Positions 1-64,000 of a stretch of DNA of 64,000 nucleotides are shown in pieces; within the stretch, counting starts at the first letter, position 1, and every line of letters begins with the position of its first letter. The position numbers and the translations under genes were made by a program. The DNA is from Noviherbaspirillum saxi (lineage in GTDB: Bacteria; Pseudomonadota; Gammaproteobacteria; Burkholderiales; Burkholderiaceae_D), in contig NZ_QYUO01000003.1 in assembly GCF_003591035.1 (NCBI RefSeq), forward strand, positions 806,001 through 870,000. The letters are read 5' to 3'. The notes below the pieces were generated by a model. It was not told the origin of the DNA, did not search any database, and worked only from the letters and a program-made list of their open reading frames with translations.

Positions 1-139
1 CAGGACGATCACCAGAGTCGAGGGGGGCGACCACACAGTCCACATTGCCGAAGTCATAAAGGCCGCAAAAAGCACTGCGCGTCCGCTGGTATTCGGTGCC
101 GGCGAGTTCCTTGCCGCACAACCTCTTTCAATTACCTAA
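1..139 (+). CDS. Flavin reductase (HpaC-like), C-terminal end only
   Basis: An open frame runs in from the window edge and stops at TAA (137-139). The visible 45 residues contain GGDHTVHIAEVI followed by RPLVFGAGEF, the usual C-terminal strand pattern of the FMN-binding split-barrel flavin reductases that supply reduced flavin to two-component monooxygenases. It ends 33 bp before an HpaB-type hydroxylase on the same strand, so the two probably form an oxygenase/reductase pair. The N-terminus lies outside the window, so the family call rests on a short stretch plus context. Confidence 0.6.
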   Translation, partial: RTITRVEGGDHTVHIAEVIKAAKSTARPLVFGAGEFLAAQPLSIT

Positions 140-172
140 CTTTCACAAAAATCATCAACAGGAGATCGATGT

Positions 173-1618
173 ATGACTGCACGCACTGGCCAACAATACT
201 TGCTAGGCCTGAAAGATCAACGAAGGGTTTGGCTTGGCAATCAAGCTGTGAGCGTCACGGAGGAGATGCGGTTTCAGGGCTCCCTCGTTGGTCTCGCGGG
301 CTACTACGATTGGCAGCACGAATACGCTGAGGATTGCCTTGTTCCCGACCCCGAAACCGGTCAACCAATGAGTGCAAGCTTGCTGGTTCCTCGACGGCCC
401 GACGACCTAAGGGCGCGTCAGCGCTGCTTTGAAAGCATCGCGCGCTACTCCCGCGGGATGATGGGACGAACGCCGGATTACGTGAACTGCACACTCGCGG
501 GCTTTGTTGCGCGGGCGGATGCACTTTCCAGCAGCGGCGACACAACGCCGGGTGAGCGCCTGCGCAAATTTCACAGAGACGTAATCGCTGGCGATTTGTC
601 TCTTACTCATGCGTTAGTTCAGCCGGCCATCGACAGAGGGGTCGACGAGGTGAGCGGCCTCAATGCAACGTTGGCCGCGCACGTCACGCGGCGAACAAAA
701 ACTGGCATCGTCATACGCGGTGCGCGGGTTCTGGCAACCCTTGGGCCGTTTGCGGACGAGATGTTCGTCTATCCGGCCGCACCACTTCCAGCCAATGCGG
801 ACCCAAAGTATGCCGTGATGTTCTCAATCCCTGTGAACACGCCCGGGTTGATTCAAGTATGTCGCGATCACTATGGAGTCCCCGGAGCTGGGAGTGATCA
901 CCCCTTCTCGTCCCGATTCGATGAGCAGGACAGCTTCGTTATCTTTGACGATGTTGAGGTTCCCTATGAGCGGGTCTTCATTGACGGCGACGTCAAGGCA
1001 TACAACGGCCTCGTTCGGACAGGATGGTATGCAAACATCTCTCAGCAGACGAACACGCGTGCAGCGGTCAAGCTGGAGTTCGCGTATGACCTCGGGTGCC
1101 GTATGGCAGAGATCACCAATACTGTGCGGCGGCCCGAAGTTGCAGGTATGCTCGGAGAGATCCTTGAGTACGCTCGTCTCGCCCGCGCAGCGGTCAACGC
1201 AGGCATAGCCGGAGCTCGAGACTGGGGAAATGGCGCGCTGTTTCCGGACGACTTGGCAGCTCGAGCAACGCGTGCCATGCTACCGCAGTGGATGGTTCGG
1301 ACCAATGAGATCCTCGTGACTTTGGGATCGCATAATCTACTTGCGACCCCATCGCTGGAAGCGTTTGACCACTCAGAACTTGGTCCCCTCTTGGAGCGGT
1401 ATCTCCCAGGCGCTGATGGGCATAGCGCAAAAGAGCGAGCAATGATTTTCCGAACGGCGTGGGACTTTGTCGGCTCGGCGCTGGGGTCACGCATCGCCCT
1501 GTATGAGCGCTTCTATCTCGCGAGCCAATTCAGGGCACTGTCTGGAGATCATATGGCATGGTATGGCGCAAACGCGTCGAACGCCGAACGCCCGGTAGCA
1601 CAGTTCCTTGGTGATTGA
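173..1618 (+). CDS. 4-hydroxyphenylacetate 3-monooxygenase (HpaB) family, oxygenase component
   Basis: The 481-residue protein matches the HpaB/PvcC family of FADH2-dependent phenol ortho-hydroxylases along its whole length (E. coli HpaB is about 520). Visible family marks are the start RTGQQYLLGLKD, the region ARYSRGMMGRTPDYVN (active-site Arg and Tyr area), and KTGIVIRGARVLATLGPFAD, the flavin-contacting sheet. An AGGAG site about 8 bases ahead supports the ATG used. A flavin reductase end lies directly upstream, so this would be the oxygenase half of a two-component system that adds a hydroxyl next to a phenolic OH. The substrate is not evident; p-coumarate, 4-hydroxyphenylacetate or another lignin-type phenol are possible. 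It converges with the AraC gene downstream. Confidence 0.85.
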   Translation: MTARTGQQYLLGLKDQRRVWLGNQAVSVTEEMRFQGSLVGLAGYYDWQHEYAEDCLVPDPETGQPMSASLLVPRRPDDLRARQRCFESIARYSRGMMGRTPDYVNCTLAGFVARADALSSSGDTTPGERLRKFHRDVIAGDLSLTHALVQPAIDRGVDEVSGLNATLAAHVTRRTKTGIVIRGARVLATLGPFADEMFVYPAAPLPANADPKYAVMFSIPVNTPGLIQVCRDHYGVPGAGSDHPFSSRFDEQDSFVIFDDVEVPYERVFIDGDVKAYNGLVRTGWYANISQQTNTRAAVKLEFAYDLGCRMAEITNTVRRPEVAGMLGEILEYARLARAAVNAGIAGARDWGNGALFPDDLAARATRAMLPQWMVRTNEILVTLGSHNLLATPSLEAFDHSELGPLLERYLPGADGHSAKERAMIFRTAWDFVGSALGSRIALYERFYLASQFRALSGDHMAWYGANASNAERPVAQFLGD

Positions 1619-1633
1619 AGCTTGAGAAACGAG

Positions 1634-2587
1634 CTACGGGGCAGGGCCAAGTAATTGGCGCGACTCCTGCCCGCGCCAATTACTTGGCCCTGCCCCGTAA
1701 CGTTTCTTGAAGAGTCGGCTGAAGTGTGCGCTGTCTGAGAATCCGCAAGAGTATGCGACTCCGGTCACGCTGCTCGCCGAGCCAAGCATGGTTCGCGCAG
1801 CCTCGAGCCGTTGATGCCAAATCGCTGCTGACACGGTTGTGCCCACGATCCGGATGAACAGTTCGTCAAGGCGGCGGCGACTCAGCCCACGCGCCGCCGC
1901 CACGACCCCAGCATTCAGTGCAGGATCAAAGAAGTGTTCACGAATATGGGAGAGTGCAGCATGGACATGATTGGTCGCGTTACTTGCCTCTTCGCCGTCG
2001 TGCAGTCCTGAGCAAGGTACTGCCAGTAGCTCAACAAGGGAGAGCAAGACGCCTGATCGCTGAGTGGCGTTCAGTTCAGGTGCTACCCCGTGCGCGTTGA
2101 TCAACGCCGAGCGAAGTACCGAGGTCCCTGCAAGATCTGCGGACAGCTTGTGGCGCAAAATGTTCCAAACTGGGAGTCGGCTTCGAACCAAGTCGCCCGG
2201 GACATGGAACAGAAGGACCTCGCCGCCGGCAGGGATGTCCACTTCGATGTCGTCTCGGCTACTAAGAAAGATTATGTCTCCGGCCGACAGCGAGGAAATG
2301 TCGCCTGCGATCGATATCCGACTACACCTTGAGAGTTGTAGCCACACAGTGATCCGGGGATCAGATTTAGCTTGCGGGCGTAAGCGAACGCCGGAAAACG
2401 CGCAGACAATCCGGCATAACTGCCCATCCCCAAGAAGTGTGCCGCGCATCGAGCCTGCGACCACTTCCTCATGGGACTCAGGCAAGACAAGCCGATCCGC
2501 GTATAGCGCGTCGTGCCACTCGCGCCAGGCACTGGCTCTGCCTATCGGCGAAACGCGTCCCAAGTCGAGGTCAAACGTTGTCTCCAT
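1634..2587 (-). CDS. AraC-family transcriptional regulator
   Basis: A 317-residue protein with an N-terminal cupin-like sensor domain of the AraC-binding-like type (about residues 20-190) and a C-terminal AraC DNA-binding domain (about 210-310). The second HTH shows GVAYSCGFSDSAHFSRLFKK and the characteristic closing motif YGAGPSNWR. It is convergent with the HpaB-type gene. It could regulate the hydroxylase or the hydrolase/MFS pair; the sequence does not decide. The last codons lie inside a 28-bp inverted repeat (separate entry), so the C-terminal tail after the YGAGPSNWR motif is encoded by the mirror arm of the same DNA. Confidence 0.85.
   Translation of the reverse strand: METTFDLDLGRVSPIGRASAWREWHDALYADRLVLPESHEEVVAGSMRGTLLGDGQLCRIVCAFSGVRLRPQAKSDPRITVWLQLSRCSRISIAGDISSLSAGDIIFLSSRDDIEVDIPAGGEVLLFHVPGDLVRSRLPVWNILRHKLSADLAGTSVLRSALINAHGVAPELNATQRSGVLLSLVELLAVPCSGLHDGEEASNATNHVHAALSHIREHFFDPALNAGVVAAARGLSRRRLDELFIRIVGTTVSAAIWHQRLEAARTMLGSASSVTGVAYSCGFSDSAHFSRLFKKRYGAGPSNWRGQESRQLLGPAP
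1635..1699. repeat. Perfect 28-bp inverted repeat with 9-bp loop at the 3' end of the AraC gene
   Basis: The arms at 1635-1662 and 1672-1699 are exact reverse complements (each begins TACGGGGCAGGGCCAAGTAA). Just outside them AGAAACG and CGTTTCT continue the symmetry imperfectly. The hairpin sits between two convergent genes and could act as a bidirectional transcription end, although no T-run follows. One arm encodes the conserved YGAGPSNWR motif of the AraC protein. Confidence 0.9.
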
Positions 2588-2927
2588 CGCATCCCTTACA
2601 GAAACGAAAGCGTGTCAAGGTTCAAGGGCATATCAGGCCTGCGGTTGGTTCTGTCCATTGAAGGGAGAGTCGATGTGTAACCAATGCATACGCGAAGTCG
2701 CAGGGGCACGGCTTCGTCGAGCATGGTATGGAGAAATTCCACCAGCGACGCCTCCACTCCGCGCGGGCTGATGGCGCTACGGCTAACTGAACAGAAATCG
2801 GCATCAAACTCAGCAATACTGAGGATAACACATCAAAGTTTTAAATTTAGCGTTATATGACTTTTCTCGTATATTCAGTGATTGTGCATTGATAAAAACG
2901 CATTTAAATTTAATTTGACTGATTTTC
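2588..2927. other. Intergenic region, AT-rich toward its right end
   Basis: No convincing gene. The first part has ordinary GC content. From about 2820 the DNA becomes strongly AT-rich, as expected of an upstream promoter region for the rightward genes. A short frame near 2673 starting MCNQCIRE is too short to assign. Confidence 0.5.
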
Positions 2928-2956
2928 TTGACATGGAATATCTAAAAAAATAGGAT
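2928..2956 (+). promoter_or_regulatory. Candidate sigma-70 promoter for the hydrolase/MFS transcript
   Basis: TTGACA (2928-2933), 17 bases, TAGGAT (2951-2956), in an AT-rich stretch. A second TTGACTGA lies at 2915. The predicted start of transcription is about 80 bases before the decayed dioxygenase start codon. Confidence 0.5.
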
Positions 2957-3041
2957 ATCTTACCAATCAGCGAATGCTCCCGCAATGTGAACGAGTTCGC
3001 CGAACGAGCACCACCGCACATTGATGAAAAGGAGGCCCCAG

Positions 3042-3290
3042 ATGACTGCGCCGTTCCTGCCCAGCGAAAGCTTCTATGGGCAGCAAGCCACCTTGCGATT
3101 CGAGGTCGACGTCCGCGACTGCTAAGTGATCGGCGCCATCGCGAAGGCTATCGAGGGCCGCTACTACCGGTCTGGCCCGGACACTGCCTACCCCACGTTG
3201 GCCAACGATGCCGTGGACCAGGGAGCGACGCTGCGTCTCGGCGGAGAGCGAACTCAGGGGCCGGGGTTGTTCTTCCAGCCAAACATCTAA
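3042..3290 (+). pseudogene. Decayed 5' fragment of a carotenoid-oxygenase/lignostilbene dioxygenase gene
   Basis: Starting at ATG 3042 behind an AAGGAGG site, the frame reads like the first 53 residues of the intact dioxygenase at 45246. Shared pieces include SFYG, LRFE, the DC pair and RSGPDTAYPTL (RAGPDTQFPTL in the intact gene). Codon 28 is TAA where the intact copy has GAA (Glu). After about codon 55 the match is lost, and the frame closes at 3288-3290. About 410 residues are missing. It is directly followed by an alpha/beta hydrolase whose closest relative in the window also sits beside the intact dioxygenase, so this is a broken second copy of that pair. Confidence 0.85.
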
Positions 3291-3311
3291 GAAAGCCTGC
3301 AGCTTTTCACC

Positions 3312-4226
3312 ATGGAAAAAGAAATCATTCAAGCTCTTCGTGCCATCGGAACCACGCTGTCGCCCGAAACCATTGGCGCAACTGTGAAGCTCCTTGCGTC
3401 GCACGCCATTCGCCCCGAAAACAGCAACCTCATTGAGCGTGACCACATGTATGGACCCCACGTCAGGCATCGCCTCGACGTGTTCCGTCCTGACGCCGTC
3501 ACCACGCGCCGTCGGCCCGCATTTGTCTTCGTGCATGGCGGCGGGTTCATCGGGGGCGACAAAGGAACCTCCGATGCCCCGTTCTACAGCAACGTCGGCG
3601 CATGGGCCGCGAAGCAAGGCTGGGTGGGAGTCACCTTGACCTACAGATTGGCGCCGGAGTTCAAGTGGCCGGCTGGATCTGACGACCTCGAAACAGCTAT
3701 CGATTGGCTGACCGACCATGGTGAGACGTTCGGAATTGATCCCGCTCAGATCATTCTCTGTGGCCAGTCGGCGGGCGCAACCCATGTGGCCGGCTATGTC
3801 ACAAGGCCGAGAGCTGCTCAAACCCTCGCGGGTGCAATCATGCTGTCAGGTATCTACGACCTGGTGAATGACGACACGAGCCCGATGGAGACAGCGTATT
3901 ACGGAAAGGACATGAACTCCTACGCAGCGGCCTCTACCTGCACCGCGCTTCCCATGCTCTCCATCCCTTGCCTTTACTCTGTCTCAGAAATGGATCCTCC
4001 GAAATTTCAACGTCAGGCCGCGGCTTTGGTCCAGGCACACATCACGAGCAACAAGACGTGGCCCCGGCTCGAATACCTGCGCGGGCATAACCACCTGAGC
4101 CCGGTCCAGTTGCTAGGAACCGACGGTGATTATGTTGGCTCACTCATCGCCTCGTTCGTGAACGAAGTGTTGGAGCTGACTCCCTTAGCTTTTCCTCAAC
4201 AACGCAAGAAAGTGACAAGACCATGA
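3312..4226 (+). CDS. Alpha/beta hydrolase (HSL/carboxylesterase type)
   Basis: A 304-residue hydrolase with the oxyanion motif HGGG (75-78), the nucleophile elbow GQSAG (Ser153), Asp in SEMDP (about 228) and a His in GHNHLSPV (259 or 261). It is collinear with the hydrolase at 44238, with Ser at the same residue number, so the two are paralogues. It overlaps the transporter start by four bases (ATGA), which indicates one transcript. A role in cleaving an aromatic ester before or after uptake fits the neighbours; the actual substrate is unknown. Confidence 0.85.
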   Translation: MEKEIIQALRAIGTTLSPETIGATVKLLASHAIRPENSNLIERDHMYGPHVRHRLDVFRPDAVTTRRRPAFVFVHGGGFIGGDKGTSDAPFYSNVGAWAAKQGWVGVTLTYRLAPEFKWPAGSDDLETAIDWLTDHGETFGIDPAQIILCGQSAGATHVAGYVTRPRAAQTLAGAIMLSGIYDLVNDDTSPMETAYYGKDMNSYAAASTCTALPMLSIPCLYSVSEMDPPKFQRQAAALVQAHITSNKTWPRLEYLRGHNHLSPVQLLGTDGDYVGSLIASFVNEVLELTPLAFPQQRKKVTRP

Positions 4227-5569
4227 GAATTGACGTTACAGAGAAGAAGGAAGTCGTCCGGCTGAATGGATTTCACTACCGGGTTTTAACACTATGTACC
4301 TTGCTGATGTTCTTTGATGGGTTCGACCTCATCGCTGCGTCTTACGTCGCCGGGGACATAGCGCGGCAACTTTCATTATCGCCCCAGCAACTGGGTATCA
4401 GCTTCTCCGCGGCCGTGGTGGGAGGCGTGCTTGGCGCGGTGTGTATTGGGTTGCTCGGTGACCGATGGGGGCGACGCCCGGCAGCGATCCTTTCATGTCT
4501 GATCTTCGGTATCGGAACCGTTGCCACCGCATGGTCCGACTCGTATGCAACGCTGCTCGGATGGCGATTCATTGCCGGAATCGGGCTTGGGGGTGCTACT
4601 CCCATTGCCTTGTCCATGGGAGCGGATTTCGGGCCAAAACGCCTGAAGGGAACGTTGAGCTTGGTCATGTACTGCGGATTCATCCTCGGCGGATTGGCTG
4701 CGGGCGCAGTGAGCGCGGCAACAGCAAGCGCGTTGGGTTGGAAGGGCCTGTTTCTTATTGGCGGGGGAATGACTCTTCTTCTGGTCCCATTCTTCGTCCT
4801 CTGGCTTCCGGAGTCACTCGAGGTGTTGGTACGCCAGGGACGGAAGGCACAGGTTGCACTCACTCTACGGCGCCTCTCTCCCGGCTTCGTGCCGCTTGCC
4901 GATGATGAGTACGTCATCGAAACAGACACATCGTCGAAGGGTGCCCGGCTGAGCTCCCTGTTCTTGGAAAACAGGGCTGCTGTAACCGTAATGCTCTGGG
5001 CAACCTTCTTCTTCACGTTTCTTGCGCTCTATTTCTATGCAAACTGGTTGCCAACCCTTTTGCGCGAGATGGGACTGACCCCCGACCAAGCCATCGCGGC
5101 GACGGTCGCGGGCCAAGTCGGCAACCTTTGTTGTGCCGTGTTCTTTGCACGCCTCATCATGAAGCGGCCTGTCTACAACGTGTTGGGCCTGACGTACATC
5201 GGCGCCGCCCCAATGTTTTGGGTAATTGCGACCATTGGGGGGAACTTCGACTATCAGCTAGTAGCCAATCTGATCGGAGGAGGCTTGCTTGCTGGATCAT
5301 TGGGGTGTCTTTATGCACTGGCGCCGTTGGCATATCCGAGCGACATCAGGACAACAGGCTCTGGATGGGCGATCGGCGTGGGCCGCATCGGTGCAATCCT
5401 TGGGCCGATGCTTGCTGGTTATCTCCTGAGCAAAGGCTGGTCTGCCGCTGAACTGTTTCAGCTCTCAGGAATACCTCCCCTTATCGCGGGGGGCCTCTGC
5501 ATCATGCTTGGTGCAAGGCTGAGTAGAGCACGTGGTGCTTCTATGGCGAAGGTGGGTGCAGCACTTTAG
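4223..5569 (+). CDS. MFS transporter, aromatic acid:H+ symporter (AAHS) type
   Basis: A 448-residue membrane protein with about 12 hydrophobic helices. Helix 1 carries FFDGFDLIAASYVAG, which matches the D-G-F-D signature of the AAHS family (PcaK, BenK, VanK). The loop between helices 2 and 3 reads GDRWGRRPAA, the standard MFS motif. It probably imports an aromatic acid with protons across the inner membrane. It is translationally coupled to the hydrolase, and the AraC regulator and HpaB-type hydroxylase lie nearby, so a phenolic acid is a reasonable substrate guess. Confidence 0.85.
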   Translation: MRIDVTEKKEVVRLNGFHYRVLTLCTLLMFFDGFDLIAASYVAGDIARQLSLSPQQLGISFSAAVVGGVLGAVCIGLLGDRWGRRPAAILSCLIFGIGTVATAWSDSYATLLGWRFIAGIGLGGATPIALSMGADFGPKRLKGTLSLVMYCGFILGGLAAGAVSAATASALGWKGLFLIGGGMTLLLVPFFVLWLPESLEVLVRQGRKAQVALTLRRLSPGFVPLADDEYVIETDTSSKGARLSSLFLENRAAVTVMLWATFFFTFLALYFYANWLPTLLREMGLTPDQAIAATVAGQVGNLCCAVFFARLIMKRPVYNVLGLTYIGAAPMFWVIATIGGNFDYQLVANLIGGGLLAGSLGCLYALAPLAYPSDIRTTGSGWAIGVGRIGAILGPMLAGYLLSKGWSAAELFQLSGIPPLIAGGLCIMLGARLSRARGASMAKVGAAL

Positions 5570-5908
5570 GTCACTACCTTGCGATCTCGCCATCGGCGAC
5601 CATAAGAACCTTACATGGACGCCGCCATTTGCCAAGTACTAAACGCATGATCCAAACAGAACAGAGATTGCGAACTTACATCCGGCCTTTGATCGCGGTA
5701 TGAGCCGCTGGCCCCTATGGAATTCGCTGACGACCGCCCTATTTGTTCGCCTAGCTTGTCCGCTCGCGGTTCTTATCGGATTGATGCCGTCCCGGTCCTG
5801 TTTGCGATCACTTGTTTCTTACCTGCGCAACCTGTTGACGTGTCTCGTTATTGCTGTGGTTAATCAAGCCTTTCGCGGATAACGAAGGCTGCCTATGTCT
5901 CGGTCGGA
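5570..5908. other. Intergenic stretch without recognisable genes
   Basis: Only a short frame (5700-5882) with no recognisable motif and no Shine-Dalgarno site. It separates the transporter from the gene-fragment zone. Confidence 0.5.
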
Positions 5909-6178
5909 ATGCGGGCAGGGATGTTGACTCCGTGCATTATTTATTCGACTGCTAGACCGGGCGATCCGGAACCCCCAGTGATCGCCAATGACCAGCGTGC
6001 TATTTCGGCCGGTGTGCGGTGGGACTTTGCAAAGAATGCGGCGCTGAAGCTGCAGCTTGACGATGTGCAGGTACGAGAAAGGGCAGGAGGCAACGGGTAT
6101 TTCATCAATATTCAACCCGGATTCTCGCCTGGAAGCGCGTCTAAGGTCGTCAGCGTTGTCCTGGATTTTGCGTTTTAG
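5909..6178 (+). pseudogene. C-terminal remnant of an outer-membrane porin-like protein
   Basis: The last ~70 residues read as terminal beta-strands: RAISAGVRWDFAKNAALKLQ, then NIQPGFSPGS and VVSVVLDFAF, ending in the Phe typical of outer-membrane barrels. There is no signal peptide or body upstream, so only the 3' end of the gene survives. A binding-protein-like fragment follows at once, a pairing often seen with phosphate-selective-type porins. The family name beyond 'porin-like' is uncertain. Confidence 0.6.
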
Positions 6179-6204
6179 CGGGGCACGGGATAAAAACGGC
6201 TAAC

Positions 6205-6336
6205 ATGCTTGTAGGCGGATGGATCATTGCCGCGGGATTAATACCTGCCGCATGCTCCGGTGCGGCCGAAATTGCCTTCATCGTCTCCAGCAAGAGCCCC
6301 GTTAGCAGCATCACGCCCAATTTCGGGGATCTGCTG
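6205..6336 (+). pseudogene. N-terminal remnant of a PstS-like periplasmic binding protein
   Basis: Starts MLVGGWIIAAGLIPAACSG, a signal-peptide-like segment, followed by AAEIAFIVSSKSPVSSIT, which resembles the mature start of small PstS-like proteins encoded next to porins. After about 45 codons the frame runs into transposase-derived sequence, so the rest is lost. Confidence 0.4.
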
Positions 6337-6358
6337 TGTGATATCTTGTGCAACGACG

Positions 6359-6612
6359 TGGCTGGTGACAGCGGCCAATGTGCACGTCAAGCACCTGTTG
6401 CACGGCCGGGAAAGGCGGGTATATGGCGACAACGCCTATGGGAGTCAGAAGGTGCTGATTCGCGAGAAGTCGCCGCTAGCCAAGGGCTTCACCAACGAGC
6501 GCGTACGCGGACGCAAGGACGAAGAAGCGGACGACGCCAAGCGTGCGAAGAACCGGAACAAGTCGAGGAGTCGCGCGAACGTCGAGCATATGTTTGCGGC
6601 AGTCAAGCGGCT
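6359..6612 (+). pseudogene. IS5-family transposase fragment
   Basis: The frame reads VTAANVHVKHLLHG, then RRVYGDNAYGSQ and further on KNRNKSRSRANVEHMFAAVK. These match the DDE-domain middle and the glutamate-bearing end (NVEH) of IS5-type transposases. Both ends are missing. It is joined at about 6612 to a different transposase fragment on the opposite strand. Confidence 0.75.
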
Positions 6613-6857
6613 GGCGCAGGCGATGTGGTTGCGCTCGATGCCAGTGGGTTGTTTGATTTCACGATGAAACTGCTCGATCTTCCAGCGCATGCCGCACACC
6701 TCTTGTGTGGCATCCAGGGAATCCTGAGCCAGGTCGTTGGTCACGACCCAGTCCGTGCAGTGGGTAGACACCGCGACCCGGAACAGTTTTACCTAGTATT
6801 CTTTAGGAAAGCCCTTGATCTTGATGACTTTGCCATGTTCCCACCGTCGATCCGAAG
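6612..6857 (-). pseudogene. Second DDE transposase fragment, opposite strand, with an in-frame stop
   Basis: Read on the minus strand the segment gives [18 protein letters not shown], then a stop, then THCTDWVVTNDLAQDS, EVCGMRWKIEQFHREIKQ. The last part is the glutamate region of IS4/IS701-like DDE transposases. The stop probably replaces a Trp codon (TAG for TGG). Exact IS family not certain. Confidence 0.65.
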
Positions 6858-7223
6858 AATTTGAATGAAAAATCCTGCGTCGATTTCAAGGCCGATGTCT
6901 GCATCATTCCGCCCAATTAGTTCGCGCTGGCGCGCACGGTGGAATACTTCCGCATTCCCCGCAGCGTCCTGACCATCTGTCTCGGCATATCGACCTATGC
7001 GCGCCGCGGAATCATCGTCAACGTCACGCCCTTCGAACCCGAACGGGAAGGCTACGTGACGCTGAAGTTTTCCAACACCACGCCGCTGCCGGGGAAGATC
7101 TATGCGGGCGAAGGCTGCGCGCAGGTGCTGTTTTTCGAGAGCGACGAAGTGTGCGAAACCTCGTACAAGGATCGCGGCGGCAAGTACCAGGGGCAGCGCG
7201 GCGTGACATTGCCGAAAACCTGA
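6843..7223 (+). pseudogene. dcd: 3' remnant of dCTP deaminase gene (dcd)
   Basis: The frame encodes the C-terminal two thirds of a proteobacterial dCTP deaminase: DVCIIPPN, a TAG stop, then [45 protein letters not shown] and the exact family ending [10 protein letters not shown]. The stop stands where the family has Ser (TCG to TAG), and the N-terminal third is missing. A few residues differ from the strongly conserved family sequence (for example YARRGI for YARCGI), which fits decay. An intact dcd is presumably elsewhere, since the enzyme is a core pyrimidine-salvage function. Confidence 0.85.
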
Positions 7224-7319
7224 TGCCGCAGCCAGTGGGCTGGCAACGTTCAGAATAGGCGGCTCCTCGTTGGGGCCATTCCGTGCACAACAGGTACCGG
7301 CATTCCCGGATGCGATTTG

Positions 7320-7465
7320 CCAAGCACGTTCGGTCCCCTCGCAAGCTCATCGAACGCTTCTCTATATGTCCAAGACCTTTCCCCATATCGCTACGCGACG
7401 ACCGGCTCGCCGCCAATTTTCGCGTCTTCTTGTCACTCGCCCGAGCTCTGCGCGGAAGTCTTGAT
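7320..7465 (+). pseudogene. IS5-like transposase C-terminal remnant with frameshifts
   Basis: Three short pieces in two frames together resemble the end of an IS5-type transposase: RKLIERF, then MSKTFPHIATR (other frame), then DDRLAANFRVFLSLARAL. The family pattern is IERFF...F..IATRYDK.A.NFLAF. At least two frameshifts separate the pieces. Confidence 0.5.
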
Positions 7466-7705
7466 TGCCCGCACCGCCTAAGAAAATCCAATCTGATTTA
7501 GGCGGTTGCATGCATGCACCAAGATGGCGCGAGTGATCCTCGATGCGAGGATATAACCGTGCGCGCCGAGCCATCCTTGTGCGCCCACAGCTTGGTTTGA
7601 AATTTGCTTAAAGGAAACTACACAAGGCTAACGCTTACCGCTTGCGTCCGAGCTGGCGACACGTGCCGGCATTTTTGCATGCTTTTTTACGGAGATGTTT
7701 GCTCG

Positions 7706-7795
7706 ATGCCGAGAGACTCCATGGAGATCCCGTTGCCCTTGGGAGGCGACCACGAATTCCCGATCGTGGCCAATGTCCGCGCGCTATCGCGCGCA
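7706..7795 (+). pseudogene. Remnant of the start of a response-regulator gene (first duplicate unit)
   Basis: The ATG at 7706 is preceded by TTTTTTACGGAG, like the TTTTTACGGAG before the intact regulator at 8159. The first codons also align: MPRDSMEIPLPLGGDHE here and MPRNPRKIRLLLVDDHE there. The similarity fades after about 18 codons, and the DNA then passes into the first copy of the repeat that leads into the GGDEF/EAL gene. The regulator body has been deleted. Confidence 0.6.
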
Positions 7796-8129
7796 GGCCA
7801 TTCGGCCTATGCCATTGCGCACTTCCGTGCCGTGCGATTTGGAAACAGACTGCGTGGCTGTTCCGCGCTGTACCAATGCTCAGGCAACGACGCCTGGGCC
7901 GGTCGGCGCATATTCACGCCGCAGTGTCGCATCGCCGAGTAATTTCTTTAATGCGATTACTCACGACTATTCAACGACGGATAACACAGTTCGCTGTCGG
8001 GCAGGAAGGTCATGAAGCGGATATTCCCGTGCGCCACCTTCAGCCGGAAAATCGGCGCCATCTTTCTCCTTGTCTCGCTGGCCGCTGGCGTCAACATCCT
8101 GATGGCGCATACGATGCCGCGCGACTAGC
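7794..8129. repeat. Direct repeat, copy A (leader plus start of GGDEF/EAL gene)
   Basis: Begins GGCCATTCGGCCTATGCCAT and runs to the CGCGAC codons of the truncated reading frame. It is similar along its length to 8856-9219. Copy B carries an extra ~28 bases in the middle. The two copies flank the response regulator. Confidence 0.85.
8012..8128 (+). pseudogene. Truncated duplicate of the GGDEF/EAL protein start (38 codons)
   Basis: Encodes [20 protein letters not shown] and continues collinear with the first 38 residues of the intact protein at 9103 ([20 protein letters not shown]). It ends in TAG exactly where the intact gene has CAG (Gln39). Only the first transmembrane segment is left. Past the stop the two sequences diverge. 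Confidence 0.85.
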
Positions 8130-8158
8130 ACGCACGTTTTTACGGAGGTACTCACGCG

Positions 8159-8806
8159 ATGCCGCGAAATCCCAGGAAGATCCGGCTGCTGTTGGTAGAT
8201 GACCATGAACTGATCCGCACAAGTCTTGGTCATCTTCTGGCGGCGCTGGAATTTCAGATCGTAGGCGACGTCGGCACGCTATCCGGCTGCATTGAGCAGG
8301 TCGCCCGCCTGCAGCCGGATATCGTGCTGATGGAGAGTCGGATGGCGGACGGCGACGCGCTTCGCACCTGCCGTGAAATACGCGCCGCCTATCCCGAGGT
8401 GCGCGTGATGTTCCTGACCTCGGCCGAAAATCAGGATGCGATGCTGAACTACATACTGGCCGGGGGTGATGCCTATTTATCGAAGAATATTGCGGCAAGC
8501 GTCCTGACGGATGCCATTGTGGCGGTCGCGTCGGGACAGCCGAAACTCGACTTTGCAACGATGCAGCGACTGCGGGAGCGGATCTCTTGCGGCACCCCGC
8601 AGCGCATGCAGCAGGATGCCTTGTCTCCGCAAGAACGGAGAATCCTGCCGCTCGTCGCCGAAGGCAAGACCAACAAGGAAATCGGCAAGCAGCTCGGACT
8701 CAGCGACAAAACCGTAAAGAATCATCTCAGCAGCGTCTATCAAAAACTGCAGGTGAAGCGGCGCGCGCAGGTGGCGGCGCTCGTCGCGCACGACAGGAGT
8801 TTATAA
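8159..8806 (+). CDS. NarL/LuxR-type response regulator with Glu in place of the phospho-acceptor Asp
   Basis: A 215-residue protein with a receiver domain (about 8-125) and a LuxR-type HTH (about 150-210; SPQERRILPLVAEGKTNKEI, then SDKTVKNHLSSVYQKL). The acidic pair is present (VDDHE), as are the switch Thr (FLTSAEN) and Lys (YLSKN). The normally phosphorylated Asp is replaced by Glu59 in PDIVLMESRM, read directly from the codon GAG. Glu there often mimics the phosphorylated state, so the protein may be permanently active (inference). A GGAG site (TTTTTACGGAGG) precedes the ATG. It lies just upstream of the GGDEF/EAL gene and between two copies of that gene's leader. Confidence 0.88.
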   Translation: MPRNPRKIRLLLVDDHELIRTSLGHLLAALEFQIVGDVGTLSGCIEQVARLQPDIVLMESRMADGDALRTCREIRAAYPEVRVMFLTSAENQDAMLNYILAGGDAYLSKNIAASVLTDAIVAVASGQPKLDFATMQRLRERISCGTPQRMQQDALSPQERRILPLVAEGKTNKEIGKQLGLSDKTVKNHLSSVYQKLQVKRRAQVAALVAHDRSL

Positions 8807-8855
8807 ACGAGCATCCGGCGACGGCGAGACGGACAAAGTATGCGTCGTCATTGGC

Positions 8856-9219
8856 AAGGCCATTCGGCTCATGCCATTCGGCACTTCCGTGCCTTGCAGT
8901 TTGGCAACAGACTAGGTGGCTGTTTCGGGCGACGACGTCCACAGAAGGGGGTTGCGCCAGGAGCGAGCGGAAGAGATGGCTGCGGAGACCGGTCGGCGCC
9001 TATTCTGGCAGCAGCATCGCATCGCCAAGCACGTCCTTTAATACGATTACTCACCGACTATCCAATGACGGATAACACACTTCGCTGCCGGGCAGACAGG
9101 TCATGAACCGGATACTCTCAGGCGCCACCTTCAGCAGGAAAATCGGCATCGTTTTCCTCCTCGTCTCGCTGGCCGCCGGTGCCAACATCGTGGTGGCGCA
9201 TACGATGCTGCGCGACCAG
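8856..9219. repeat. Direct repeat, copy B (leader plus start of GGDEF/EAL gene)
   Basis: Second copy of the sequence described at 7794. It covers the ~250-bp leader and the first 38 codons of the intact GGDEF/EAL gene, and presumably holds its promoter. Confidence 0.85.
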
Positions 9220-12072
9220 AACGGAGTAGCCGAAACGGTCAACGTCGCCGGCAAACTCCGCATGCTCAGCCAAAAGATCGCCTTCGAAAGCATTTTGGCC
9301 GCACGCGAAGATGCTGGATCAGAGGACAGGCTGAAACGCTCGATAGCCGATTACGAGACGGCGCTCGATGCACTGGTGCGCGGCGGCCACGCGTTCGGCT
9401 ACCAGGTCAAAGAGCCGTCGTTCATGCTCGACGCGCACCTCGCCCCCCTACGCCACGAATGGGCTAACTATCGTACGAAGGTTGAGCGTATGTCGGCCGC
9501 GCACGGTAATGAAGCCTGGCTTGCGCCGGCGCGCGAACAGATCGCACACAGTTCGTCTGTGCTGCTTGGCCGTGCCGAGCAGATCGTGCAGCTGCTGACG
9601 GAGGAAACCCGCAAAGCGCAACGGACTGCGCTGATGAAAATGTATGCGCTGCTCGGCGTTGACGTGCTCGTGCTGCTGTTTGCCTTCGTCATGGCCCGCA
9701 GGACGATTGTCCTGCCATTGCGCGCGCTTGCGCATCAGAGCCGCGCGCTGGCGGAAGGCAACTACCTGGTGCGCGCGCACGTCTATTCGCGGGACGAAGT
9801 CGGCCAGCTGTCGCTCGCCTTCAATCATGCCACTGCTCGGATCGGCGAACTCGTTGCGCGGCTGGACGCTGACCGCCGCAATCTGATCCGGACCGAATCA
9901 ATGTTTCGCGGCCTTGCGGAAAACTCGGTGGTCGGCGTCTACATCGCGCAGAACGGCAAATTCCACTTCGTCAATCCAAAGATGGCCGAACTGTTCTGCT
10001 ACGAGCCAACGGAGATGATGTCGGCTGTCTGCGTACTCGACATCGTGCCGGAGACGGACCATGACCTGGTCAAGCACAACGTGCGCAGGCGCATCAGCGG
10101 CGAAGTGAATGAAGTGAAGTATGAGCGCCAGGCGCAGCGCAAGGACGGCACGCTGTTCGATGTCGAGGTGTTCGGATCGAAAATGGAGATCGACGGCCGG
10201 CACGCGACCATCGGCGTCATACTCGACATTACTGAACGCAAGCGCACTGAGCGCGCATTGAACATGTTGAGCGCCTGCAATCAGGCCCTGGTGCATGCGC
10301 ATGAAGAGTCGGCGCTGCTGGAGCAAATATGCCGCATCGTGCGCGAGGTGAACGGGCATCCGTTCGTCTGGGCCGGCTACCTCGACGAGAAGGAAGCGCA
10401 AGACGTCTATCCGGTCGCATGCGTGGAGGCCGAGCGCGGCGCGCTGCTGGCGGCGATCGCAGCCGCCGACACCGACGAGGTCACCGCGAGGGCAATCCGC
10501 AGCGAAACGATGGTGTTGACCCAGACCCTGCAGGCCGACACCGGAGACGCCGTGTGGCTCGCGTTTTTCCGCGAGAACCGGCTGGCCGCGGCGCTGTCGC
10601 TGCCGATCAGGGTCGCCGGCAAGACGATCGGCGCGTTCACCATCTACGCCACGGCGGCCGCCGCCTTCACTGCCGACGAGGTGAAGGTCGCCGAAAAAAT
10701 GGTCGATAACCTCGCGTTCGGCATTGCTGCATTGCGCGCCGACACGGCGCGGCGGCTGTACGCCGATCAACTAGAGTACAACGCTACTCATGACGCGCTG
10801 ACCGGACTTGCCAACCGCACGCTGCTGGGTGACCGTTTGGGCAAGGCAATCGCGTCGGCGCAGCGTTACGGTCATCAGGTCGCGGTCCTGTTGCACGACC
10901 TCGACAATTTCAAGGTCATCAACGATAGCCTCGGCCACGCAGCCGGCGACGAGTTGCTGTCGGCCGTCGCGAAGCGCATGCGCGCGTCGGTGCGCGAAAG
11001 CGATACCGTCGCTCGGCTGGGCGGCGACGAGTTCGTGATCGTCATGCCCAACGTCGCCAAGCCGGACGATGCGGTGGTGGTCGGCAAAAAAGTCCTGGAT
11101 GCGTTATCCCAACCCTTCTGCATTGAAGGCCAGAATGTCTACGTCAGCGCGAGCATCGGCGTGAGCCTGTATCCGCAGGACGGGACCGACGAGCGCATTC
11201 TGCTCAAGAACGTCGATCTGGCGATGTACCGGGCAAAACGGGACGGGCGCGGCACCATCCGTTTCTATACGGAGGAAATGAACCAACGCAACCGCGAGCG
11301 CCAGACGCTGGAAGCGGAACTGCACCATGCACTCGAGCGCGGCGAGTTCGTGCTGCACTATCAGCCGAAAGCCGACATGCAGCATGGGCGGATCACCGGC
11401 GTCGAGGCGCTCGTCCGCTGGCGGCACCCGAAGCATGGTTTGGTCGCGCCGGCGAAGTTCATTCCACTTGCCGAGGAAACTGGATTGATCGTCCCGCTCG
11501 GCGCCTGGGTGCTGAAGGAGGCATGCCGGCAAAGCCGGCGCTGGCAAGACCAGGGCTTGCCAGCCATCTGCATGGCGGTCAATCTGTCTGCGCGCCAATT
11601 GCATCCTGACGACCTGGTGACGCTGGTGGCGCAGGCGCTGCAGGAAGCGGACCTTTCGCCGCATTTACTGGAACTCGAACTTACCGAAACCGCCATCATG
11701 GAAGATGCGGAGCAGGCGATACCCATTCTTCAGAAACTCAAGGGACTCGGCGTCAAGCTGTCGCTGGACGATTTTGGCACCGGCTATTCATCGCTCAATT
11801 ACCTGCGGCGTTTTCCGTTAGACACCCTGAAGATCGACAGGGCATTTGTAAAGGAAATCGACTCCGGCAGTTCGACCAGTCAGGACGCGACGATCATCAA
11901 AGCCATGATCGCGCTTGCGCGCAATCTCGGCCTCACGGTAGTCGCCGAGGGTGTCGAAACGAGGGAGCAGGCGGATTTTCTTCGTGCGCACGGCTGTCAC
12001 GAAACGCAAGGATATTACACCGGTATGCCGCTGCCACCCTTGCGGATGAAGCGCCTGCTTAGGGCCTGTTAA
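9103..12072 (+). CDS. Membrane-bound PAS-GAF-GGDEF-EAL cyclic-di-GMP protein
   Basis: A 989-residue sensor. In order: transmembrane helix 1 (about 12-32); a periplasmic domain of the PilJ/type IV pili sensor type with the pattern [12 protein letters not shown]; helix 2 (about 178-198); HAMP (about 200-255); PAS (about 262-385); GAF (about 390-545); diguanylate cyclase with intact GGDEF (about 639-643, RLGGDEF); and phosphodiesterase with intact EAL (about 768-770, GVEALVRW) and the [10 protein letters not shown] loop. Both output domains look catalytically complete, so it could make or degrade c-di-GMP depending on input. It follows the atypical response regulator. The final codons, including the stop, come from an inserted palindromic element. 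Confidence 0.92.
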
Positions 12073-12222
12073 GGAACAAATCGCTCATTTTTTCTGGCCA
12101 AAGCTGGCGCACTGCTGCGTTGTTCGCTGCTTGCAGTGCTCGCACTGCGGCGCAACGAACGCCTTGCATTGCATCCAGCTGTGGCCGCCAAAATGCACGA
12201 TTTATTCCTTAACAGGCCCTTA
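12059..12222. repeat. ~164-bp palindromic MITE-like element overlapping a gene end
   Basis: The outer arms match as inverted repeats: AGGGCCTGTTAAGGAACAAA on the left and the reverse complement of TTTATTCCTTAACAGGCCCT on the right, with one mismatch. Weaker symmetry (GGCCAAAGCTGG / CCAGCTGTGGCC) continues inward. No transposase is encoded. The TAA of the upstream GGDEF/EAL gene is in the left arm (TGT TAA). Confidence 0.8.
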
Positions 12223-12304
12223 GCGAAGAGTCAGCGTCAACCGATGTTGCGTCAGCGACTGCGGCCGGCATAACCGGAACGGATTCCACTCTGGAGGAGA
12301 AACA

Positions 12305-14044
12305 ATGAATATTGCTAAGTTGAAGGTAGGTACCCGACTTGCCATCGGTTTCGGACTGGTGTTGTCTATGATGGCGATGTTGAGTATCGCCGGTATCGCG
12401 TATCTGGCGCAGATCGATAGCGTCACTACAAGAATCATCACAAAAGAATGGGTGAAAGCCGATGCCGCCGGCACACTCAATGCGATGACGCGCGAAAACG
12501 CACGGCTGACGCTGCAGCTCTTCATCGCGCCGGACCGACCCGCGCAGCAGCAGATCCACGCTCAGATCAATGCCAACAAGGCGATCATCGACAAGGCGCT
12601 GGAGGCGCTGGAGCGGACTATTTATATGGAGCAGGGAAAACACCTGCTGGAAAACATCCGCGACAGTCGCCAGCGTTACGTAGCCTCGTTCACCGGCGTC
12701 GCCAGGCTGTTGGAAGAAGGGCGTGAACAACAGGCGGAAGCGCTCATGACTGGCCAAACGCTGCCGCTGCTGCAGCGCTTGCAGGACAAGGTAAAGGAAT
12801 TGTCCGACCTGCAAAAGAGCCTGGTAGAGGCGGGTCGCGCGGAAGTCCAGCAAAGCATCGACGCCGCCCGTTTCCTGATGCTGGCCTCGGGGCTAGCGGC
12901 CGCCGTAATCGGCATCGCGGCGGCGATCGTTATCACGCGCGGCTTGACCAGGCAACTCGGCGGCGAGCCCGGTGACGTGGTCGAGATCGCCGCGCGCATT
13001 GCGCAGGGCGATGTCGGGGTGAATATCGACATCCGCGCCGGCGACCAGTCGAGCCTGCTGTTTGCGATGAAATCGATGCGCGACAAGCTCGGCACGATGG
13101 TCGGTCGCGTACGCGCCGGCGCCGACACCGTTACGGCAGCGTCGGTGCAGCTTGCGGCGGGCAACCTCGACCTGTCCGTCCGCACGGAGGAACAGGCCAG
13201 CGCGCTGCAAGAGACCGCTTCGTCCATGGAGGAACTGGCATCGACGGTCGACAACAACGCGGCAAATGCACAGCAGGCGCGGCAACTGGTGCAGTCCGCC
13301 TCCGATGTCGCGACGCAGGGCGGCAAGGTGGTCGAGCGAGTGGTCGCCACCATGCATTCGATCAACGAGTCGTCGATGCGGATTGCCGATATCACCGAAG
13401 TAATAGACAACATCGCGTTTCAAACCAACATCCTCGCGCTGAATGCAGCGGTCGAAGCCGCGCGCGCCGGCGAACAGGGACGCGGATTTGCCGTAGTCGC
13501 CTCGGAGGTGCGCGCGCTGGCGCGGCGCGCGGCCTGCGCAGCGAAGGAGATCAAGCAGCTGATCGACGATTCGGTAGAACGGGTGCAAGCGGGAACGACG
13601 CTGGCCGGCGAAGCAGGCGCGACGACGGACCGAATTATCGCGAGCGTATGCCGCGTCGCCGACATCATGAACGAGATTGCGGCGGCGAGCGGCGAGCAGA
13701 GCAACGGCATCCAACAGATCAATCAGGCGATCAGCCAGATGGACGAGGTGACCCAGCAAAACGCCGCGCTGGTCGAACAGGCAGCAGCGGCGTCGGCATC
13801 GCTGCAGGAGCAGGCGAAAGGCCTGGCGCAAGCGATGAGCGTATTCAAGGCCGGCGAGGGTGCCGCCGCCACAGTCATTGAACCGGTACCGGAGAAGGTC
13901 GCCGCAGCCACCAGATCTGGCGATACGCCCTTGCTTCTCATGAAGGGAGGCCGGGACGCAAGCCCGGTGCGCGTTGCGGCGGCACAGCGCGCAAGAACAG
14001 TTGGCGCACCGGAGGGTCATCGCCAGGAGTGGGAAGAGTTTTGA
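12305..14044 (+). CDS. Methyl-accepting chemotaxis protein with CheR-tether-like tail
   Basis: A 579-residue Tar-like receptor: transmembrane helix 1 (about 10-32), a four-helix-bundle periplasmic sensor, helix 2 (about 189-211), HAMP (about 212-265) and a cytoplasmic coiled coil. The hairpin tip is [20 protein letters not shown], followed by [15 protein letters not shown]. The protein ends in EWEEF, which fits the xWxxF pentapeptide that tethers CheR and CheB in the major receptors. A GGAGG-type site lies just ahead of the ATG. The ligand is unknown. It sits between two c-di-GMP proteins, so it belongs to a motility and signalling block. Confidence 0.93.
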
Positions 14045-14269
14045 GGGCTGCGCGTACTCGCGCATGATTCTCGGCGGTGCACCGATGCACCGTAAACAAA
14101 CATGCCGCATCGGCGTGCAAGCCGCGCACTGCACATGCTGCCGTTGTGGCGCACGACGAATACCATTTCGCAATATAAAAAATAGCGCAACCAGTATCGG
14201 CACGGAACTTGCAATACGGAAATAGCGTTTTTCCTTTCCGTTTTTTGTTCGCTCAGGTCCGCCGCCATC

Positions 14270-16546
14270 ATGCACAATCGCCGATTCGCCATCCGTCATC
14301 AACCCAGGTTACCGTTGCCTGCGATTCCGGAAGGATTGCAGCAGGCGGCATCCTTCGGTCTCTGGCAATACGACGGTAATACCTTTGAGCTGAGGCTATC
14401 CTCCACCGCCGCCGAACTGCTGGCGGTGGAGGAGGGCTGCTACCGGGACGTGCACCGGTGCTTCGTTAATGCCGCCGCGGAAGAAAGGGATACCCTTGTA
14501 GCGGCATTCGAACAGCATCTGCGCAGCGGCAGCGTGCTCGACTGCAATTTTCGCGTGTCCAGTCGCACGCGCGGATTGCGTTGGCTGCGCTTGTCCGCGA
14601 TTCCGCAACTGTCCTCGCAAAGCGGTGCGGCCAGCGGGATGGTGGCCGACATCACGCCGCACAAGCTGGCGGAGATGCGCGAACGTTTCATCTTCAAGTT
14701 CATGGAACTGCTGGTCGGAGCGCATACGGTGGACGAGGTGATTGCCAAGGTTCTGCCGGTCGTATGCGAAAGCCTAGGCTGGGACTGGGGCGCCTATTGG
14801 TCGACCGCGCCGGACCAGCCGGATGTACTGCGGTGCCGGCAGCATTGGCGTAGTCCGGCAATCAATCTGGCGGCGTTCTCGCAGGCCAGCGCCCGCACGC
14901 CGATCCCGACCGGCCTCGGCCTGATCGGCAAAGTATGGAGCAGTGCGCAGGCTACGTGGATCGAGGACATGGCGAGCGACACATCCTTCCTGCGCCAGAA
15001 GGCGGCGCAGGCTTCCGCGCTGCGTTCCGGCTACGCTTTCCCGGTCGGCTACCAGGCGGCCGACGGCGGTCAGCGCAGGCTTGGCGTGTTGGAATTCTTC
15101 AGCAGGCTGCCGCGGCAGCCGACCGCGCAACTGCCATACGTTGCGACCGCGGTCGGCGGATTGATCGGACAGACGGTGCAGCGGCTGGTACATGAAGCAT
15201 CGATCCGCCACATGGCGCAAACCGACAGTCTCACCGGTCTTGCGAATCGCGCGCATTTTTACCAGATCATCGACGCGGAATGCTCGAACGCGATGGCAGA
15301 CAAGAGCAGCTTCGGCTTGCTGTACATCGACCTCGACCAGTTCAAGCCGATCAACGATGCGTTCGGCCATGAGGCTGGCAACGCGGTGCTGAAGGAATTC
15401 GCCACCCGCGTGCTCGGCCTGCTGCCGCACGGCTGCTTTGCCGGACGGCTAGGCGGTGACGAGTTCTGCGTACTGTTGAAGGCGAAGGACTTCGCCGCGG
15501 CGGTTGCGCAGGTAAGCGAGGCCATCCTTTGCGCGGCGCGCACGCCGGTCCCGTTCAACGACTGCCCGCTGGTCATTTCGGCCAGCATCGGCATCAGCGT
15601 GTTTCCGGAAGACGGCACGACGGCGGCGGAACTCTTGCGCAATGCGGACGTCGCGATGTACCGCAGCAAGAAAAGCGGCCGCAATCTCGTCAGCTTCAGC
15701 GCAAATGTGCCCGGCGCGAATTCGGAAGCGCGCCAGTCGTTTCTGATGAAGCGAATGACGATCGAAGGCGCGCTGCACAAGGCGCTGGAACGATCGGAAT
15801 TCTTTCTCGATTACCAGCCGATCGGCGATCCGGCGGCCGGCCGTATCGTCGCGGTGGAAGCACTGATCCGGTGGCGCCGGTGCAATGGCGAAATCGTCCG
15901 TCCCGACGAGTTCATTCCTGTGGCGGAAGAAGCCGGACTGATTTCCCACATCGATGAATGGGTGGTGCGGCGCGCGTGCGCCGACCTCGCCGCGATGCAT
16001 CGGGCCGGCCTGACGGACCTGCGCGTGAGCGTCAATATGGCGGCACCCGAATTCATGCGCCAGACGCTCCCTGCGGATCTGCTGGCAGTGACGCGCGCAG
16101 CCGGCATCGAGCCCGAGCATCTCTGTCTTGAATTGACCGAGCGAATGATGATGACGCAGGCCGATACGATCATTCCGGTGATGCACGCGTTGCGCAGGCA
16201 GGGATTCCGGATCAGCCTCGACGACTTCGGCACCGGCTATTCATCGCTGGCGCGCCTGAAAATTCTACCGATCACCTCGGTGAAGATCGACCGTTCGTTC
16301 ATCAGGGGTTTGCCCGGCGATATGCATGACAGGGCAATCGTACGTGCGATGCTGGAACTCGCGAGCGACATGAGGCTGGCTATCGTTGCCGAAGGCGTCG
16401 AAACACTTGAGCAGATGGAGGCACTGGCAGAACTCGGCGATCCGCTGATACAGGGTTACCTGCTTGGTAAACCTGCATCGCCGGAACAGATCGTCAGTGC
16501 ATACAGCCGCCGCGCATGGCAGCCGCAGGTTAGCGCGATTGCATAG
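14270..16546 (+). CDS. PAS-GAF-GGDEF-EAL cyclic-di-GMP protein, cytoplasmic
   Basis: A 758-residue protein without membrane helices. A PAS domain (about 22-125) ends in GMVADITPHK; a GAF domain spans about 140-310 (LVGAHTVDEVIAKVLP, then GLGLIGKVWSS); the GGDEF domain keeps RLGGDEF (about 393-397); and the EAL domain keeps VEALIRW (about 528-531) and [10 protein letters not shown]. Both catalytic signatures are complete. It is separated from the chemoreceptor by about 225 bases that include T-rich runs (about 14229-14248), so it may have its own promoter. It is a paralogue in architecture of the protein at 9103 but is soluble. Confidence 0.92.
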   Translation: MHNRRFAIRHQPRLPLPAIPEGLQQAASFGLWQYDGNTFELRLSSTAAELLAVEEGCYRDVHRCFVNAAAEERDTLVAAFEQHLRSGSVLDCNFRVSSRTRGLRWLRLSAIPQLSSQSGAASGMVADITPHKLAEMRERFIFKFMELLVGAHTVDEVIAKVLPVVCESLGWDWGAYWSTAPDQPDVLRCRQHWRSPAINLAAFSQASARTPIPTGLGLIGKVWSSAQATWIEDMASDTSFLRQKAAQASALRSGYAFPVGYQAADGGQRRLGVLEFFSRLPRQPTAQLPYVATAVGGLIGQTVQRLVHEASIRHMAQTDSLTGLANRAHFYQIIDAECSNAMADKSSFGLLYIDLDQFKPINDAFGHEAGNAVLKEFATRVLGLLPHGCFAGRLGGDEFCVLLKAKDFAAAVAQVSEAILCAARTPVPFNDCPLVISASIGISVFPEDGTTAAELLRNADVAMYRSKKSGRNLVSFSANVPGANSEARQSFLMKRMTIEGALHKALERSEFFLDYQPIGDPAAGRIVAVEALIRWRRCNGEIVRPDEFIPVAEEAGLISHIDEWVVRRACADLAAMHRAGLTDLRVSVNMAAPEFMRQTLPADLLAVTRAAGIEPEHLCLELTERMMMTQADTIIPVMHALRRQGFRISLDDFGTGYSSLARLKILPITSVKIDRSFIRGLPGDMHDRAIVRAMLELASDMRLAIVAEGVETLEQMEALAELGDPLIQGYLLGKPASPEQIVSAYSRRAWQPQVSAIA

Positions 16547-16600
16547 TCCGAAGGATGTTACTACGTATATGATCCAAACCCGGAAAAAATTGCCGCTTTG

Positions 16601-17068
16601 CTAGTGTCCTGTGCCAGAAATAACTTTACATAAACGTTCGATCTTTGCGAGGATGGACTCGGCTGTAGCGGTCCAGACGAAAGGTCTTTTGTGGGCATTG
16701 TAATGTTCCACGTAGCGCTGAATTTGCGACATCAGCTGGCGCACGCTTTCAAACGAGCCTCGTCGGATTGCCTGCTGCGTAATCAGGCCAATCCAACGCT
16801 CGACTTGATTGAGCCAGCTTGAGTAAGTCGGAGTGAAATGCATGTGATAGCGCGGTCGTCTGGCTAGCCAGGCTTTGACTTTCGGGTGCTTATGCGTGGC
16901 ATAGTTATCCAAAATCAGATGCACATCCAAACCAGCAGGAACTGCCTTATCAATATGATTAAGGAAGGCGATGAATTCCTGATGCCTATGACGCGGCTTG
17001 CATTGCGCAATCACTTCACCATTAGCCGTGTTCAGTGCCGCAAACAGTGTGGTTGTCCCACGGCTCAA
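16601..17068 (-). pseudogene. IS630-family transposase, C-terminal part
   Basis: The frame gives GTTTLFAALNTANGEVI, then LILDNYATHKHPKV (catalytic Asp) and PTYSSWLNQVERWIGLI (catalytic Glu), the DDE end of IS630 transposases. The N-terminal half that should precede GTTTLF is absent. Just beyond the stop lies TAGTGTCCTGTGCCAGAAAT (16602 onward), which looks like the terminal sequence of such an element and resembles the ends of the mini-element at 30837. Probably inactive. Confidence 0.85.
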
Positions 17069-17233
17069 GAGTGATGGGGCAAAGACAGATGTTGACGCGT
17101 TATCGTCGAGATGCCATCGATGAGTGTGCGATCAATCGACGCCGCCGTTGTCCACGTCGCTTGCCTGTGCGGGCAACAAGGACCGCGCTCGCCGCACCTT
17201 CCTTGTCGTCCGCGTTGGCATTGCTGATGACCG

Positions 17234-18226
17234 TTATTCCGGCTGGATATTCGCCGCCTTGATAATGCGGCCCCAGTGTTCGTACTCGGCACGCGCAATC
17301 TTGTTCAGCTCTTCCGGCGTACTCGGCGTGATGCTGACCCCTTGCTGGTCGAGCTTTGCCTTGACTTCGTCATTGCCCAGCGCCTCCTGCAATGCGGTTG
17401 CATAGCCCGTCACCAGTTCCTTCGACATGCCTTTCGGGCCCCAGACCGCGTACCAGGCATCGTTGTTGAACGCAGCGATGCCGGCTTCCTGGAGCGTGAC
17501 GATCTTCGGATGCGAGCGATCGCGCTCGGCACGTGTCGCGCCGATAATCTTTAATTTTCCCGCCGATTCCAGCGGCGCGGCCACGTGCAGCGGCATGATT
17601 GCGAGGTCGACATGGCCACCCACCAGGTCGGTGAACATGCCGGCCGATCCTTTATACGGCACATGCGTGATCGTGGTGGCGGTCTGCGCGGCAAACTGCT
17701 CCATGACCAGGTGGTGGAAGGTGCCCTTGCCCGGCGAGCCGTAGGTCACCTTGTCGGGGTTTTTCTTGAGGTAGGCGACCAGCTCACGCGCATTGGCCAC
17801 CGGCACGGAGGAATGCGCGACGAGTGCGAAATTTGTGCGGCCCACCATGGTGATCGGCTGGAAGCTCTGGATGACGTCGAACGGGATCTTCTTATAAAAG
17901 TAGGGAATAGTCAGCGCGGTCGAGGTGCCGATCATCAAGGTGTGCCCATCGGGCGCGGCCTTGGCGACGGCGTCCATGCCGAGAATGCCGGAGGCACCCG
18001 GCTTGTTGTCGACGATGACTGGCTTGCCGAGGCGCCGTGCGAGCTTCGGATCGAGCAGTCGTGCCATTAAGTCGGGGGTGGTGCCCGGGCTGAAGGGAAC
18101 GATGATTTTGATCGGACCCGAGCCACCGGTCGACTGCGCGAAGCCGGTCAATGCGGTGCCCAGCAACAGGCCGCCGCCCGCAGCAGCGAGCAGCCGGCGC
18201 CGTTTTGGATAAAAGGAATGATTCAT
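17234..18226 (-). CDS. Bug/TctC-family periplasmic solute receptor (tripartite tricarboxylate transporter type)
   Basis: A 330-residue protein with an Arg-rich, hydrophobic signal sequence (KRRRLLAAAGGGLLLGTAL, compatible with Tat or Sec). Family motifs follow: IKIIVPFSPGTTPDLMAR, KPVIVDNKPGASG, AAPDGHTLMIGTSTALTI and a C-terminal EYEHWGRIIKAANI. No TctA/TctB membrane genes are present, so it is an orphan receptor of the kind abundant in Burkholderiales. It is the last gene of the gentisate operon (34 bases after the hydroxylase). Capture of the aromatic substrate or a sensing role is inferred from position. Confidence 0.9.
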   Translation of the reverse strand: MNHSFYPKRRRLLAAAGGGLLLGTALTGFAQSTGGSGPIKIIVPFSPGTTPDLMARLLDPKLARRLGKPVIVDNKPGASGILGMDAVAKAAPDGHTLMIGTSTALTIPYFYKKIPFDVIQSFQPITMVGRTNFALVAHSSVPVANARELVAYLKKNPDKVTYGSPGKGTFHHLVMEQFAAQTATTITHVPYKGSAGMFTDLVGGHVDLAIMPLHVAAPLESAGKLKIIGATRAERDRSHPKIVTLQEAGIAAFNNDAWYAVWGPKGMSKELVTGYATALQEALGNDEVKAKLDQQGVSITPSTPEELNKIARAEYEHWGRIIKAANIQPE

Positions 18227-18259
18227 GGGGTTCTCTTCACGGTAATTGCTGAAGCTTGC

Positions 18260-19477
18260 TCAGCGGATTTCCTCGGCGCGACGAATGCTGTTGATCATGG
18301 AAGAATTCAGCAGGAATGCCCGGTGCTGTTCCGGGTCGGCCGCAGTCTGGCGCATTTCATCGAGGCGCTGGGCGCGGACGCCGGGATCGCGCTCCTCGAG
18401 CAGGTTCTTGTTGCGGATGGTGATGGCTTGCACGTATTCTATGTTGGTTAGGCGACGTTGCCTGTCGTAGAGATCAAGCACGCTGTCGTCACTCCTCTGT
18501 TCCAGCACGGCCAGCAGCTTGTCCACCAGGTTCATCGCATCGTGAATGCCGCTGTTAAGGCCCATACCGCCGAGCGGGTTGTTGACGTGCGCCGCATCGC
18601 CGGCGAGCATGACGCGGCCGACCCGGAACGTCTTGGCGACGCGCTGATGCACGCGGTACACGCTCTTGTAAGGAATGTCGTATTCCATGTCGGGAGAGAG
18701 AAAGCCCTGAATGCGGCTTTGCACGAAGCGTTCCGACAACACCTCTTGGTCGTCCATTTCCGACGTGATGGGAAACGCAATGCGATAGATGCCAGGCGGG
18801 CCTTCGTGTGGTTGCACGAAGATGGCGCACCATTCATCCGGATCAGCGATATAGGCGTTGCCGGTGAATCCCTGCTCGCGCAGGTCATACGTGGTGGCGA
18901 AGACGAGAAAGCGCTGCGGCCAGGTGAAGCCTTCGAATTCGATGTCTAGCGTCTTGCGGACGATGCTGTGCGCCCCATCGGCGCCGATCAGGTAGCTGCC
19001 GCGAATCTCCGTATGGCCATCATGGGAAGCGGCCCTGACCGTGACGCCGTCTGCGTCGTGTGTAAAGCCGGTGCACTTGTGTCCAAACAACACACGCGCA
19101 TTCGGATAGCGCGACAGCGCCGCGAAGGCAATCTGCGACAGCTTGTGCTGTTCGCAGTGCAGGCGAAATGGATAGGGTGTCTGGTCGGCGATTACGCCGA
19201 GGTCGAATTGCGCCACGACCCCGGTACGGCGATCGCGTATCTGCCATTCCGGCACCTTGATGCCCTGTGCCAGCAGCTCGGCGCCGATCGACAGACGGTC
19301 CAGCATTTCGACGGTCGGCGGATGGAAGGTGCCGGCACGCAGGTCCCGCGGGATATCGTTGGCGCTTTCGAGTAACACCACCTGGACGCCTTTTTCCGCA
19401 AGGGCGAGGGCGGCGACGAGTCCGACCGGACCGCCGCCTGCAATAACAACTGGTTTCTGTTCCATATCTTTACTCAT
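18260..19477 (-). CDS. FAD-dependent aromatic hydroxylase (class A flavoprotein monooxygenase)
   Basis: A roughly 405-residue PHBH-fold monooxygenase. It has the Rossmann GGGPVGL motif near the N-terminus, the DG motif GADGAHSIVRK, and the GD motif GRVMLAGDAAHVNNPLGGMG. The start is uncertain: ATG at 19477 gives a standard N-terminus, but no clear Shine-Dalgarno site precedes it and an upstream GTG (19519) is possible. It lies between gentisate dioxygenase and the Bug receptor, so it most likely makes gentisate, for example from 3-hydroxybenzoate. The C-terminal part resembles MhpA-like hydroxylases, so another hydroxyaromatic cannot be excluded. Confidence 0.85.
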   Translation of the reverse strand: MSKDMEQKPVVIAGGGPVGLVAALALAEKGVQVVLLESANDIPRDLRAGTFHPPTVEMLDRLSIGAELLAQGIKVPEWQIRDRRTGVVAQFDLGVIADQTPYPFRLHCEQHKLSQIAFAALSRYPNARVLFGHKCTGFTHDADGVTVRAASHDGHTEIRGSYLIGADGAHSIVRKTLDIEFEGFTWPQRFLVFATTYDLREQGFTGNAYIADPDEWCAIFVQPHEGPPGIYRIAFPITSEMDDQEVLSERFVQSRIQGFLSPDMEYDIPYKSVYRVHQRVAKTFRVGRVMLAGDAAHVNNPLGGMGLNSGIHDAMNLVDKLLAVLEQRSDDSVLDLYDRQRRLTNIEYVQAITIRNKNLLEERDPGVRAQRLDEMRQTAADPEQHRAFLLNSSMINSIRRAEEIR

Positions 19478-19541
19478 AAGGGTGGGGGGCCCACCCGGTA
19501 TATCTTTCATGCAGGGCACATGATGCGTAGGTGAAGGTGCA

Positions 19542-20606
19542 CTAGTTGGCGTTGCGCTGTTCGCGCCACAAGCCGAGCGCTTCCTGCACCGGTCGGTCAG
19601 AGAAACTGAACAATACCGTCCTTTCCCTCACCTTGAATTCATGCGCGACCCAGCTCGGAATGACAAAGACATCATTCGGTCCGGCATCGAAGGTCTGGTC
19701 CGGCGTGGTGACCGTGACGCTCCCCTCGATGACCGCAAAGATGGTCCCGGCGGAACAGCGATACGGCGCGCTCGCAAAGTGGGCGGGAAGTTGTTGGATA
19801 TAGGCACCAATGGTGGGCATCGCCGAGCCGCCGGTGAGCGGATTCAGATAGCGCAGCTTGTAGCCATTGCAGGCATCAGGCGTGCCGGAGGTCGCCATCG
19901 CGGCGAGCGATGCGCAAGCATCCACATAGGCGTAGCTGAACAGGGGCGAGGCCCGGTTCGGGGTCGGCTGCGCGTCGACCGGGGCCATGTTGTTCCCGAA
20001 GCGCAGCGCACTGTCACCGGGCGGGCGCAGAAAGGATTGCGCTTCGGTGGAGCCGGACTCCGCGAAGCTGGCATCGAGCATCGCCACCATGGGCACGTCG
20101 AGGCCGTCCAGCCAAACCATCGGCTGATCCGTATGGTTACCGTGGTCATGCCAGGTCCAGGAAGGCGTGATGATGAAGTCGCCGCGCTTCATCAGTGACT
20201 GTTCGCCGTCCACGGTGGTGAACGCGCCGTCTCCTTCAAGAATGAGACGTAGCGCTGATTGCGAATGTCGGTGCGCCGGCGCGACTTCGCCAGGAAGGAT
20301 CATCTGCAGGCCCGCGTACAATGCCGGCGTGATCGCCGCCTTGCCGCGCATGCCAGGATTTTCAAGTATTAGGACGCGCCGTTCGGCTTCCTTGGCGGTG
20401 ATGAGTTTGCCGGCCTCATCCAGATAGGCGCGCGCTGTCGCATACTGCCAGTGCGCGGTACGGCATGCCGATGTGGGAACCTTGGTCACAAGACTGTGCA
20501 ATTGTTCCCACAAGGGAGCGTAATCGTCGCGACCGATTTTTTCATAAAACCGCTCCCGTTCGGCGCGGACTTCCGGCGATATCCGGTTTTCTGTCAAAGT
20601 AGCCAT
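19542..20606 (-). CDS. Gentisate 1,2-dioxygenase
   Basis: A 354-residue bicupin of the expected length. The N-terminal cupin carries the iron ligands in APAHRHSQSALR (His112, His114) and PSWTWHDHGNH (His153). A second cupin follows (FASAPYRCSAGTIFAVIEGS ... VIPSWVAHEFK). The enzyme opens the ring of gentisate to maleylpyruvate. It is in one minus-strand operon with an FAH-family hydrolase upstream and a flavin hydroxylase downstream. No maleylpyruvate isomerase is present in the window, which bears on the next step. Confidence 0.93.
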   Translation of the reverse strand: MATLTENRISPEVRAERERFYEKIGRDDYAPLWEQLHSLVTKVPTSACRTAHWQYATARAYLDEAGKLITAKEAERRVLILENPGMRGKAAITPALYAGLQMILPGEVAPAHRHSQSALRLILEGDGAFTTVDGEQSLMKRGDFIITPSWTWHDHGNHTDQPMVWLDGLDVPMVAMLDASFAESGSTEAQSFLRPPGDSALRFGNNMAPVDAQPTPNRASPLFSYAYVDACASLAAMATSGTPDACNGYKLRYLNPLTGGSAMPTIGAYIQQLPAHFASAPYRCSAGTIFAVIEGSVTVTTPDQTFDAGPNDVFVIPSWVAHEFKVRERTVLFSFSDRPVQEALGLWREQRNAN

Positions 20607-20684
20607 AGTCGTCTCCTTCAGACCTCAAACGTCATGCGGCGGCGCACTGCGCGCCGCCACGCTTTTCTCGCGCTAGCGAATGAT

Positions 20685-21557
20685 TTAGCGGATATGCACT
20701 GCCATTTCCCCGATCTGCTCCATCCGCGCGGTCATCAGGTCGCCGGACTGAATCGATGCCACGCCTTCCGGCGTGCCGGTCATAATTACGTCTCCGGGGT
20801 AGAGTGTGTACACATGGGACGCTACTGCAATCAGTTCCTCCACGCCGGTGATCAGGTCGCGCGTGTTGGCGTTCTGGCGGACAGCGCCGTTGACATGGAT
20901 TGAAAAAGCGAGTTCGCCTGGATTCGGGATTTCATCCTCGGTCACGAGGTAGGGACCGAGTACCGAATAGGTATCCGCCGACTTGCGATAGCTGCGGTCT
21001 TCGGTGCCGCGCACGGTCATGTCCAGGCCGATGCAGTAACCGGCGATGACGCTCTTGGCATCTTCCGCCTTGACGTTCTTGCACTGCTTGCCGATAACGA
21101 CGGCCAGCTCGACTTCATGGTCATTGCGGCGACCGGGGAAGTTGATGACCACGCCTTGCGACGCACCGACCAGGCTGGTGGCATTCTTCAGGAACACGCC
21201 GAATTTCGCGACCGGACTAGCAAAGCCTTCATAACCCGGGTTGTGGACATTGTTATGAATCTGCGCGTCCGCTGCCGATTCGTCGACATGCAGCTTGTAA
21301 TTGAGCGGGGCCGCGATGATCTTTGAAGGCGTCGCCACCGGCGACAGCAGACTGACGTCGGCTAGTTCGTACACCTTCGCATTTTTCTTCGCCGTGCTGA
21401 TTGCCTCACGCAGGGAAGGCAGGCGCTCGATCAGCAAATCGCCAGGCGCGACCGGCCATTTCAACGCCGGCAGCGATGCAAGCACCGCGCTTACGTCATA
21501 TACCTTGTCTTGTTCTACCAGGCCGAGGCGGCCTTCATTGAAACGGCAGATTCGCAT
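20685..21557 (-). CDS. FAH-family hydrolase, candidate maleylpyruvate or fumarylpyruvate hydrolase
   Basis: A 290-residue fumarylacetoacetate-hydrolase-fold protein with the metal ligands in NDHEVELAVVIGK (Glu148, Glu150) and YCIGLDMTVRG (Asp179). It is the first gene of the gentisate operon and lies behind a 34-bp palindrome. Without an isomerase nearby it could act directly on maleylpyruvate, giving pyruvate and maleate, as reported for HbzF of Pseudomonas alcaligenes. If an isomerase exists elsewhere, fumarylpyruvate is the alternative. A broken copy of the first ~60 codons is present at 34378. Confidence 0.88.
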   Translation of the reverse strand: MRICRFNEGRLGLVEQDKVYDVSAVLASLPALKWPVAPGDLLIERLPSLREAISTAKKNAKVYELADVSLLSPVATPSKIIAAPLNYKLHVDESAADAQIHNNVHNPGYEGFASPVAKFGVFLKNATSLVGASQGVVINFPGRRNDHEVELAVVIGKQCKNVKAEDAKSVIAGYCIGLDMTVRGTEDRSYRKSADTYSVLGPYLVTEDEIPNPGELAFSIHVNGAVRQNANTRDLITGVEELIAVASHVYTLYPGDVIMTGTPEGVASIQSGDLMTARMEQIGEMAVHIR

Positions 21558-21602
21558 TACGTCTCCTTAATACATTCCAAAAGATACATACATTTGCATT
21601 TA

Positions 21603-21636
21603 AATAGAGCATGCTCAAAATTGAGCGTGCTCTATT
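21603..21636. promoter_or_regulatory. 34-bp near-perfect palindrome, candidate TetR operator of the gentisate operon
   Basis: Half-sites AATAGAGCA(T/C)GCTCAA face each other, with only two mismatched positions in 17. It lies about 46 bases ahead of the FAH start codon, in the promoter zone. The 22-bp core recurs unchanged at 34626, next to a TetR gene. Confidence 0.8.
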
Positions 21637-22279
21637 GTATAGTCGAGTTTTCGCGAGCGTCAATCGCTTTTGCGTTTTTATAGAGCGCGAGATAGCCGGA
21701 CACCTGTGGACACTTCCGTTTGTATCAGTCCGTCACTGCAAGGTGCACGGCAAGGCATTGACGGTGAGAGATTCATTGCGGTTTTTCTTGCACAGGAACT
21801 GCCGTTCGATGCTGCGCGGATGAGCCTGAACCCCGAAGTTTTTTGCACCAGGCGCGCTAATCCTTCGAAGCGCAGAGAGGGTTCGGCAATACATGCCTGA
21901 ACGAGAAATTCTATGACCGCCGATGTCAAGTTGTGGCCGCTGAGTGGCGCAGGCTTCTGCGGGATCAGGCCGACCAACCCGCTTTGTGCAAAAAATCGTT
22001 GTACTGAAACAGCGGGTGTCCGGAAGTTCCGGGGATGGTATCGGGATGCTCGGTGCCGTACTCGTAGGCGGTGGTATCAGTGGTCCATTTGGTGTCGATT
22101 CCGCCGCCTACGAGTATGGTCTTAAACCGGCCTCCACCTGGCAAGGCACATCACACGGATGCCATTACCGATTCAGGCGGCCGGCATCGCGTGCAGCCAA
22201 AGCGGTCTGTACTTGGACGGACCGTAGTTTTCCATGAGTGACGGACCGCTGTGCTTGTCGCGCTTATATCCATGCGGCT
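21637..22279. other. Intergenic stretch with unidentified gene debris and an inverted repeat
   Basis: No intact gene recognised. On the minus strand a short frame (about 22118 to a stop at 21965) reads TILVGGGIDTKW followed by TAYEYGTEHPDTIPGTSG and looks like the end of a protein I cannot name. A 13-bp inverted repeat TACTCGTAGGCGG (22059-22071 and 22104-22116) lies inside it. A ~100-codon frame at 21678-21977 on the minus strand has no recognisable motif. Confidence 0.4.
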
Positions 22280-23446
22280 TTACTGCTCGTAACGCTTCAG
22301 CATCGTGCGGGCGATGACGAGTTGGAGAATCTGGCTTGTTCCCTCGTAAATGCGTACGCCGCGTGCATCACGATATAGCCGCTCGACTGGGTAATCCGCG
22401 ACATAGCCGGAGCCACCGTGGATCTGAACGGCGCGATCTGCGATACGTCCCAATGCTTCCGAACTAAAGTATTTGGCTGCGGCAGCCAAGGTCCGTGCAT
22501 CTTCCCCTTTTTCCAATACCTGCGCCGCATGCATTGTCAGCGCATGGCTCGCAAGATAGTCGGTCTCTGAATCGGCCAGCATGGCCTGGATCAACTGGAA
22601 GTTGGCAATGGGTTCACCGAACTGCACCCGTTGCGTCGCATATCGGGCCGCTTCGTCAATTAGCCGTTTAGCCATACCTACGGCGGACGCCGCCACGCTA
22701 ACCCGGCCGGCATCGAGAACGCTCATGGCAATCCGGAAGCCTTTGCCTTCATTGCTCGGCCCGCCGATGATATTGGCGGCGGGCACCCGCAGATTGTCAA
22801 AGGTAACATCGCATATGGGCGAACCGCGCTGACCCATTTTCTTCTCCGATTTGCCGATAATGAGCCCCGGCGTATCGCGTTCGACGATGAAGGCGGTGAT
22901 ACCCTTCGGACCTTTTTCGTTCGGATCGGTACGCGCCATGACCGTGAAAATCCCTGCCCGCGACGCATTCGTGATGAAACGCTTCGTGCCATTGATGACG
23001 AAGTGATCACCATCACGCCGGGCGGACGTGGTGATGCTTGCTGCGTCCGAGCCGGATCCGGGCTCGGTTAGGCAAAATGCGGCCGGCAATTCTCCCGTTG
23101 CCATGCGCGGCAAATAGAATTGCTTTTGCTCTTCGGTGCCGAAAAGTACGATACCTCGCGAGCCAATCCCGACGTTGGGCCAAAACACCAGGCGAAACGC
23201 TGGAGACGTTTCGCTGAAGGCCATCTGTATCTGCATTTCCTGGAGCAGGTCGATTTCAAATCCGCCGTACTGCTGTGGAATCGATAGTCCAAATAAGCCC
23301 ATCTCGCGCATTTCCGCGATCACTGTCTGCGGTACTTCGTCATTTTCCTCGACTTGCCTCTCCAGTGGCAGCAGCCGCTTTGTGATGAACTTGTCGACCA
23401 TGTTGAGGAGGTCTTGAAAACTATCCTTGTCAAAGGCAGAAGCCAT
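22280..23446 (-). CDS. Acyl-CoA dehydrogenase
   Basis: A 388-residue flavoprotein of standard length with AAFCLTEPGSGSDAASI (FAD/substrate loop), the middle beta-domain and the catalytic base in YEGTSQI (Glu368). It lies 29 bases downstream of the FerA-like ligase in one minus-strand operon. Pseudomonas ferulate clusters also contain an acyl-CoA dehydrogenase, where dehydrogenation of a dihydrocinnamoyl-CoA side chain is a plausible job. Electrons would go to ETF, and etfBA is present further right in the window. Confidence 0.9.
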   Translation of the reverse strand: MASAFDKDSFQDLLNMVDKFITKRLLPLERQVEENDEVPQTVIAEMREMGLFGLSIPQQYGGFEIDLLQEMQIQMAFSETSPAFRLVFWPNVGIGSRGIVLFGTEEQKQFYLPRMATGELPAAFCLTEPGSGSDAASITTSARRDGDHFVINGTKRFITNASRAGIFTVMARTDPNEKGPKGITAFIVERDTPGLIIGKSEKKMGQRGSPICDVTFDNLRVPAANIIGGPSNEGKGFRIAMSVLDAGRVSVAASAVGMAKRLIDEAARYATQRVQFGEPIANFQLIQAMLADSETDYLASHALTMHAAQVLEKGEDARTLAAAAKYFSSEALGRIADRAVQIHGGSGYVADYPVERLYRDARGVRIYEGTSQILQLVIARTMLKRYEQ

Positions 23447-23475
23447 AAGTGTTTCCTTTAATGATAGATTGTCTG

Positions 23476-25590
23476 TTAGCGAGGTCCTGCAATGGCGAAC
23501 AGGGCATCGAGCGCGATCCCGTCACGTCCGGATGGATAGGCTATGAATGGATTGATGTCGACTTCCGCGATTTCCGGATTGACAGTCATGAGATTTGCTA
23601 CGAGGCGAACCGCACGTGCGACCGGTGCCAGATCAACGGGCGCTTGACCGCGCAGGCCGCTGAACATGGCTGCGCCTTTCAGCTTTTTCAACGCTGCGAT
23701 AATTTCTGCTTCGTCCAAATCGGGCGCTAGTAGACGCACATCCTTGAGCGCTTCGATCCAGATGCCACCAAGGCCGACCAGCATGATCACACCCCATAGC
23801 GGATCACGGCGGCTGCCGATAACCAGTTCCAGTCCCGGCTTTGCCATGCTTTCGATCAGTAGACCCTCTAAGCGAAGATCGGGGCAAGCGTTGCCGATCG
23901 AGTCATGCATTTTTTTCCAGGCGCCGCGCAATGCCTCATTGTCTTTGATCCCGACGGCGACACCGCCGACATCGCTTTTGTGCGTCAGGCTATCCGCCTG
24001 CGCTTTGATCACAACGGGAAAGCCGATTCGTCCAGCGATATCGATGGCCTCATCGACGGTGCGGGCAAGGCCGCCCTCCGGCGTCGCAAGACCGAGCTGC
24101 CTTAAAATTTCCTTGCCCTTGTATTCGGCGATGGGGCCCGGTTGAAGATCCATGAGTCTCGGAACGGAAGCCGATGCTCCGTGTCTGCCGCTGGAGGCTA
24201 CAAGTTGTCCGTAGCGATGTACATGTGCCATCGCCCTCAATGCACGATCTGGTGAACGGAAAAACGGCACGCCGCCTTCGAACACCATCGCATTAAATTC
24301 ATCGGCCAGTGCATTCCCATCGCCCATGATGACAAAGGCCACAGGCTTGTCCGATTTTTCGATCACAGGCAATAGCGATTTCGCCTTGGCGACCTGCTGC
24401 GGCGCCGAACCTCCCATCAGCGCTACCACGACGCTGCCAACGCCGCTGTCGTCGAGCATGGCCTGCACCGTGGCGCCGAACAACTCCGGTTGTTGCATGC
24501 CAGCGGAGGTCAGATCAAGCGGATTATCCGGTGTGGCGAAGTCCGGCAGCATTTCCTTGAGCGCGTTCAAGGTTGTCCCCTGCAAGCTTGCCAGCTCAAG
24601 TCCGAGATCAGAACAAAAGTCGATTGAGATTCCACGAATGGCGCCTGAATTCGAAACGACAGCAGCATTGCCGCTCGTGACCGGCTTGGGAAAGCGGGCC
24701 AGAATATCGGTGACATCGAATAGCTCGTCGAGCGTATCGACCACGACAACGCCCTGGCGTTCCACCAGCGTGCGCATGACCTCGTAATCGCCGGCCAATG
24801 CTCCAGTATGGGATTGCGCCGCTTCGCGCGCTTTCGGACTGCGGCCAGGATGCATGAGCACGACAGGCTTGCCGGCGGCGCGCGCCTTTCCGCATGCGGA
24901 AAGGAAGACATCGGGCTTACGAATCATCTCGACGAAAATTGCAAAGGCGTCAACTTCGCTTGCCTCTACTAATTGGGTGAGCAAATCCTCGGCGCTGAGC
25001 ACAGCTTCGTTTCCGGTCGAAACGGAGAACGAAACGTTGATTCCCTTGGCGGCAAACGCTTGGCGAAGGTTGGCGTTAATCGCGCCGCTCTGGGCGATAA
25101 TGCCGATCCGTGGACCGGAACGGTGGAGCAACGGCGAGACCGGTTCGAAAGTCAGCGGGACGCCATCGGCGAAATTAACAAATCCCATGCAGTTCGGGCC
25201 CAGCAGGGCGATGCCGGCTTCGCGCGCCGTCCTGGCAATTTTCTCCTGCAGCTCGCGACCTTCACATCCGAGTTCGGAAAAGCCGGATGCGAACACGACT
25301 GCGCCGCCGATGCCGCGCGCGGCGCATGCTGAGATTGCATCGAGCACACCTGCCTGCGGCGTGATGATCACTGCGGCGTCGATGCCCTCGGGCAGATCGT
25401 GAATCGATGGAACACAGGCCTTGCCGTTGACTTCAGGTCGGCTGCGACTGACCAGATGCACCTCGCCCGTATAATTGAATCGCGAGAGATTTGCCTGCAC
25501 CAAGCCCGACACCGACCTCGGATCATCGGATGCTCCCACCACCGCAAGCGAACGCGGTCGAAGCAAGCGATTAAGATTATTGCTATTCAT
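23476..25590 (-). CDS. ADP-forming acyl-CoA ligase, FerA-like (feruloyl-CoA synthetase candidate)
   Basis: A 704-residue fusion of the acetyl-CoA synthetase (ADP-forming) type. The N-terminal CoA-binding Rossmann domain begins LRPRSLAVVGASDDPRS, followed by a ligase domain with IIAQSGAINANLRQAF and SHTGALAGDY (phospho-His region). The C-terminal ATP-grasp domain contains FPVVIKAQADSLTHKSDVGG. FerA of Sphingobium SYK-6 is of this family rather than the AMP-forming Fcs type. The gene sits directly after the hydroxycinnamoyl-CoA hydratase-lyase gene, so activation of ferulate or p-coumarate to the CoA ester is the best guess. Confidence 0.85.
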   Translation of the reverse strand: MNSNNLNRLLRPRSLAVVGASDDPRSVSGLVQANLSRFNYTGEVHLVSRSRPEVNGKACVPSIHDLPEGIDAAVIITPQAGVLDAISACAARGIGGAVVFASGFSELGCEGRELQEKIARTAREAGIALLGPNCMGFVNFADGVPLTFEPVSPLLHRSGPRIGIIAQSGAINANLRQAFAAKGINVSFSVSTGNEAVLSAEDLLTQLVEASEVDAFAIFVEMIRKPDVFLSACGKARAAGKPVVLMHPGRSPKAREAAQSHTGALAGDYEVMRTLVERQGVVVVDTLDELFDVTDILARFPKPVTSGNAAVVSNSGAIRGISIDFCSDLGLELASLQGTTLNALKEMLPDFATPDNPLDLTSAGMQQPELFGATVQAMLDDSGVGSVVVALMGGSAPQQVAKAKSLLPVIEKSDKPVAFVIMGDGNALADEFNAMVFEGGVPFFRSPDRALRAMAHVHRYGQLVASSGRHGASASVPRLMDLQPGPIAEYKGKEILRQLGLATPEGGLARTVDEAIDIAGRIGFPVVIKAQADSLTHKSDVGGVAVGIKDNEALRGAWKKMHDSIGNACPDLRLEGLLIESMAKPGLELVIGSRRDPLWGVIMLVGLGGIWIEALKDVRLLAPDLDEAEIIAALKKLKGAAMFSGLRGQAPVDLAPVARAVRLVANLMTVNPEIAEVDINPFIAYPSGRDGIALDALFAIAGPR

Positions 25591-25611
25591 ATCGAGTCTC
25601 CTGCTTGCAAT

Positions 25612-26472
25612 TTATTTGACATCGCGTTTGTAGGAACCTAGGCCCGGGCGGTAGGTTTTATCGTCTAGAAATTGCGACATGCCAACATTGCGGCCGTTCT
25701 CCGGATCTTCGATGACTGATTGTGCATGTTTTGCCATCAGGTAATCCGCACCTTGTTCCCAAGTCATTTCGGAAGCGATGCGGTATGACACTTTCGCGGT
25801 ACGTAGAACGGCGGGGTTCTTCTCCATTAACACCTTGGCCAATTGCGTGGTTCGTGCACGCAGGTCTTCAAGCGGAACCGATTCGTTGACGAGGCCGATC
25901 TCGGCAGCGCGTTTGCCGCTGAAGGTTTCTCCTGTCATGACATAGTACATCCCATCCCGTTCACGCATGAGTTGCGAAACCGCGCGGTTAACCACGCCGG
26001 CGGGAATAATGCCCCAGTTGATTTCGGAAAGACCGAAAGTGGCGTCGTCCGCAGCGATGGCCAGGTCACAAGCGATCACTGGCGTAAAAGCGCCGCCAAA
26101 ACACCATCCGTTCACCATGGCGATCGTTGGCTTGGCGTAATGCCGCAGCTGACGCCATTGCCATTGGCCATTAGCGCGAAACAGTTTGAGACGTTCAGCC
26201 GGCTTGTCGTCCGTGGCACGGAAATATTCGCGCAGATCCATGCCAGCCGAAAAAGCATCGCCAGCGCCGGTCAATACCAGGACCTTGCAGCGATCGTCGG
26301 ATTCTAGGTCGTTGAGGATATCGCACATTCGGTAGACGATGGCTGGATTGATGCAATTGCGTTTGGCCGGCCGGTTCAGCGTCACCCAGGCAATGCCATC
26401 TTCGAATGTAACGGTCACAGGTTCTTCGTTTGTGTTTGTGTCAGCTGTTGCTTGAGATTGGGATTTCGTCAT
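25612..26472 (-). CDS. ech: p-Hydroxycinnamoyl-CoA hydratase/lyase (feruloyl-CoA hydratase-lyase)
   Basis: A 286-residue crotonase with the marks specific to HCHL/Ech: GDAFSAGMDLREYF, YAKPTIAMVNGWCFGG, FGLSEINWGI (Glu150, equivalent to catalytic Glu143 of the Pseudomonas enzyme) and the ending QFLDDKTYRPGLGSYKR. It hydrates feruloyl-CoA or coumaroyl-CoA and then cleaves it to vanillin or 4-hydroxybenzaldehyde plus acetyl-CoA, without oxidation. It is the first gene of the minus-strand operon with the FerA-like ligase and the acyl-CoA dehydrogenase. It is divergent from the hydrolase/aldehyde dehydrogenase genes. Confidence 0.92.
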   Translation of the reverse strand: MTKSQSQATADTNTNEEPVTVTFEDGIAWVTLNRPAKRNCINPAIVYRMCDILNDLESDDRCKVLVLTGAGDAFSAGMDLREYFRATDDKPAERLKLFRANGQWQWRQLRHYAKPTIAMVNGWCFGGAFTPVIACDLAIAADDATFGLSEINWGIIPAGVVNRAVSQLMRERDGMYYVMTGETFSGKRAAEIGLVNESVPLEDLRARTTQLAKVLMEKNPAVLRTAKVSYRIASEMTWEQGADYLMAKHAQSVIEDPENGRNVGMSQFLDDKTYRPGLGSYKRDVK

Positions 26473-26526
26473 GATTTCTCCTCGGTTGGATCAAGTACTG
26501 GTGATCTGAAATTTTCGTATGAAAAG

Positions 26527-26552
26527 CTACTTTATATAAACTAACATTATTC
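26527..26552. promoter_or_regulatory. Repeated AT-rich operator candidate, copy 1
   Basis: Core TTTATATAA followed by CATTATTC, in the divergent promoter region of the ferulate block. It matches copy 2 (26630) at 20 of 26 positions. The TTTATATAAA centre is itself a palindrome, which suits a MarR-type dimer. Confidence 0.6.
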
Positions 26553-26629
26553 TGTCAAGTGCAGATTTGACGCAGAAATCGACATTCTCAATAGGCATTG
26601 AACTAGGATGAAAAAATCGCTATGCAAAT

Positions 26630-26655
26630 CATATTTATATAAGGTAGCATTATTC
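26630..26655. promoter_or_regulatory. Repeated AT-rich operator candidate, copy 2
   Basis: Same pattern as copy 1, about 103 bases (ten helical turns) away and nearer the rightward hydrolase gene. A related CTTTATATAAACTA lies ahead of the aldehyde dehydrogenase at 61266. Confidence 0.6.
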
Positions 26656-26728
26656 ATGTTCCCATTGCATACGCATGTTCAAGAGGCGATCACATTCCCG
26701 GAACACTCAAAAAAATGAAGGAGATAAG

Positions 26729-27559
26729 ATGGCTCGATCCGTAGATGTCGACGAATTAGCATCCAGCGCCACGCTTTTGACGACGCCTTGTGGACATGGA
26801 AAAATAACTTGGCGCAGATGGGGAAGGGGCTCTCCGGTCGTGTTACTGCACGGTACTGCAGGATCGTGGACCCATTGGGTTCGCAATATTGGTGCGCTAG
26901 CAGTCATGCACACGGTGTATGTTCCCGATTTGCCAGGGTTTGGCGACTCTGACTCGTTAGCGGAGCCGCATACTTTCGCCAACATTGCTGCGACACTATG
27001 GGCCGGGCTGGATGAATTGTGCCCTGACCGTCCATCAATTGCGCTAGCAGGCTTTTCTTTCGGTTCCGTTGTCGCTGAAAGCATGGCGCTGGAACGTGGC
27101 GACCAGATACGCAGGCTAGTACTTGTGCGCGGCAACTTCAACGACCAGACGCCGCGTCTGCCAGGGACCTTGAAGAAATGGCGCGGCCTGGCCGATCCGA
27201 AGGATGTGGAGGCTGCGCACCGCCACAATCTAGCCGTCATGATGTTCCACGACAGTGCGAAGATCGATGAGCAAGCGGTAATGCTGCATGCGGAAAACTC
27301 CAGACGCTCCATGCTTGATCCGGCTCTTTTCTTTCCAAGCAGGCCGCTGGACGCGCTTAGAAAGATTGCAGGGCCTGTCGCGGGCATTACCGGGGAGTTT
27401 GATAGCTACGGATTACCCGATCCGCGAAAACAGGGGGAAGCCTTGTTGGAGGTCCGGCCGGACGCTATTTTTCATATTATCCCGACTGCGGGCCACTGGG
27501 CTATTTATGAATCCGCAGAAAAGGTAAACCCTATTCTGCTGGACATGTTCAGTCGTTGA
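26729..27559 (+). CDS. Alpha/beta hydrolase (MhpC/BioH-like fold)
   Basis: A 276-residue hydrolase when started at the ATG behind GAAGGAGATAAG. Motifs are LLHGTAGSWTHW (oxyanion His-Gly), LAGFSFGSVVAES (nucleophile Ser in GFSFG) and the late His in PTAGHWAIYE. The first gene rightward from the divergent ferulate promoter region. Cleavage of a feruloyl or other hydroxycinnamate ester is a plausible but unproven role. The family also includes C-C bond hydrolases. Confidence 0.85.
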   Translation: MARSVDVDELASSATLLTTPCGHGKITWRRWGRGSPVVLLHGTAGSWTHWVRNIGALAVMHTVYVPDLPGFGDSDSLAEPHTFANIAATLWAGLDELCPDRPSIALAGFSFGSVVAESMALERGDQIRRLVLVRGNFNDQTPRLPGTLKKWRGLADPKDVEAAHRHNLAVMMFHDSAKIDEQAVMLHAENSRRSMLDPALFFPSRPLDALRKIAGPVAGITGEFDSYGLPDPRKQGEALLEVRPDAIFHIIPTAGHWAIYESAEKVNPILLDMFSR

Positions 27560-27634
27560 TCGTCAAGGCTGCTGATGTGGCCGATTGAATTGCATCGCAG
27601 GGGCGATACCGATCCCTGTTATAGGAGAATCACT

Positions 27635-29080
27635 TTGAATCCGAATCTACGGACTATGCATCTATATATCAATGGTGAATGGCTGGGCGCGGAAGGACGC
27701 AAAACGCAGAGTGTGCTGAATCCAGCTACCGGCGAATCGCTCGGCGATCTGCCGCATGCGAGCACGGCCGATTTAACGCTGGCACTTGCATCGGCGCAGG
27801 CCGCTTTTCCGAAATGGCGTGAAACGTCCGCACTAGTACGTGCCAATATTTTGCGTAAGGCAGCGCAGCTTATTCGCGAACGTAGTGAGAGCATTGCCAC
27901 CATCATGTCCCTTGAACAAGGGAAAACCCTATCCGAGGCACGTATTGAGGTCGCCGTTTCGGCCGACATTTTTGAGTGGAGTGCGGACGAGGGCCGGCGT
28001 GCATATGGCAGGCTCATACCCACGCGTGAGCCGGGATGGCGGCAGTCAGTCATCAAGGAACCAATCGGTGTCGTGGCGGCGTTTACGCCTTGGAACTTTC
28101 CAGCGATGCTTCCGGCGCGCAAAATCGCCGGGTCACTTGGCGCTGGCTGTACATGCATCATCAAGCCATCGGAAGAAACTCCCGCGTCCGCATTGGAGCT
28201 GGCGCGTGCCCTACATGATGCCGGACTTCCTCCCGGGGTCCTTAACGTTGTCTTCGGCGTCCCAGGCGAAGTATCGGAATTCCTCGTCAAGTCACCAATC
28301 GTCCGCAAGGTCACATTCACGGGCAGTGTTCCTGTCGGCCGCCATATCGCTGGCCTTGCCGCCGCGGGTGTCAAGCCTGCCACCCTGGAACTTGGCGGCC
28401 ATGCGCCGGTGCTGGTATTTGACGACATGGCTATCGAGCGGGTCGCCAAGCTGGCTGCCATAAATAAGTTCCGAAATGCTGGGCAGGTCTGCATTTCGCC
28501 TACTCGATTCTTTGTACAGCGACAGGCCTATGCCAGTTTTGTGGAGCACTTTGCCAAGGCTGCTGCTTCGCTAAAAGTGGGAGCTGGCATTGACCCCGAT
28601 TCACAAATGGGCCCGCTGGTGAATGAGCGGCGTGTTGCGGCCATGCGTGCGATCGTTAGCGATGCCCAATCTCTCGGCGCGGAAGTCGTCACGGGTGGTT
28701 CGGCTCCTGACCACGCCGGTTTCTTCTATCAGCCCACGGTACTCACCGAATTGAATGAACAATGCAGGGCATTGCATGAGGAACCGTTTGGGCCGATCGC
28801 TCTGATCATGCCATTTGATGATGAGGACGAAGCGATTGCACGCGCGAACGCGCTGCCATTTGGACTGGCGGCGTATGCATTCACCTCCAATGCGGACAGA
28901 GTCATGCGTTTGGAAAATCGCATCGAGTCCGGCATGTTGGGTGTGAATACATTTGCCATAGCTAGTGCTGAAACACCGTTTGGCGGCGTAAAGGATAGCG
29001 GGTATGGCTCAGAGGGCGGAATGGAAGGGGTGGAAGCCTACATGAACACAAAATTTGTCGCTCAGGCACCGGCTGGCTGA
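27635..29080 (+). CDS. NAD(P)-dependent aldehyde dehydrogenase (succinate-semialdehyde dehydrogenase-like)
   Basis: About 481 residues from a TTG start with AGGAG seven bases ahead; an ATG at 27656 is an alternative. Family marks are FTPWNFPAMLPARKI, IIKPSEETPAS, the general base in LELGGHAP and the catalytic Cys in NAGQVCISPTRF. In a ferulate cluster the natural role is oxidation of the vanillin or 4-hydroxybenzaldehyde released by the hydratase-lyase. The sequence subgroup is closer to semialdehyde dehydrogenases, so substrate assignment is by context. The partial gene at 62834 is of the same subgroup. Confidence 0.85.
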   Translation: MNPNLRTMHLYINGEWLGAEGRKTQSVLNPATGESLGDLPHASTADLTLALASAQAAFPKWRETSALVRANILRKAAQLIRERSESIATIMSLEQGKTLSEARIEVAVSADIFEWSADEGRRAYGRLIPTREPGWRQSVIKEPIGVVAAFTPWNFPAMLPARKIAGSLGAGCTCIIKPSEETPASALELARALHDAGLPPGVLNVVFGVPGEVSEFLVKSPIVRKVTFTGSVPVGRHIAGLAAAGVKPATLELGGHAPVLVFDDMAIERVAKLAAINKFRNAGQVCISPTRFFVQRQAYASFVEHFAKAAASLKVGAGIDPDSQMGPLVNERRVAAMRAIVSDAQSLGAEVVTGGSAPDHAGFFYQPTVLTELNEQCRALHEEPFGPIALIMPFDDEDEAIARANALPFGLAAYAFTSNADRVMRLENRIESGMLGVNTFAIASAETPFGGVKDSGYGSEGGMEGVEAYMNTKFVAQAPAG

Positions 29081-29180
29081 TTTACGAAACGCTTTTTTCC
29101 ATTCCATGGCAGGCCGGCCATGAAAAGATGCTCATGTGCGCGCCCATGCTACCCGTTTTATATTTTTACTACAGATTTTT

Positions 29181-29654
29181 ATGGCACAGCGAAAACCTTC
29201 CGAGCAAACTTCGCGCCCACCGGTTCGAACCACTTATCTGGTTTCGCAAACATGGTTCGCGCTACGTGACCTTACAGATATCGCGTTAAAGCAACACGGC
29301 ATTACCGGGATTCAATATACGGTACTGTCCATTCTCGCATCCAGGAATAATCTTTCACCTGCGCAGCTGTCCAGGCGATTCTATGTCACACCGCAGGCCA
29401 TGGGACAGATGCTGACGCTCTTAGAAACTTCAGGCCTGCTTAATCGCACCGAAGATCCTGCGAATCGCCGCATACTGCGCGTCACCCTCACCAAGGCAGG
29501 GCTTGATCTGGTAAAGGAATGTGATGCGGAAATGAAAGTGATCGAGGAAGATGTCTTTTCCATCCTCACTGCCAAGGAAATTACCATGCTGCGGTCAATG
29601 TTGCAAAGCGTGGCGGAGCACGCTCGGAAAGACGCGACCACCTCGGCTGCATGA
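29181..29654 (+). CDS. MarR-family regulator, candidate regulator of the ferulate block
   Basis: A 157-residue winged-helix protein started at ATG 29181; an earlier in-frame start at 29136 is possible. MarR features are TGIQYTVLSILASRNNLSPA, SRRFYVTPQAMGQMLTLLET (recognition helix) and the wing DPANRRILRVTLT. It lies just after the aldehyde dehydrogenase. SYK-6 ferulate genes are controlled by a MarR protein (FerC) that responds to hydroxycinnamoyl-CoA esters, so a similar role here with the 26-bp motifs near 26.5 kb is a reasonable hypothesis. Confidence 0.85.
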   Translation: MAQRKPSEQTSRPPVRTTYLVSQTWFALRDLTDIALKQHGITGIQYTVLSILASRNNLSPAQLSRRFYVTPQAMGQMLTLLETSGLLNRTEDPANRRILRVTLTKAGLDLVKECDAEMKVIEEDVFSILTAKEITMLRSMLQSVAEHARKDATTSAA

Positions 29655-29820
29655 CATCTCGTTACAGCCATCGATGCGCGAGCGGGCAGAGCGCCTTTTG
29701 CAATCGATGGACAAAACATTTTGAATTTCTATGCAGTATGAAAGAGGCTCTCTACACAAATTTTACTAATTTCCCTTTGACATATGCGGCATGCCGCCAC
29801 CTATAAAACATGGAGATATA

Positions 29821-30801
29821 ATGCATCGATCACTCAAGCTTGCAGCAGGTTTTCTCGCGCTTGGATTCACATTGTCACAGCCGGCCTGCGCGCAGAATAC
29901 GCCATATCCTTCAAAGCCGATCAAGATCATACTGGCATTCCCGCCCGGCGGAAGCGCCGACCTGATTGCACGTTTAGTCGCGCCAGCCATGTCCGAGCGT
30001 TTCGGTCAACCGGTCATTGTTGAAAATCGTCCCGGCGCGGGCGGCGCGATCGCCATTGGTGCCGTGGCGAAGGCTCCGCCTGATGGATATACCATTGGCG
30101 TAGGCGCGGCAGGCGCACTTGCTATTAGCGGCATAGCGAATAAACGAACATTGTATGATCCGTTGAAAGATCTGGCACCGATCGGTATTATGATTCAGGC
30201 GCCTTTCGTTCTCGTCGCCAATAACGCCTTTAAGCCGAAGACGATTGCCGACGTTATTGCCGAAGGCAAGAGCAAGCCCGGCACACTGTCTGTCGGGCAT
30301 GGCGGTCCGGGGACGATGATGCATTTATCGACTGAGCTATTCAAACATATGTCTCACGTGGACGCAGTTGTGCTTCCCTATAAAGGCACCGCTCCGGCGA
30401 CCATGGATGCTATGGCAGGTCAAATTTCTCTCGCGATGAGCGATATACCGACAGCTTTACCTTATATCAAAGGAGGACGCTTGAAGGCTATCGCGGTAAC
30501 TTCTGGAAAGCGCAGTAGTTCTCTTCCCGACGTGCCAACGTTCGACGAATCCGGACTGCCCAAATATTCGGCGACCGGATGGATTGCGATGGTGGCGCCG
30601 GCCGGTACGCCGCCTGCAATCGTTCAGCGCTTGAATACGGAACTGGTTGCAGCACTTAACCAACCCGCAATCCGTGAAAAAATTATTGCAAGCGGATCCG
30701 ATCCTGCGCCGGGCACACCTGCAGAGCTTAGTCAGTTAATGCGTACCGAAATCACAAAATGGGAAACCCTCATCAACGAAGCAAAGATCAAGATTGAATA
30801 A
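29821..30801 (+). CDS. Bug/TctC-family periplasmic solute receptor
   Basis: A 326-residue protein from the ATG behind GGAGATATA. It has the signal peptide MHRSLKLAAGFLALGFTL cleaved near ACAQ, then KIILAFPPGGSADLIARLV, QPVIVENRPGAGGAIAIGAV and the family end TKWETLINEAKI. An orphan receptor, again with no TctAB. It follows the MarR gene in the ferulate block and may bind a hydroxycinnamate or a degradation product. Directly after it lies a 175-bp mini-element. Confidence 0.9.
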   Translation: MHRSLKLAAGFLALGFTLSQPACAQNTPYPSKPIKIILAFPPGGSADLIARLVAPAMSERFGQPVIVENRPGAGGAIAIGAVAKAPPDGYTIGVGAAGALAISGIANKRTLYDPLKDLAPIGIMIQAPFVLVANNAFKPKTIADVIAEGKSKPGTLSVGHGGPGTMMHLSTELFKHMSHVDAVVLPYKGTAPATMDAMAGQISLAMSDIPTALPYIKGGRLKAIAVTSGKRSSSLPDVPTFDESGLPKYSATGWIAMVAPAGTPPAIVQRLNTELVAALNQPAIREKIIASGSDPAPGTPAELSQLMRTEITKWETLINEAKIKIE

Positions 30802-30836
30802 TGCTCGTCGGCCGGACTTAGCGGGATGACATTCAT

Positions 30837-31011
30837 CTAGTGTCCTGAGTTAGAAGTTCGCCGAATAAAACCGATGAAATGGACGTCACCTTCGCCTTGC
30901 CGGCCGCGTTCAAATACTCGCAAGGCACCCGGCCTTGCTCCGTCTTGCGCCTCGCCTGACGCCCATTGCATCAGTTTTATTTTTCAACGAACTTCTAACT
31001 CAGGACACTAG
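30837..31011. mobile_element. 175-bp MITE with 24-bp perfect terminal inverted repeats (IS630-type ends)
   Basis: Both ends carry CTAGTGTCCTGAGTTAGAAG plus four more matching bases in inverted orientation. The symmetry continues inward imperfectly (AATAAAAC(C/T)GATG, then ATGG(A/G)CGTCA), so the element can fold into a long hairpin. The terminal CTAG/TA fits the TA target habit of IS630 elements. The IS630 remnant at 16.6 kb ends TAGTGTCCTGTG. No coding capacity. Confidence 0.85.
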
Positions 31012-31466
31012 CCTGCAAACCGAATACAAAGAAAGCATTGGCGTAAAGCAATTATCCGCCTTTCTCTGCCAACGTATGCGGGGCTTTCGCATCGAGACTC
31101 ACTATTTTCAATAACCTGCAAGACTGGTTGTCGCCCATAGAAGAAAGACATCTGCTATGCAATTTGCACAGGTGGTGCCCATGGCTGCGACTGTTCATGG
31201 GGCCGGACACCAGGGTAACCGCGATGCTTAATACGATGAGTTGCCAGTGGGGCAACCATTGATCGTGCTAAATCCTTGCACAAAGCAAGGTATGGGGGTT
31301 AGGGATTATTAATTAACCCCCCATTATTAAATTAAATCGAGTAACCACCCTTTTTTTGCTTCTTTATTGCAATCCGTTTCTCCACATTTGCCACCGTTAA
31401 CTTGCGGTCGGAACTGCGGCCTGCGCTTTAGAAAAACCTAACCATAATTTATACGAGGAGAAACAA
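31012..31466. other. Intergenic region ahead of the porin
   Basis: No gene recognised. The stretch 31300-31350 is AT-rich (ATTAATTAACC..., ATTATTAAATTAAA) and probably holds the porin promoter. A GAGGAG ribosome site precedes the porin ATG. Confidence 0.5.
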
Positions 31467-32558
31467 ATGATTCAAACCGGGGGAAGGATTGGCGCCGCAG
31501 CCCTTATGGCTTTGGGCTTGGCGGTATCGGCATCGAATACGCTAGCCCAGGCAAACACCAGCGTCCAGATCTACGGCATTGTGGACGCTGGCGTCGAATA
31601 TCTGAACGGTGTTGCCGACGGCGGCACAAAACGGACCTTGTTCCGCTTGAACCCGAGCAATCAGGTGGCGTCGCGCTTAGGAATTCGCGGCAAGGAAGAT
31701 CTGGGCGGCGGCACGAGTGCAGTCTTTAATCTTGAGAACGGCTTCTCACCGGATACCGGTACTACGCTGCAAAACGGTCGTCTGTTCGGCCGCGCGGCGG
31801 TGGTAGGCCTTGAGGGCAACTGGGGCAGCGTCCTGATCGGCCGTCAAAGAAATACGATTTTCGACCTGACCCTGATTTATGATCCGATGGCCTATGGCAC
31901 CTATGGCTTCACAGCGACCGACAATGCCTTCTTTACTCAGCGTCCGGACAATTCCATCAAGTACACCTTCAGGCAAGGACCGATTTCCGCATCCGCGCTT
32001 TACAGCTTCGGCCGTGACGCTTTAACCGGCGCCCCGCCCGGCAGCCAAAGCGAAGTACCTGGCGCATCGAAAATCGGACGCCAAGTGGGTGCCAATGTCA
32101 ATTATGCCGCAGGGCCTTTGAGCGTCGGTATCGGTTACGATCAGCAGCATGGCGTGACTGCCGCGCTGCAGTCCGAAATCGATCGCCGCCTGTTCGTAGG
32201 TGCGAGCTACGTCATCTCCGGGACTAAGCTTTATGCAGGTTTCCAGCGGCGCAACAACGACATTCCAGCCATCGATCTCCGGAGCGATCTGTACTGGCTC
32301 GGCGTCAAGCAGGCACTGACCTCGAATCTAGGTTTTATCGCCTCCCTCAGCCATACCAAGGAGAAGCATTCACCGAATAAAGCGACCCTGCTCGGCACTT
32401 CGCTGTATTACGATTTTTCGAAGCGCACACAGTTGTACCTGAATGTTGGCCGTTCAACCAACAGCGGCACCAGCGCCCAAGGCGTGACGGGCACGACCTT
32501 CGCCCTGCCGGGCCAGAACATGACCGGTATCGTGACAGGCGTGATGCATCGATTCTGA
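31467..32558 (+). CDS. Gram-negative general porin (Omp32/OmpC type)
   Basis: A 363-residue outer-membrane protein with a signal peptide ending SNTLAQ, the first strand VQIYGIVDAGVEYLNG, the SRLGIRGKEDLGGG motif, and a C-terminal strand ending in Phe (VTGVMHRF). Typical 16-strand trimeric porin of Burkholderiales. It stands between the ferulate block and etfBA, and may serve uptake of aromatic acids. Confidence 0.92.
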   Translation: MIQTGGRIGAAALMALGLAVSASNTLAQANTSVQIYGIVDAGVEYLNGVADGGTKRTLFRLNPSNQVASRLGIRGKEDLGGGTSAVFNLENGFSPDTGTTLQNGRLFGRAAVVGLEGNWGSVLIGRQRNTIFDLTLIYDPMAYGTYGFTATDNAFFTQRPDNSIKYTFRQGPISASALYSFGRDALTGAPPGSQSEVPGASKIGRQVGANVNYAAGPLSVGIGYDQQHGVTAALQSEIDRRLFVGASYVISGTKLYAGFQRRNNDIPAIDLRSDLYWLGVKQALTSNLGFIASLSHTKEKHSPNKATLLGTSLYYDFSKRTQLYLNVGRSTNSGTSAQGVTGTTFALPGQNMTGIVTGVMHRF

Positions 32559-32641
32559 GATTTGAAATGGACAAGCTCGAGAGGCGGGCAACAACAAAAG
32601 CAACGAGTGTCCCAACGTAGATATTTATCCTTCAATATTCC

Positions 32642-33391
32642 ATGAAAATATTAGTTTCCGTGAAGCGTGTCGTTGATTACAACGTCAAAGTCCGCGTGAA
32701 ATCCGACGGCAGCGGCGTCGATATCGCCAACGTCAAGATGTCGATGAATCCGTTCGATGAAATCGCGGTCGAGGAAGCGACCCGCCTGAAAGAAGGCGGC
32801 AAGGTCACCGAAGTCATCGCAGTGTCGTGCGGCGTGACGCAATGCCAGGAAACCCTGCGTACCGCGATGGCGATCGGCGCCGACCGCGGCATCCTGGTCG
32901 AGACCGATGTCGAATTGCAGCCGCTGGCGGTGGCCAAGCTGCTGAAAGCGGTGGCCGACAAGGAGCAGCCGCAGCTGATCATCCTGGGCAAGCAAGCCAT
33001 CGACGACGACTGCAACCAGACCGGCCAGATGCTGGCTGCGCTGCTGGGCTGGGGCCAAGCCACGTTCGCCTCCAAGGTCACGCTGGACGACGGCAAGGCC
33101 ACAGTGACGCGCGAAGTCGACGGCGGCCTGGAAACGGTGGCGCTGCCGTTGCCGGCGATCGTGACGACCGACCTGCGCCTGAACGAGCCGCGCTATGTGA
33201 CGCTGCCCAACATCATGAAGGCCAAGAAGAAGCAGCTCGATACGTTCAAGCCCGCCGATCTGGGGGTGGATGTGACGCCGCGCCTGAAGACCTTGAAGGT
33301 CGCGGAACCGCCCAAGCGCTCGGCCGGCATCATGGTCAAGAGCGTCGAAGAGCTGGTGTCCAAGCTCAAGAACGAAGCCAAAGTCATTTAA
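32642..33391 (+). CDS. etfB: Electron transfer flavoprotein, beta subunit
   Basis: A 249-residue EtfB of standard length, starting [20 protein letters not shown] and containing [17 protein letters not shown] and [15 protein letters not shown] (AMP-binding region). EtfBA passes electrons from acyl-CoA dehydrogenases to the quinone pool through ETF-QO. It is followed 39 bases later by etfA. The window also encodes an acyl-CoA dehydrogenase, but this is the ordinary ETF and probably serves many dehydrogenases. Confidence 0.95.
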
Positions 33392-33430
33392 GCGCGCGCG
33401 CCTTCACCCTATTCAGATCAGGAAACCATC

Positions 33431-34363
33431 ATGACCGCACTCGTCATTGCTGAACACGATAACGCTTCGCTCAAGGGAAGCACTCTCCACACCATCACCG
33501 CGGCCGCCCAGTGCGGCGGCGAGGTCCATGTCCTCATCGCCGGTGCCAACTGCGGCGCTGCCGCCGAAGCCGCTGCCAAGATCGCCGGCGTGACCAAGGT
33601 CCTGGTCGCCGATGCCGCGCATTTCGCCGAAGGCCTGGCCGAGAATGTCGCCGAACAGGCACTCGCGATCGCTTCCGCGTACGCGCACATCCTGGCTCCC
33701 GCGACCGCTTACGGCAAGAACATCCTGCCGCGTGTGGCGGCCAAACTGGACGTTGGGCAAGTGTCGGAAATCACCAAGGTGATCTCCGCCGACACCTTCG
33801 AGCGTCCTTTCTATGCCGGCAATGCCATTGCCACCGTGCAGTCGGCTGATCCAGTCAAGGTCATCACTGTGCGTACCACTGGCTTCGATGCGGCAGCCAC
33901 CGGCGGCAATGCCGCAGTGGAAACCATTGCTGCAGCCGCTGATGCCGGCAAGTCGGCTTTTGTGTCGCGCGAAGTGGCCAAGTCCGACCGTCCGGAACTG
34001 ACCGCCGCCAAGGTGATCGTGTCCGGTGGCCGCGGCATGGGTTCAAGCGACAACTTCAAGATCCTGGAGCCGCTGGCCGACAAGCTGGGTGCCGCCATGG
34101 GTGCGTCGCGCGCAGCGGTCGATGCGGGTTTTGTCCCGAACGACTGGCAGGTCGGTCAGACCGGCAAGATCGTGGCACCGCAGCTGTATATCGCGGTCGG
34201 CATCTCCGGTGCGATCCAGCATTTGGCCGGCATGAAGGATTCGAAGACCATTGTGGCGATCAACAAGGATCCGGACGCGCCAATCTTCTCGGTGGCGGAC
34301 TACGGCATCGTCGGCGACTTGTTCGAATTGGTGCCACAGTTAACAGCTACGGCCGAACGTTAA
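33431..34363 (+). CDS. etfA: Electron transfer flavoprotein, alpha subunit
   Basis: A 310-residue EtfA with the C-terminal FAD-binding domain: [40 protein letters not shown] and the ending pattern [20 protein letters not shown]. Length and motifs are complete. The N-terminal domain starts [13 protein letters not shown]. It is the partner of the preceding etfB in one transcript. A broken FAH gene on the other strand ends 15 bases downstream. Confidence 0.95.
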
Positions 34364-34377
34364 CCACTGCTACCTGT

Positions 34378-34574
34378 TCATGGAACTCGGATAAAAGTTC
34401 TGGATGACGTCGCAATGGCTGCGAGCAGGGAGGTCTGGCACTCGATTAGAAAGTCGCCGGGGGCAACCGGCCATTTCAGGGCCGGGAGCGATTCCAGAAC
34501 TGTGCTCACGTCATACTCTTTATCGACTTCCATCAGGCCGAGCCGGTTATCGTTGAAGCGGCAGATTCTCATCA
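34378..34574 (-). pseudogene. Truncated duplicate of the FAH-hydrolase gene start
   Basis: From ATG 34574 the frame reads MRICRFNDNRLGLMEVDKEY and ALKWPVAPGDFLIE, nearly the same as the first ~58 residues of the hydrolase at 20685 (MRICRFNEGRLGL, ALKWPVAPGDLLIE). It then stops after 65 codons; about 225 residues are missing. The upstream palindrome has been copied with it (34626), so the promoter-proximal piece of the gentisate operon was duplicated to this place. Confidence 0.88.
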
Positions 34575-34625
34575 CCCCCCTTGATGTATTGTAAAAATCT
34601 TGCCTATAATTCGGCATAAACAAAT

Positions 34626-34647
34626 CATGCTCAAAATTGAGCGTGCT
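34626..34647. promoter_or_regulatory. Second copy of the TetR-type operator candidate
   Basis: Twenty-two bases identical to the core of the palindrome at 21603 (CATGCTCAAAATTGAGCGTG...). The outer arms are less symmetric here. It lies between the FAH remnant and the TetR gene, about 120 bases before the TetR start, where it could mediate autoregulation. Confidence 0.75.
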
Positions 34648-34765
34648 TCATTTTAAAACATGCTGTTTTATCCTGTGAACTGGTTTTACTGGCTTGTGCC
34701 TTGCAGTGACTCGGGACACCATGATTAAAACGTCTATCATCGCTGCCTCATAGAAACTGCCAACA

Positions 34766-35509
34766 ATGGATATGCAGAAGATAACCGCCAGTACGGAAGA
34801 ACGGCTGGAGCCTCCGCCCACGCTTGGATTGCGGGAGAAGAGCAAACTGGATAAACGGCGTCGAATCAAAGCGGCGGCGCGCTCAGTGTTTGTGGAGAAA
34901 GGTTATGACGCAGCAACGACACGCGAGATCGCTGCACTCGCCGAGGTCGGAATCGGGACATTGTTTGTCTATGCCAAAGACAAGCGCGAGCTGCTGATGA
35001 TGATCATTAATGATGACTTGGACGAAGTGAACGATACTAGCGCCTATATCGTCGACCACAAAGCGCCACTGGTCGATCAGGTCACCGCTTTTTTCAAGGT
35101 CCGGTATGCTTACTGGGCCTGCGAACCCAGTCTCGCACGACCCGCGGTGAAAGAGACCTTCGATTTCCTTGGTAGCGCCAATGTGCAGGGTCCGGAAACC
35201 GCGCGCTTTTATGCGCGTCGCCCAAAGATCCTTAGTATGTTGACCGGGATTGTCAAAGACGGGCAGGAAAGTGGGATGATCGCCGACGACGTGTCGGCGG
35301 ATCTGATTGCCTCCTTGTTCATAACGATTTATCTGACGGAAGTCAGGCGCTGGTTGAGTCAGGATGAACCGCTTGTCGAGGCGGGGATTGCACGGTTGCG
35401 CGAATTGCTAGCACTGGCGATTCGGGGAATAGAGCCGCAGCGCGCGGTATCTTCTTCTCACCAAGACAGGGCTATGGTCTGTCTGACAGAAGTCACAGCA
35501 GTCAGATGA
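34766..35509 (+). CDS. TetR-family regulator, candidate regulator of gentisate and LeuCD genes
   Basis: A 247-residue TetR protein. The N-terminal HTH region (about 30-80) reads RRIKAAARSVFVEKGYDAAT, TREIAALAEVGIGTLFVYAK. A ligand-binding helical domain follows. The upstream region holds a palindrome that is shared with the gentisate operon promoter 13 kb away. The next genes are leuC- and leuD-like. This supports, without proving, joint control of ring cleavage and a late hydro-lyase step by this protein. Confidence 0.85.
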   Translation: MDMQKITASTEERLEPPPTLGLREKSKLDKRRRIKAAARSVFVEKGYDAATTREIAALAEVGIGTLFVYAKDKRELLMMIINDDLDEVNDTSAYIVDHKAPLVDQVTAFFKVRYAYWACEPSLARPAVKETFDFLGSANVQGPETARFYARRPKILSMLTGIVKDGQESGMIADDVSADLIASLFITIYLTEVRRWLSQDEPLVEAGIARLRELLALAIRGIEPQRAVSSSHQDRAMVCLTEVTAVR

Positions 35510-35620
35510 CCATTGATGGAACGCCTTACCACATGCATCTCACGCCGGCATATTCGAGCTGACTCAATCGGGTCGAGTGTTAGTTTGGCCTGATCATTTC
35601 TTTGCTAATACCCTTATCCC

Positions 35621-37030
35621 ATGCAAAAAACCTTGTATGACAAGCTCTGGGAGAGCCATGTCGTGCGCGACCTCGGAGACGGCAACGCGCTTTTGTACAT
35701 TGACCGACACCTTGTACACGAAGTTACCAGCCCGCAAGCCTTCGAAGGGCTTCGGCAAGCTGAACGGCATCCATGGCGGCCGCGTTCGATCATCGCCACG
35801 CCAGATCACAATACGCCGACGAGCGACTGGGATCAGGACATAGCCGATCCTTATTCACGGGAGCAGGTGGATACGCTGGATCGCAATGTTCGAAATCTCG
35901 CCACACTGGCGTATTTTCCCTTCCGCAGTGACAAGCAGGGAATCTTGCATGTGGTCGCGCCGGAACTCGGGGCGACGCTTCCAGGTACCACCATCGTGTG
36001 TGGCGACTCGCACACATCGACGCATGGGGCGTTTGCTGCCCTCGCCTTTGGCATCGGCACCTCAGATGTCGAACATGTTCTTGCGACACAAACGCTAACG
36101 GCGACACGGGCAAAAAACCTCAGGGTGCAGGTAGATGGTGATCTCCAAGCAGGGGTGGCTGCCAAGGATATTGTGCTTGCGATCATTGGTCGACTCGGCG
36201 CTGCAGGTGGTACTGGTCACGCTATCGAGTTTTGCGGCAGCACCATTGCAAAATTATCGATGGAAGAGCGAATGACCGTATGCAACATGGCTATCGAGGC
36301 TGGTGCACGCACAGGACTGGTGGCGTTCGATACGACGACCATGAATTATTTGCAGCACAAACCGTATGCCCCTAAAGATGCGCGATGGGAACGCGCCGTT
36401 GCGTATTGGATGACCTTGCACTCGGACCCCGATGCCCCGTTTGACAAGGAGGTGAGGATCAATGCCAACGAGATTGAGCCGCAGGTAACGTGGGGGACCT
36501 CGCCGGATATGGTGCTCCCGATCCATGGCTTTATTCCCGACCCTGACGTAGAAGCCGATCCTCAGCGCCGCCAAAGCTTTATGCAGGCATTGTCCTATAT
36601 GGGACTGCAGGGAGGCACCCGCCTGCTCGGCTTGCCGATTGACAAGGTCTTCATTGGATCGTGCACGAATTCCCGCATAGAAGACTTGCGGGCAGCTGCA
36701 TCCGTCGTCTGCGGTCACCACGTCGCCGATTCGGTAATTCGAGCGATGGTGGTGCCTGGTTCGGGACAAGTCAAGCGGCAGGCGGAACAGGAGGGATTGG
36801 ACAAGATCTTCATCGATGCCGGATTCGAATGGCGACAACCCGGCTGCTCGATGTGTCTTGCGATGAACGACGACCGTCTCATGCCGGGAGAACGCTGTGC
36901 ATCCACATCCAACCGAAATTTCGAAGGCCGCCAGGGTGCCGGTGGCAGATCACATCTGATGAGCCCTGCCATGGCTGCGGCGGCCGCACTCGCGGGCTGC
37001 ATCACAGATATCAGGGAGTGGATGCAATGA
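35621..37030 (+). CDS. leuC: LeuC-type hydro-lyase large subunit (3-isopropylmalate or maleate hydratase type)
   Basis: A 469-residue aconitase-superfamily large subunit. The three [4Fe-4S] cysteines are present: Cys348 in [13 protein letters not shown], and Cys409 and Cys412 in [12 protein letters not shown]. Substrate-site motif [14 protein letters not shown] is intact. It overlaps the small subunit by ATGA. It is outside a leucine operon: no leuA or leuB is visible, and a TetR regulator precedes it. HbzIJ of Pseudomonas alcaligenes shows that LeuCD-like pairs can hydrate maleate to D-malate, which would complete the gentisate route. Isopropylmalate isomerase remains the default alternative. 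Confidence 0.85.
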
Positions 37031-37665
37031 CACCTTTCACATCAATACACGGCCTAATCGCGTCACTGGACAGGAATAACGTCGATACCGATGCGATCAT
37101 TCCGAAACAGTTCATGAAAACCATCGGCCGTACTGGCCTTGGCCCCTTCGCATTCGATGCGTGGCGTTACCTCGATGAAGGGTCCTGGGGCCAGGATTGC
37201 TCGAAGCGCCCACTCAATCCAGACTTCGAGCTAAACCAGCCGAGATTCGCAGGTGCGTCGATTCTTTTGACCAGAAAGAACTTTGGCTGCGGCTCATCGC
37301 GTGAACATGCGCCATGGGCACTAAAAGATATGGGCTTTCGGGCTATCGTCGGCGAGTCATTTGGCGATATCTTCCGCAACAATTGCCTAAAGAACGGCAT
37401 CCTTGTAGTGATTCTCCCGGCGGCACAGGTACAGGGACTGGTAGTACGGGTTGCGGCCCAGCCGGGGGCAACCATGGCGATCGACCTGGCGACGCGCTCC
37501 CTGCATTTTGACGGCTCGGAAGTGATCAGGTTCGATATCGATACCACATGGCAGGAGCGCCTCCTGAATGGCTGGGACGATATATCGATGACCTTGCAGG
37601 AAGCAGAAGCCATTCGCCACTTCGAAGAAAAGCATCGCACCGCTCAGCCCTGGCTTTACGACTAG
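37027..37665 (+). CDS. leuD: LeuD-type hydro-lyase small subunit
   Basis: A 212-residue swivelling-domain subunit with [17 protein letters not shown], the loop [19 protein letters not shown] and [20 protein letters not shown]. The length matches LeuD. Translation is coupled to the large subunit (overlap of four bases). Function follows that of the partner: isopropylmalate isomerase or, by context, maleate hydratase. Confidence 0.88.
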
Positions 37666-37892
37666 GCCGATCATGGCTTGGCGTAGCCAGGCCGTACTCT
37701 TACTGCTCACGAAAGCGTCAAATGACCATCAACAGGGCGCTGAGCGAGAAATTCCTCCAGTGGACGTGGATTATCACCACTCTGATGCGACCAATTAGTC
37801 GGAGACAACCAGCGGCGCACAAGTAAACAAATTGAATTAGCGACTGCGCTATCCGGCTTGATGGAAAGGCCAGCGTGTGCCGAATGTTTTAC
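37666..37892. other. Intergenic region after leuD
   Basis: No gene recognised; a short frame at 37723 has no motif. Leads into a perfect palindrome and a terminator-like hairpin. Confidence 0.4.
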
Positions 37893-37910
37893 TGAGCAAG
37901 ATCTTGCTCA
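37893..37910. promoter_or_regulatory. Perfect 18-bp palindrome
   Basis: TGAGCAAGATCTTGCTCA reads the same on both strands. The GAGCA/TGCTC halves resemble the arms of the TetR-type operator at 21603, but with other spacing. No gene start follows closely. Confidence 0.5.
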
Positions 37911-37954
37911 AGTAGAATTTGACGATGTAGAATCAGCTCGCTGTAATTAACGAG

Positions 37955-37994
37955 AAGGGCTCATGACTGGACCACCAGTTGTCAGCCCTTTTTG
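37955..37994 (+). terminator. Terminator-like hairpin
   Basis: AAGGGCT...ACTGG pairs with CCAGT...AGCCCTT (several internal mismatches), followed by TTTTT. It could end the TetR/leuCD transcript. Confidence 0.5.
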
Positions 37995-38025
37995 CTTTAA
38001 CGTTCGCGTGAAACGGTGGCGCCAT

Positions 38026-38400
38026 TTATGCGCCTGCACGCTTGACTCCGATCGGTGCCATGACCTGAATCACGCATCGGGGAGGGTGGCCTGGGCCGAT
38101 GCCTTTACCAGATTTGGCGCCGGCGCATCTTTCAGTCGTCCGCCGGGGATTGCCTGAAAATCCTGGCGCGTCCTCACCACGACAGTTGAGCCAATCGTCG
38201 TATTCCTCCAGTTCAGGTAATACCAGCATTCTCGTTTCACCTTCCGGTTGACGCATGCGCGCCATCAGCGCATGGTCGGCGTTGATCGTCAGCATTGAAG
38301 AGCTCAGCATTGAAGAGCTCAGCAACGGCAAGCCATTGTCACCATCGCTTCGATACGCCCCGATTCCCGTCACGCCAATCGGTTCGTCAGTCTGTTCCAT
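38026..38400 (-). pseudogene. SOS response-associated peptidase (SRAP/YedK) C-terminal remnant
   Basis: The readable part, SMLTINADHALMARMRQP followed by MLVLPELEEYDDWL, matches the last third of SRAP (YedK/HMCES) proteins, which crosslink abasic sites in single-stranded DNA. The catalytic N-terminal Cys and the main body are missing. A 15-bp tandem duplication has been inserted in the segment. It faces a dinB fragment on the other strand. Confidence 0.65.
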
Positions 38401-38440
38401 TACTCATGGCGCAGGGCAGACCAACCGGCCATTCTTCTCC

Positions 38441-38683
38441 GTGCAATCCGATTCCATTTTTGCAGGTATTTCAGAGCCATTGCAAGTGCCTCACCGCCGT
38501 ATTGCGCATCTCGACATGGACTCCTTTTTTGCGTCGGTCGAGTTGCTAAAATATCCAGACCTGAAAAGATCTCCAGTGGTGATTGGGGGCGCAATGAACA
38601 CCAGCCAGGGCAACTGCCGAATGGAACCCGACGCTATGCCCGTTGGCGGGATTATGTCGGACGCAAAAAATTCTTTGAAATAG
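38441..38683 (+). pseudogene. dinB: DNA polymerase IV (dinB) N-terminal remnant
   Basis: The frame contains RRIAHLDMDSFFASVELLKY, PDLKRSPVVIGG, the N-terminal palm motif of Y-family polymerases including the DMDSFF metal site. The frame ends within 40 codons after this in unrelated sequence. About 300 residues are missing, so it is non-functional. Confidence 0.75.
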
Positions 38684-38703
38684 GATACACATTTCAAAAA
38701 ACA

Positions 38704-38739
38704 TTCAGTACACTTATCTTATACCGTAAGTGTGCTGAA
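38704..38739. promoter_or_regulatory. Inverted repeat upstream of vanA, operator candidate
   Basis: TTCAGTACACTTA and TAAGTGTGCTGAA face each other (12 of 13 pairs), separated by ten bases. A ribosome-site-like AGGAGACATG follows. A related repeat occurs after vanB (41274). Confidence 0.65.
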
Positions 38740-39090
38740 CAATATCCAAAGGAGACATGATGGAAACCTTGAAATCAGCTCGTTCTAGCAAGAGGTCCAA
38801 GAAGCCCCCCGTCGGGCCAATGCACGGAGCTTTGTGGCTGCGTCCAACACGACGCCAACGCCTTGCCGGCGCTATAGGGCGTAGTTCACAGCGCATTTAA
38901 CTTGACGCGCAGCGCCGCATATGGAAGAGGCGGGTAGGGCTTAGCCGAGTAGATGAAATTAGTTGGTAGCGACTGTTCCCATGTTGCTGGCGCGATACTC
39001 GGACCAGCCATCTAGATCGTGACACAAACATAGCGCGGCAAGAGATCCCAGTAACGTGATTTCGTTTTTGATTCGTCAAGAGAGATTGTT
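38740..39090. other. Region between the inverted repeat and vanA
   Basis: Contains a 47-codon frame (38757-38900, starting MMETLKSARSSKR) behind a good AGGAG site but with no recognisable motif. Otherwise presumably the vanA leader. No terminator seen. Confidence 0.4.
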
Positions 39091-40131
39091 ATGTTCCCTA
39101 AAAATACCTGGTACGTGGCCTGTACTCCAGACGAGATCGTCGAGAAGCCACTAGGAAGAAAGATCTGCGGTGAGAACATGGTTTTCTACCGTACAAGCGA
39201 GGGCAAGGTAGCTGCGCTGGAAGATTTTTGTCCCCATCGGGGCGCTCCCCTATCCCTTGGATTCATCCGAGACGGAAATTTGGTGTGCGGTTACCACGGC
39301 TTAGAGATGGGCCCAGATGGGAAGACCATCGCGATGCCAGGTCAGCGTGTGCGCGGTTTCCCGTGCATAAAATCATTCCCCGTTTTCGAGCGCTATGGCT
39401 TCATCTGGGTATGGCCTGGGGATGCTACGCGTGCCGATCCAGCACTCATTCATCACCTTGAATGGGCAGAAAGTCCGGACTGGGCTTACGGCGGCGGGCT
39501 CTACCATATCAAGTGCGACTATCGTCTCATGATCGATAACCTGATGGACCTGACACACGAGACTTACGTTCACGCGACGAGTATCGGGCAGCGGGAAATC
39601 GATGAGGCTCCCGTCAATACGAAGGTCATAGGCGACGAAGTCATCACAAGCCGCTATATGGAGAACGTCGAGGCTCCGCCGTTTTGGAAAGCAGCATTAC
39701 GCGGCAACGGATTAGCAGATGATGTGCCAGTCGATCGTTGGCAAATTTGCCAGTATCTGCCACCGAGCCACGTCATGATCGAAGTCGGAGTCGCCCATGC
39801 GGGCCACGGTGGGTACGATGCTGCGCCTGAGCATAAAGTTTCGAGTATCGTTGTCGACTTCATGACGCCAGAAACAGAGACATCTCATTGGTATTTCTGG
39901 GGTATGGCTCGTAACTTCAAACCCAACGACCCGGCACTAACGGAAACAATCCGGGAAGGCCAAGGCAAGATCTTTGCCGAAGACCAGGAAATGCTTGAGA
40001 AGCAACAACGAAACATCCTTACTTATCCAGAACGGAAGCTACTCATGCTCAATATTGATGCAGGTGGTGTCCAGTCACGACGCGTCCTTGATCGCATTCT
40101 GGCCGAAGAGCAAGCCATTTCAGCAGCTTGA
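39091..40131 (+). CDS. vanA: Vanillate O-demethylase, Rieske oxygenase subunit
   Basis: A 346-residue protein nearly colinear with VanA: start MFPKNTWYVACTPDEI, Rieske ligands Cys47-x-His49 (DFCPHRGAPLSLG) and Cys66-x2-His69 (CGYHGLEMG), and the mononuclear iron motif DNLMDLTHETYVH (Asp153, His156, His161). The VanA-specific GNGLADDVPVDRWQIC stretch and the ending NIDAGGVQSRRV are also present. It oxidatively demethylates vanillate to protocatechuate and formaldehyde with electrons from VanB. The vanB gene follows after 45 bases. An inverted repeat lies about 350 bases upstream. Confidence 0.95.
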   Translation: MFPKNTWYVACTPDEIVEKPLGRKICGENMVFYRTSEGKVAALEDFCPHRGAPLSLGFIRDGNLVCGYHGLEMGPDGKTIAMPGQRVRGFPCIKSFPVFERYGFIWVWPGDATRADPALIHHLEWAESPDWAYGGGLYHIKCDYRLMIDNLMDLTHETYVHATSIGQREIDEAPVNTKVIGDEVITSRYMENVEAPPFWKAALRGNGLADDVPVDRWQICQYLPPSHVMIEVGVAHAGHGGYDAAPEHKVSSIVVDFMTPETETSHWYFWGMARNFKPNDPALTETIREGQGKIFAEDQEMLEKQQRNILTYPERKLLMLNIDAGGVQSRRVLDRILAEEQAISAA

Positions 40132-40176
40132 GGAAATATTCCCGGCCGCCTATAGGTATTCAAAGATCGATGAAGA

Positions 40177-41148
40177 ATGAGTGAGACAAAAGTGGAAACT
40201 ATCGACGTTAAGGTTGTACGTAAGACCAAGGAAGCGGATGGCATTGTAAGCTTCAAGTTACAGGCCGCTAATGGTAAGCCGCTGGCATCGTTTAGCGCAG
40301 GTTCGCACATTGATGTCCATGTGCCCGGTGGAATAGTGAGACAATACTCACTTTGCAATGACCCGCACGATTCCAGTCACTACCAGATCGCGGTCTTACG
40401 CGATCCTGCCTCTCGGGGCGGCTCGCTCGGTATGCATGAGCAAGTCAATCAAGGCGACGTGATCAAGATTAGTCAACCAAAAAATCAATTTCCTTTGGTG
40501 CCTGCCGAGCGAAGCCTTCTGCTAGCAGGGGGGATTGGTATCACGCCGATATTGTGCATGGCTGAGCGCCTCACGCGCATAGGTGCCCGGTTCAAAATGC
40601 ATTATTGCAGCCGATCAGCAGAGCGGACTGCATTTGTTGATCGCATAAAAGCAAGCGCATTCGCGTCGCACGCTCAGTTTCATTTCGATGATGCTGGCTC
40701 AGAGCAGAAATTAGATTTACCGGCCATCCTGAAAAAGGCTGGTAAGGAAACGCATATCTACGTTTGCGGGCCAACAGGCTTTATCGAGCACGTCGTTGCT
40801 ACTGCAAAGGAGCTCGGTGTAGGTGAAGAGTTCGTCCATTTTGAATATTTCGGTGCCAAGCAGGCTGATACGACCGGCGATACTGCATTTGAAGTAAAGA
40901 TAGCGAGTACCGGCGCGTGCTATCAGATACCCGCTGGGAAAACGGTCGTGGCGATATTAGAAGAGCAGGGCATTTCCATTCCCATATCCTGCGAGCAGGG
41001 AGTATGCGGAACTTGCATCACACGTATATTGGATGGAGTTCCGGACCATCGCGATATGTATTTTATGGATAACGAGAAAGCGCAAAATGACCAGTTCACA
41101 CCTTGCTGTTCGAGGGCAAAAAGCACTTCCCTTACGCTTGATCTCTAA
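40177..41148 (+). CDS. vanB: Vanillate O-demethylase, ferredoxin reductase subunit
   Basis: A 323-residue class IA reductase: FMN/NAD-binding half (VRQYSLCNDPHDSSHYQIAV, LLAGGIGITPILCMAERL, YVCGPTGFIEHV), then a C-terminal plant-type [2Fe-2S] domain with cysteines in CEQGVCGTCITRILDG and CCSRAK. It delivers electrons from NAD(P)H to VanA. It may also serve the Rieske oxygenase at 58049, which has no reductase of its own in the window. The next gene in a normal van operon (porin or transporter) is only a stump here. Confidence 0.94.
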   Translation: MSETKVETIDVKVVRKTKEADGIVSFKLQAANGKPLASFSAGSHIDVHVPGGIVRQYSLCNDPHDSSHYQIAVLRDPASRGGSLGMHEQVNQGDVIKISQPKNQFPLVPAERSLLLAGGIGITPILCMAERLTRIGARFKMHYCSRSAERTAFVDRIKASAFASHAQFHFDDAGSEQKLDLPAILKKAGKETHIYVCGPTGFIEHVVATAKELGVGEEFVHFEYFGAKQADTTGDTAFEVKIASTGACYQIPAGKTVVAILEEQGISIPISCEQGVCGTCITRILDGVPDHRDMYFMDNEKAQNDQFTPCCSRAKSTSLTLDL

Positions 41149-41209
41149 TTTTGCTTTTATGGTCCTATAAAAGGAGATGCGTGGCGCGGCCAACTTGATT
41201 TGGCGACGA

Positions 41210-41232
41210 GGCTAGTGGGGCCCAAACTAGCC
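41210..41232. terminator. Short hairpin after vanB
   Basis: GGCTAGT pairs with ACTAGCC across a nine-base loop. There is no clear T-run, so termination is only possible. Confidence 0.35.
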
Positions 41233-41273
41233 GTTGATAGAGCCAAAAACTTCCTACACATCCTAACAAATAT

Positions 41274-41307
41274 TCAGTACTTTCAACATAGACGTTGAGT
41301 GTACTGA
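41274..41307. promoter_or_regulatory. Inverted repeat downstream of vanB, operator candidate
   Basis: TCAGTACTTTCAAC faces GTTGAGTGTACTGA (12 of 14 pairs). It shares the TCAGTAC half with the repeat at 38704. It is followed, as there, by an AGGAGACA site and an ATG (41355). Confidence 0.6.
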
Positions 41308-41354
41308 GCGATAGCGAAATATGCGTTCGGGATAAGGCAAAACCAGGAGACACC

Positions 41355-41394
41355 ATGAAGACGATAATGATAACGTCTGCTCTTCTAATCTCTA
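41355..41394 (+). pseudogene. Start of an exported protein gene cut off by IS debris
   Basis: Behind CAGGAGACACC the ATG opens MKTIMITSALLISIT, a signal-peptide start. It is cut after about 14 codons by a transposase fragment. By position after vanAB it may have been a porin (vanP-like) gene. Confidence 0.45.
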
Positions 41395-41556
41395 TCACTC
41401 GCGGACGAATTGCAAGTCGACCTGGACGAATGGCTGGCGTACTACAACAACGATCGCACGCACCAAGGAAAGATGTGTTGTGGTAGGACACCGATGCAAA
41501 CACTGTTGGACGGAAAGGAGGTGTGGCGCGATAAGATCACCACATTGAACAGCTGA
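41395..41556 (+). pseudogene. IS481-type transposase C-terminal fragment
   Basis: A different frame from the preceding stump reads SLADELQVDLDEWLAYYNND, then RTHQGKMCCGRTPMQTLLDG and stops at TGA 41554-41556. This is the tail of the integrase-core transposases of the IS481 group. The rest of the element is absent. Confidence 0.8.
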
Positions 41557-41600
41557 ATTTGAATTGACAATCGCTAGCGTCAAACCGGGCAACTGTCAGA

Positions 41601-41708
41601 TCAGATCGCGACTACTACAACTAATTCAACCAGCCCATTCATGCCCTTGCGCATGCTGGTCATGCCGACCACAATCCAGATGCGTGTACCCGCCGGTGGG
41701 CCTATCAT
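41601..41708 (-). pseudogene. IS66 accessory gene tnpB, N-terminal fragment
   Basis: The frame starts MIGPPAGTRIWIVVGMTSMR and continues KGMNGL, the standard opening of IS66 TnpB, but ends after 36 codons (the full protein is about 115). Confidence 0.8.
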
Positions 41709-41796
41709 CCCTGTCACACCGAGAGTACAGCCCACAGACGAATCACGTCGACTTCTCCTTCGACCCGAACAACCGTTCCAGCAATCCTGATTTCGA

Positions 41797-42093
41797 TTAG
41801 GGCCCGAGCGGCTTGCTTGCAGAGGCGTTATCAAACCGCGTCGCTGGGCTGGGCAGTTCCACGATCGGTGCATCTGTTTGCGCAACCAGACTGACTGGAA
41901 GCAGTGCCGGTTCAGACGTAACAGGCGCATAAAATTCGCCGGCACGATACTCTCGCCTCCATCAGGACAGCAGATTGGGATTGAGGCCATGCTCGCGAGC
42001 CAGCTTTGACACTGACACGCCAGGTTCGCATGCAAGAGCTGCGACGCGGGCTATGAATTCGATTGGAAAATTAGGCCGCCTGCCCGACTTCAT
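41797..42093 (-). pseudogene. IS66 accessory gene tnpA, broken by a stop codon
   Basis: From ATG 42093: MKSGRRPNFPIEFIARVAAL, GVSVSKLAREHGLNPNLLS, a TGA stop, then WRREYRAGEFYAPV. This is the helix-turn-helix start and middle of IS66 TnpA. It lies just upstream of the tnpB fragment in the natural order. The large tnpC transposase gene is missing. Confidence 0.8.
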
Positions 42094-42448
42094 CGACGCT
42101 AATGTCGCTTTCTCACGCTAACTTTTCCATCCGGTGCTCACCGAACTATTACATTCAGAGCTCTGATCAGAGGGTGGATTGCCAGGATCGTAATTACCTC
42201 TTGGAACTAACGCGTGCGGGGGAAGGCGCGTTCATGATGAGTGGTCAACTTTCCAAGAGTTGGTGTGCATGAACCTATCGAACGCAGAGAGTTGCTTCTA
42301 TTCAGTCGGAATTACCACGGTACGAATCTTTGTCATAATATGCATAAAGTAATCTTTCTCATCAATACATCGCCAATATGCACTGGCTTTCGCATCGTTA
42401 TCTCATTCAATATTTTAGTGATTTAGCTACTCGGGACATCGTCCATAT
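42094..42448. other. Intergenic region ahead of the MarR gene
   Basis: No gene recognised. The right part is AT-rich (TCATAATATGCATAAAGTAATC...) and probably contains the promoter of the MarR gene. Confidence 0.4.
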
Positions 42449-42460
42449 TTGCAACAAAAC

Positions 42461-43000
42461 ATGAAAACGTCATCCAACGATCACAACAAACAAACCTTGT
42501 CCGAGGATCTCTATGCACAGCCTGGACACTTGCTTCGTCGTGCTCAGCAGATTTCCGCATCACTCTTCTTTGATGAAATCGATGCCGATATCACCCCGAT
42601 TCAGTATGCGGTTCTGCATACCCTCATGGAGCATCCGGGCATTGACCAGGTCTCGGTGGCCGGTCTTGTCGCAATTGACACTTCTACCGCAGCGACGGTC
42701 ATCGTTCGCCTTGAACAACGGGGTCTTCTAACGCGCGAAGTGCATGCTGTTGACCGGCGGCTGAGAGTTGTTAACCTTACCAAAGCAGGCGAAAAGCTCC
42801 TTGTGAGTCTCATTCCAGCTATTCACCGGCTTCATCAGAAGATCCTCGAGCCCTTCACGGTGACGGAAGCCCAGCAATTTATGAAACTGCTCCACAAGTT
42901 AGTTCACCTTCAGAACGAACAGAGCCGGGCGCCTTTTAGCGAGATGAAACGCGATCTACCGGTGGATCGTACGCCTCGTAAGCGAGGAGCCCGCTCTTGA
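42461..43000 (+). CDS. MarR-family regulator, candidate regulator of vanAB
   Basis: About 179 residues from ATG 42461; an in-frame TTG at 42449 is also possible, and neither has a strong ribosome site. MarR features: DADITPIQYAVLHTLMEHPG, ATVIVRLEQRGLLTREV and wing DRRLRVVNLTKAG. It is the nearest regulator gene to vanAB, with only IS debris between them. The inverted repeats at 38704 and 41274 are the likely sites if it controls them. The ligand is unknown. Confidence 0.82.
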   Translation: MKTSSNDHNKQTLSEDLYAQPGHLLRRAQQISASLFFDEIDADITPIQYAVLHTLMEHPGIDQVSVAGLVAIDTSTAATVIVRLEQRGLLTREVHAVDRRLRVVNLTKAGEKLLVSLIPAIHRLHQKILEPFTVTEAQQFMKLLHKLVHLQNEQSRAPFSEMKRDLPVDRTPRKRGARS

Positions 43001-44171
43001 TGTTCAACGATGTACTGTAATGCAAGTTATGAGACTTTGCCCTACGGTGAAAACTAAAAAGCTCAAGCGGCATTTTTGAGCATTTGATGGGGATCGATAA
43101 CAAATTTCGTCGGTACTCCGGCATCAAATTCGCCATAGCCCTTACAGCGCGTTGGGCGAATTCAAGCCTGAGGTGCGATGAAATGAAGGTTTCTATCTTT
43201 CCAAGCCTCAGCCACCGGTCGAACGCCAGCCTAGCGTGCCGAAGTATGAATTCCAAGCCACATTCTGAGTCTTCGGCAAGCGGATACCGCGGACGGCGTT
43301 GCTCGCTGCGATGCTGCTTGAGTCTTTTGTGCCGGTTATCGTTCAGGCGCAGGAAACGCCTCTGCGCGAACCATTGTCCTTGCGCGGCTACGGCTCTAAG
43401 GGCGTCGCGCATTCCTCTTCGCGGGACGCCGATTTCGTAAGCGTGGCACCAAGTTCACCCATCACTTTCGCGAAACAGGTTCCGAAACAGTAATGGGTGA
43501 TTTTCGTGATTTCCGGGGTGAGCAAATCCGGGAGCGGATTTTGCACGCCTTCGCTGCGCGGACAGCCGGTGGCGACCGCACCCGCAGCATGCTCGCCGGA
43601 GCGTCCCAGCGCATCGATCTAGCGGTCGACCTGCAAGCCATCCAGATTTCCCATGGCATTTACAGTAAATCAGACATGATCTCAGCAACGGTCTGCTTCC
43701 GGACCAATCGTGTTTGGCTGCCTTCAAGCCCTGCTGATGTTTATTCCGCAACCAGCCCGCCGCCATCGTTGCATTCGAGTTACCCAAGAGACACCGTGAC
43801 GCACCGAGGTTACTGATTTCGTCACGGTAGGCGCGGTGCAAAGCGGCTGACTTCCTTTGGATATTGAGCCTTAGGGCTCGGCTCCTCGTCGCCCGGAAAA
43901 TCTACACACGCTGCGACATCAATGCCTCGCCAGCAGCTTGTGGCGTTTGCACTGTGAGAGAGGAACAATTTCGTTCGTAAGGACGATGTTAAACGCTTAG
44001 ACGAATTATTCGTTTTCTGCTGCAGATATAAAGTATGGATATCATACAAAGTTAACAGAAAACCGGAATAGCGCGTATGAAAAGCTAAATATGAAATATG
44101 TCTTTGTGATATTTGAAAAAGAAACTATCGCGTTGACGCTTTAATTGCGAAAAATAAGTATGTCTTACTAA
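43001..44171. other. Long intergenic region without recognisable genes
   Basis: About 1.2 kb. Several frames stay open for 60-160 codons on both strands (for example 42936-43412 and 43455-43841 on the minus strand), but none has a known motif, a signal peptide or a ribosome site. They are interrupted as if they were the remains of genes. The last 150 bases are AT-rich and lead into the promoter of the dioxygenase operon. Confidence 0.5.
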
Positions 44172-44200
44172 TTGACTGAGATCTTTTTTGGATGCAGAAT
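44172..44200 (+). promoter_or_regulatory. Promoter of the hydrolase/lignostilbene dioxygenase operon, shared type
   Basis: TTGACT, 17 bases, CAGAAT. The surrounding CTAATTGACTGA and ATGAGGACAT recur at identical spacing ahead of the Rieske gene (57879). Confidence 0.65.
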
Positions 44201-44237
44201 GAGGACATAATACGAATGCATCCGGAGACAATTTCTC

Positions 44238-45116
44238 ATGCAACCTCATCTGCGTCAAGCGTTGGCCGCATTGGGCCGCGCTATCACTCCAGAGCTTATC
44301 GGAGGCACGTCCGCCTTGATGGCACCCCACGCGCCGCGTCCTCAGGCGGATGCGTGCACCGTGCTCCGCGACCAAAGCTACGGCCCTCACGACCGTCATC
44401 GCCTGGATATATTTGTGCCGAACGGGGCGCCGCACGCGCGGCCCGTGGTGCTGTTCGTGCACGGCGGTGGCTTTACCATGGGGCAGAAGGGCGGCCCTGA
44501 TGACGTTTTTTATAACCATATCGGCGCCTGGGCTGTAGCACAGGGCTGGGTTGGCGCGACAATGAATTATCGACTCGCGCCGGACCATGTTTGGCCTGCT
44601 GGTGCTGATGACGTCACCTTGGCGGCCCGCTGGTTGCAGCAGCACGCACATTCCTGGTGTGGTGATGCGCCCGCCGTGGTGCTCATGGGACAGTCCGCTG
44701 GCGCTGCACACGTGGCCGGTTGCCTCGCGCGGTGGCCAGCGCAACAGCCTCGACCGAGCGGAGCGATTCTGCTCAGTGGATTGTATGACTTAAGTACGCT
44801 GCGCCACAGCGAGCGGGAACGCCTTTACTACGGCACGGACAGCAGTCTGTTCGCCGAGCGTTCGAGCTTGCCGAGACTGCTGGCCGGCGACTGGAACTGC
44901 CTGTATACCGTGTCCGAACTGGACCCGGCGGAATTCCAGCAGCAGGCAGCGCAGGTCGTGGCCGCCTCCATGGAGCGAACTGGCCGATGGCCGGAGATGA
45001 TTTATCTGAGCGGCCACAATCATTTATCCAGTGTGCAACATATTGGCGCTCCACACGATACGCTGGGGCCGGTGCTGGCTGAGTTCGTTGGCCGTATCAC
45101 CGCACGCGTCGGCTGA
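44238..45116 (+). CDS. Alpha/beta hydrolase (HSL/carboxylesterase type), paralogue of the one at 3312
   Basis: A 292-residue hydrolase with HGGG (75-78), GQSAG (Ser153), SELDP (Asp229) and GHNHLSSV (His near 260). It is aligned residue by residue with the hydrolase at 3312. It heads a rightward operon and precedes the lignostilbene-type dioxygenase by 129 bases. Release of a phenolic from an ester before oxidative cleavage would suit the context (inference). Confidence 0.87.
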   Translation: MQPHLRQALAALGRAITPELIGGTSALMAPHAPRPQADACTVLRDQSYGPHDRHRLDIFVPNGAPHARPVVLFVHGGGFTMGQKGGPDDVFYNHIGAWAVAQGWVGATMNYRLAPDHVWPAGADDVTLAARWLQQHAHSWCGDAPAVVLMGQSAGAAHVAGCLARWPAQQPRPSGAILLSGLYDLSTLRHSERERLYYGTDSSLFAERSSLPRLLAGDWNCLYTVSELDPAEFQQQAAQVVAASMERTGRWPEMIYLSGHNHLSSVQHIGAPHDTLGPVLAEFVGRITARVG

Positions 45117-45245
45117 GGTGCGTATGTGGACGCGGCATACGTCATCCTCCCAAGCCAAGGCCGTTGCGCCCAAGGCGCGCAGCCGCCAATTGGCTTCCGC
45201 CAAGTCTCCTGATCGATTCACCTTCCAACATCACTAGGAGTTCCC

Positions 45246-46643
45246 ATGAGTGAACCATTTCACGCCGTACAAAGCTTTTACGGTACCGAAACCCCATTGC
45301 GCTTCGAGGCCGACGTGCACGACTGCGAAGTGATCGGCCGTATTCCGGCCGAGCTTGAGGGCACGCTGTACCGCGCTGGTCCCGATACGCAGTTCCCCAC
45401 TCTTTCGGCCGATACCATCGTCAACGGCGATGGCATAGTATCTTCGTTCGACTTTCGCGATGGACACGTCGCGTTCAAATGCCGCTATGTCAAGACCGAG
45501 CGCTTTCTGAAGGAGCGTGCGGCGAGAAGCAGGCTGTATGGTGCTTACCGGAATCAGCATACGGACGCGCCGGAAACGCGCGGCACTGACCGGGATAACA
45601 CTGCGAACACGACTGCCTTCTTCCATGCAGGGCGCCTGCTCGCGTTGCGCGAGGATTCGCACCCGCACCAGATAGATCCCGATACGCTGGAAACCCTGCC
45701 CAAGTGGGACTTCGCCGGCCGACTCAAGGGAACTGCGCTCACCGCGCATCCTAAGATCGATCCCGTCACGGGCGAGTGGTGGTCGTACGGCTTCTACTGC
45801 CGCGGCACCCTGGACGCCGACATGGCATTGCAGGTGATCGACGCAAAGGGCGACCTGGTGCGCGAGGAATTTTTCCGCTCGCCGTACGCCGGCCTGGCGC
45901 ATGATTTCGGCGTCACGCGAGAGCACGTCATCTTTGCCGTCATGCCGCTCACGACAGACCCAGCGCGCATCGCGGCGGGCGGCGACTTCTACGCCTACGA
46001 TCCGGACCTGCCTTCACTGTGGGGCATTATGCGTCGCGACGCGAGCGTGGATACGATCCGCTGGTTCAAGCTCCACGAATGTATGAGCGGCCACATCATG
46101 AACGCGTACACCGAAGGCGATGTGGTCCACATCGACGCGACCATCAGCCCGGGCAGCGCTTTCCCGTTCTTTAATGATGTCCACGGCAATAAGGTTGACC
46201 CGGCTCGTGGTATCCCGCTGATCACCCGCTTGAGCTTCGATCTTTCCAGCGCCGACGATTACGTGGTCCGCACGCCTTTCCCCGGCGCGATGGGTGAAAT
46301 GCCGCGCTGCGATCCGCGCTACGTGATGCAACCCTACCGCTGGGGGTTTATTAAAACCCGCGACGGCATCGGCCGGCTGGACTGGAAGACGCGCGAACTG
46401 GTGGAACACTTGACGCCAGGTGGAAGTGCGCAGGAGCCCGTCTTTGTGCCGCGCCGCGCCGACAGCATGGAGGGCGACGGCTTCCTGCTGAGCGTCGTCA
46501 ATAAGCCGGCGGAAGGCTGCGCTGAGCTCTATGTACTTGATGCGCAACACATGGAGGCACCGCCGCTGGCACGAGTTCGATTGCCGTTTAAACAGCCGAT
46601 GGCTTTCCACGGCAACTTTGTTCCGCGGGCGGATCGGAAATGA
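45246..46643 (+). CDS. Carotenoid-cleavage-family dioxygenase, lignostilbene dioxygenase type
   Basis: A 465-residue non-heme iron protein. Four His ligands of the seven-bladed propeller can be placed: His168 (LTAHPKIDP), His219 (GLAHDFGVT), His283 (SGHIMNAY) and His455 (AFHGNFVP). The spacing is that of bacterial lignostilbene-alpha,beta-dioxygenases. Such enzymes split the central double bond of hydroxystilbenes into two benzaldehydes, for example vanillin. TAGGAG lies ahead of the ATG. A broken copy exists at 3042. Substrate identity is inferred from the methoxy-aromatic genes that follow. Confidence 0.9.
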   Translation: MSEPFHAVQSFYGTETPLRFEADVHDCEVIGRIPAELEGTLYRAGPDTQFPTLSADTIVNGDGIVSSFDFRDGHVAFKCRYVKTERFLKERAARSRLYGAYRNQHTDAPETRGTDRDNTANTTAFFHAGRLLALREDSHPHQIDPDTLETLPKWDFAGRLKGTALTAHPKIDPVTGEWWSYGFYCRGTLDADMALQVIDAKGDLVREEFFRSPYAGLAHDFGVTREHVIFAVMPLTTDPARIAAGGDFYAYDPDLPSLWGIMRRDASVDTIRWFKLHECMSGHIMNAYTEGDVVHIDATISPGSAFPFFNDVHGNKVDPARGIPLITRLSFDLSSADDYVVRTPFPGAMGEMPRCDPRYVMQPYRWGFIKTRDGIGRLDWKTRELVEHLTPGGSAQEPVFVPRRADSMEGDGFLLSVVNKPAEGCAELYVLDAQHMEAPPLARVRLPFKQPMAFHGNFVPRADRK

Positions 46644-46689
46644 GTCACTGACCTGCGGCGCTTTTCATAATAAAACAAGGAGACAGTTG

Positions 46690-48378
46690 ATGGAGACAGG
46701 ATACTTAGGGCAGCATGCACAGCGTGCTGAGGGCAAACAAGTAACGGGGCGCACCGTGCGTCATGCATTGTTGCTGCTAGCGTCGTTGAGCCCGCTGGCG
46801 CAGGCTGCGCCGTTGATTGATGATGCGGAATCCGGCCTAAAGGTGAATTGGGACAACACGGTCAAGTACACTGCCGCAGCGCGTGTGGGCGACCGTGACA
46901 GCGTGTTGACGGGCCCGATCAATCTCAATGATGGCGACAATAATTTTGGTCGCGGCCTGATTTCGAACCGGCTGGATTTTTTCACGGAGTTGGACGCCGT
47001 GTACCGCGACGTGGGGGCGCGCGTCAGCGCGGCGGGATGGTACGACTCCGTATATAACCGTCCCAATGACAACCCCGGTCCGCCCGGAGCATTCGTCAAT
47101 CATAGCTCGGCGCCCTACAATGAATTCACTGCGGCCACCCGCAAGCTGCACGGACGCAATGCCGAACTGATGGACGCGTTCTTGTTCGGAAAGTTGCGTC
47201 TTGGCGGCGGCGACTTGGCCGTTCGTCTGGGCCAGCATTCGCTGCTCTGGGGCGAAAGTCTTTTCTTTGCCGGGAACGCGATCGCCGGCGGGCAAATGCC
47301 CACCAACGTTGCCCGGTTGGTATCCGTGCCCAACTCGCAGGCGAAGGAGTTCGTGCTGCCGGTGCCGCAGGTTTCCTCGCAATGGCAATTGAGCGATGAC
47401 GTGTCGGTTGGCGCCTACTATCAATTCCGCTATCGCGCGAACCGACTGCCTGCGGTGGGCAGCTATTTTTCCCAATCCGATACCAACTTCGATGGCGCCG
47501 AGCGTTTGTTGTTGGGGCCGGTAGCTGCCGCGCCGCGTGGACCAGACATGGATCCCAAGGATAGCGGTCAGGGGGGAGTGCAACTGCGCTGGCGGATCGC
47601 CGACACGGACCTGGGCTTCTACGCACTGCGCTTCCATAGCAAGGGGTTCCAACAGGTCACCCGCCTAGCGCCTGGCGCTGCAGGACCGGTCCCGGCCAGC
47701 TATTACCTCACGCACCATGAAGGCATTCGCGCTTATGGCCTTAGCGCCAGCCATACGTTTGGCCAAGCCAATGTCGCTATCGAGGCGTCGGTGAGGCACA
47801 ACCAAGACCTGGCTAGCGCCGGCGCGGTGGACGCATCGGCGCTGGCCCCCGCTGGTGTGGTTCCTGCCAACAATAACCGGGGCAATCCGGCATACGCAGT
47901 GGGCAGGACCGCGCATGCGAACGTTTCGATGTTGTGGACCTTGCCGCATACCCCCCTGTTTGACGAAGCCAATCTGGTGGCGGAGGGCGCTTGGAACCGG
48001 GTCCTGAGCTGCCAGACGCAATGTGCGCGCATCGCGCCAACGGCGACACGTGACGCCGTGTCGTTCCGTCTGGTGCTGGAACCAATCTACCGGCAAGTAG
48101 TGCCCGGCCTGGACCTTGGTGTCCCGCTGGGTCTTGGTTTTACCCCGAAGGGGTCGCGTTCCATGGCGCTTGGTCCTGGCGGCTTGCCGGCTGAGAACGG
48201 CGGTGACGTGAGCATCGGAGTCAATGGTCTGTTCAGATCGGTTTGGAAATTCAACCTGAACTATACGCATTACTTCGGTCCGGTAGGCCCATTCCTTAAC
48301 AGTTCAAACACCTTCAGCTACAAACAAGGCTTGGCTGACCGCGACGTGATGGTGTTCACACTGACCCGCACTTTCTGA
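46690..48378 (+). CDS. DUF1302 outer-membrane-type protein
   Basis: About 562 residues from the ATG behind AAGGAGACAG. A signal peptide (VRHALLLLASLSPLAQA) is followed by the start typical of DUF1302 (VNWDNTVKYTAAARVGDRDS, NNFGRGLISNRLDFFTELDA). The middle shows RLGQHSLLWGESLFFAGNAI, and the protein ends in a strand closing with Phe (VFTLTRTF). Members are predicted outer-membrane barrels found in degradation clusters for hydrophobic compounds, usually next to DUF1329, as here. A role in substrate passage across the outer membrane is an inference. Confidence 0.85.
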   Translation: METGYLGQHAQRAEGKQVTGRTVRHALLLLASLSPLAQAAPLIDDAESGLKVNWDNTVKYTAAARVGDRDSVLTGPINLNDGDNNFGRGLISNRLDFFTELDAVYRDVGARVSAAGWYDSVYNRPNDNPGPPGAFVNHSSAPYNEFTAATRKLHGRNAELMDAFLFGKLRLGGGDLAVRLGQHSLLWGESLFFAGNAIAGGQMPTNVARLVSVPNSQAKEFVLPVPQVSSQWQLSDDVSVGAYYQFRYRANRLPAVGSYFSQSDTNFDGAERLLLGPVAAAPRGPDMDPKDSGQGGVQLRWRIADTDLGFYALRFHSKGFQQVTRLAPGAAGPVPASYYLTHHEGIRAYGLSASHTFGQANVAIEASVRHNQDLASAGAVDASALAPAGVVPANNNRGNPAYAVGRTAHANVSMLWTLPHTPLFDEANLVAEGAWNRVLSCQTQCARIAPTATRDAVSFRLVLEPIYRQVVPGLDLGVPLGLGFTPKGSRSMALGPGGLPAENGGDVSIGVNGLFRSVWKFNLNYTHYFGPVGPFLNSSNTFSYKQGLADRDVMVFTLTRTF

Positions 48379-48393
48379 TTGATGGAGACACAT

Positions 48394-49752
48394 ATGCATA
48401 CCCCACTGACTCTGCGTGCCCTGCTGCTGCTTTTGCCGCTGCTTGGCGCCACCACAGCACACGCCGCCACCACCCCTGAAGAAGCGGCCAAGCTCAAGAC
48501 TGAACTTATGCCGCTGGGCGGCGAACGGGCGGGCAACAAGGATGGCAGCATCCCCGCCTGGACCGGCGGCTACACAACTGCGATCCCCGGCGATAAGGCC
48601 GGCGGGCGCCGCGGGGATCCGTTCAAGAACGAGAAGCCGCTGTTCTCGATCACGGCACGCAACATGTCGCAGTACGAGGACAAGCTGAGCGACGGACAAA
48701 AGGCGTTGCTGAAGAAGGACGCCGATTACCGAATCGACGTATACAAGACGCATCGTACCGCTGCGGCGCCGCAAGCGGTATACGACAATACGTTCCGCAA
48801 TGCCACCCGTACCAAGCTGGTCGATGAAATGCCGAGCAATGCGTTCGGTGGCATTCCATTCCCGATACCGAAATCGGGCGCCGAGGTGATGTGGAATCAC
48901 ATGTTGCGCTGGCGCGGCGTTGCCGTGCAGATGAACACTCAGTCGTACCAGATGACAGCTGACGGTCGCAGCATCCTGACCAACATTAACAAAGGCGAAG
49001 TCCAGATGCCTTACTACTTCCAGGACAGTTCGCTGGAAGAATTCAGCAAGACCGGCGACTACTGGACCATTCGCGTCGTCAGCGAAGGCCCGCCCATCCG
49101 CTCGGGCGAGGCCATGGTCGGGCGTCGTCAGTTTGACGGCGACAAGGACCAAGGCTGGATTTACCTGACGGGCCAGCGCCGTGTGCGCAAGCTTCCCAAT
49201 ACTTGCTGCGACACCCCACATCCGTCGACGATGGGTCTGATGACTTTTGACGAGATCGAATCATGGTCGGGCCGCCTGGATCGCTTCGAATGGAAACTGG
49301 CGGGCAAGCGCGAGCTCTACATTCCTTACAACGGCAATCGCTTGCTGCAGCCGACCAGTGAAACCGAGGTGCTCGGAAAGGGCTATCTGAATCCAGACCA
49401 TGTGCGTTGGGAGCTGCACCGGGTGTGGGTGGTTGACGCGGTGCTGCGCGATGGACGACGCCATGTGGCGCCGAAGTCACGCTACTATTGTGACGAGGAT
49501 ACATGGCTGTGCGTTCTGGGCGACCGCTGGGATGCAAAAGGGCAGCTTTGGAAAACGGTATGGACCCAGACCATAGTCGCCCCGGATTTGCCAGGTACCG
49601 TCGGCGGCGCATACGGCTATACCGATCTGATCGCCGGCAATGGCTTCGCGGGTCAGCTGATGAACACCAAGGATGCGCAGATGCCGATCAAGCCGCGTTT
49701 CCAGAGCAGCGTGTTTACTCCTGACTCCATGACTGGCGACAGTGTGCGCTGA
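48394..49752 (+). CDS. DUF1329 periplasmic/outer-membrane-associated protein
   Basis: About 452 residues with signal peptide LLLLLPLLGATTAHAAT. Family marks are NKDGSIPAWTGGYT, YRIDVYKTHRTAAAP, GQRRVRKLPNTCCDTPHPST and a Trp-rich C-terminal half. The start at 48394 has GGAG seven bases ahead; an ATG pair at 48379-48382 directly after the DUF1302 stop is possible. DUF1329 proteins resemble LolB/OMP-associated lipoprotein folds and travel with DUF1302, YCF48-like and RND genes. The whole set is present here. Confidence 0.85.
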   Translation: MHTPLTLRALLLLLPLLGATTAHAATTPEEAAKLKTELMPLGGERAGNKDGSIPAWTGGYTTAIPGDKAGGRRGDPFKNEKPLFSITARNMSQYEDKLSDGQKALLKKDADYRIDVYKTHRTAAAPQAVYDNTFRNATRTKLVDEMPSNAFGGIPFPIPKSGAEVMWNHMLRWRGVAVQMNTQSYQMTADGRSILTNINKGEVQMPYYFQDSSLEEFSKTGDYWTIRVVSEGPPIRSGEAMVGRRQFDGDKDQGWIYLTGQRRVRKLPNTCCDTPHPSTMGLMTFDEIESWSGRLDRFEWKLAGKRELYIPYNGNRLLQPTSETEVLGKGYLNPDHVRWELHRVWVVDAVLRDGRRHVAPKSRYYCDEDTWLCVLGDRWDAKGQLWKTVWTQTIVAPDLPGTVGGAYGYTDLIAGNGFAGQLMNTKDAQMPIKPRFQSSVFTPDSMTGDSVR

Positions 49753-49757
49753 CCGCT

Positions 49758-50879
49758 ATGGCCAAGTTTTCAATTAGTATGCCCAGCGGCCCGGCGCCGC
49801 TGGCCGCCCGCCGCCGCTTGTGCGCAGCATTGTTGCTCTCTGCCTTGGTGGCTGGGCACGGGCTTGCAAGCGCTCCCACGGCGGCGCCTGTGGGAGATGC
49901 CTTGGACCGCGCGGCCTTGCAGGCGCGCCAACCAAGTCGGGTCGTGCTGCTCGATGCGGCCTACGCGGGCGACACGGTGGTCGCGGTGGGCGAGCGTGGT
50001 CTTATCGTACGTTCCGCAGACGAGGGGCGCAGCTGGCAGCAGGCCGTCGTGCCAGCCAGCGCGACGCTGACCGCAGTTAGTTTCCAGGACGAAAAGCATG
50101 GTCTGGCGGTGGGACATGGGGGGTTGGTGCTCGCCACGGAGGATGCGGGGCGCAGTTGGCAGAAACGGATGGACGGACGTCAAATCGCCCAGCTCATGCT
50201 GGCCTCGGCCGAGCGATCGGGCCAAGAGCGCGCGTTGGCCCAGGCCCGGCAATTGGTTGCGGACGGCCCGGACAAGCCGCTGTTTGCACTGCTCCAGCTG
50301 GATGGACGGCGCATGTTGGCTGTCGGCGCCTACAACATCGTACTGCGAAGCGAAGACGGCGGCCGTAGCTGGACAGTGCCCGACGCGCCGCTGGACAACC
50401 CCCAGGCCTCGCACATCTACGCAGCTCGCGCCCGCGGCACGCGTGTGCTCTTGGCTGGGGAGCAAGGGCTGATCCTGCTGTCGGAGGATGGTGGCAAGAA
50501 CTTCCGACGACTGCCAGCGCCCTACCGTGGCAGCTTCTTTACAGCCGAAATCACCGCGGACGGTGGCATTCTGGTTGCGGGCCTGCGCGGTAACGTCTGG
50601 CACTCGCCGGACGGCGGGGCGCACTGGCACGTCAGGCGCACCTCGTCGCAGGCAACGGTAACCCATTCAAGCCTGCTGGGCGATGAGCCGCTGTTGTCGA
50701 CGCTGTCCGGGCAGCTGTTGCGCCGCCAGGACGACGCCTTGATACCGTTGCTGGGCACTCCACTCCCATCCATTAATGCCATTCTGCCTCTGCGCTCTGG
50801 CGGTGTGCTGGCATTGACTGGTTCGGGCGCCATTGCGCTACCCGCTACCGCTTTTCAGAATTTCGGAACCACCAGATGA
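49758..50879 (+). CDS. YCF48/BNR-repeat periplasmic protein
   Basis: A 373-residue protein with a long Arg-rich signal region (LAARRRLCAALLLSALVAGH) and repeated sialidase-like turns: SADEGRSWQQAVV, TEDAGRSWQKRM, SEDGGRSWTVPD, SEDGGKNFRRLP and SPDGGAHWHVRR. This gives a beta-propeller as in photosystem assembly factor YCF48 relatives. The end overlaps the RND start by four bases. In this four-gene module it probably acts as a periplasmic accessory to the RND protein; its exact role is unknown. Confidence 0.85.
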   Translation: MAKFSISMPSGPAPLAARRRLCAALLLSALVAGHGLASAPTAAPVGDALDRAALQARQPSRVVLLDAAYAGDTVVAVGERGLIVRSADEGRSWQQAVVPASATLTAVSFQDEKHGLAVGHGGLVLATEDAGRSWQKRMDGRQIAQLMLASAERSGQERALAQARQLVADGPDKPLFALLQLDGRRMLAVGAYNIVLRSEDGGRSWTVPDAPLDNPQASHIYAARARGTRVLLAGEQGLILLSEDGGKNFRRLPAPYRGSFFTAEITADGGILVAGLRGNVWHSPDGGAHWHVRRTSSQATVTHSSLLGDEPLLSTLSGQLLRRQDDALIPLLGTPLPSINAILPLRSGGVLALTGSGAIALPATAFQNFGTTR

Positions 50880-53284
50880 GCATTTCACCTAGCAATACCG
50901 AGCAAGCAGACGGACTTGACGGATTCGATCCACGCAGCGGTTCGCTGCTCGAGCGTCTGCTGTTCAATCACAGAGCGTGGGTGTTGGGCGTCTGCGTTCT
51001 CATTACGTTGCTGCTGGGCTGGCAAGCGACCCGCCTACAACTGCAAGCGAGCTTCGAGAAGACGATCCCAGACCGGCATCCCTACATCGTCAATTACCTC
51101 GCCCACCAGGCGGAGCTTACAGGGCTGGGCAACGCGCTACGCATTGTGGTGGCCAATCCGCGGGGCGACATCTACGACAAGGAGTACATGGAAACCTTGC
51201 GCCGTTTCAGCGACGAAGTTTTCCTGATGCCAGGTGTCAACCGCACCCAGATGAAATCGTTATGGACGCCCGGCACGCGCTGGACCGGCGTCACCGAGGA
51301 TGGTTTGGATGACGGCCCGGTCATTCCGGAGGGCTGGGATGGGGGAGCGGCCAGCCTTCAGCAACTGCGAGTGAACGTGCAACGCTCCGGCGAAATCGGC
51401 CAACTAGTCGCGCTTGACCAGCGTTCCAGCGTCATCTACGTGCCGTTGCTGACACAGGACGCTGCAGGGCAGCCTATCGACTACGGCGCCTTCGTCCACA
51501 AACTCGAGGAGGTGCGGGCGCGGTACTCGGAGGCGGGCGTGCAGGTGCACGTCACCGGCTTCGCTCAAGTCATCGGCGACCTGATCGCTGGCGTAAAGAC
51601 GGTGCTGGCTTTTTTTGCCGTGGCGGTGATGATAGTGACGGCAATGGTCTACGCCTACACGCGTTGCGTGCGTTCCACGCTGCTGGTGGTACTTGCCTCG
51701 CTCATCGCGGTGGTATGGCAGTTGGGCTTGCTACCGGCAATGGGGCAGGCACTCAATCCGTACTCGATCCTAGTCCCATTCCTGGTGTTCGCCATTGGTA
51801 TGAGCCATGGGGCGCAAAAAATGAACGGCATCATGCAGGACATCGGCCGTGGCATGCACCGGCAGATCGCGGCACGCATGACTTTCCGCCGGCTGTTCCT
51901 GGCAGGGCTTACCGCTCTCCTGGCCGACGCTGTTGGATTCGCCGTTCTGCTGGTGGTGGAAATCGACGTAATCCGCGAACTTGCTATCGCGGCCAGCGTT
52001 GGCGTCGCCGTCCTGATTTTCACCAACCTGATTTTGCTGCCTGTCATGCTTAGCTATTCCGGCGTAAGCGCGGCCGCCGCGGCGCGCAGCTTGCGTGCGG
52101 AGGAAGGGGGCGTGTTGCGGCGTCTGTGGGCCGGCCTGGCCACGCTGACCGGATCATCGCGGGCGCTGTTCGTCCTGGGCGCTGCAGTGGTGCTGGCGAT
52201 TGCCGGTTTTTGGTTGAGCCGTGACTTGCAGATCGGCGATCTCGACCCCGGTGCGCCAGAGTTACGGGCCGACAGCCGTTACAACCGCGACATCGCCTAT
52301 GTCCGGGAACACTATGGCGCCTCCAGCGATGTCTTGGCGGTCATGGTCCGTACGCCGGAGGGGCAGTGTTCCGGCTATGAGACGCTCAACAAGATGGATG
52401 CGCTCGAGTGGCAATTGCGCCAGGTTCCAGGTGTCGAGAGCACGCAATCGCTCGCCTTGATGTCGCGGCGCTTGCTCTCGGGACTAAATGAGGCGAGTCC
52501 CAAGTGGTATGAATTCCCTCGCAACCAAGACATGCTCAACACGATAGCCGTGCGGATGCCGCGCGGGCTCTACAACGATCGCTGCGACTTACTCACCTTG
52601 TATGTCTACCTGAGCGATCACAAGGCAGCGACGCTGGAACGCGTGGTCGGTTTCGTAGAGGCGTTCGCTCAGGTCAACAACACGGCCAGCACCCAGTTCA
52701 TCCTCGCGGCCGGTTCAGCGGGTATTGAAGCGGCAACCAATCAAGTTGTGCGCTCGGCGTGGAGCCAGATGCTTTTGCTCGTGTATGCCGCAGTCGCTGC
52801 GCTGTGTTTCGTCACGTTCCGATCGTGGCGCGCAGTGGTGGTAGCGGTGCTGCCGCTGATGCTCACCTCGATATTGGCGGAGGCCATCATGGTGCTCATG
52901 GGGATGGGGGTGAAGGTCGCCACCCTTCCGGTTATTGCGCTGGGCGTGGGGATTGGCGTGGACTACGCACTTTACATTTTGAGCATCACGCTGGCGTCAC
53001 TGCGGGCCGGTGCCACATTGATGGAGGCCTATCACCGGGCGCTGCTGTTTACTGGGAAAGTGGTGACACTGACTGGCGTAACGTTGGCTGTCGGCGTGCT
53101 GACGTGGATATACAGCCCGATCAAGTTCCAAGCTGACATGGGGCTGCTGCTGGCCTTCATGTTCGTCTGGAACATGGTCGGCGCCCTGGTCCTCGTGCCG
53201 GCGCTGGCGGCTTGGTTGCTGCAGGGCAGGGCTCAGGCGCGCTTGCAGACGGCGTCATCGGACGCCATAGGGGCATCAGCCTGA
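50876..53284 (+). CDS. RND-superfamily (MMPL-type) transporter
   Basis: An 802-residue inner-membrane protein with one helix near residue 35-55, a large periplasmic loop, a group of about five helices (240-400; AFFAVAVMIVTAMVYAYT, LVPFLVFAIGMSHGAQKMNG), a second loop and a final helix group (620-790; VIALGVGIGVDYALYILSIT). The duplicated 6+6 layout and the GxxxD-type motifs are those of the MMPL/HpnN branch rather than AcrB. Translationally coupled to the YCF48-like gene. With DUF1302/DUF1329 it may move a hydrophobic aromatic or lipid between membranes; direction is not known. Confidence 0.88.
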   Translation: MSISPSNTEQADGLDGFDPRSGSLLERLLFNHRAWVLGVCVLITLLLGWQATRLQLQASFEKTIPDRHPYIVNYLAHQAELTGLGNALRIVVANPRGDIYDKEYMETLRRFSDEVFLMPGVNRTQMKSLWTPGTRWTGVTEDGLDDGPVIPEGWDGGAASLQQLRVNVQRSGEIGQLVALDQRSSVIYVPLLTQDAAGQPIDYGAFVHKLEEVRARYSEAGVQVHVTGFAQVIGDLIAGVKTVLAFFAVAVMIVTAMVYAYTRCVRSTLLVVLASLIAVVWQLGLLPAMGQALNPYSILVPFLVFAIGMSHGAQKMNGIMQDIGRGMHRQIAARMTFRRLFLAGLTALLADAVGFAVLLVVEIDVIRELAIAASVGVAVLIFTNLILLPVMLSYSGVSAAAAARSLRAEEGGVLRRLWAGLATLTGSSRALFVLGAAVVLAIAGFWLSRDLQIGDLDPGAPELRADSRYNRDIAYVREHYGASSDVLAVMVRTPEGQCSGYETLNKMDALEWQLRQVPGVESTQSLALMSRRLLSGLNEASPKWYEFPRNQDMLNTIAVRMPRGLYNDRCDLLTLYVYLSDHKAATLERVVGFVEAFAQVNNTASTQFILAAGSAGIEAATNQVVRSAWSQMLLLVYAAVAALCFVTFRSWRAVVVAVLPLMLTSILAEAIMVLMGMGVKVATLPVIALGVGIGVDYALYILSITLASLRAGATLMEAYHRALLFTGKVVTLTGVTLAVGVLTWIYSPIKFQADMGLLLAFMFVWNMVGALVLVPALAAWLLQGRAQARLQTASSDAIGASA

Positions 53285-53326
53285 ACAGCTAAGCGGTACT
53301 GAATTTTTTAACATTGGAAAGAAATC

Positions 53327-54601
53327 ATGAGCAAACCGATTATCGAACGCCTGCGGGCGAATATCCCAGTGGCGCACCCTGGCTGGGGTGCATCCGAATA
53401 CAGTGGCTGGCAGGACGAGCAAATGTCCTGGAAGGAAAGCTGCTATATCGGCGACTGGTCCTTCCTGTGGGACATTGAAGTGGAAGGCCCGGATGCGTTG
53501 CGTTTTTTTAGCGACACCAGCGTTAACAGCTTTGCCAAGTTTGATATCGGACAGGGCAAACATTTGATTCAGTGTAGTGAGCGGGGCAAGGTCATGGGAG
53601 AAGGCGTGCTGATGCGGATGGGTGAACAGCGCTTCCGTACTCAGGCCGGGCCTGCTACCTGGTCAGCTTTCCTGTTGAACAAGGGCGGCTACGACGCGCA
53701 ATGGAAACAAATACAGACATTCCAGTTCCAAGTGTCGGGACCCAAGGCCTTGGCCGTGTGCCAGGCCGCCACGGGAGAGCCGCTGACGGATGTAAAGTTC
53801 ATGCATTTTATCCCGGTCACTATCGCCGGCAAGCCGTGCTATGCGTTGCGACAAGGTATGGCCGGGGAGATCGGCTTTGAGTTCCACGGCGATGCTGCCG
53901 ATGCGCCGGAAGTGTACGCGGCTCTGCTGGCGGCCGGCGAGCCGCACGGTATCCGCCGCCTGGGCCGGCGCACAGCAATGATCAATCATCTGGAAGCTGC
54001 TTTTCCTACGATTACCTGGCATTACTTGAACGACATCTTCAGCGCCGATGCCGCCGGCTTCCGCGAATTCATCGCCCAGCACTTTGACATGAAAGGGCTG
54101 GTGCCGGCGATCCGCGGCAGCTTTCAGGGACAGGATATCAGCGACTACTGTTACAACCCGTTTGAGCTGGGATGGGGCAAGAGCGTCAAGTTCGACCACG
54201 AGTTTCGAGGACGTGCGGCACTGGAAGCGGAGGTAGCGGCCGGCGCGCGCCGGACGCGCGTCACGCTGGAGTTCAATAACGCAGATGTCATTGATCTGTA
54301 CGCCTCGCTGTTTGGCGAGGAAACCCCCTACGATTATCTGGATATCCCCCATCCGCAGCGCTGGATGATATGGGCCGACGCGGTGCAGATGAATGGCAAG
54401 ACTGTGGGTGTATCCACCAGTCCCGGCTACAGCTACCACTTCCGCAAGGTCTTGGCGCTGGCGTACGTGCATCCTGAACTCGCCGAGCCGGGTACACCGG
54501 TCCACGTGCTGTGGGGCGCGCCTGGATCGCGGCAAAAACTGATCCGCGCGAGAGTGGCCAACGCGCCGTACAAACAGGACCGCCGCCGCGAGGCGCTTTG
54601 A
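53327..54601 (+). CDS. Tetrahydrofolate-dependent aromatic O-demethylase (LigM/DesA-like, GcvT fold)
   Basis: A 424-residue member of the aminomethyltransferase (GcvT) superfamily in the branch that includes LigM and DesA of Sphingobium. The start WGASEYSGWQDEQMSWKESC, the region LWDIEVEGPDALRFFSDTSV, and GRRTAMINHLEAAFPTI plus the late VSTSPGYSYHFRKVLALAYV are consistent with this. It transfers the methyl of vanillate, 3-O-methylgallate or syringate to tetrahydrofolate. It is somewhat shorter than LigM (about 470). The next two genes, purU and folD, handle C1-folates, which strongly supports the assignment. Preferred methoxy substrate not decidable. Confidence 0.88.
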   Translation: MSKPIIERLRANIPVAHPGWGASEYSGWQDEQMSWKESCYIGDWSFLWDIEVEGPDALRFFSDTSVNSFAKFDIGQGKHLIQCSERGKVMGEGVLMRMGEQRFRTQAGPATWSAFLLNKGGYDAQWKQIQTFQFQVSGPKALAVCQAATGEPLTDVKFMHFIPVTIAGKPCYALRQGMAGEIGFEFHGDAADAPEVYAALLAAGEPHGIRRLGRRTAMINHLEAAFPTITWHYLNDIFSADAAGFREFIAQHFDMKGLVPAIRGSFQGQDISDYCYNPFELGWGKSVKFDHEFRGRAALEAEVAAGARRTRVTLEFNNADVIDLYASLFGEETPYDYLDIPHPQRWMIWADAVQMNGKTVGVSTSPGYSYHFRKVLALAYVHPELAEPGTPVHVLWGAPGSRQKLIRARVANAPYKQDRRREAL

Positions 54602-54629
54602 TTTTCCATAACCGACCTTCAAATCGAAC

Positions 54630-55502
54630 ATGAACACAAATCCTGAGTACATTATTCGGCTGGCATGCGCCAATCGACCGGGTATCGTAGCTGCCGTTGC
54701 CACCGCGCTATTCGAGGGCGGTTTCAATATCCTTGATTCGCAGCAGTTCGACGATACCGTCAGCGACCGCTTTTTCGTGCGCATTCATTTCGAGCAGACG
54801 CGCGCACACGCGGAGATCGACATCGGCACCTTGATGGCCCCTGTTGCCGATCGCTTCGGCATGCAGTACTCGGTGCATGACTGCCGCAAGCTGAGCAGGG
54901 TATTGCTGATGGTCTCGAAGTTCGACCATTGCCTCGCCGATCTGCTGTACCGTTGGCGTACAGGCGAGCTGGCGATGGATGTCGTCGGCATCATATCCAA
55001 TCATCCGCGCGACACCTATGCTCACCTGAACTTGGGCGACATTCCCTTTCACCACCTGCCGATAGATAAAAACGCCCCTAACGGCAAAGTCGAGCAGGAG
55101 CAGCGCGTTTGGCAGGCGGTCCAGTCGAGTGGTGCCGAGCTGGTTGTGCTGGCCCGTTATATGCAAATCCTGTCTGATGATCTGTCTGCCAAACTGGCTG
55201 GCAAATGCATCAACATCCACCACAGCTTTTTGCCTGGCTTCAAGGGCGCCAAGCCGTATCACCAGGCGCATGAACGCGGGGTCAAGTTGATCGGCGCAAC
55301 TGCACACTACGTCACCGCCGATCTGGACGAAGGTCCCATCATCGAGCAGGATGTGGAGCGCATCAGCCATCGCGATACGCCAGAGCAGTTGGTGCGCAGG
55401 GGGCGTGACATCGAGCGCCGTGTACTTGCCAGTGCAGTGCGCTATCACCTGGAGGGTAGGGTGCTGCTCAACGGCCAAAAAACAGTGGTGTTCCCGGGAT
55501 GA
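54630..55502 (+). CDS. purU: Formyltetrahydrofolate deformylase
   Basis: A 290-residue PurU with an N-terminal ACT domain ([20 protein letters not shown]) and a formyltransferase-fold domain with the catalytic [19 protein letters not shown] and [19 protein letters not shown]. It hydrolyses 10-formyl-THF to formate and THF. Placed after the O-demethylase and overlapping folD (ATGA), it would regenerate free THF for further demethylation, a different job from its usual role in purine/glycine balance. Confidence 0.94.
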
Positions 55503-56398
55503 GTGCGGCAATGATAGATGGCAAAGCCCACGCTGCGGCGCTGCGCGCTCAGGTCGCAGCGGCTGGCGCAAGATTCCGCGAAGAGCTTGGCAGGCCGGCA
55601 GGTCTGGCCGTTGTTCTGGTTGGTGATGATGCGGCCAGTGGGGTTTATGTGGCGTCCAAGGCGCGTGCCACGCTTGAGGCGGGTATGGAAAGCTTCACGC
55701 ACCGCTTACCTGCCAGCGCCACACAGGCGGAGGTCCTCGAGCTGTTGGCCAGTCTGAACCAGAATGAAGCAGTGGATGGGATTCTGGTGCAATTGCCTTT
55801 GCCGGCGCAGATAGATGAGACGGCGGTAATCGATGCGATTCACCCGGACAAGGATGTGGACGGCTTCCACGTCCTAAATGCTGGTCGTCTCGCAATAGGG
55901 CAGAACGGTCTGGTGCCTTGCACGCCGCTTGGCTGCCTGATGCTGCTGCGGGCCTGCCGAGGATCGCTCGCCGGCCTGCGGGCGGTCGTGGTGGGGCGCT
56001 CGAACATCGTCGGCAAGCCGATGGCGCGGCTATTGTTGGCGCAGGACTGCACGGTTACAGTGGCACATTCACGCACTCGCGATTTGCAGTCCGTGGTGCA
56101 TGACGCGGACATACTGGTAGTCGCGATCGGCCGGCCCCTGTCCATACCTGGGGCCTGGATCAAGCCCGGCGCCACGGTGATCGATGTGGGTATCAATCGC
56201 ATCGACGATCCCACCGGGTCAGGCAAGAGCCGGTTAGTCGGTGACGTCGACTTCGATTCTGCGGCATTAGTGGCTGGTGCTATCACCCCGGTCCCTGGCG
56301 GGGTTGGACCCATGACTATTGCTGTGCTGCTTCGCAACACCGTTGTGGCTGCGCGCCGCAGAGCGGGGCTGTCGCCCGACGCCATGCTGAGCGTATAG
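55499..56398 (+). CDS. folD: Methylenetetrahydrofolate dehydrogenase/cyclohydrolase
   Basis: A 299-residue bifunctional FolD. Motifs: [12 protein letters not shown] (catalytic Lys), [31 protein letters not shown] (NADP site) and [15 protein letters not shown]. It converts 5,10-methylene-THF to 10-formyl-THF. With PurU it can oxidise the C1 unit to formate. The step from methyl-THF to methylene-THF (MetF) is not encoded in the window. This is presumably a pathway-specific paralogue of a housekeeping folD. Confidence 0.94.
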
Positions 56399-56592
56399 GC
56401 ACGCGGTGCCAACGGGCGCCCTGGACACTGGCCTTGCCGCCTGAGGACGTCACAGTTTAGGTGGTCGACCAGGGCGCTCGGGCTTGAACTGGCACATGGA
56501 AAGCAGCGCTGGCATCGGGCGCATTGGCATAGCCTTGTTCGCATCGCACTTTCCTTCCGAGCGGCGCAACGGCGCTTCAGCCAACGCTTCGT

Positions 56593-57708
56593 TTACGCCG
56601 GTTCCTTTTGCCGGTGTGCGCGATTGTTCAATTCGTTAAGCGCGTCACGATGCTCGACCACGTAGGTATGCGCCGGGGGGAGTGGCCAGGAGGGCAAGGC
56701 CACCACTTGCGCGAACGCCGCGAGAGGGGCTTTCACCTTGTCGCCGTGGTGCAGAATAAGCTGGCCTAGAAGGCGCTGCAGGTGCGCAATGTCGTCGTCG
56801 CTAAAGCCGCGCACGAACTCAGTCGCTATGGCAGCCAGTTTCGGTTCCACTGCCAGCAGGACATCGCGGCCCATCGGAGTTGCATAGTAGCGCTTGCGGC
56901 TGGCAGAGGTACCTGATTTGGCGTTGATCAGGCCCTTCTCGCGCAACAGGCCCACAACCAGCGTCGCATTGGTTATTTCGTAGCCCAACAGCTTGCGAAT
57001 GCTTGGTTCGCCGATGCCCGGATGGCAAAACACAACGTGAAGCGCGCAGAACTGGCGCAACGTCAATCCGAAAAGGCCCGCTTCGTTGGACAGATGCGCC
57101 TCGACGGCCTGTAAGCAGCGCCGCATGAGCCAAGAGGCAGTGTGTGGCGCTGGCTGCTCGTCGGCCAGGCGTTCCAGCAATGTCATCAGCTTCTCGCGTT
57201 GGTCGGGGCGCATTGCTTCAAACAGGATGTCTTCAGCCTCCAGCTGTTTGGTTTTCGCAATCGCGAGCGCAGCTTGGCCGCTTTCCGTGATCATCACGCG
57301 TTTGCGACGTTTATCCTCCGGATCGGTGTGTCGGTCAACCAGGTGTTGCTTAAGCAGGTTGGTCAACACAAGTCCGGCCGTGGATTTGTCGGTGCCTGCC
57401 AGGTTGGAGAGCTCAGTCTGCATCATGTGGCCATGCTCATCAAGCAATCGCAATATCTGCAGCTGTGCCGGTGTAATTGGCGTCGTACTTTGCTGCTTTG
57501 CAAACAGCGCTGTAGCAATCTGGTAGGCACGCTGAATTTGGAAGGGTACGCGCGAATACAGATATGCCAACGCCTCCAGGTTGAGCGTGATGTTGTGGCC
57601 GACTGCGTTGGTTATTGTGGAATCCAATCGTGTCACGTCCTTTTTCAAGCGTGATGGAGACAGCAAGGGGAGACCCCTCCAAAGAGTTAAAAGAGGAATT
57701 ATATACAT
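56593..57708 (-). CDS. Fused double MarR-family regulator
   Basis: A 371-residue protein with two MarR winged-helix domains in one chain. The first (about 50-165) has TPAQLQILRLLDEHGHMMQT, TDKSTAGLVLTNLLKQHLVD and wing DPEDKRRKRVMIT. The second (about 190-310) has LTLRQFCALHVVFCHPGIGE, ATLVVGLLREKGLIN and wing SASRKRYYATPMG. Normal MarR proteins are about 150 residues and dimerise, so this could act as a built-in pseudo-dimer. The first ~25 residues may be an over-long start. It is divergent from the Rieske gene and convergent with folD, so it is the natural candidate regulator of the methoxy-aromatic island. Confidence 0.88.
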   Translation of the reverse strand: MYIIPLLTLWRGLPLLSPSRLKKDVTRLDSTITNAVGHNITLNLEALAYLYSRVPFQIQRAYQIATALFAKQQSTTPITPAQLQILRLLDEHGHMMQTELSNLAGTDKSTAGLVLTNLLKQHLVDRHTDPEDKRRKRVMITESGQAALAIAKTKQLEAEDILFEAMRPDQREKLMTLLERLADEQPAPHTASWLMRRCLQAVEAHLSNEAGLFGLTLRQFCALHVVFCHPGIGEPSIRKLLGYEITNATLVVGLLREKGLINAKSGTSASRKRYYATPMGRDVLLAVEPKLAAIATEFVRGFSDDDIAHLQRLLGQLILHHGDKVKAPLAAFAQVVALPSWPLPPAHTYVVEHRDALNELNNRAHRQKEPA

Positions 57709-57878
57709 ATTTAAAAATGCGCAAAAAGAAAGGATATCTTATTAAACTGTTCGCACAGCAAAATCGGCAAATAGTTGTCATAGGCATATCAAATGATTAT
57801 CGTATTTACATGTGTATGGCAGAGGAGTCATGCTTCGTTGCCTTTGTGTTAAATTATATTCTGCGGATATCAAACTAA
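57709..57878. other. AT-rich divergent promoter region (MarR side)
   Basis: The region has runs such as ATTATATACATATTTAAAAA and AAATTATATTC. GGATATCTTATTAAAC here resembles GGATATCTTACCAATC near 2955 upstream of the paralogous locus, a possible regulator site. No gene. Confidence 0.4.
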
Positions 57879-57907
57879 TTGACTGAATGAATTTTGCGCC
57901 CTAACAT
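57879..57907 (+). promoter_or_regulatory. Promoter of the Rieske oxygenase gene, shared type
   Basis: TTGACT (57879-57884), 17 bases, TAACAT (57902-57907). CTAATTGACTGA and ATGAGGACAT occur at the same distances as ahead of the hydrolase/dioxygenase operon at 44.2 kb. Confidence 0.7.
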
Positions 57908-57914
57908 GAGGACA

Positions 57915-57929
57915 TCTTACTTAGTAAGA
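57915..57929. promoter_or_regulatory. Palindrome just downstream of the -10 box, operator candidate
   Basis: TCTTACTTAGTAAGA is a 15-base palindrome around one central base. It lies where a bound repressor would block the promoter at 57879. A half-site TCTTACT also lies at 44163 just ahead of the sister promoter. Confidence 0.6.
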
Positions 57930-58048
57930 ATGGAGACTGTTCTCATGCAGCCAATCATTTGCCGCGCTGGCAAATCTTGCACCAGCCCGGTTAACCATCG
58001 CTGACCACAGTCGGGTGTTCTCGAGTTGCGCAAAAAAGGGAGACTTTT

Positions 58049-59101
58049 ATGTATGTCAAGAACTGCTGGTACGTCGCTGCGTGGAACTACGAAGTGACCG
58101 GGAAGGCGCTGTTCAAGTGTTCAATCATCAATCAGCCCATCGTCATTTATGTCAAGGACGATGGGCAATACGTGGCCATGGAAGACCGCTGTTGCCATCG
58201 TGCGCTTCCGCTGTCGATGGGGCGCCTGGAAGGAAACGACTTGCGATGCATGTATCACGGACTGAAGTTCGCGCCAACGGGCCAGTGCGTGGAGATGCCG
58301 GGCCAAGACCGCATACCACCCGGCGCATGCGTGCGCACTTTCCCTGTGGTGGAAGCCCATAGCTGGGTTTGGGTATGGATGGGCGATCCGGATAAAGCCG
58401 ATCGTGAGCTGATCCCCGAGTGCATCGCGCTTGAGACGCCCGGCCTGCAACACCGGTCCGGCCATATTGAGTACGACGCCGACTATCAGCTTATCAACGA
58501 CAATTTGCTGGACTTCTCTCATCTGGGCTATGTGCATTCGGCGTCGTTCGGTACGAGCGAGGATTGGGCTTATACGCGGCCCAAGATTGTTCGTTTGGAG
58601 CGTGGCGTACGTGTGCAGCGATGGGTCACCAATCAGGCTTCCCGCATCGCAGGTCCGGAGAACAAAGTAGACATTTGGGGAACCTACGACTATATGCTGC
58701 CCGGCGTGATGATCATGAACATGCGCGTTACTCCCGCGGGTAGTGCACAGCTGAACAATATGGAGCCGCCTGACCTGACTAAAACGGCGACGTTGTTCAG
58801 CCAGTTTTCCTGCCAAGCAGTCACACCAATCAGCGATACCCGCAGCCGCTATTCCTTTTCCGTGCTGACATCGGATGAAGACGCGGAGCGTGGATTGCTG
58901 GACGCATTCTGGGCGAATACGCGGCAGGCTTTCGATGAGGACCGTGCGGTGATCGAGGCGCAAGCCAAGTCGATGGCAATGGACCCAGCTCGCAAGCTGA
59001 TCCCGTCGGTCTATGATTCGGCACTGGGACAGTTCCGCTGGATGATCGAGAAGCAGGCGCGTGAAGAGTCGTCAGCATCAGCGGATGGCGTGCCTGGATG
59101 A
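58049..59101 (+). CDS. Rieske aromatic oxygenase (VanA/dicamba-demethylase-like), no reductase adjacent
   Basis: A 350-residue Rieske oxygenase with [2Fe-2S] ligands Cys48-x-His50 (EDRCCHRALPLSMG) and Cys67-x2-His70 (CMYHGLKF). The mononuclear iron motif is NDNLLDFSHLGYVH (Asp155, His158, His163). It belongs to the VanA-like group that demethylates methoxybenzoates, but it is clearly different from vanA at 39091. A GGGAG site precedes the ATG. It lies between the double MarR and a chemoreceptor. Likely target is a second methoxy-aromatic acid such as syringate or veratrate (inference). It must borrow a reductase, possibly VanB. Confidence 0.9.
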   Translation: MYVKNCWYVAAWNYEVTGKALFKCSIINQPIVIYVKDDGQYVAMEDRCCHRALPLSMGRLEGNDLRCMYHGLKFAPTGQCVEMPGQDRIPPGACVRTFPVVEAHSWVWVWMGDPDKADRELIPECIALETPGLQHRSGHIEYDADYQLINDNLLDFSHLGYVHSASFGTSEDWAYTRPKIVRLERGVRVQRWVTNQASRIAGPENKVDIWGTYDYMLPGVMIMNMRVTPAGSAQLNNMEPPDLTKTATLFSQFSCQAVTPISDTRSRYSFSVLTSDEDAERGLLDAFWANTRQAFDEDRAVIEAQAKSMAMDPARKLIPSVYDSALGQFRWMIEKQAREESSASADGVPG

Positions 59102-59390
59102 AGGTCAGTGCCGGGAAGTCGGCCCGACATGTCAATGTAGACCAGGATAGGCGCCCAAATTGCCGAGCGACACGCCCCTGAGCCGGCACGCGGAATGGCG
59201 CGAGCATGGCCAGAGCCGAGTGATGCCGTTGATTTGCCATGCAGGGCCCAGCTCACAAAACGAAATCCGTGTTTGCGCGCCGGCCACATTGCGACAGCCC
59301 TGCGGACTGCGAGCGCCTGCCAAAACGTTCGATGTTGGTGTCGTGCGCCAGGCGGAGACGGATGAATTTTTCAACATAGGACAAGTTGCC

Positions 59391-61016
59391 ATGGCATTTA
59401 GCAATATGAAAGTGGGCACGCGGCTGACTGCGGGCTTTGCATGCGTATTACTGTTGCTGATTGTTGTCACGATGCTCGGCTTGCAGCAAATGACGCAGCT
59501 ACAGGCAAGGCTGGAGCAGATCACTACCGCTAATAACGTCAAGGTAAAACTGGCGACGGCGATGCGCGATAGTGTATTCGAACGCATGGTGGCCTTGCGC
59601 AATCTGGCATTGGGCTCATCCGCGCCGGAAATGCACGATGAGATGCAGAGCATCCGACGCGAGGCAGGCAAATACAAAGAAGCCGAGTTAAAACTGAAGC
59701 AAATCATTGCCGCCTCCTCGGCTGGTGCGACAGAAGAACGGATGCTATTGGAAGGGCTCAATCGCTTCGAAACCATTGCATTGTCCTTGAGCGATAAGGC
59801 TGCCGATCTGGCCATGGCGTCGCAGATTGACCAAGCATACACGGTAACCCGAGAACTCGCGCCTGCGCAACGCAAGTGGATGTCGCAACTGGAGGCGCTC
59901 ATCGCATTCGAGGGGCGACAGAGCGAGCAGTCCACCATTGACGCACGTTCGGCGTTTACGCGCGCGCGTTTCCTTATGTTAGCGATCGGACTCCTGGCAG
60001 TCGTGATTGGCATGCTGATCGCGATTTTGATTACCCGAAAGATGTTGCGTCAGCTTGGCGGGGAGCCTGAATACGCTGCACGAATCGTTGGTCAACTGGC
60101 ATCCGGCGATTTGACGGCACAGATCGATATCAGGCCGTCTGACAGCGGCAGCCTATTGCTCGCAATGCGATCAATGCGGGAAAACCTGGCTTCGACGATC
60201 GGTAGAGCGCGTGCCGATAGCAGCAGGTTCGTCGCAGTGTCCAGCGAAATATGCGCGGGTAATGCAAATATCGCTTCCCGTACCGAGCAGCAGGCATGCG
60301 AGCTGGAGAGTACTGTGGAGCGCATGGAGCGGTTGACAGCGACGGTTCAACACAATCTTGAATCTGTACATCATGCCAACCAGCTGGCGGCATCTGCATC
60401 AGCCGTTGCGCTGATGGGCAGTGCCGAAGTTTTGCGCGTAGTTGAGACGATGAACTCGATCGAGACGTCCGCCCGCCGTATTGTCGACATCATCGGTGTT
60501 ATAGACGGCATAGTCTTTCAGACCAATATACTCGCGTTGAATGCCTCAGTGGAGGCAGCCCGCGCTGGCGAGCAGGGACGGGGCTTCGCCGTTGTCGCGA
60601 GCGAAGTCCGCAGTCTCGCGCAACGGGCGGCGACGTCGGCGAAGGAGATCAAAGCGCTGATTGATGATGCGGTGGAAAAAGTCGATGCGGGCGGCATCCT
60701 TGCGGACAACGCGGGCGCCACGATGAACAAGCTGGCTGAAAGCATACAACGTGTGACCAAGATTATGCAGGAGATCACTGAGGCGAGCAGCGTGCAAGGG
60801 GCCGAGATCGCGCAGGTGAATCAAACGATCGCGCAAATGGAGCGCATGACACAACAGAATGCCGCACTGGTGGAGCGCGCTGCGGCAGTGACCGAGAGTA
60901 TGCAGCAACGGGCGCATGGTTTAGCTCAGATCTTGCAAGTCTTTAAGGTTGCTGATGCGGCGACCGAATCTGACGGGGACCACCATCCCTCTGTATTGAG
61001 CTTGCCGCGCGCCTAG
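59391..61016 (+). CDS. Methyl-accepting chemotaxis protein
   Basis: A 541-residue receptor from the ATG opening MAFSNMKVGTRLTAGFACVL; an upstream in-frame ATG at 59160 would add an unlikely tail. Transmembrane helices lie at about 12-32 and 193-216, with a four-helix-bundle sensor between them. HAMP follows, then the signalling hairpin with [20 protein letters not shown]. No C-terminal WxxF tether is present, unlike the receptor at 12305. The position between the Rieske oxygenase and aldehyde dehydrogenases suggests chemotaxis toward a lignin aromatic. Confidence 0.92.
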   Translation: MAFSNMKVGTRLTAGFACVLLLLIVVTMLGLQQMTQLQARLEQITTANNVKVKLATAMRDSVFERMVALRNLALGSSAPEMHDEMQSIRREAGKYKEAELKLKQIIAASSAGATEERMLLEGLNRFETIALSLSDKAADLAMASQIDQAYTVTRELAPAQRKWMSQLEALIAFEGRQSEQSTIDARSAFTRARFLMLAIGLLAVVIGMLIAILITRKMLRQLGGEPEYAARIVGQLASGDLTAQIDIRPSDSGSLLLAMRSMRENLASTIGRARADSSRFVAVSSEICAGNANIASRTEQQACELESTVERMERLTATVQHNLESVHHANQLAASASAVALMGSAEVLRVVETMNSIETSARRIVDIIGVIDGIVFQTNILALNASVEAARAGEQGRGFAVVASEVRSLAQRAATSAKEIKALIDDAVEKVDAGGILADNAGATMNKLAESIQRVTKIMQEITEASSVQGAEIAQVNQTIAQMERMTQQNAALVERAAAVTESMQQRAHGLAQILQVFKVADAATESDGDHHPSVLSLPRA

Positions 61017-61232
61017 CTGTTGCAATGTGTGGTTGCGTGGCGGATGTGGCTCGTTGCCGAAAACAACTGGCAAGCAGCCACATGTGCGTCCCTGACGCCA
61101 TGTGGCAGCATCAGCTCCCACGAGCTTGCAATGGATCGCCAGCGGGCTTCCACTCCGGTGCTCGCGGGTAGCCGAACAGGAAAACGGCGGCATGTCTTGA
61201 CACGGCCGCATGGCTTGAATAAAGTAAATCTG

Positions 61233-61252
61233 CTTTATATAAACTATATTTC
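61233..61252. promoter_or_regulatory. Third copy of the TTTATATAAACTA motif
   Basis: CTTTATATAAACTATATTTC, 14 bases before the aldehyde dehydrogenase start codon and matching the core of the motif at 26527. Its location next to the ribosome site would suit a repressor site. Confidence 0.5.
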
Positions 61253-61265
61253 TTTAAGGATAAAT

Positions 61266-62774
61266 ATGAATCCTGCTATCATCGAACAACACTTCTTGCG
61301 GTTGACCTCTGGGTTCCTGGCGCACCCACTGAGATTGTTCATCGGCGGCGAATGGATGGAGGCGGCCAATGGGCAAACTATCGCTGCTGAAGACCCGGCG
61401 ACTGGCGCCGTGATTGCGCATGTCGCCGCGGGCAGTACGCCGGATGTCGACCGCGCAGTGCAGGCGGCGCGTCGCGCGTTCGACGGGGGGGCATGGCCGG
61501 CGCTGTCGCCTGCGGACAGGTCGCGCCTGATGCTGCGGCTGGCAGACTTGATCGAGTCGAACGCTGAGGAGTTGGCCGTGCTGGAATGCCTCGACAACGG
61601 CAAGTCGGCCATGTTGGCCCGCGTGATCGACGTGGCGGCAGCGGTTGAATGCCTGCGCTACCATGCCGGCTGGGCGACGAAGCTGCGGGGCGAAACCATT
61701 GCGCTGTCGCTCCCCGGCGACTGGCATGCCTATACCAGCCGCGAGCCGGTTGGCGTTGTTGGCCAGATCGTGCCGTGGAACTTCCCATTGCTGATGGCGG
61801 TTGGAAAGATCGCTCCCGCGTTGGCCGCCGGCTGCACCTTGGTGCTCAAGCCGGCCGAACAAACCCCTCTTTCGGCCGTCAGGCTTGGGCAGCTGGTCGA
61901 GCAAGCGGGCTTTCCCCCCGGCGTGTTCAATCTCGTTACCGGCTTCGGCGACAGTGCCGGCAAGGCATTGGTCGAGCACCGGGGCGTCGACAAGATTTCG
62001 TTTACTGGCTCGACTTCTGTGGGCAAAGCCATCGTCGCTACGGCGGCACAGGACATGAAGCGCGTCACCCTTGAACTGGGCGGCAAGTCGCCGGTGATTG
62101 TGTTCGCGGATGCTGATGTCGAGCGCGCTGTGGAAGGCGTGGCGAATGGGATTTTTTACAATTCAGGACAGGTGTGCGCGGCCGGCTCGCGTCTCTATGT
62201 CGACAGGAAAATCTATGACCGTGTCGTCGAGGGAGTCGCGGCCCGCGCGGCACAGATGAACATCGGCTCGGGACTTGACTTGACCTCGCACATCGGCCCG
62301 CTGATTTCGCGCGAGCAGCGTGACCGGGTTGCCGCATATGTGGCCTCGGGTTGCGCCGATGGTGCTGAGCTGGTTACCGGAGGCCGCTTGCTGGACGGTG
62401 AGGGCTACTTCATGCAGCCCACGGTGCTTTCCAAGACCAACCGCGACATGCGTGTGGTGCAGGAGGAGATCTTTGGTCCGGTGCTGTGCGCGATGCCATT
62501 CCAGAGTGACGAGCTGGCGCGGATCCTGGGCGATGCGAACGACTCGCGCTACGGGCTGGCTGCTAGCGTCTGGACGCAGGACGTCGGCCTCGCGCACCGG
62601 ACCGCGCGGATGCTGCGCGCTGGCCATGTCTCAGTTAACGCGACCTTAGCGATGGACATGGCGTTGCCCTTCGGCGGCTTCAAGCAGTCTGGGTGGGGGC
62701 GTGAGGGGGGAGCGGCCGGGGTCGAGGCCTATACCGAATTGAAGTCGGTTGCCGTTGCCCTTGGCGGGCGATAG
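61266..62774 (+). CDS. NAD-dependent aldehyde dehydrogenase (benzaldehyde/phenylacetaldehyde dehydrogenase-like)
   Basis: A 502-residue enzyme from the ATG behind AAGGA. Motifs are GQIVPWNFPLLMAVGKIAPA, LVLKPAEQTPLSAVRL, FTGSTSVGKAI, the general base in LELGGKSPVIV and the catalytic Cys in NSGQVCAAGSRLY. In this island it would oxidise the aldehydes released by stilbene cleavage (vanillin, 4-hydroxybenzaldehyde or syringaldehyde) to acids for O-demethylation. It is a different subfamily from the dehydrogenases at 27635 and 62834. Confidence 0.88.
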   Translation: MNPAIIEQHFLRLTSGFLAHPLRLFIGGEWMEAANGQTIAAEDPATGAVIAHVAAGSTPDVDRAVQAARRAFDGGAWPALSPADRSRLMLRLADLIESNAEELAVLECLDNGKSAMLARVIDVAAAVECLRYHAGWATKLRGETIALSLPGDWHAYTSREPVGVVGQIVPWNFPLLMAVGKIAPALAAGCTLVLKPAEQTPLSAVRLGQLVEQAGFPPGVFNLVTGFGDSAGKALVEHRGVDKISFTGSTSVGKAIVATAAQDMKRVTLELGGKSPVIVFADADVERAVEGVANGIFYNSGQVCAAGSRLYVDRKIYDRVVEGVAARAAQMNIGSGLDLTSHIGPLISREQRDRVAAYVASGCADGAELVTGGRLLDGEGYFMQPTVLSKTNRDMRVVQEEIFGPVLCAMPFQSDELARILGDANDSRYGLAASVWTQDVGLAHRTARMLRAGHVSVNATLAMDMALPFGGFKQSGWGREGGAAGVEAYTELKSVAVALGGR

Positions 62775-62833
62775 ACAAAATTGCTGTTTCAGTAGGTGCT
62801 GCGGCACCAAAAATGTATAAATCGAGGAATCAA

Positions 62834-64000
62834 ATGGATTACCCCCAGATTGCAATGTATATAGATGGCGAATGGGTCGGCGCCGAGGGCCGCGATTCGC
62901 AACCCGTCTTGAACCCCGCCACTGGCGAGCAGATAGCCGTGCTGCCGCATGCCGGGCAGGCAGACCTGGAGCGCGCGCTCGAGTCGGCGCGTCGTGGTTT
63001 TCTGCTTTGGCGCGCCACGCCGGCGCAGGAGCGCGCCGTTGTGCTGCGCCGCGCTGCCGACTGGTTGCGCGCCCGGGTCGACGATGTGGCCCGGATTGCC
63101 ACCACGGAGCAGGGCAAACCGCTGGCTGAAACGCGCATCGAACTCATGGCTGCGGCCGACTGTTTGGAATGGTACGGGGAAGAGGGCCGGCGCGCCTATG
63201 GCCGCGTACTGCCGCGCCCTCCTGGCAGCAGGACCCTGGTGGTCAAGGAACCGATAGGTCCGGTGGCCGCTTTTGCGCCGTGGAATTTTCCACTTGGTAA
63301 TCCAGCGCGGAAGCTGGGTGCGGCGATCGGCGCGGGCTGCTCGGTCATCCTGAAACCTCCCGAGGAGGCTCCAGCCTCAGCCATGATGGTGGCACGCGCC
63401 TTGATCGAGTCCGGCTTGCCGGTCGGCGTCATGAACATCGTGTACGGCGTGCCCGATACCATTTCGCGATACTTGCTGCGCTCGCCGGTGATCCGCAAAC
63501 TCTCGTTCACCGGCTCCACCGCGGTGGGCAAACACTTGATGAACCTGGCATCGGAACGGGGCATCCGCACGACAATGGAACTGGGCGGGCATGCGCCGGT
63601 TCTGGTGTTCGACGATGCCGATATCGAGCAGGCACTGAGTCTAACGGTCGCCAGTAAGTACCGCAACGCGGGACAGGTTTGCGTTTCGCCGACCAGGTTC
63701 TACATACAGGAGGGTGTATACGAGCGTTTTGTTGCCGAATTCTCTCGGCGGGCTTCTGCGTTGCAGGTCGGGAACGGCTTGCATGAGGGGACGCGAATGG
63801 GGCCCATGGCGCATCCCCGCCGGCTCGGCGCGATGGAATCGCTGATCGCTGATGCCCGGGCGGCGGGGGCGAAGTTGGAGACGGGCGGCGAGCAGATCGA
63901 CCGGGCTGGTTATTTCTGGCAGCCAACGGTGCTCAGCGATGTACCGATACACGCGCGGGTAATGAGCGAGGAGCCGTTCGGCCCCGTCGCTGTCATGTCG
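62834..64000 (+). CDS. NAD(P)-dependent aldehyde dehydrogenase, truncated by the window end
   Basis: The first 389 codons are visible. Start MYIDGEWVGAEGRDS (slightly inside), then FAPWNFPLGNPARKLGAAIG, ILKPPEEAPASAMM, LELGG-type base in MELGGHAPVLVFDD and the Cys in NAGQVCVSPTRFYI. It is of the same semialdehyde-dehydrogenase-like subgroup as the gene in the ferulate block. It lies 59 bases after the previous dehydrogenase, so probably the same transcript. The C-terminal ~95 residues are beyond the window. Confidence 0.88.
   Translation, partial: MDYPQIAMYIDGEWVGAEGRDSQPVLNPATGEQIAVLPHAGQADLERALESARRGFLLWRATPAQERAVVLRRAADWLRARVDDVARIATTEQGKPLAETRIELMAAADCLEWYGEEGRRAYGRVLPRPPGSRTLVVKEPIGPVAAFAPWNFPLGNPARKLGAAIGAGCSVILKPPEEAPASAMMVARALIESGLPVGVMNIVYGVPDTISRYLLRSPVIRKLSFTGSTAVGKHLMNLASERGIRTTMELGGHAPVLVFDDADIEQALSLTVASKYRNAGQVCVSPTRFYIQEGVYERFVAEFSRRASALQVGNGLHEGTRMGPMAHPRRLGAMESLIADARAAGAKLETGGEQIDRAGYFWQPTVLSDVPIHARVMSEEPFGPVAVMS

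Follow-up and report, generated by a model that had tools for sequence, protein, structure and literature searches.

The window analysed here, a stretch of 64,000 nucleotides from a relative of Massilia, harbours a tight operon at positions 44238-56398, which codes for a hydrolase, a dioxygenase, DUF1302, DUF1329, YCF48-like and RND proteins, a GcvT-type enzyme, PurU and FolD (Table 1). All genes listed in an earlier interpretation of the DNA letters (the sequence-only reading) were found, in the order and on the strand stated. Intergenic gaps are at most 129 bp, and overlaps of 4 bp occur at the YCF48/RND and purU/folD junctions. The mechanically called DUF1302 frame overlaps the dioxygenase gene by 113 bp, and an RBS-like stretch followed by an ATG at 46690 provides a start 46 bp after the dioxygenase. 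The main operon is kept in Massilia cavernae, with the GcvT-type enzyme at 91%, and homologues of the hydrolase also accompany the dioxygenase in Streptomyces and in two genomes (L142, L143) from the same phylum. The first proposal of a single catabolic operon that would split a C=C bond, move hydrophobic compounds, oxidise aldehydes and recycle C1 units through folate is supported.

A promoter-operator composite matches exactly at three places in the 6.5 Mb genome, while its reversed control has no match. The three sites precede the main operon, the Rieske/chemoreceptor/aldehyde dehydrogenase genes and a GMC oxidoreductase gene past the window. Since the third promoter lies 4.3 kb beyond the window end, the island reaches further than originally delimited; its two halves have a promoter/operator in common. 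The main-operon promoter comprises a -35-like TTGAC at 44172 and ATGAGGACAT at 44199, and M. cavernae shows the same arrangement upstream of its hydrolase gene. The three promoters are presumably regulated by the double MarR protein, whose best NCBIfam model (83 of 200 bits) is Saro_0803, which we take to be a resveratrol-responsive regulator. At about 2.95-4.2 kb, likewise outside the originally delimited island, the window contains an operator-like site, a decayed second dioxygenase and a further copy of the hydrolase. Genes for a p-hydroxycinnamoyl-CoA hydratase/lyase and Rieske demethylase-like proteins are also present.

Table 1. Features of the island and of the second dioxygenase and hydrolase copies, in window coordinates
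Feature	Position	Strand	Remarks
Operator-like site	2952..2963	+	upstream of decayed dioxygenase copy
Second dioxygenase, decayed N-terminal piece	3042..3227	+	52% identity, residues 1-62, internal stop
Second hydrolase	3312..4226	+	47% identical to 44238-45116; MFS-family gene next at 4223
Main-operon promoter/operator	44036..44213	+	operator-like repeats 44036-44047, 44157-44168, 44202-44213
Alpha/beta hydrolase (BD-FAE/Abhydrolase_3)	44238..45116	+	presumed esterase/lactonase
Stilbene-cleaving-type carotenoid oxygenase, Arg-135 clade	45246..46643	+	V59, Y101, N121, R135
DUF1302 outer-membrane barrel, AmeA-like	46690..48378	+	start re-assigned
DUF1329 LolA-like periplasmic protein, AmeB-like	48382..49752	+	
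YCF48/BNR-repeat protein, AmeC-like	49758..50879	+	N-terminal hydrophobic stretch
RND/MMPL transporter of HAE3 type, AmeD-like	50876..53284	+	12 hydrophobic stretches
GcvT-fold folate-dependent enzyme	53327..54601	+	SesA-type residues; presumed methylenetransferase (demethylenase)
purU, 10-formyl-THF deformylase	54630..55502	+	above NCBIfam cut-off
folD, methylene-THF dehydrogenase/cyclohydrolase	55499..56398	+	above a NCBIfam cut-off
Double MarR regulator	56593..57708	-	presumed regulator of three promoters; second half matches weakly
Divergent promoter/operator region	57731..57920	+	operator-like sites 57731-57742, 57909-57920; promoter at 57879
Rieske oxygenase with VanA_C domain	58049..59101	+	
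Methyl-accepting chemotaxis protein	59160..61016	+	four-helix-bundle sensor
Aldehyde dehydrogenase	61020..62774	+	presumed aryl-aldehyde oxidation
Second aldehyde dehydrogenase	62813..64000	+	continues beyond window end

The host genome encodes at least 10 four-gene transporter sets of the kind found in the operon. The best NCBIfam model for the RND protein is HAE3 (136 of 352 bits), its likeness to AmeD being one of gene order rather than tree placement. The link between such a set and degradation is already in print for AmeABCD of Castellaniella (PMC6394551).

The dioxygenase matches PF03055 with 386 bits and retains the four iron-binding histidines H168, H219, H283 and H455, and it scores 446 bits against an NCBIfam lignostilbene dioxygenase cut-off of 800. 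Lignostilbene dioxygenases contact their substrate through the triad F59, Y101 and K134 (PMC8191317), which reads V59, Y101 and R135 in the window enzyme. Throughout its clade (126 of 126 rows) F59 and K134 are replaced: relative to the lignostilbene dioxygenases compared, Phe gives way to Val/Ile/Leu/Thr and Lys to Arg, while Y101 and N121 are retained. With two residues of the contact triad exchanged across the whole clade, the lignostilbene specificity initially assigned to the enzyme is doubtful.

The folate enzyme contains the domains of the aminomethyltransferase fold (PF01571, 119 bits; PF08669, 34 bits), and scores well below what NCBIfam requires for a DesA (278 of 800 bits) or a LigM (246 of 580). 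For SesA, the accessible part of PMC5547118 names R81, H82, R100, R179 and H225 as proton donors and D95, E189 and Y221 as folate contacts, roles which are themselves predictions. The window protein carries K78, H79, R97, R175, H221, E92, E185 and A217 at SesA spacing to within one residue, a correspondence based on spacing and on alignment to LigM only. In it, R81 is replaced by Lys and Y221 by Ala; BrdA proteins likewise do without R81, and Y221 occurs in only two of them (PMC5547118, accessible part). Among 33 aligned sequences, the window protein included, no variation occurs at H79, R175, E185 and H221, and at least 90% have R97. LigM (5x1i) has Q, Y, R and T at positions 79, 97, 175 and 221, and at position 217 a Tyr, presumably the catalytic Tyr247, where the window protein has Ala (KHERREAH versus KQDYREYT). 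The His/Arg/His type is very widespread, extending to haloarchaea, anaerobes and Candidatus Formimonas, and its substrates must therefore be diverse.

The gene neighbourhood adds to this picture. The main operon is devoid of metF, the genome's one copy of which is located on another contig (C1). On plasmids, metF adjoins all nine LigM-type genes and one of five SesA-pattern-type genes (the one at a shared locus), and at genome loci it adjoins neither the five LigM-type nor the 64 SesA-pattern-type genes; the contrast thus stems from plasmid loci alone, and the counts treat related strains as separate. Where purU or folD is nearby, metF is present as well for six of seven LigM-type genes versus none of 31 SesA-pattern-type genes. 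Overall, 5/14 LigM-type genes have no metF within 8 kb, and since the five LigM-type genes at genome loci also do without it, a missing metF is no proof and the feature is not strict. The residues of the active site and, to a lesser degree, the missing metF probably point to the opening of a methylenedioxy ring; LigM-type folate-dependent demethylation of methoxy groups, as previously suggested, is not borne out.

These residues and neighbours bear on the sequence-only reading of the locus as a lignin-dimer and methoxy-aromatic island, where lignostilbene-type cleavage would yield vanillin-type aldehydes and a LigM-type enzyme would demethylate the resulting acids to form 5-methyl-THF. Such a pathway accords with the superfamily membership of both enzymes, the Saro_0803 model of the regulator, the hydratase/lyase and Rieske demethylase-like genes in the window and the LigM-type genes that lack a nearby metF. 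Yet, it is at odds with the SesA-type pattern in place of the LigM active site, the operon without metF and the replacement of F59 and K134 in every clade row, and we regard it as unlikely.

A dioxygenase is found within 8 kb of only 3/69 folate-enzyme genes of the SesA pattern, and neither an Ame gene nor the folate enzyme occurs in the 36 other dioxygenase neighbourhoods, only three of which are from the same dioxygenase clade. The concern that the genes might be together only in this strain is partly justified: the whole combination recurs at one of 64 named folate-enzyme loci, that of M. cavernae. Partial counterparts elsewhere favour the opening of a methylenedioxy ring. A Streptomyces operon (L074) comprises a dioxygenase, a hydrolase, an aldehyde dehydrogenase, an amidohydrolase, the same type of folate enzyme and purU, and a second locus (L094) is similar. 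On a Rhizobium lusitanum plasmid the folate enzyme lies near purU, a 2Fe-2S gene and two genes of the xanthine-dehydrogenase family, to which a known piperonal oxidase belongs (PMC5131310, accessible part). In Maritimibacter the neighbour of the folate enzyme is a GMC oxidoreductase with 43% identity to that of the regulon. The rarity of dioxygenase neighbours and the breadth of the folate-enzyme clade, from Candidatus Formimonas to haloarchaea, would fit an enzyme that serves an unrelated C1 substrate (e.g., an N-methyl group or another CH2 donor) and stands beside the dioxygenase for historical reasons; given that the genes run in one direction in an operon shared with M. cavernae, that Streptomyces has an analogous operon and that the promoter is conserved, this is very improbable.

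What can be read directly are the genes present, their operon-like arrangement, the promoters they share, the residue patterns and the counts of neighbours; we infer every substrate and reaction, the role of the regulator and the direction of transport. With about even confidence, we propose a MarR-controlled regulon that would break down a hydrophobic methylenedioxyphenyl alkene to protocatechuate by way of piperonylate-type acids. The substrate would be a plant aromatic carrying a methylenedioxy ring as well as a conjugated double bond in its side chain (isosafrole-, piperine- or methylenedioxystyryl-type), handled at the envelope by the AmeABCD-like complex. The hydrolase would open an ester or lactone. 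Cleavage of the double bond by the dioxygenase of the Arg type would yield a piperonal-type aldehyde, which the GMC oxidoreductase may also supply from the alcohol, and an aldehyde dehydrogenase would form the piperonylate-type acid. The GcvT-fold enzyme would then transfer the ring CH2 to THF, so that 5,10-methylene-THF is formed and protocatechuate, a catechol acid, is left, while FolD and PurU would release formate and regenerate THF. The ring would be taken by a protocatechuate 3,4-dioxygenase, the beta subunit of which is encoded elsewhere in the genome and scores above cut-off. A possible role of the chemoreceptor is to detect the compound or products derived from it, and one of the Rieske enzyme is to take off an additional methoxy group. 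The latter enzyme hints at methoxy groups, which counts against the methylenedioxy reading, as do the scarcity of dioxygenase neighbours and the wide spread of the His/Arg/His type.

The substrates of known C=C-cleaving members of this family are primarily 4-hydroxyaryl compounds (PMC12308385), and therefore, cleavage by the dioxygenase may have to follow ring opening, or the substrate may be phenolic after all. In the reverse order, the folate enzyme would open the methylenedioxy ring first and the dioxygenase would cleave a 3,4-dihydroxyaryl alkene, with Tyr101 and Arg135 holding the catechol. This agrees with the family preference, the retained Y101 and N121 and the action of SesA on lignans such as sesamin (PMC5547118, accessible part), but PipA prefers piperonylate, a late intermediate (PMC12753220), and we deem this order quite unlikely. 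The Arg-135 clade might represent a new functional class, which splits the double bond in the side chain of non-phenolic, methylenedioxy-capped arylalkenes, contrary to the 4-hydroxyl rule for stilbene-cleaving enzymes, and is operon-coupled to folate-dependent ring opening. This suggestion is tentative and rather doubtful; such a piperonal-generating route was not seen in the literature found.

If true, the proposal provides a residue rule (His/Arg/His versus Tyr), supported by folate-gene neighbours, that separates methylenedioxy-ring openers from O-demethylases, useful where genomes call both kinds of enzyme aminomethyltransferases; a “LigM-like” annotation can mislead lignin-pathway predictions. 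It would also name a clade of C=C-cleaving dioxygenases with a pocket unlike that of the three compared lignostilbene enzymes. There is practical interest in the piperonal and catechols that safrole-, sesamin- or piperine-type compounds can give, and owing to the three-promoter regulon the proposal is testable by one induction experiment.

Several known systems resemble parts of the regulon. AmeABCD of Castellaniella defragrans has the same gene order (DUF1302, DUF1329, COG4447/YCF48-like, RND), a likeness of gene order rather than of compared sequences, and also resides in a catabolic island for hydrophobic compounds, in a monoterpene context there and an aromatic one here. The lignostilbene dioxygenases LsdA, LSD4 and P. 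brassicacearum LSD share fold, the four iron-binding histidines, Y101 and N121 with the window enzyme, whereas their F59 is Val/Ile/Leu/Thr and their K134 Arg throughout its clade. LigM and DesA of Sphingobium SYK-6 belong to the same superfamily as the folate enzyme, and LigM is its best solved-structure match; the window enzyme differs by lacking the LigM Tyr at 217 and 97, by His at 79 and 221, by the absence of a metF neighbour and by scores far under the NCBIfam cut-offs. The piperine cluster of Rhodococcus ruber No. 14 (PipM/PipUVWX/PipA) is, as proposed here, an inducible methylenedioxyphenyl cluster leading to piperonylate and a methylenetransferase, but relies on an amidohydrolase together with a beta-oxidation-like route; in the main text of the paper describing it, the words dioxygenase, stilbene, carotenoid and transporter do not appear. 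PipA opens the methylenedioxy ring of piperonylate (PMC12753220), BrdA is a berberine methylenetransferase and SesA of Sinomonas acts on sesamin (PMC5547118, accessible part). SesA and the window enzyme share the GcvT fold, with H82, R100, R179, H225 and E189 matched by spacing. To the three methylenetransferases, compared via published residues rather than direct sequence alignment, the window enzyme is linked by a purU/folD context without metF; it differs by Lys for R81 and Ala for Y221 and, unlike them, is linked both to a dioxygenase of the C=C-cleaving kind and to an Ame-type transporter.

Mechanical open reading frames and profile searches of the window recovered all the genes that the sequence-only reading had named. 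Nine co-directional genes, separated by gaps of at most 129 bp and including two 4-bp overlaps, encode a hydrolase, a carotenoid-oxygenase-family dioxygenase, DUF1302, DUF1329, YCF48-like and RND proteins, a GcvT-fold folate enzyme, PurU and FolD; beyond a double MarR gene, the genes for a Rieske oxygenase, a chemoreceptor (MCP) and two aldehyde dehydrogenases (ALDHs) lie on the + strand. A true overlap of the dioxygenase and DUF1302 genes was ruled out by a stretch resembling a ribosome-binding site and an ATG at the revised start. An Rfam search at the gathering threshold and a tRNA scan gave no matches.

Features of the window and their positions
Feature	Position	Remark
Decayed second copy	2952-5569	
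GGAYATCNTAY site	2953	before decayed dioxygenase copy
FAD monooxygenase to TctC-type receptor genes	17234-21557	
Hydroxycinnamate-type cluster	22283-29654	
DdmC-like Rieske oxygenase and reductase genes	39091-41148	
GGAYATCNTAY site	44037	
Main operon	44238-56398	
Dioxygenase gene	45246-46643	
DUF1302 gene, start	46690	
Folate enzyme gene	53327-54601	
Double MarR gene	56593-57708	opposite direction to operon
GGAYATCNTAY sites	57732/57910	

In the nearest named relative, Massilia cavernae (folate enzyme 91% identical), the order hydrolase, dioxygenase, four transporter genes, folate enzyme, purU, folD and MarR is kept up to the contig end. In Duganella sp. PWIR1 the dioxygenase is matched at 81% and the folate enzyme at 88%, on equally long contigs and thus probably on one chromosome; by the same comparison of lengths, a contig of 60,072 bases may carry them at 63% and 76% identity. 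The gene set proposed to travel together stands as a unit in M. cavernae. At E 1e-6 neither the Ame genes (the four-gene transporter set) nor the folate enzyme was found in 36 dioxygenase neighbourhoods of other genomes and plasmids (L125-L133 and L135-L161, with L135, L153 and L160 being short).

For SesA, PMC5547118 lists R81, H82, R100, R179 and H225 as the presumed proton donors to the methylenedioxy ring, and D95, E189 and Y221 as presumed folate contacts. Matched by spacing, which is equal apart from one residue between R100 and R179, the folate enzyme of the window has K78, H79, R97, R175 and H221, and E92, E185 and A217, at these positions. K78, H79, R175, E185 and H221 are invariant across 33 aligned folate-enzyme sequences, its own included, and H79 and H221 occur together in 182 of the 191 rows that align with at least 40% identity (five others have gaps at these positions, and a single row has Tyr217). 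LigM in the same alignment shows Q, Y, R and T at 79, 97, 175 and 221, and its Tyr at 217 is presumably the catalytic Tyr247. In these residues the enzyme departs from the LigM type assigned earlier, H79, R97, H221 and A217 standing in place of the Q, Y, T and Tyr of LigM. A FastTree phylogeny of 91 sequences, from which exact duplicates and sequences spanning fewer than 300 query positions had been dropped, separated the LigM-type group exactly (15/15, LigM among them, support 0.61), as well as a third, Tyr-plus-His group (8/8, support 1.0), and grouped the type of the window as 65 sequences plus two others (support 0.69). The enzyme is rather likely to be of the methylene-transferring kind. 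Among 120 relatives searched at E 1e-40, only the own genome yielded a match. The third GcvT-like clan, combining Tyr217 with His221, was seen at L206 and L208 and also at L225, L049, L065, L068, L071 and L205; at L206 and L208 the gene adjoins an annotated SMR efflux transporter gene and a TetR regulator.

LigM-type enzymes produce 5-methyl-THF, and MetF is needed for its return to the pool, whereas a methylene transferase yields 5,10-methylene-THF, which is taken directly by FolD and PurU. Neighbouring genes were counted at 64 named folate-enzyme loci and at 16 plasmid loci hand-picked among the 30 matches listed, comprising 69 genes of the window type (seven with Lys at 97 or Gln at 221) and 14 of the LigM type; 16 of the 99 genes belong to neither type and stand outside the comparison (nine with Tyr217, eight of them also with His221, the others fragments or partly aligned). 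metF lies within 8 kb of 9/14 LigM-type versus 1/69 window-type genes, and the sole window-type gene concerned (L195) shares its locus with a LigM-type gene that adjoins metF. Where purU or folD is nearby, metF is present for six of seven LigM-type genes and for none of 31 window-type genes. The contrast comes entirely from the plasmid loci (metF by 9/9 LigM-type and 1/5 window-type genes), as the genome loci have metF by 0/5 and 0/64 genes, respectively. Because related strains were counted separately and many loci stop at contig ends, the pattern is supporting, not decisive, for methylene transfer. The own genome has one metF, located on another contig.

The dioxygenase keeps the four iron-binding His residues, Y101 and N121. 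In LSD4, according to PMC8191317, F59 stacks on the 4-hydroxyaryl ring and K134 forms a hydrogen bond to it; the window dioxygenase has Val59 and Arg135 at these positions. The 189 aligned rows fall into two sets, with none between 45 and 50% identity. From 50% upwards, each of the 126 rows (the protein of the window being counted three times) combines Arg135 with a Val, Ile, Leu or Thr residue at 59; below 50%, Arg135 is absent from all 63, among them LsdA, LSD4 and the enzyme of P. brassicacearum. Within the order, 35 of 399 genomes have a match at E 1e-30, the best outside the own genome at 36% identity, and the 15 genomes of the genus hold, besides the own copy, one match (37%). Across the phylum, 20 of 398 genomes, the own included, match at E 1e-60, and three of the others among these have the Arg type. 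A search of the open-access literature recognised no paper on this clade. Of the Arg-type loci L142, L143 and L144, two show a hydrolase homologue close by and an ALDH-type match farther away, one such match of L142 being an alcohol dehydrogenase region by Pfam. Pfam analysis of nine genes at L142 and one at L143 gave an alcohol dehydrogenase, an ALDH and a TonB receptor, and no further clear pathway gene. Two plasmid dioxygenases (L140, L141) carry V59 and K135 with an ALDH gene close by; one is from Sphingomonas bisphenolicum AO1 (pBAR1), the other from P. putida YC-AE1, and both are associated with bisphenol A breakdown.

The operon appears to belong to a small regulon. The window has two copies of TAATTGACTGA followed by ATGAGGACAT, one 5' of the hydrolase gene and one 5' of the Rieske gene, whereas 100 shuffles gave none. 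TTGAC-N17-24-ATGAGGACAT is found at three places in the 6.5 Mb genome (reversed control: 0), the third lying 4.3 kb past the window end, with a GMC oxidoreductase gene ~430 bp downstream of it. The shorter ATGAGGACATNNTAC, with one mismatch allowed, gave two extra sites elsewhere in the genome versus one for the control. The window contains four GGAYATCNTAY sites where 0.22 would be expected, and all of them fall within three intergenic regions. The M. cavernae promoter shows the same elements; with one mismatch, GGAYATCNTAY has five matches there versus 1.15 expected, three before the hydrolase gene and two not. The MarR gene runs divergently to one of the shared promoters, and its product is likely their regulator. 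In the decayed second copy, an operator-like site precedes what is left of the N-terminal part of a dioxygenase, interrupted by a stop; a hydrolase gene (product 47% identical to the operon hydrolase) and an MFS-family gene follow.

Comparable arrangements occur elsewhere. In Streptomyces (L074), genes for a dioxygenase, a hydrolase, an ALDH, an amidohydrolase, a folate enzyme of the same type and PurU lie on one strand with gaps of at most 41 bp or small overlaps; this dioxygenase is only 29% identical to that of the window and of another residue type, so these genes may have been brought together independently. At L094, the dioxygenase, hydrolase, ALDH, folate enzyme and purU are likewise matched. 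A Rhizobium lusitanum plasmid carries the folate enzyme gene near purU, a 2Fe-2S gene and two genes of the xanthine-dehydrogenase family, to which the Burkholderia piperonal oxidase belongs (PMC5131310). In Maritimibacter the folate enzyme gene is adjacent to a gene for a GMC oxidoreductase that is 43% identical to that of the regulon. According to PMC12753220, the enzyme of Rhodococcus ruber that opens the methylenedioxy ring is PipA, which prefers piperonylate. The own genome encodes elsewhere a protocatechuate 3,4-dioxygenase beta subunit above the family cut-off. A search for LigA stayed without a match in every control as well, so its outcome carries no weight. A methylenedioxyphenyl pathway in which C=C cleavage would precede ring opening is an evenly balanced proposal, and we place little confidence in any one particular natural substrate.

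Elsewhere in the window, the hydroxycinnamate-type cluster encodes a p-hydroxycinnamoyl-CoA hydratase/lyase above cut-off, an NDP-forming-type CoA ligase, an acyl-CoA dehydrogenase, an ALDH and a MarR regulator. Genes for an FAD monooxygenase, a double-cupin protein, an FAH-type hydrolase and a TctC-type receptor would fit a 3-hydroxybenzoate/gentisate route. Among solved structures, the dicamba O-demethylase DdmC is the best match to another Rieske oxygenase of the window, whose gene adjoins a reductase gene.

The four-gene transporter set is less remarkable beside the dioxygenase than first held, since it is a common module: the own genome has 17 DUF1329 genes, and 14 stretches (L177-L190) around the other 16 contain nine more complete sets, four of them with a chemoreceptor gene directly behind the RND gene, giving at least ten cassettes with that of the window. 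In Pseudomonas taiwanensis (L054/L226) the Ame genes are linked to the folate enzyme, which is weak evidence, since 23 DUF1329 matches in 6.7 Mb imply an estimated ~7% chance neighbour per locus; at L225 of this species the GcvT-like gene by another cassette is of the Tyr-plus-His kind.

The set matches, in make-up and order, AmeABCD of Castellaniella defragrans (DUF1302, DUF1329, COG4447/YCF48-like, RND), for which PMC6394551 reports that a deletion mutant tolerates monoterpenes less well and, in the de-energised state, accumulates more Nile Red; the authors therefore propose export. Tween 20 use by P. putida requires proteins of the DUF1302 and DUF1329 families, for which substrate transport was proposed (PMC10866462). 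AmeABCD, together with PP_0765/0766 and PP_2018/2019 in Tween 20 use, rules out that the set lacks a described role. No description of the dioxygenase, methylenetransferase and Ame combination was found in the open-access PMC literature. The enzyme families are each known; their combination and the Arg-type dioxygenase clade are the new part.
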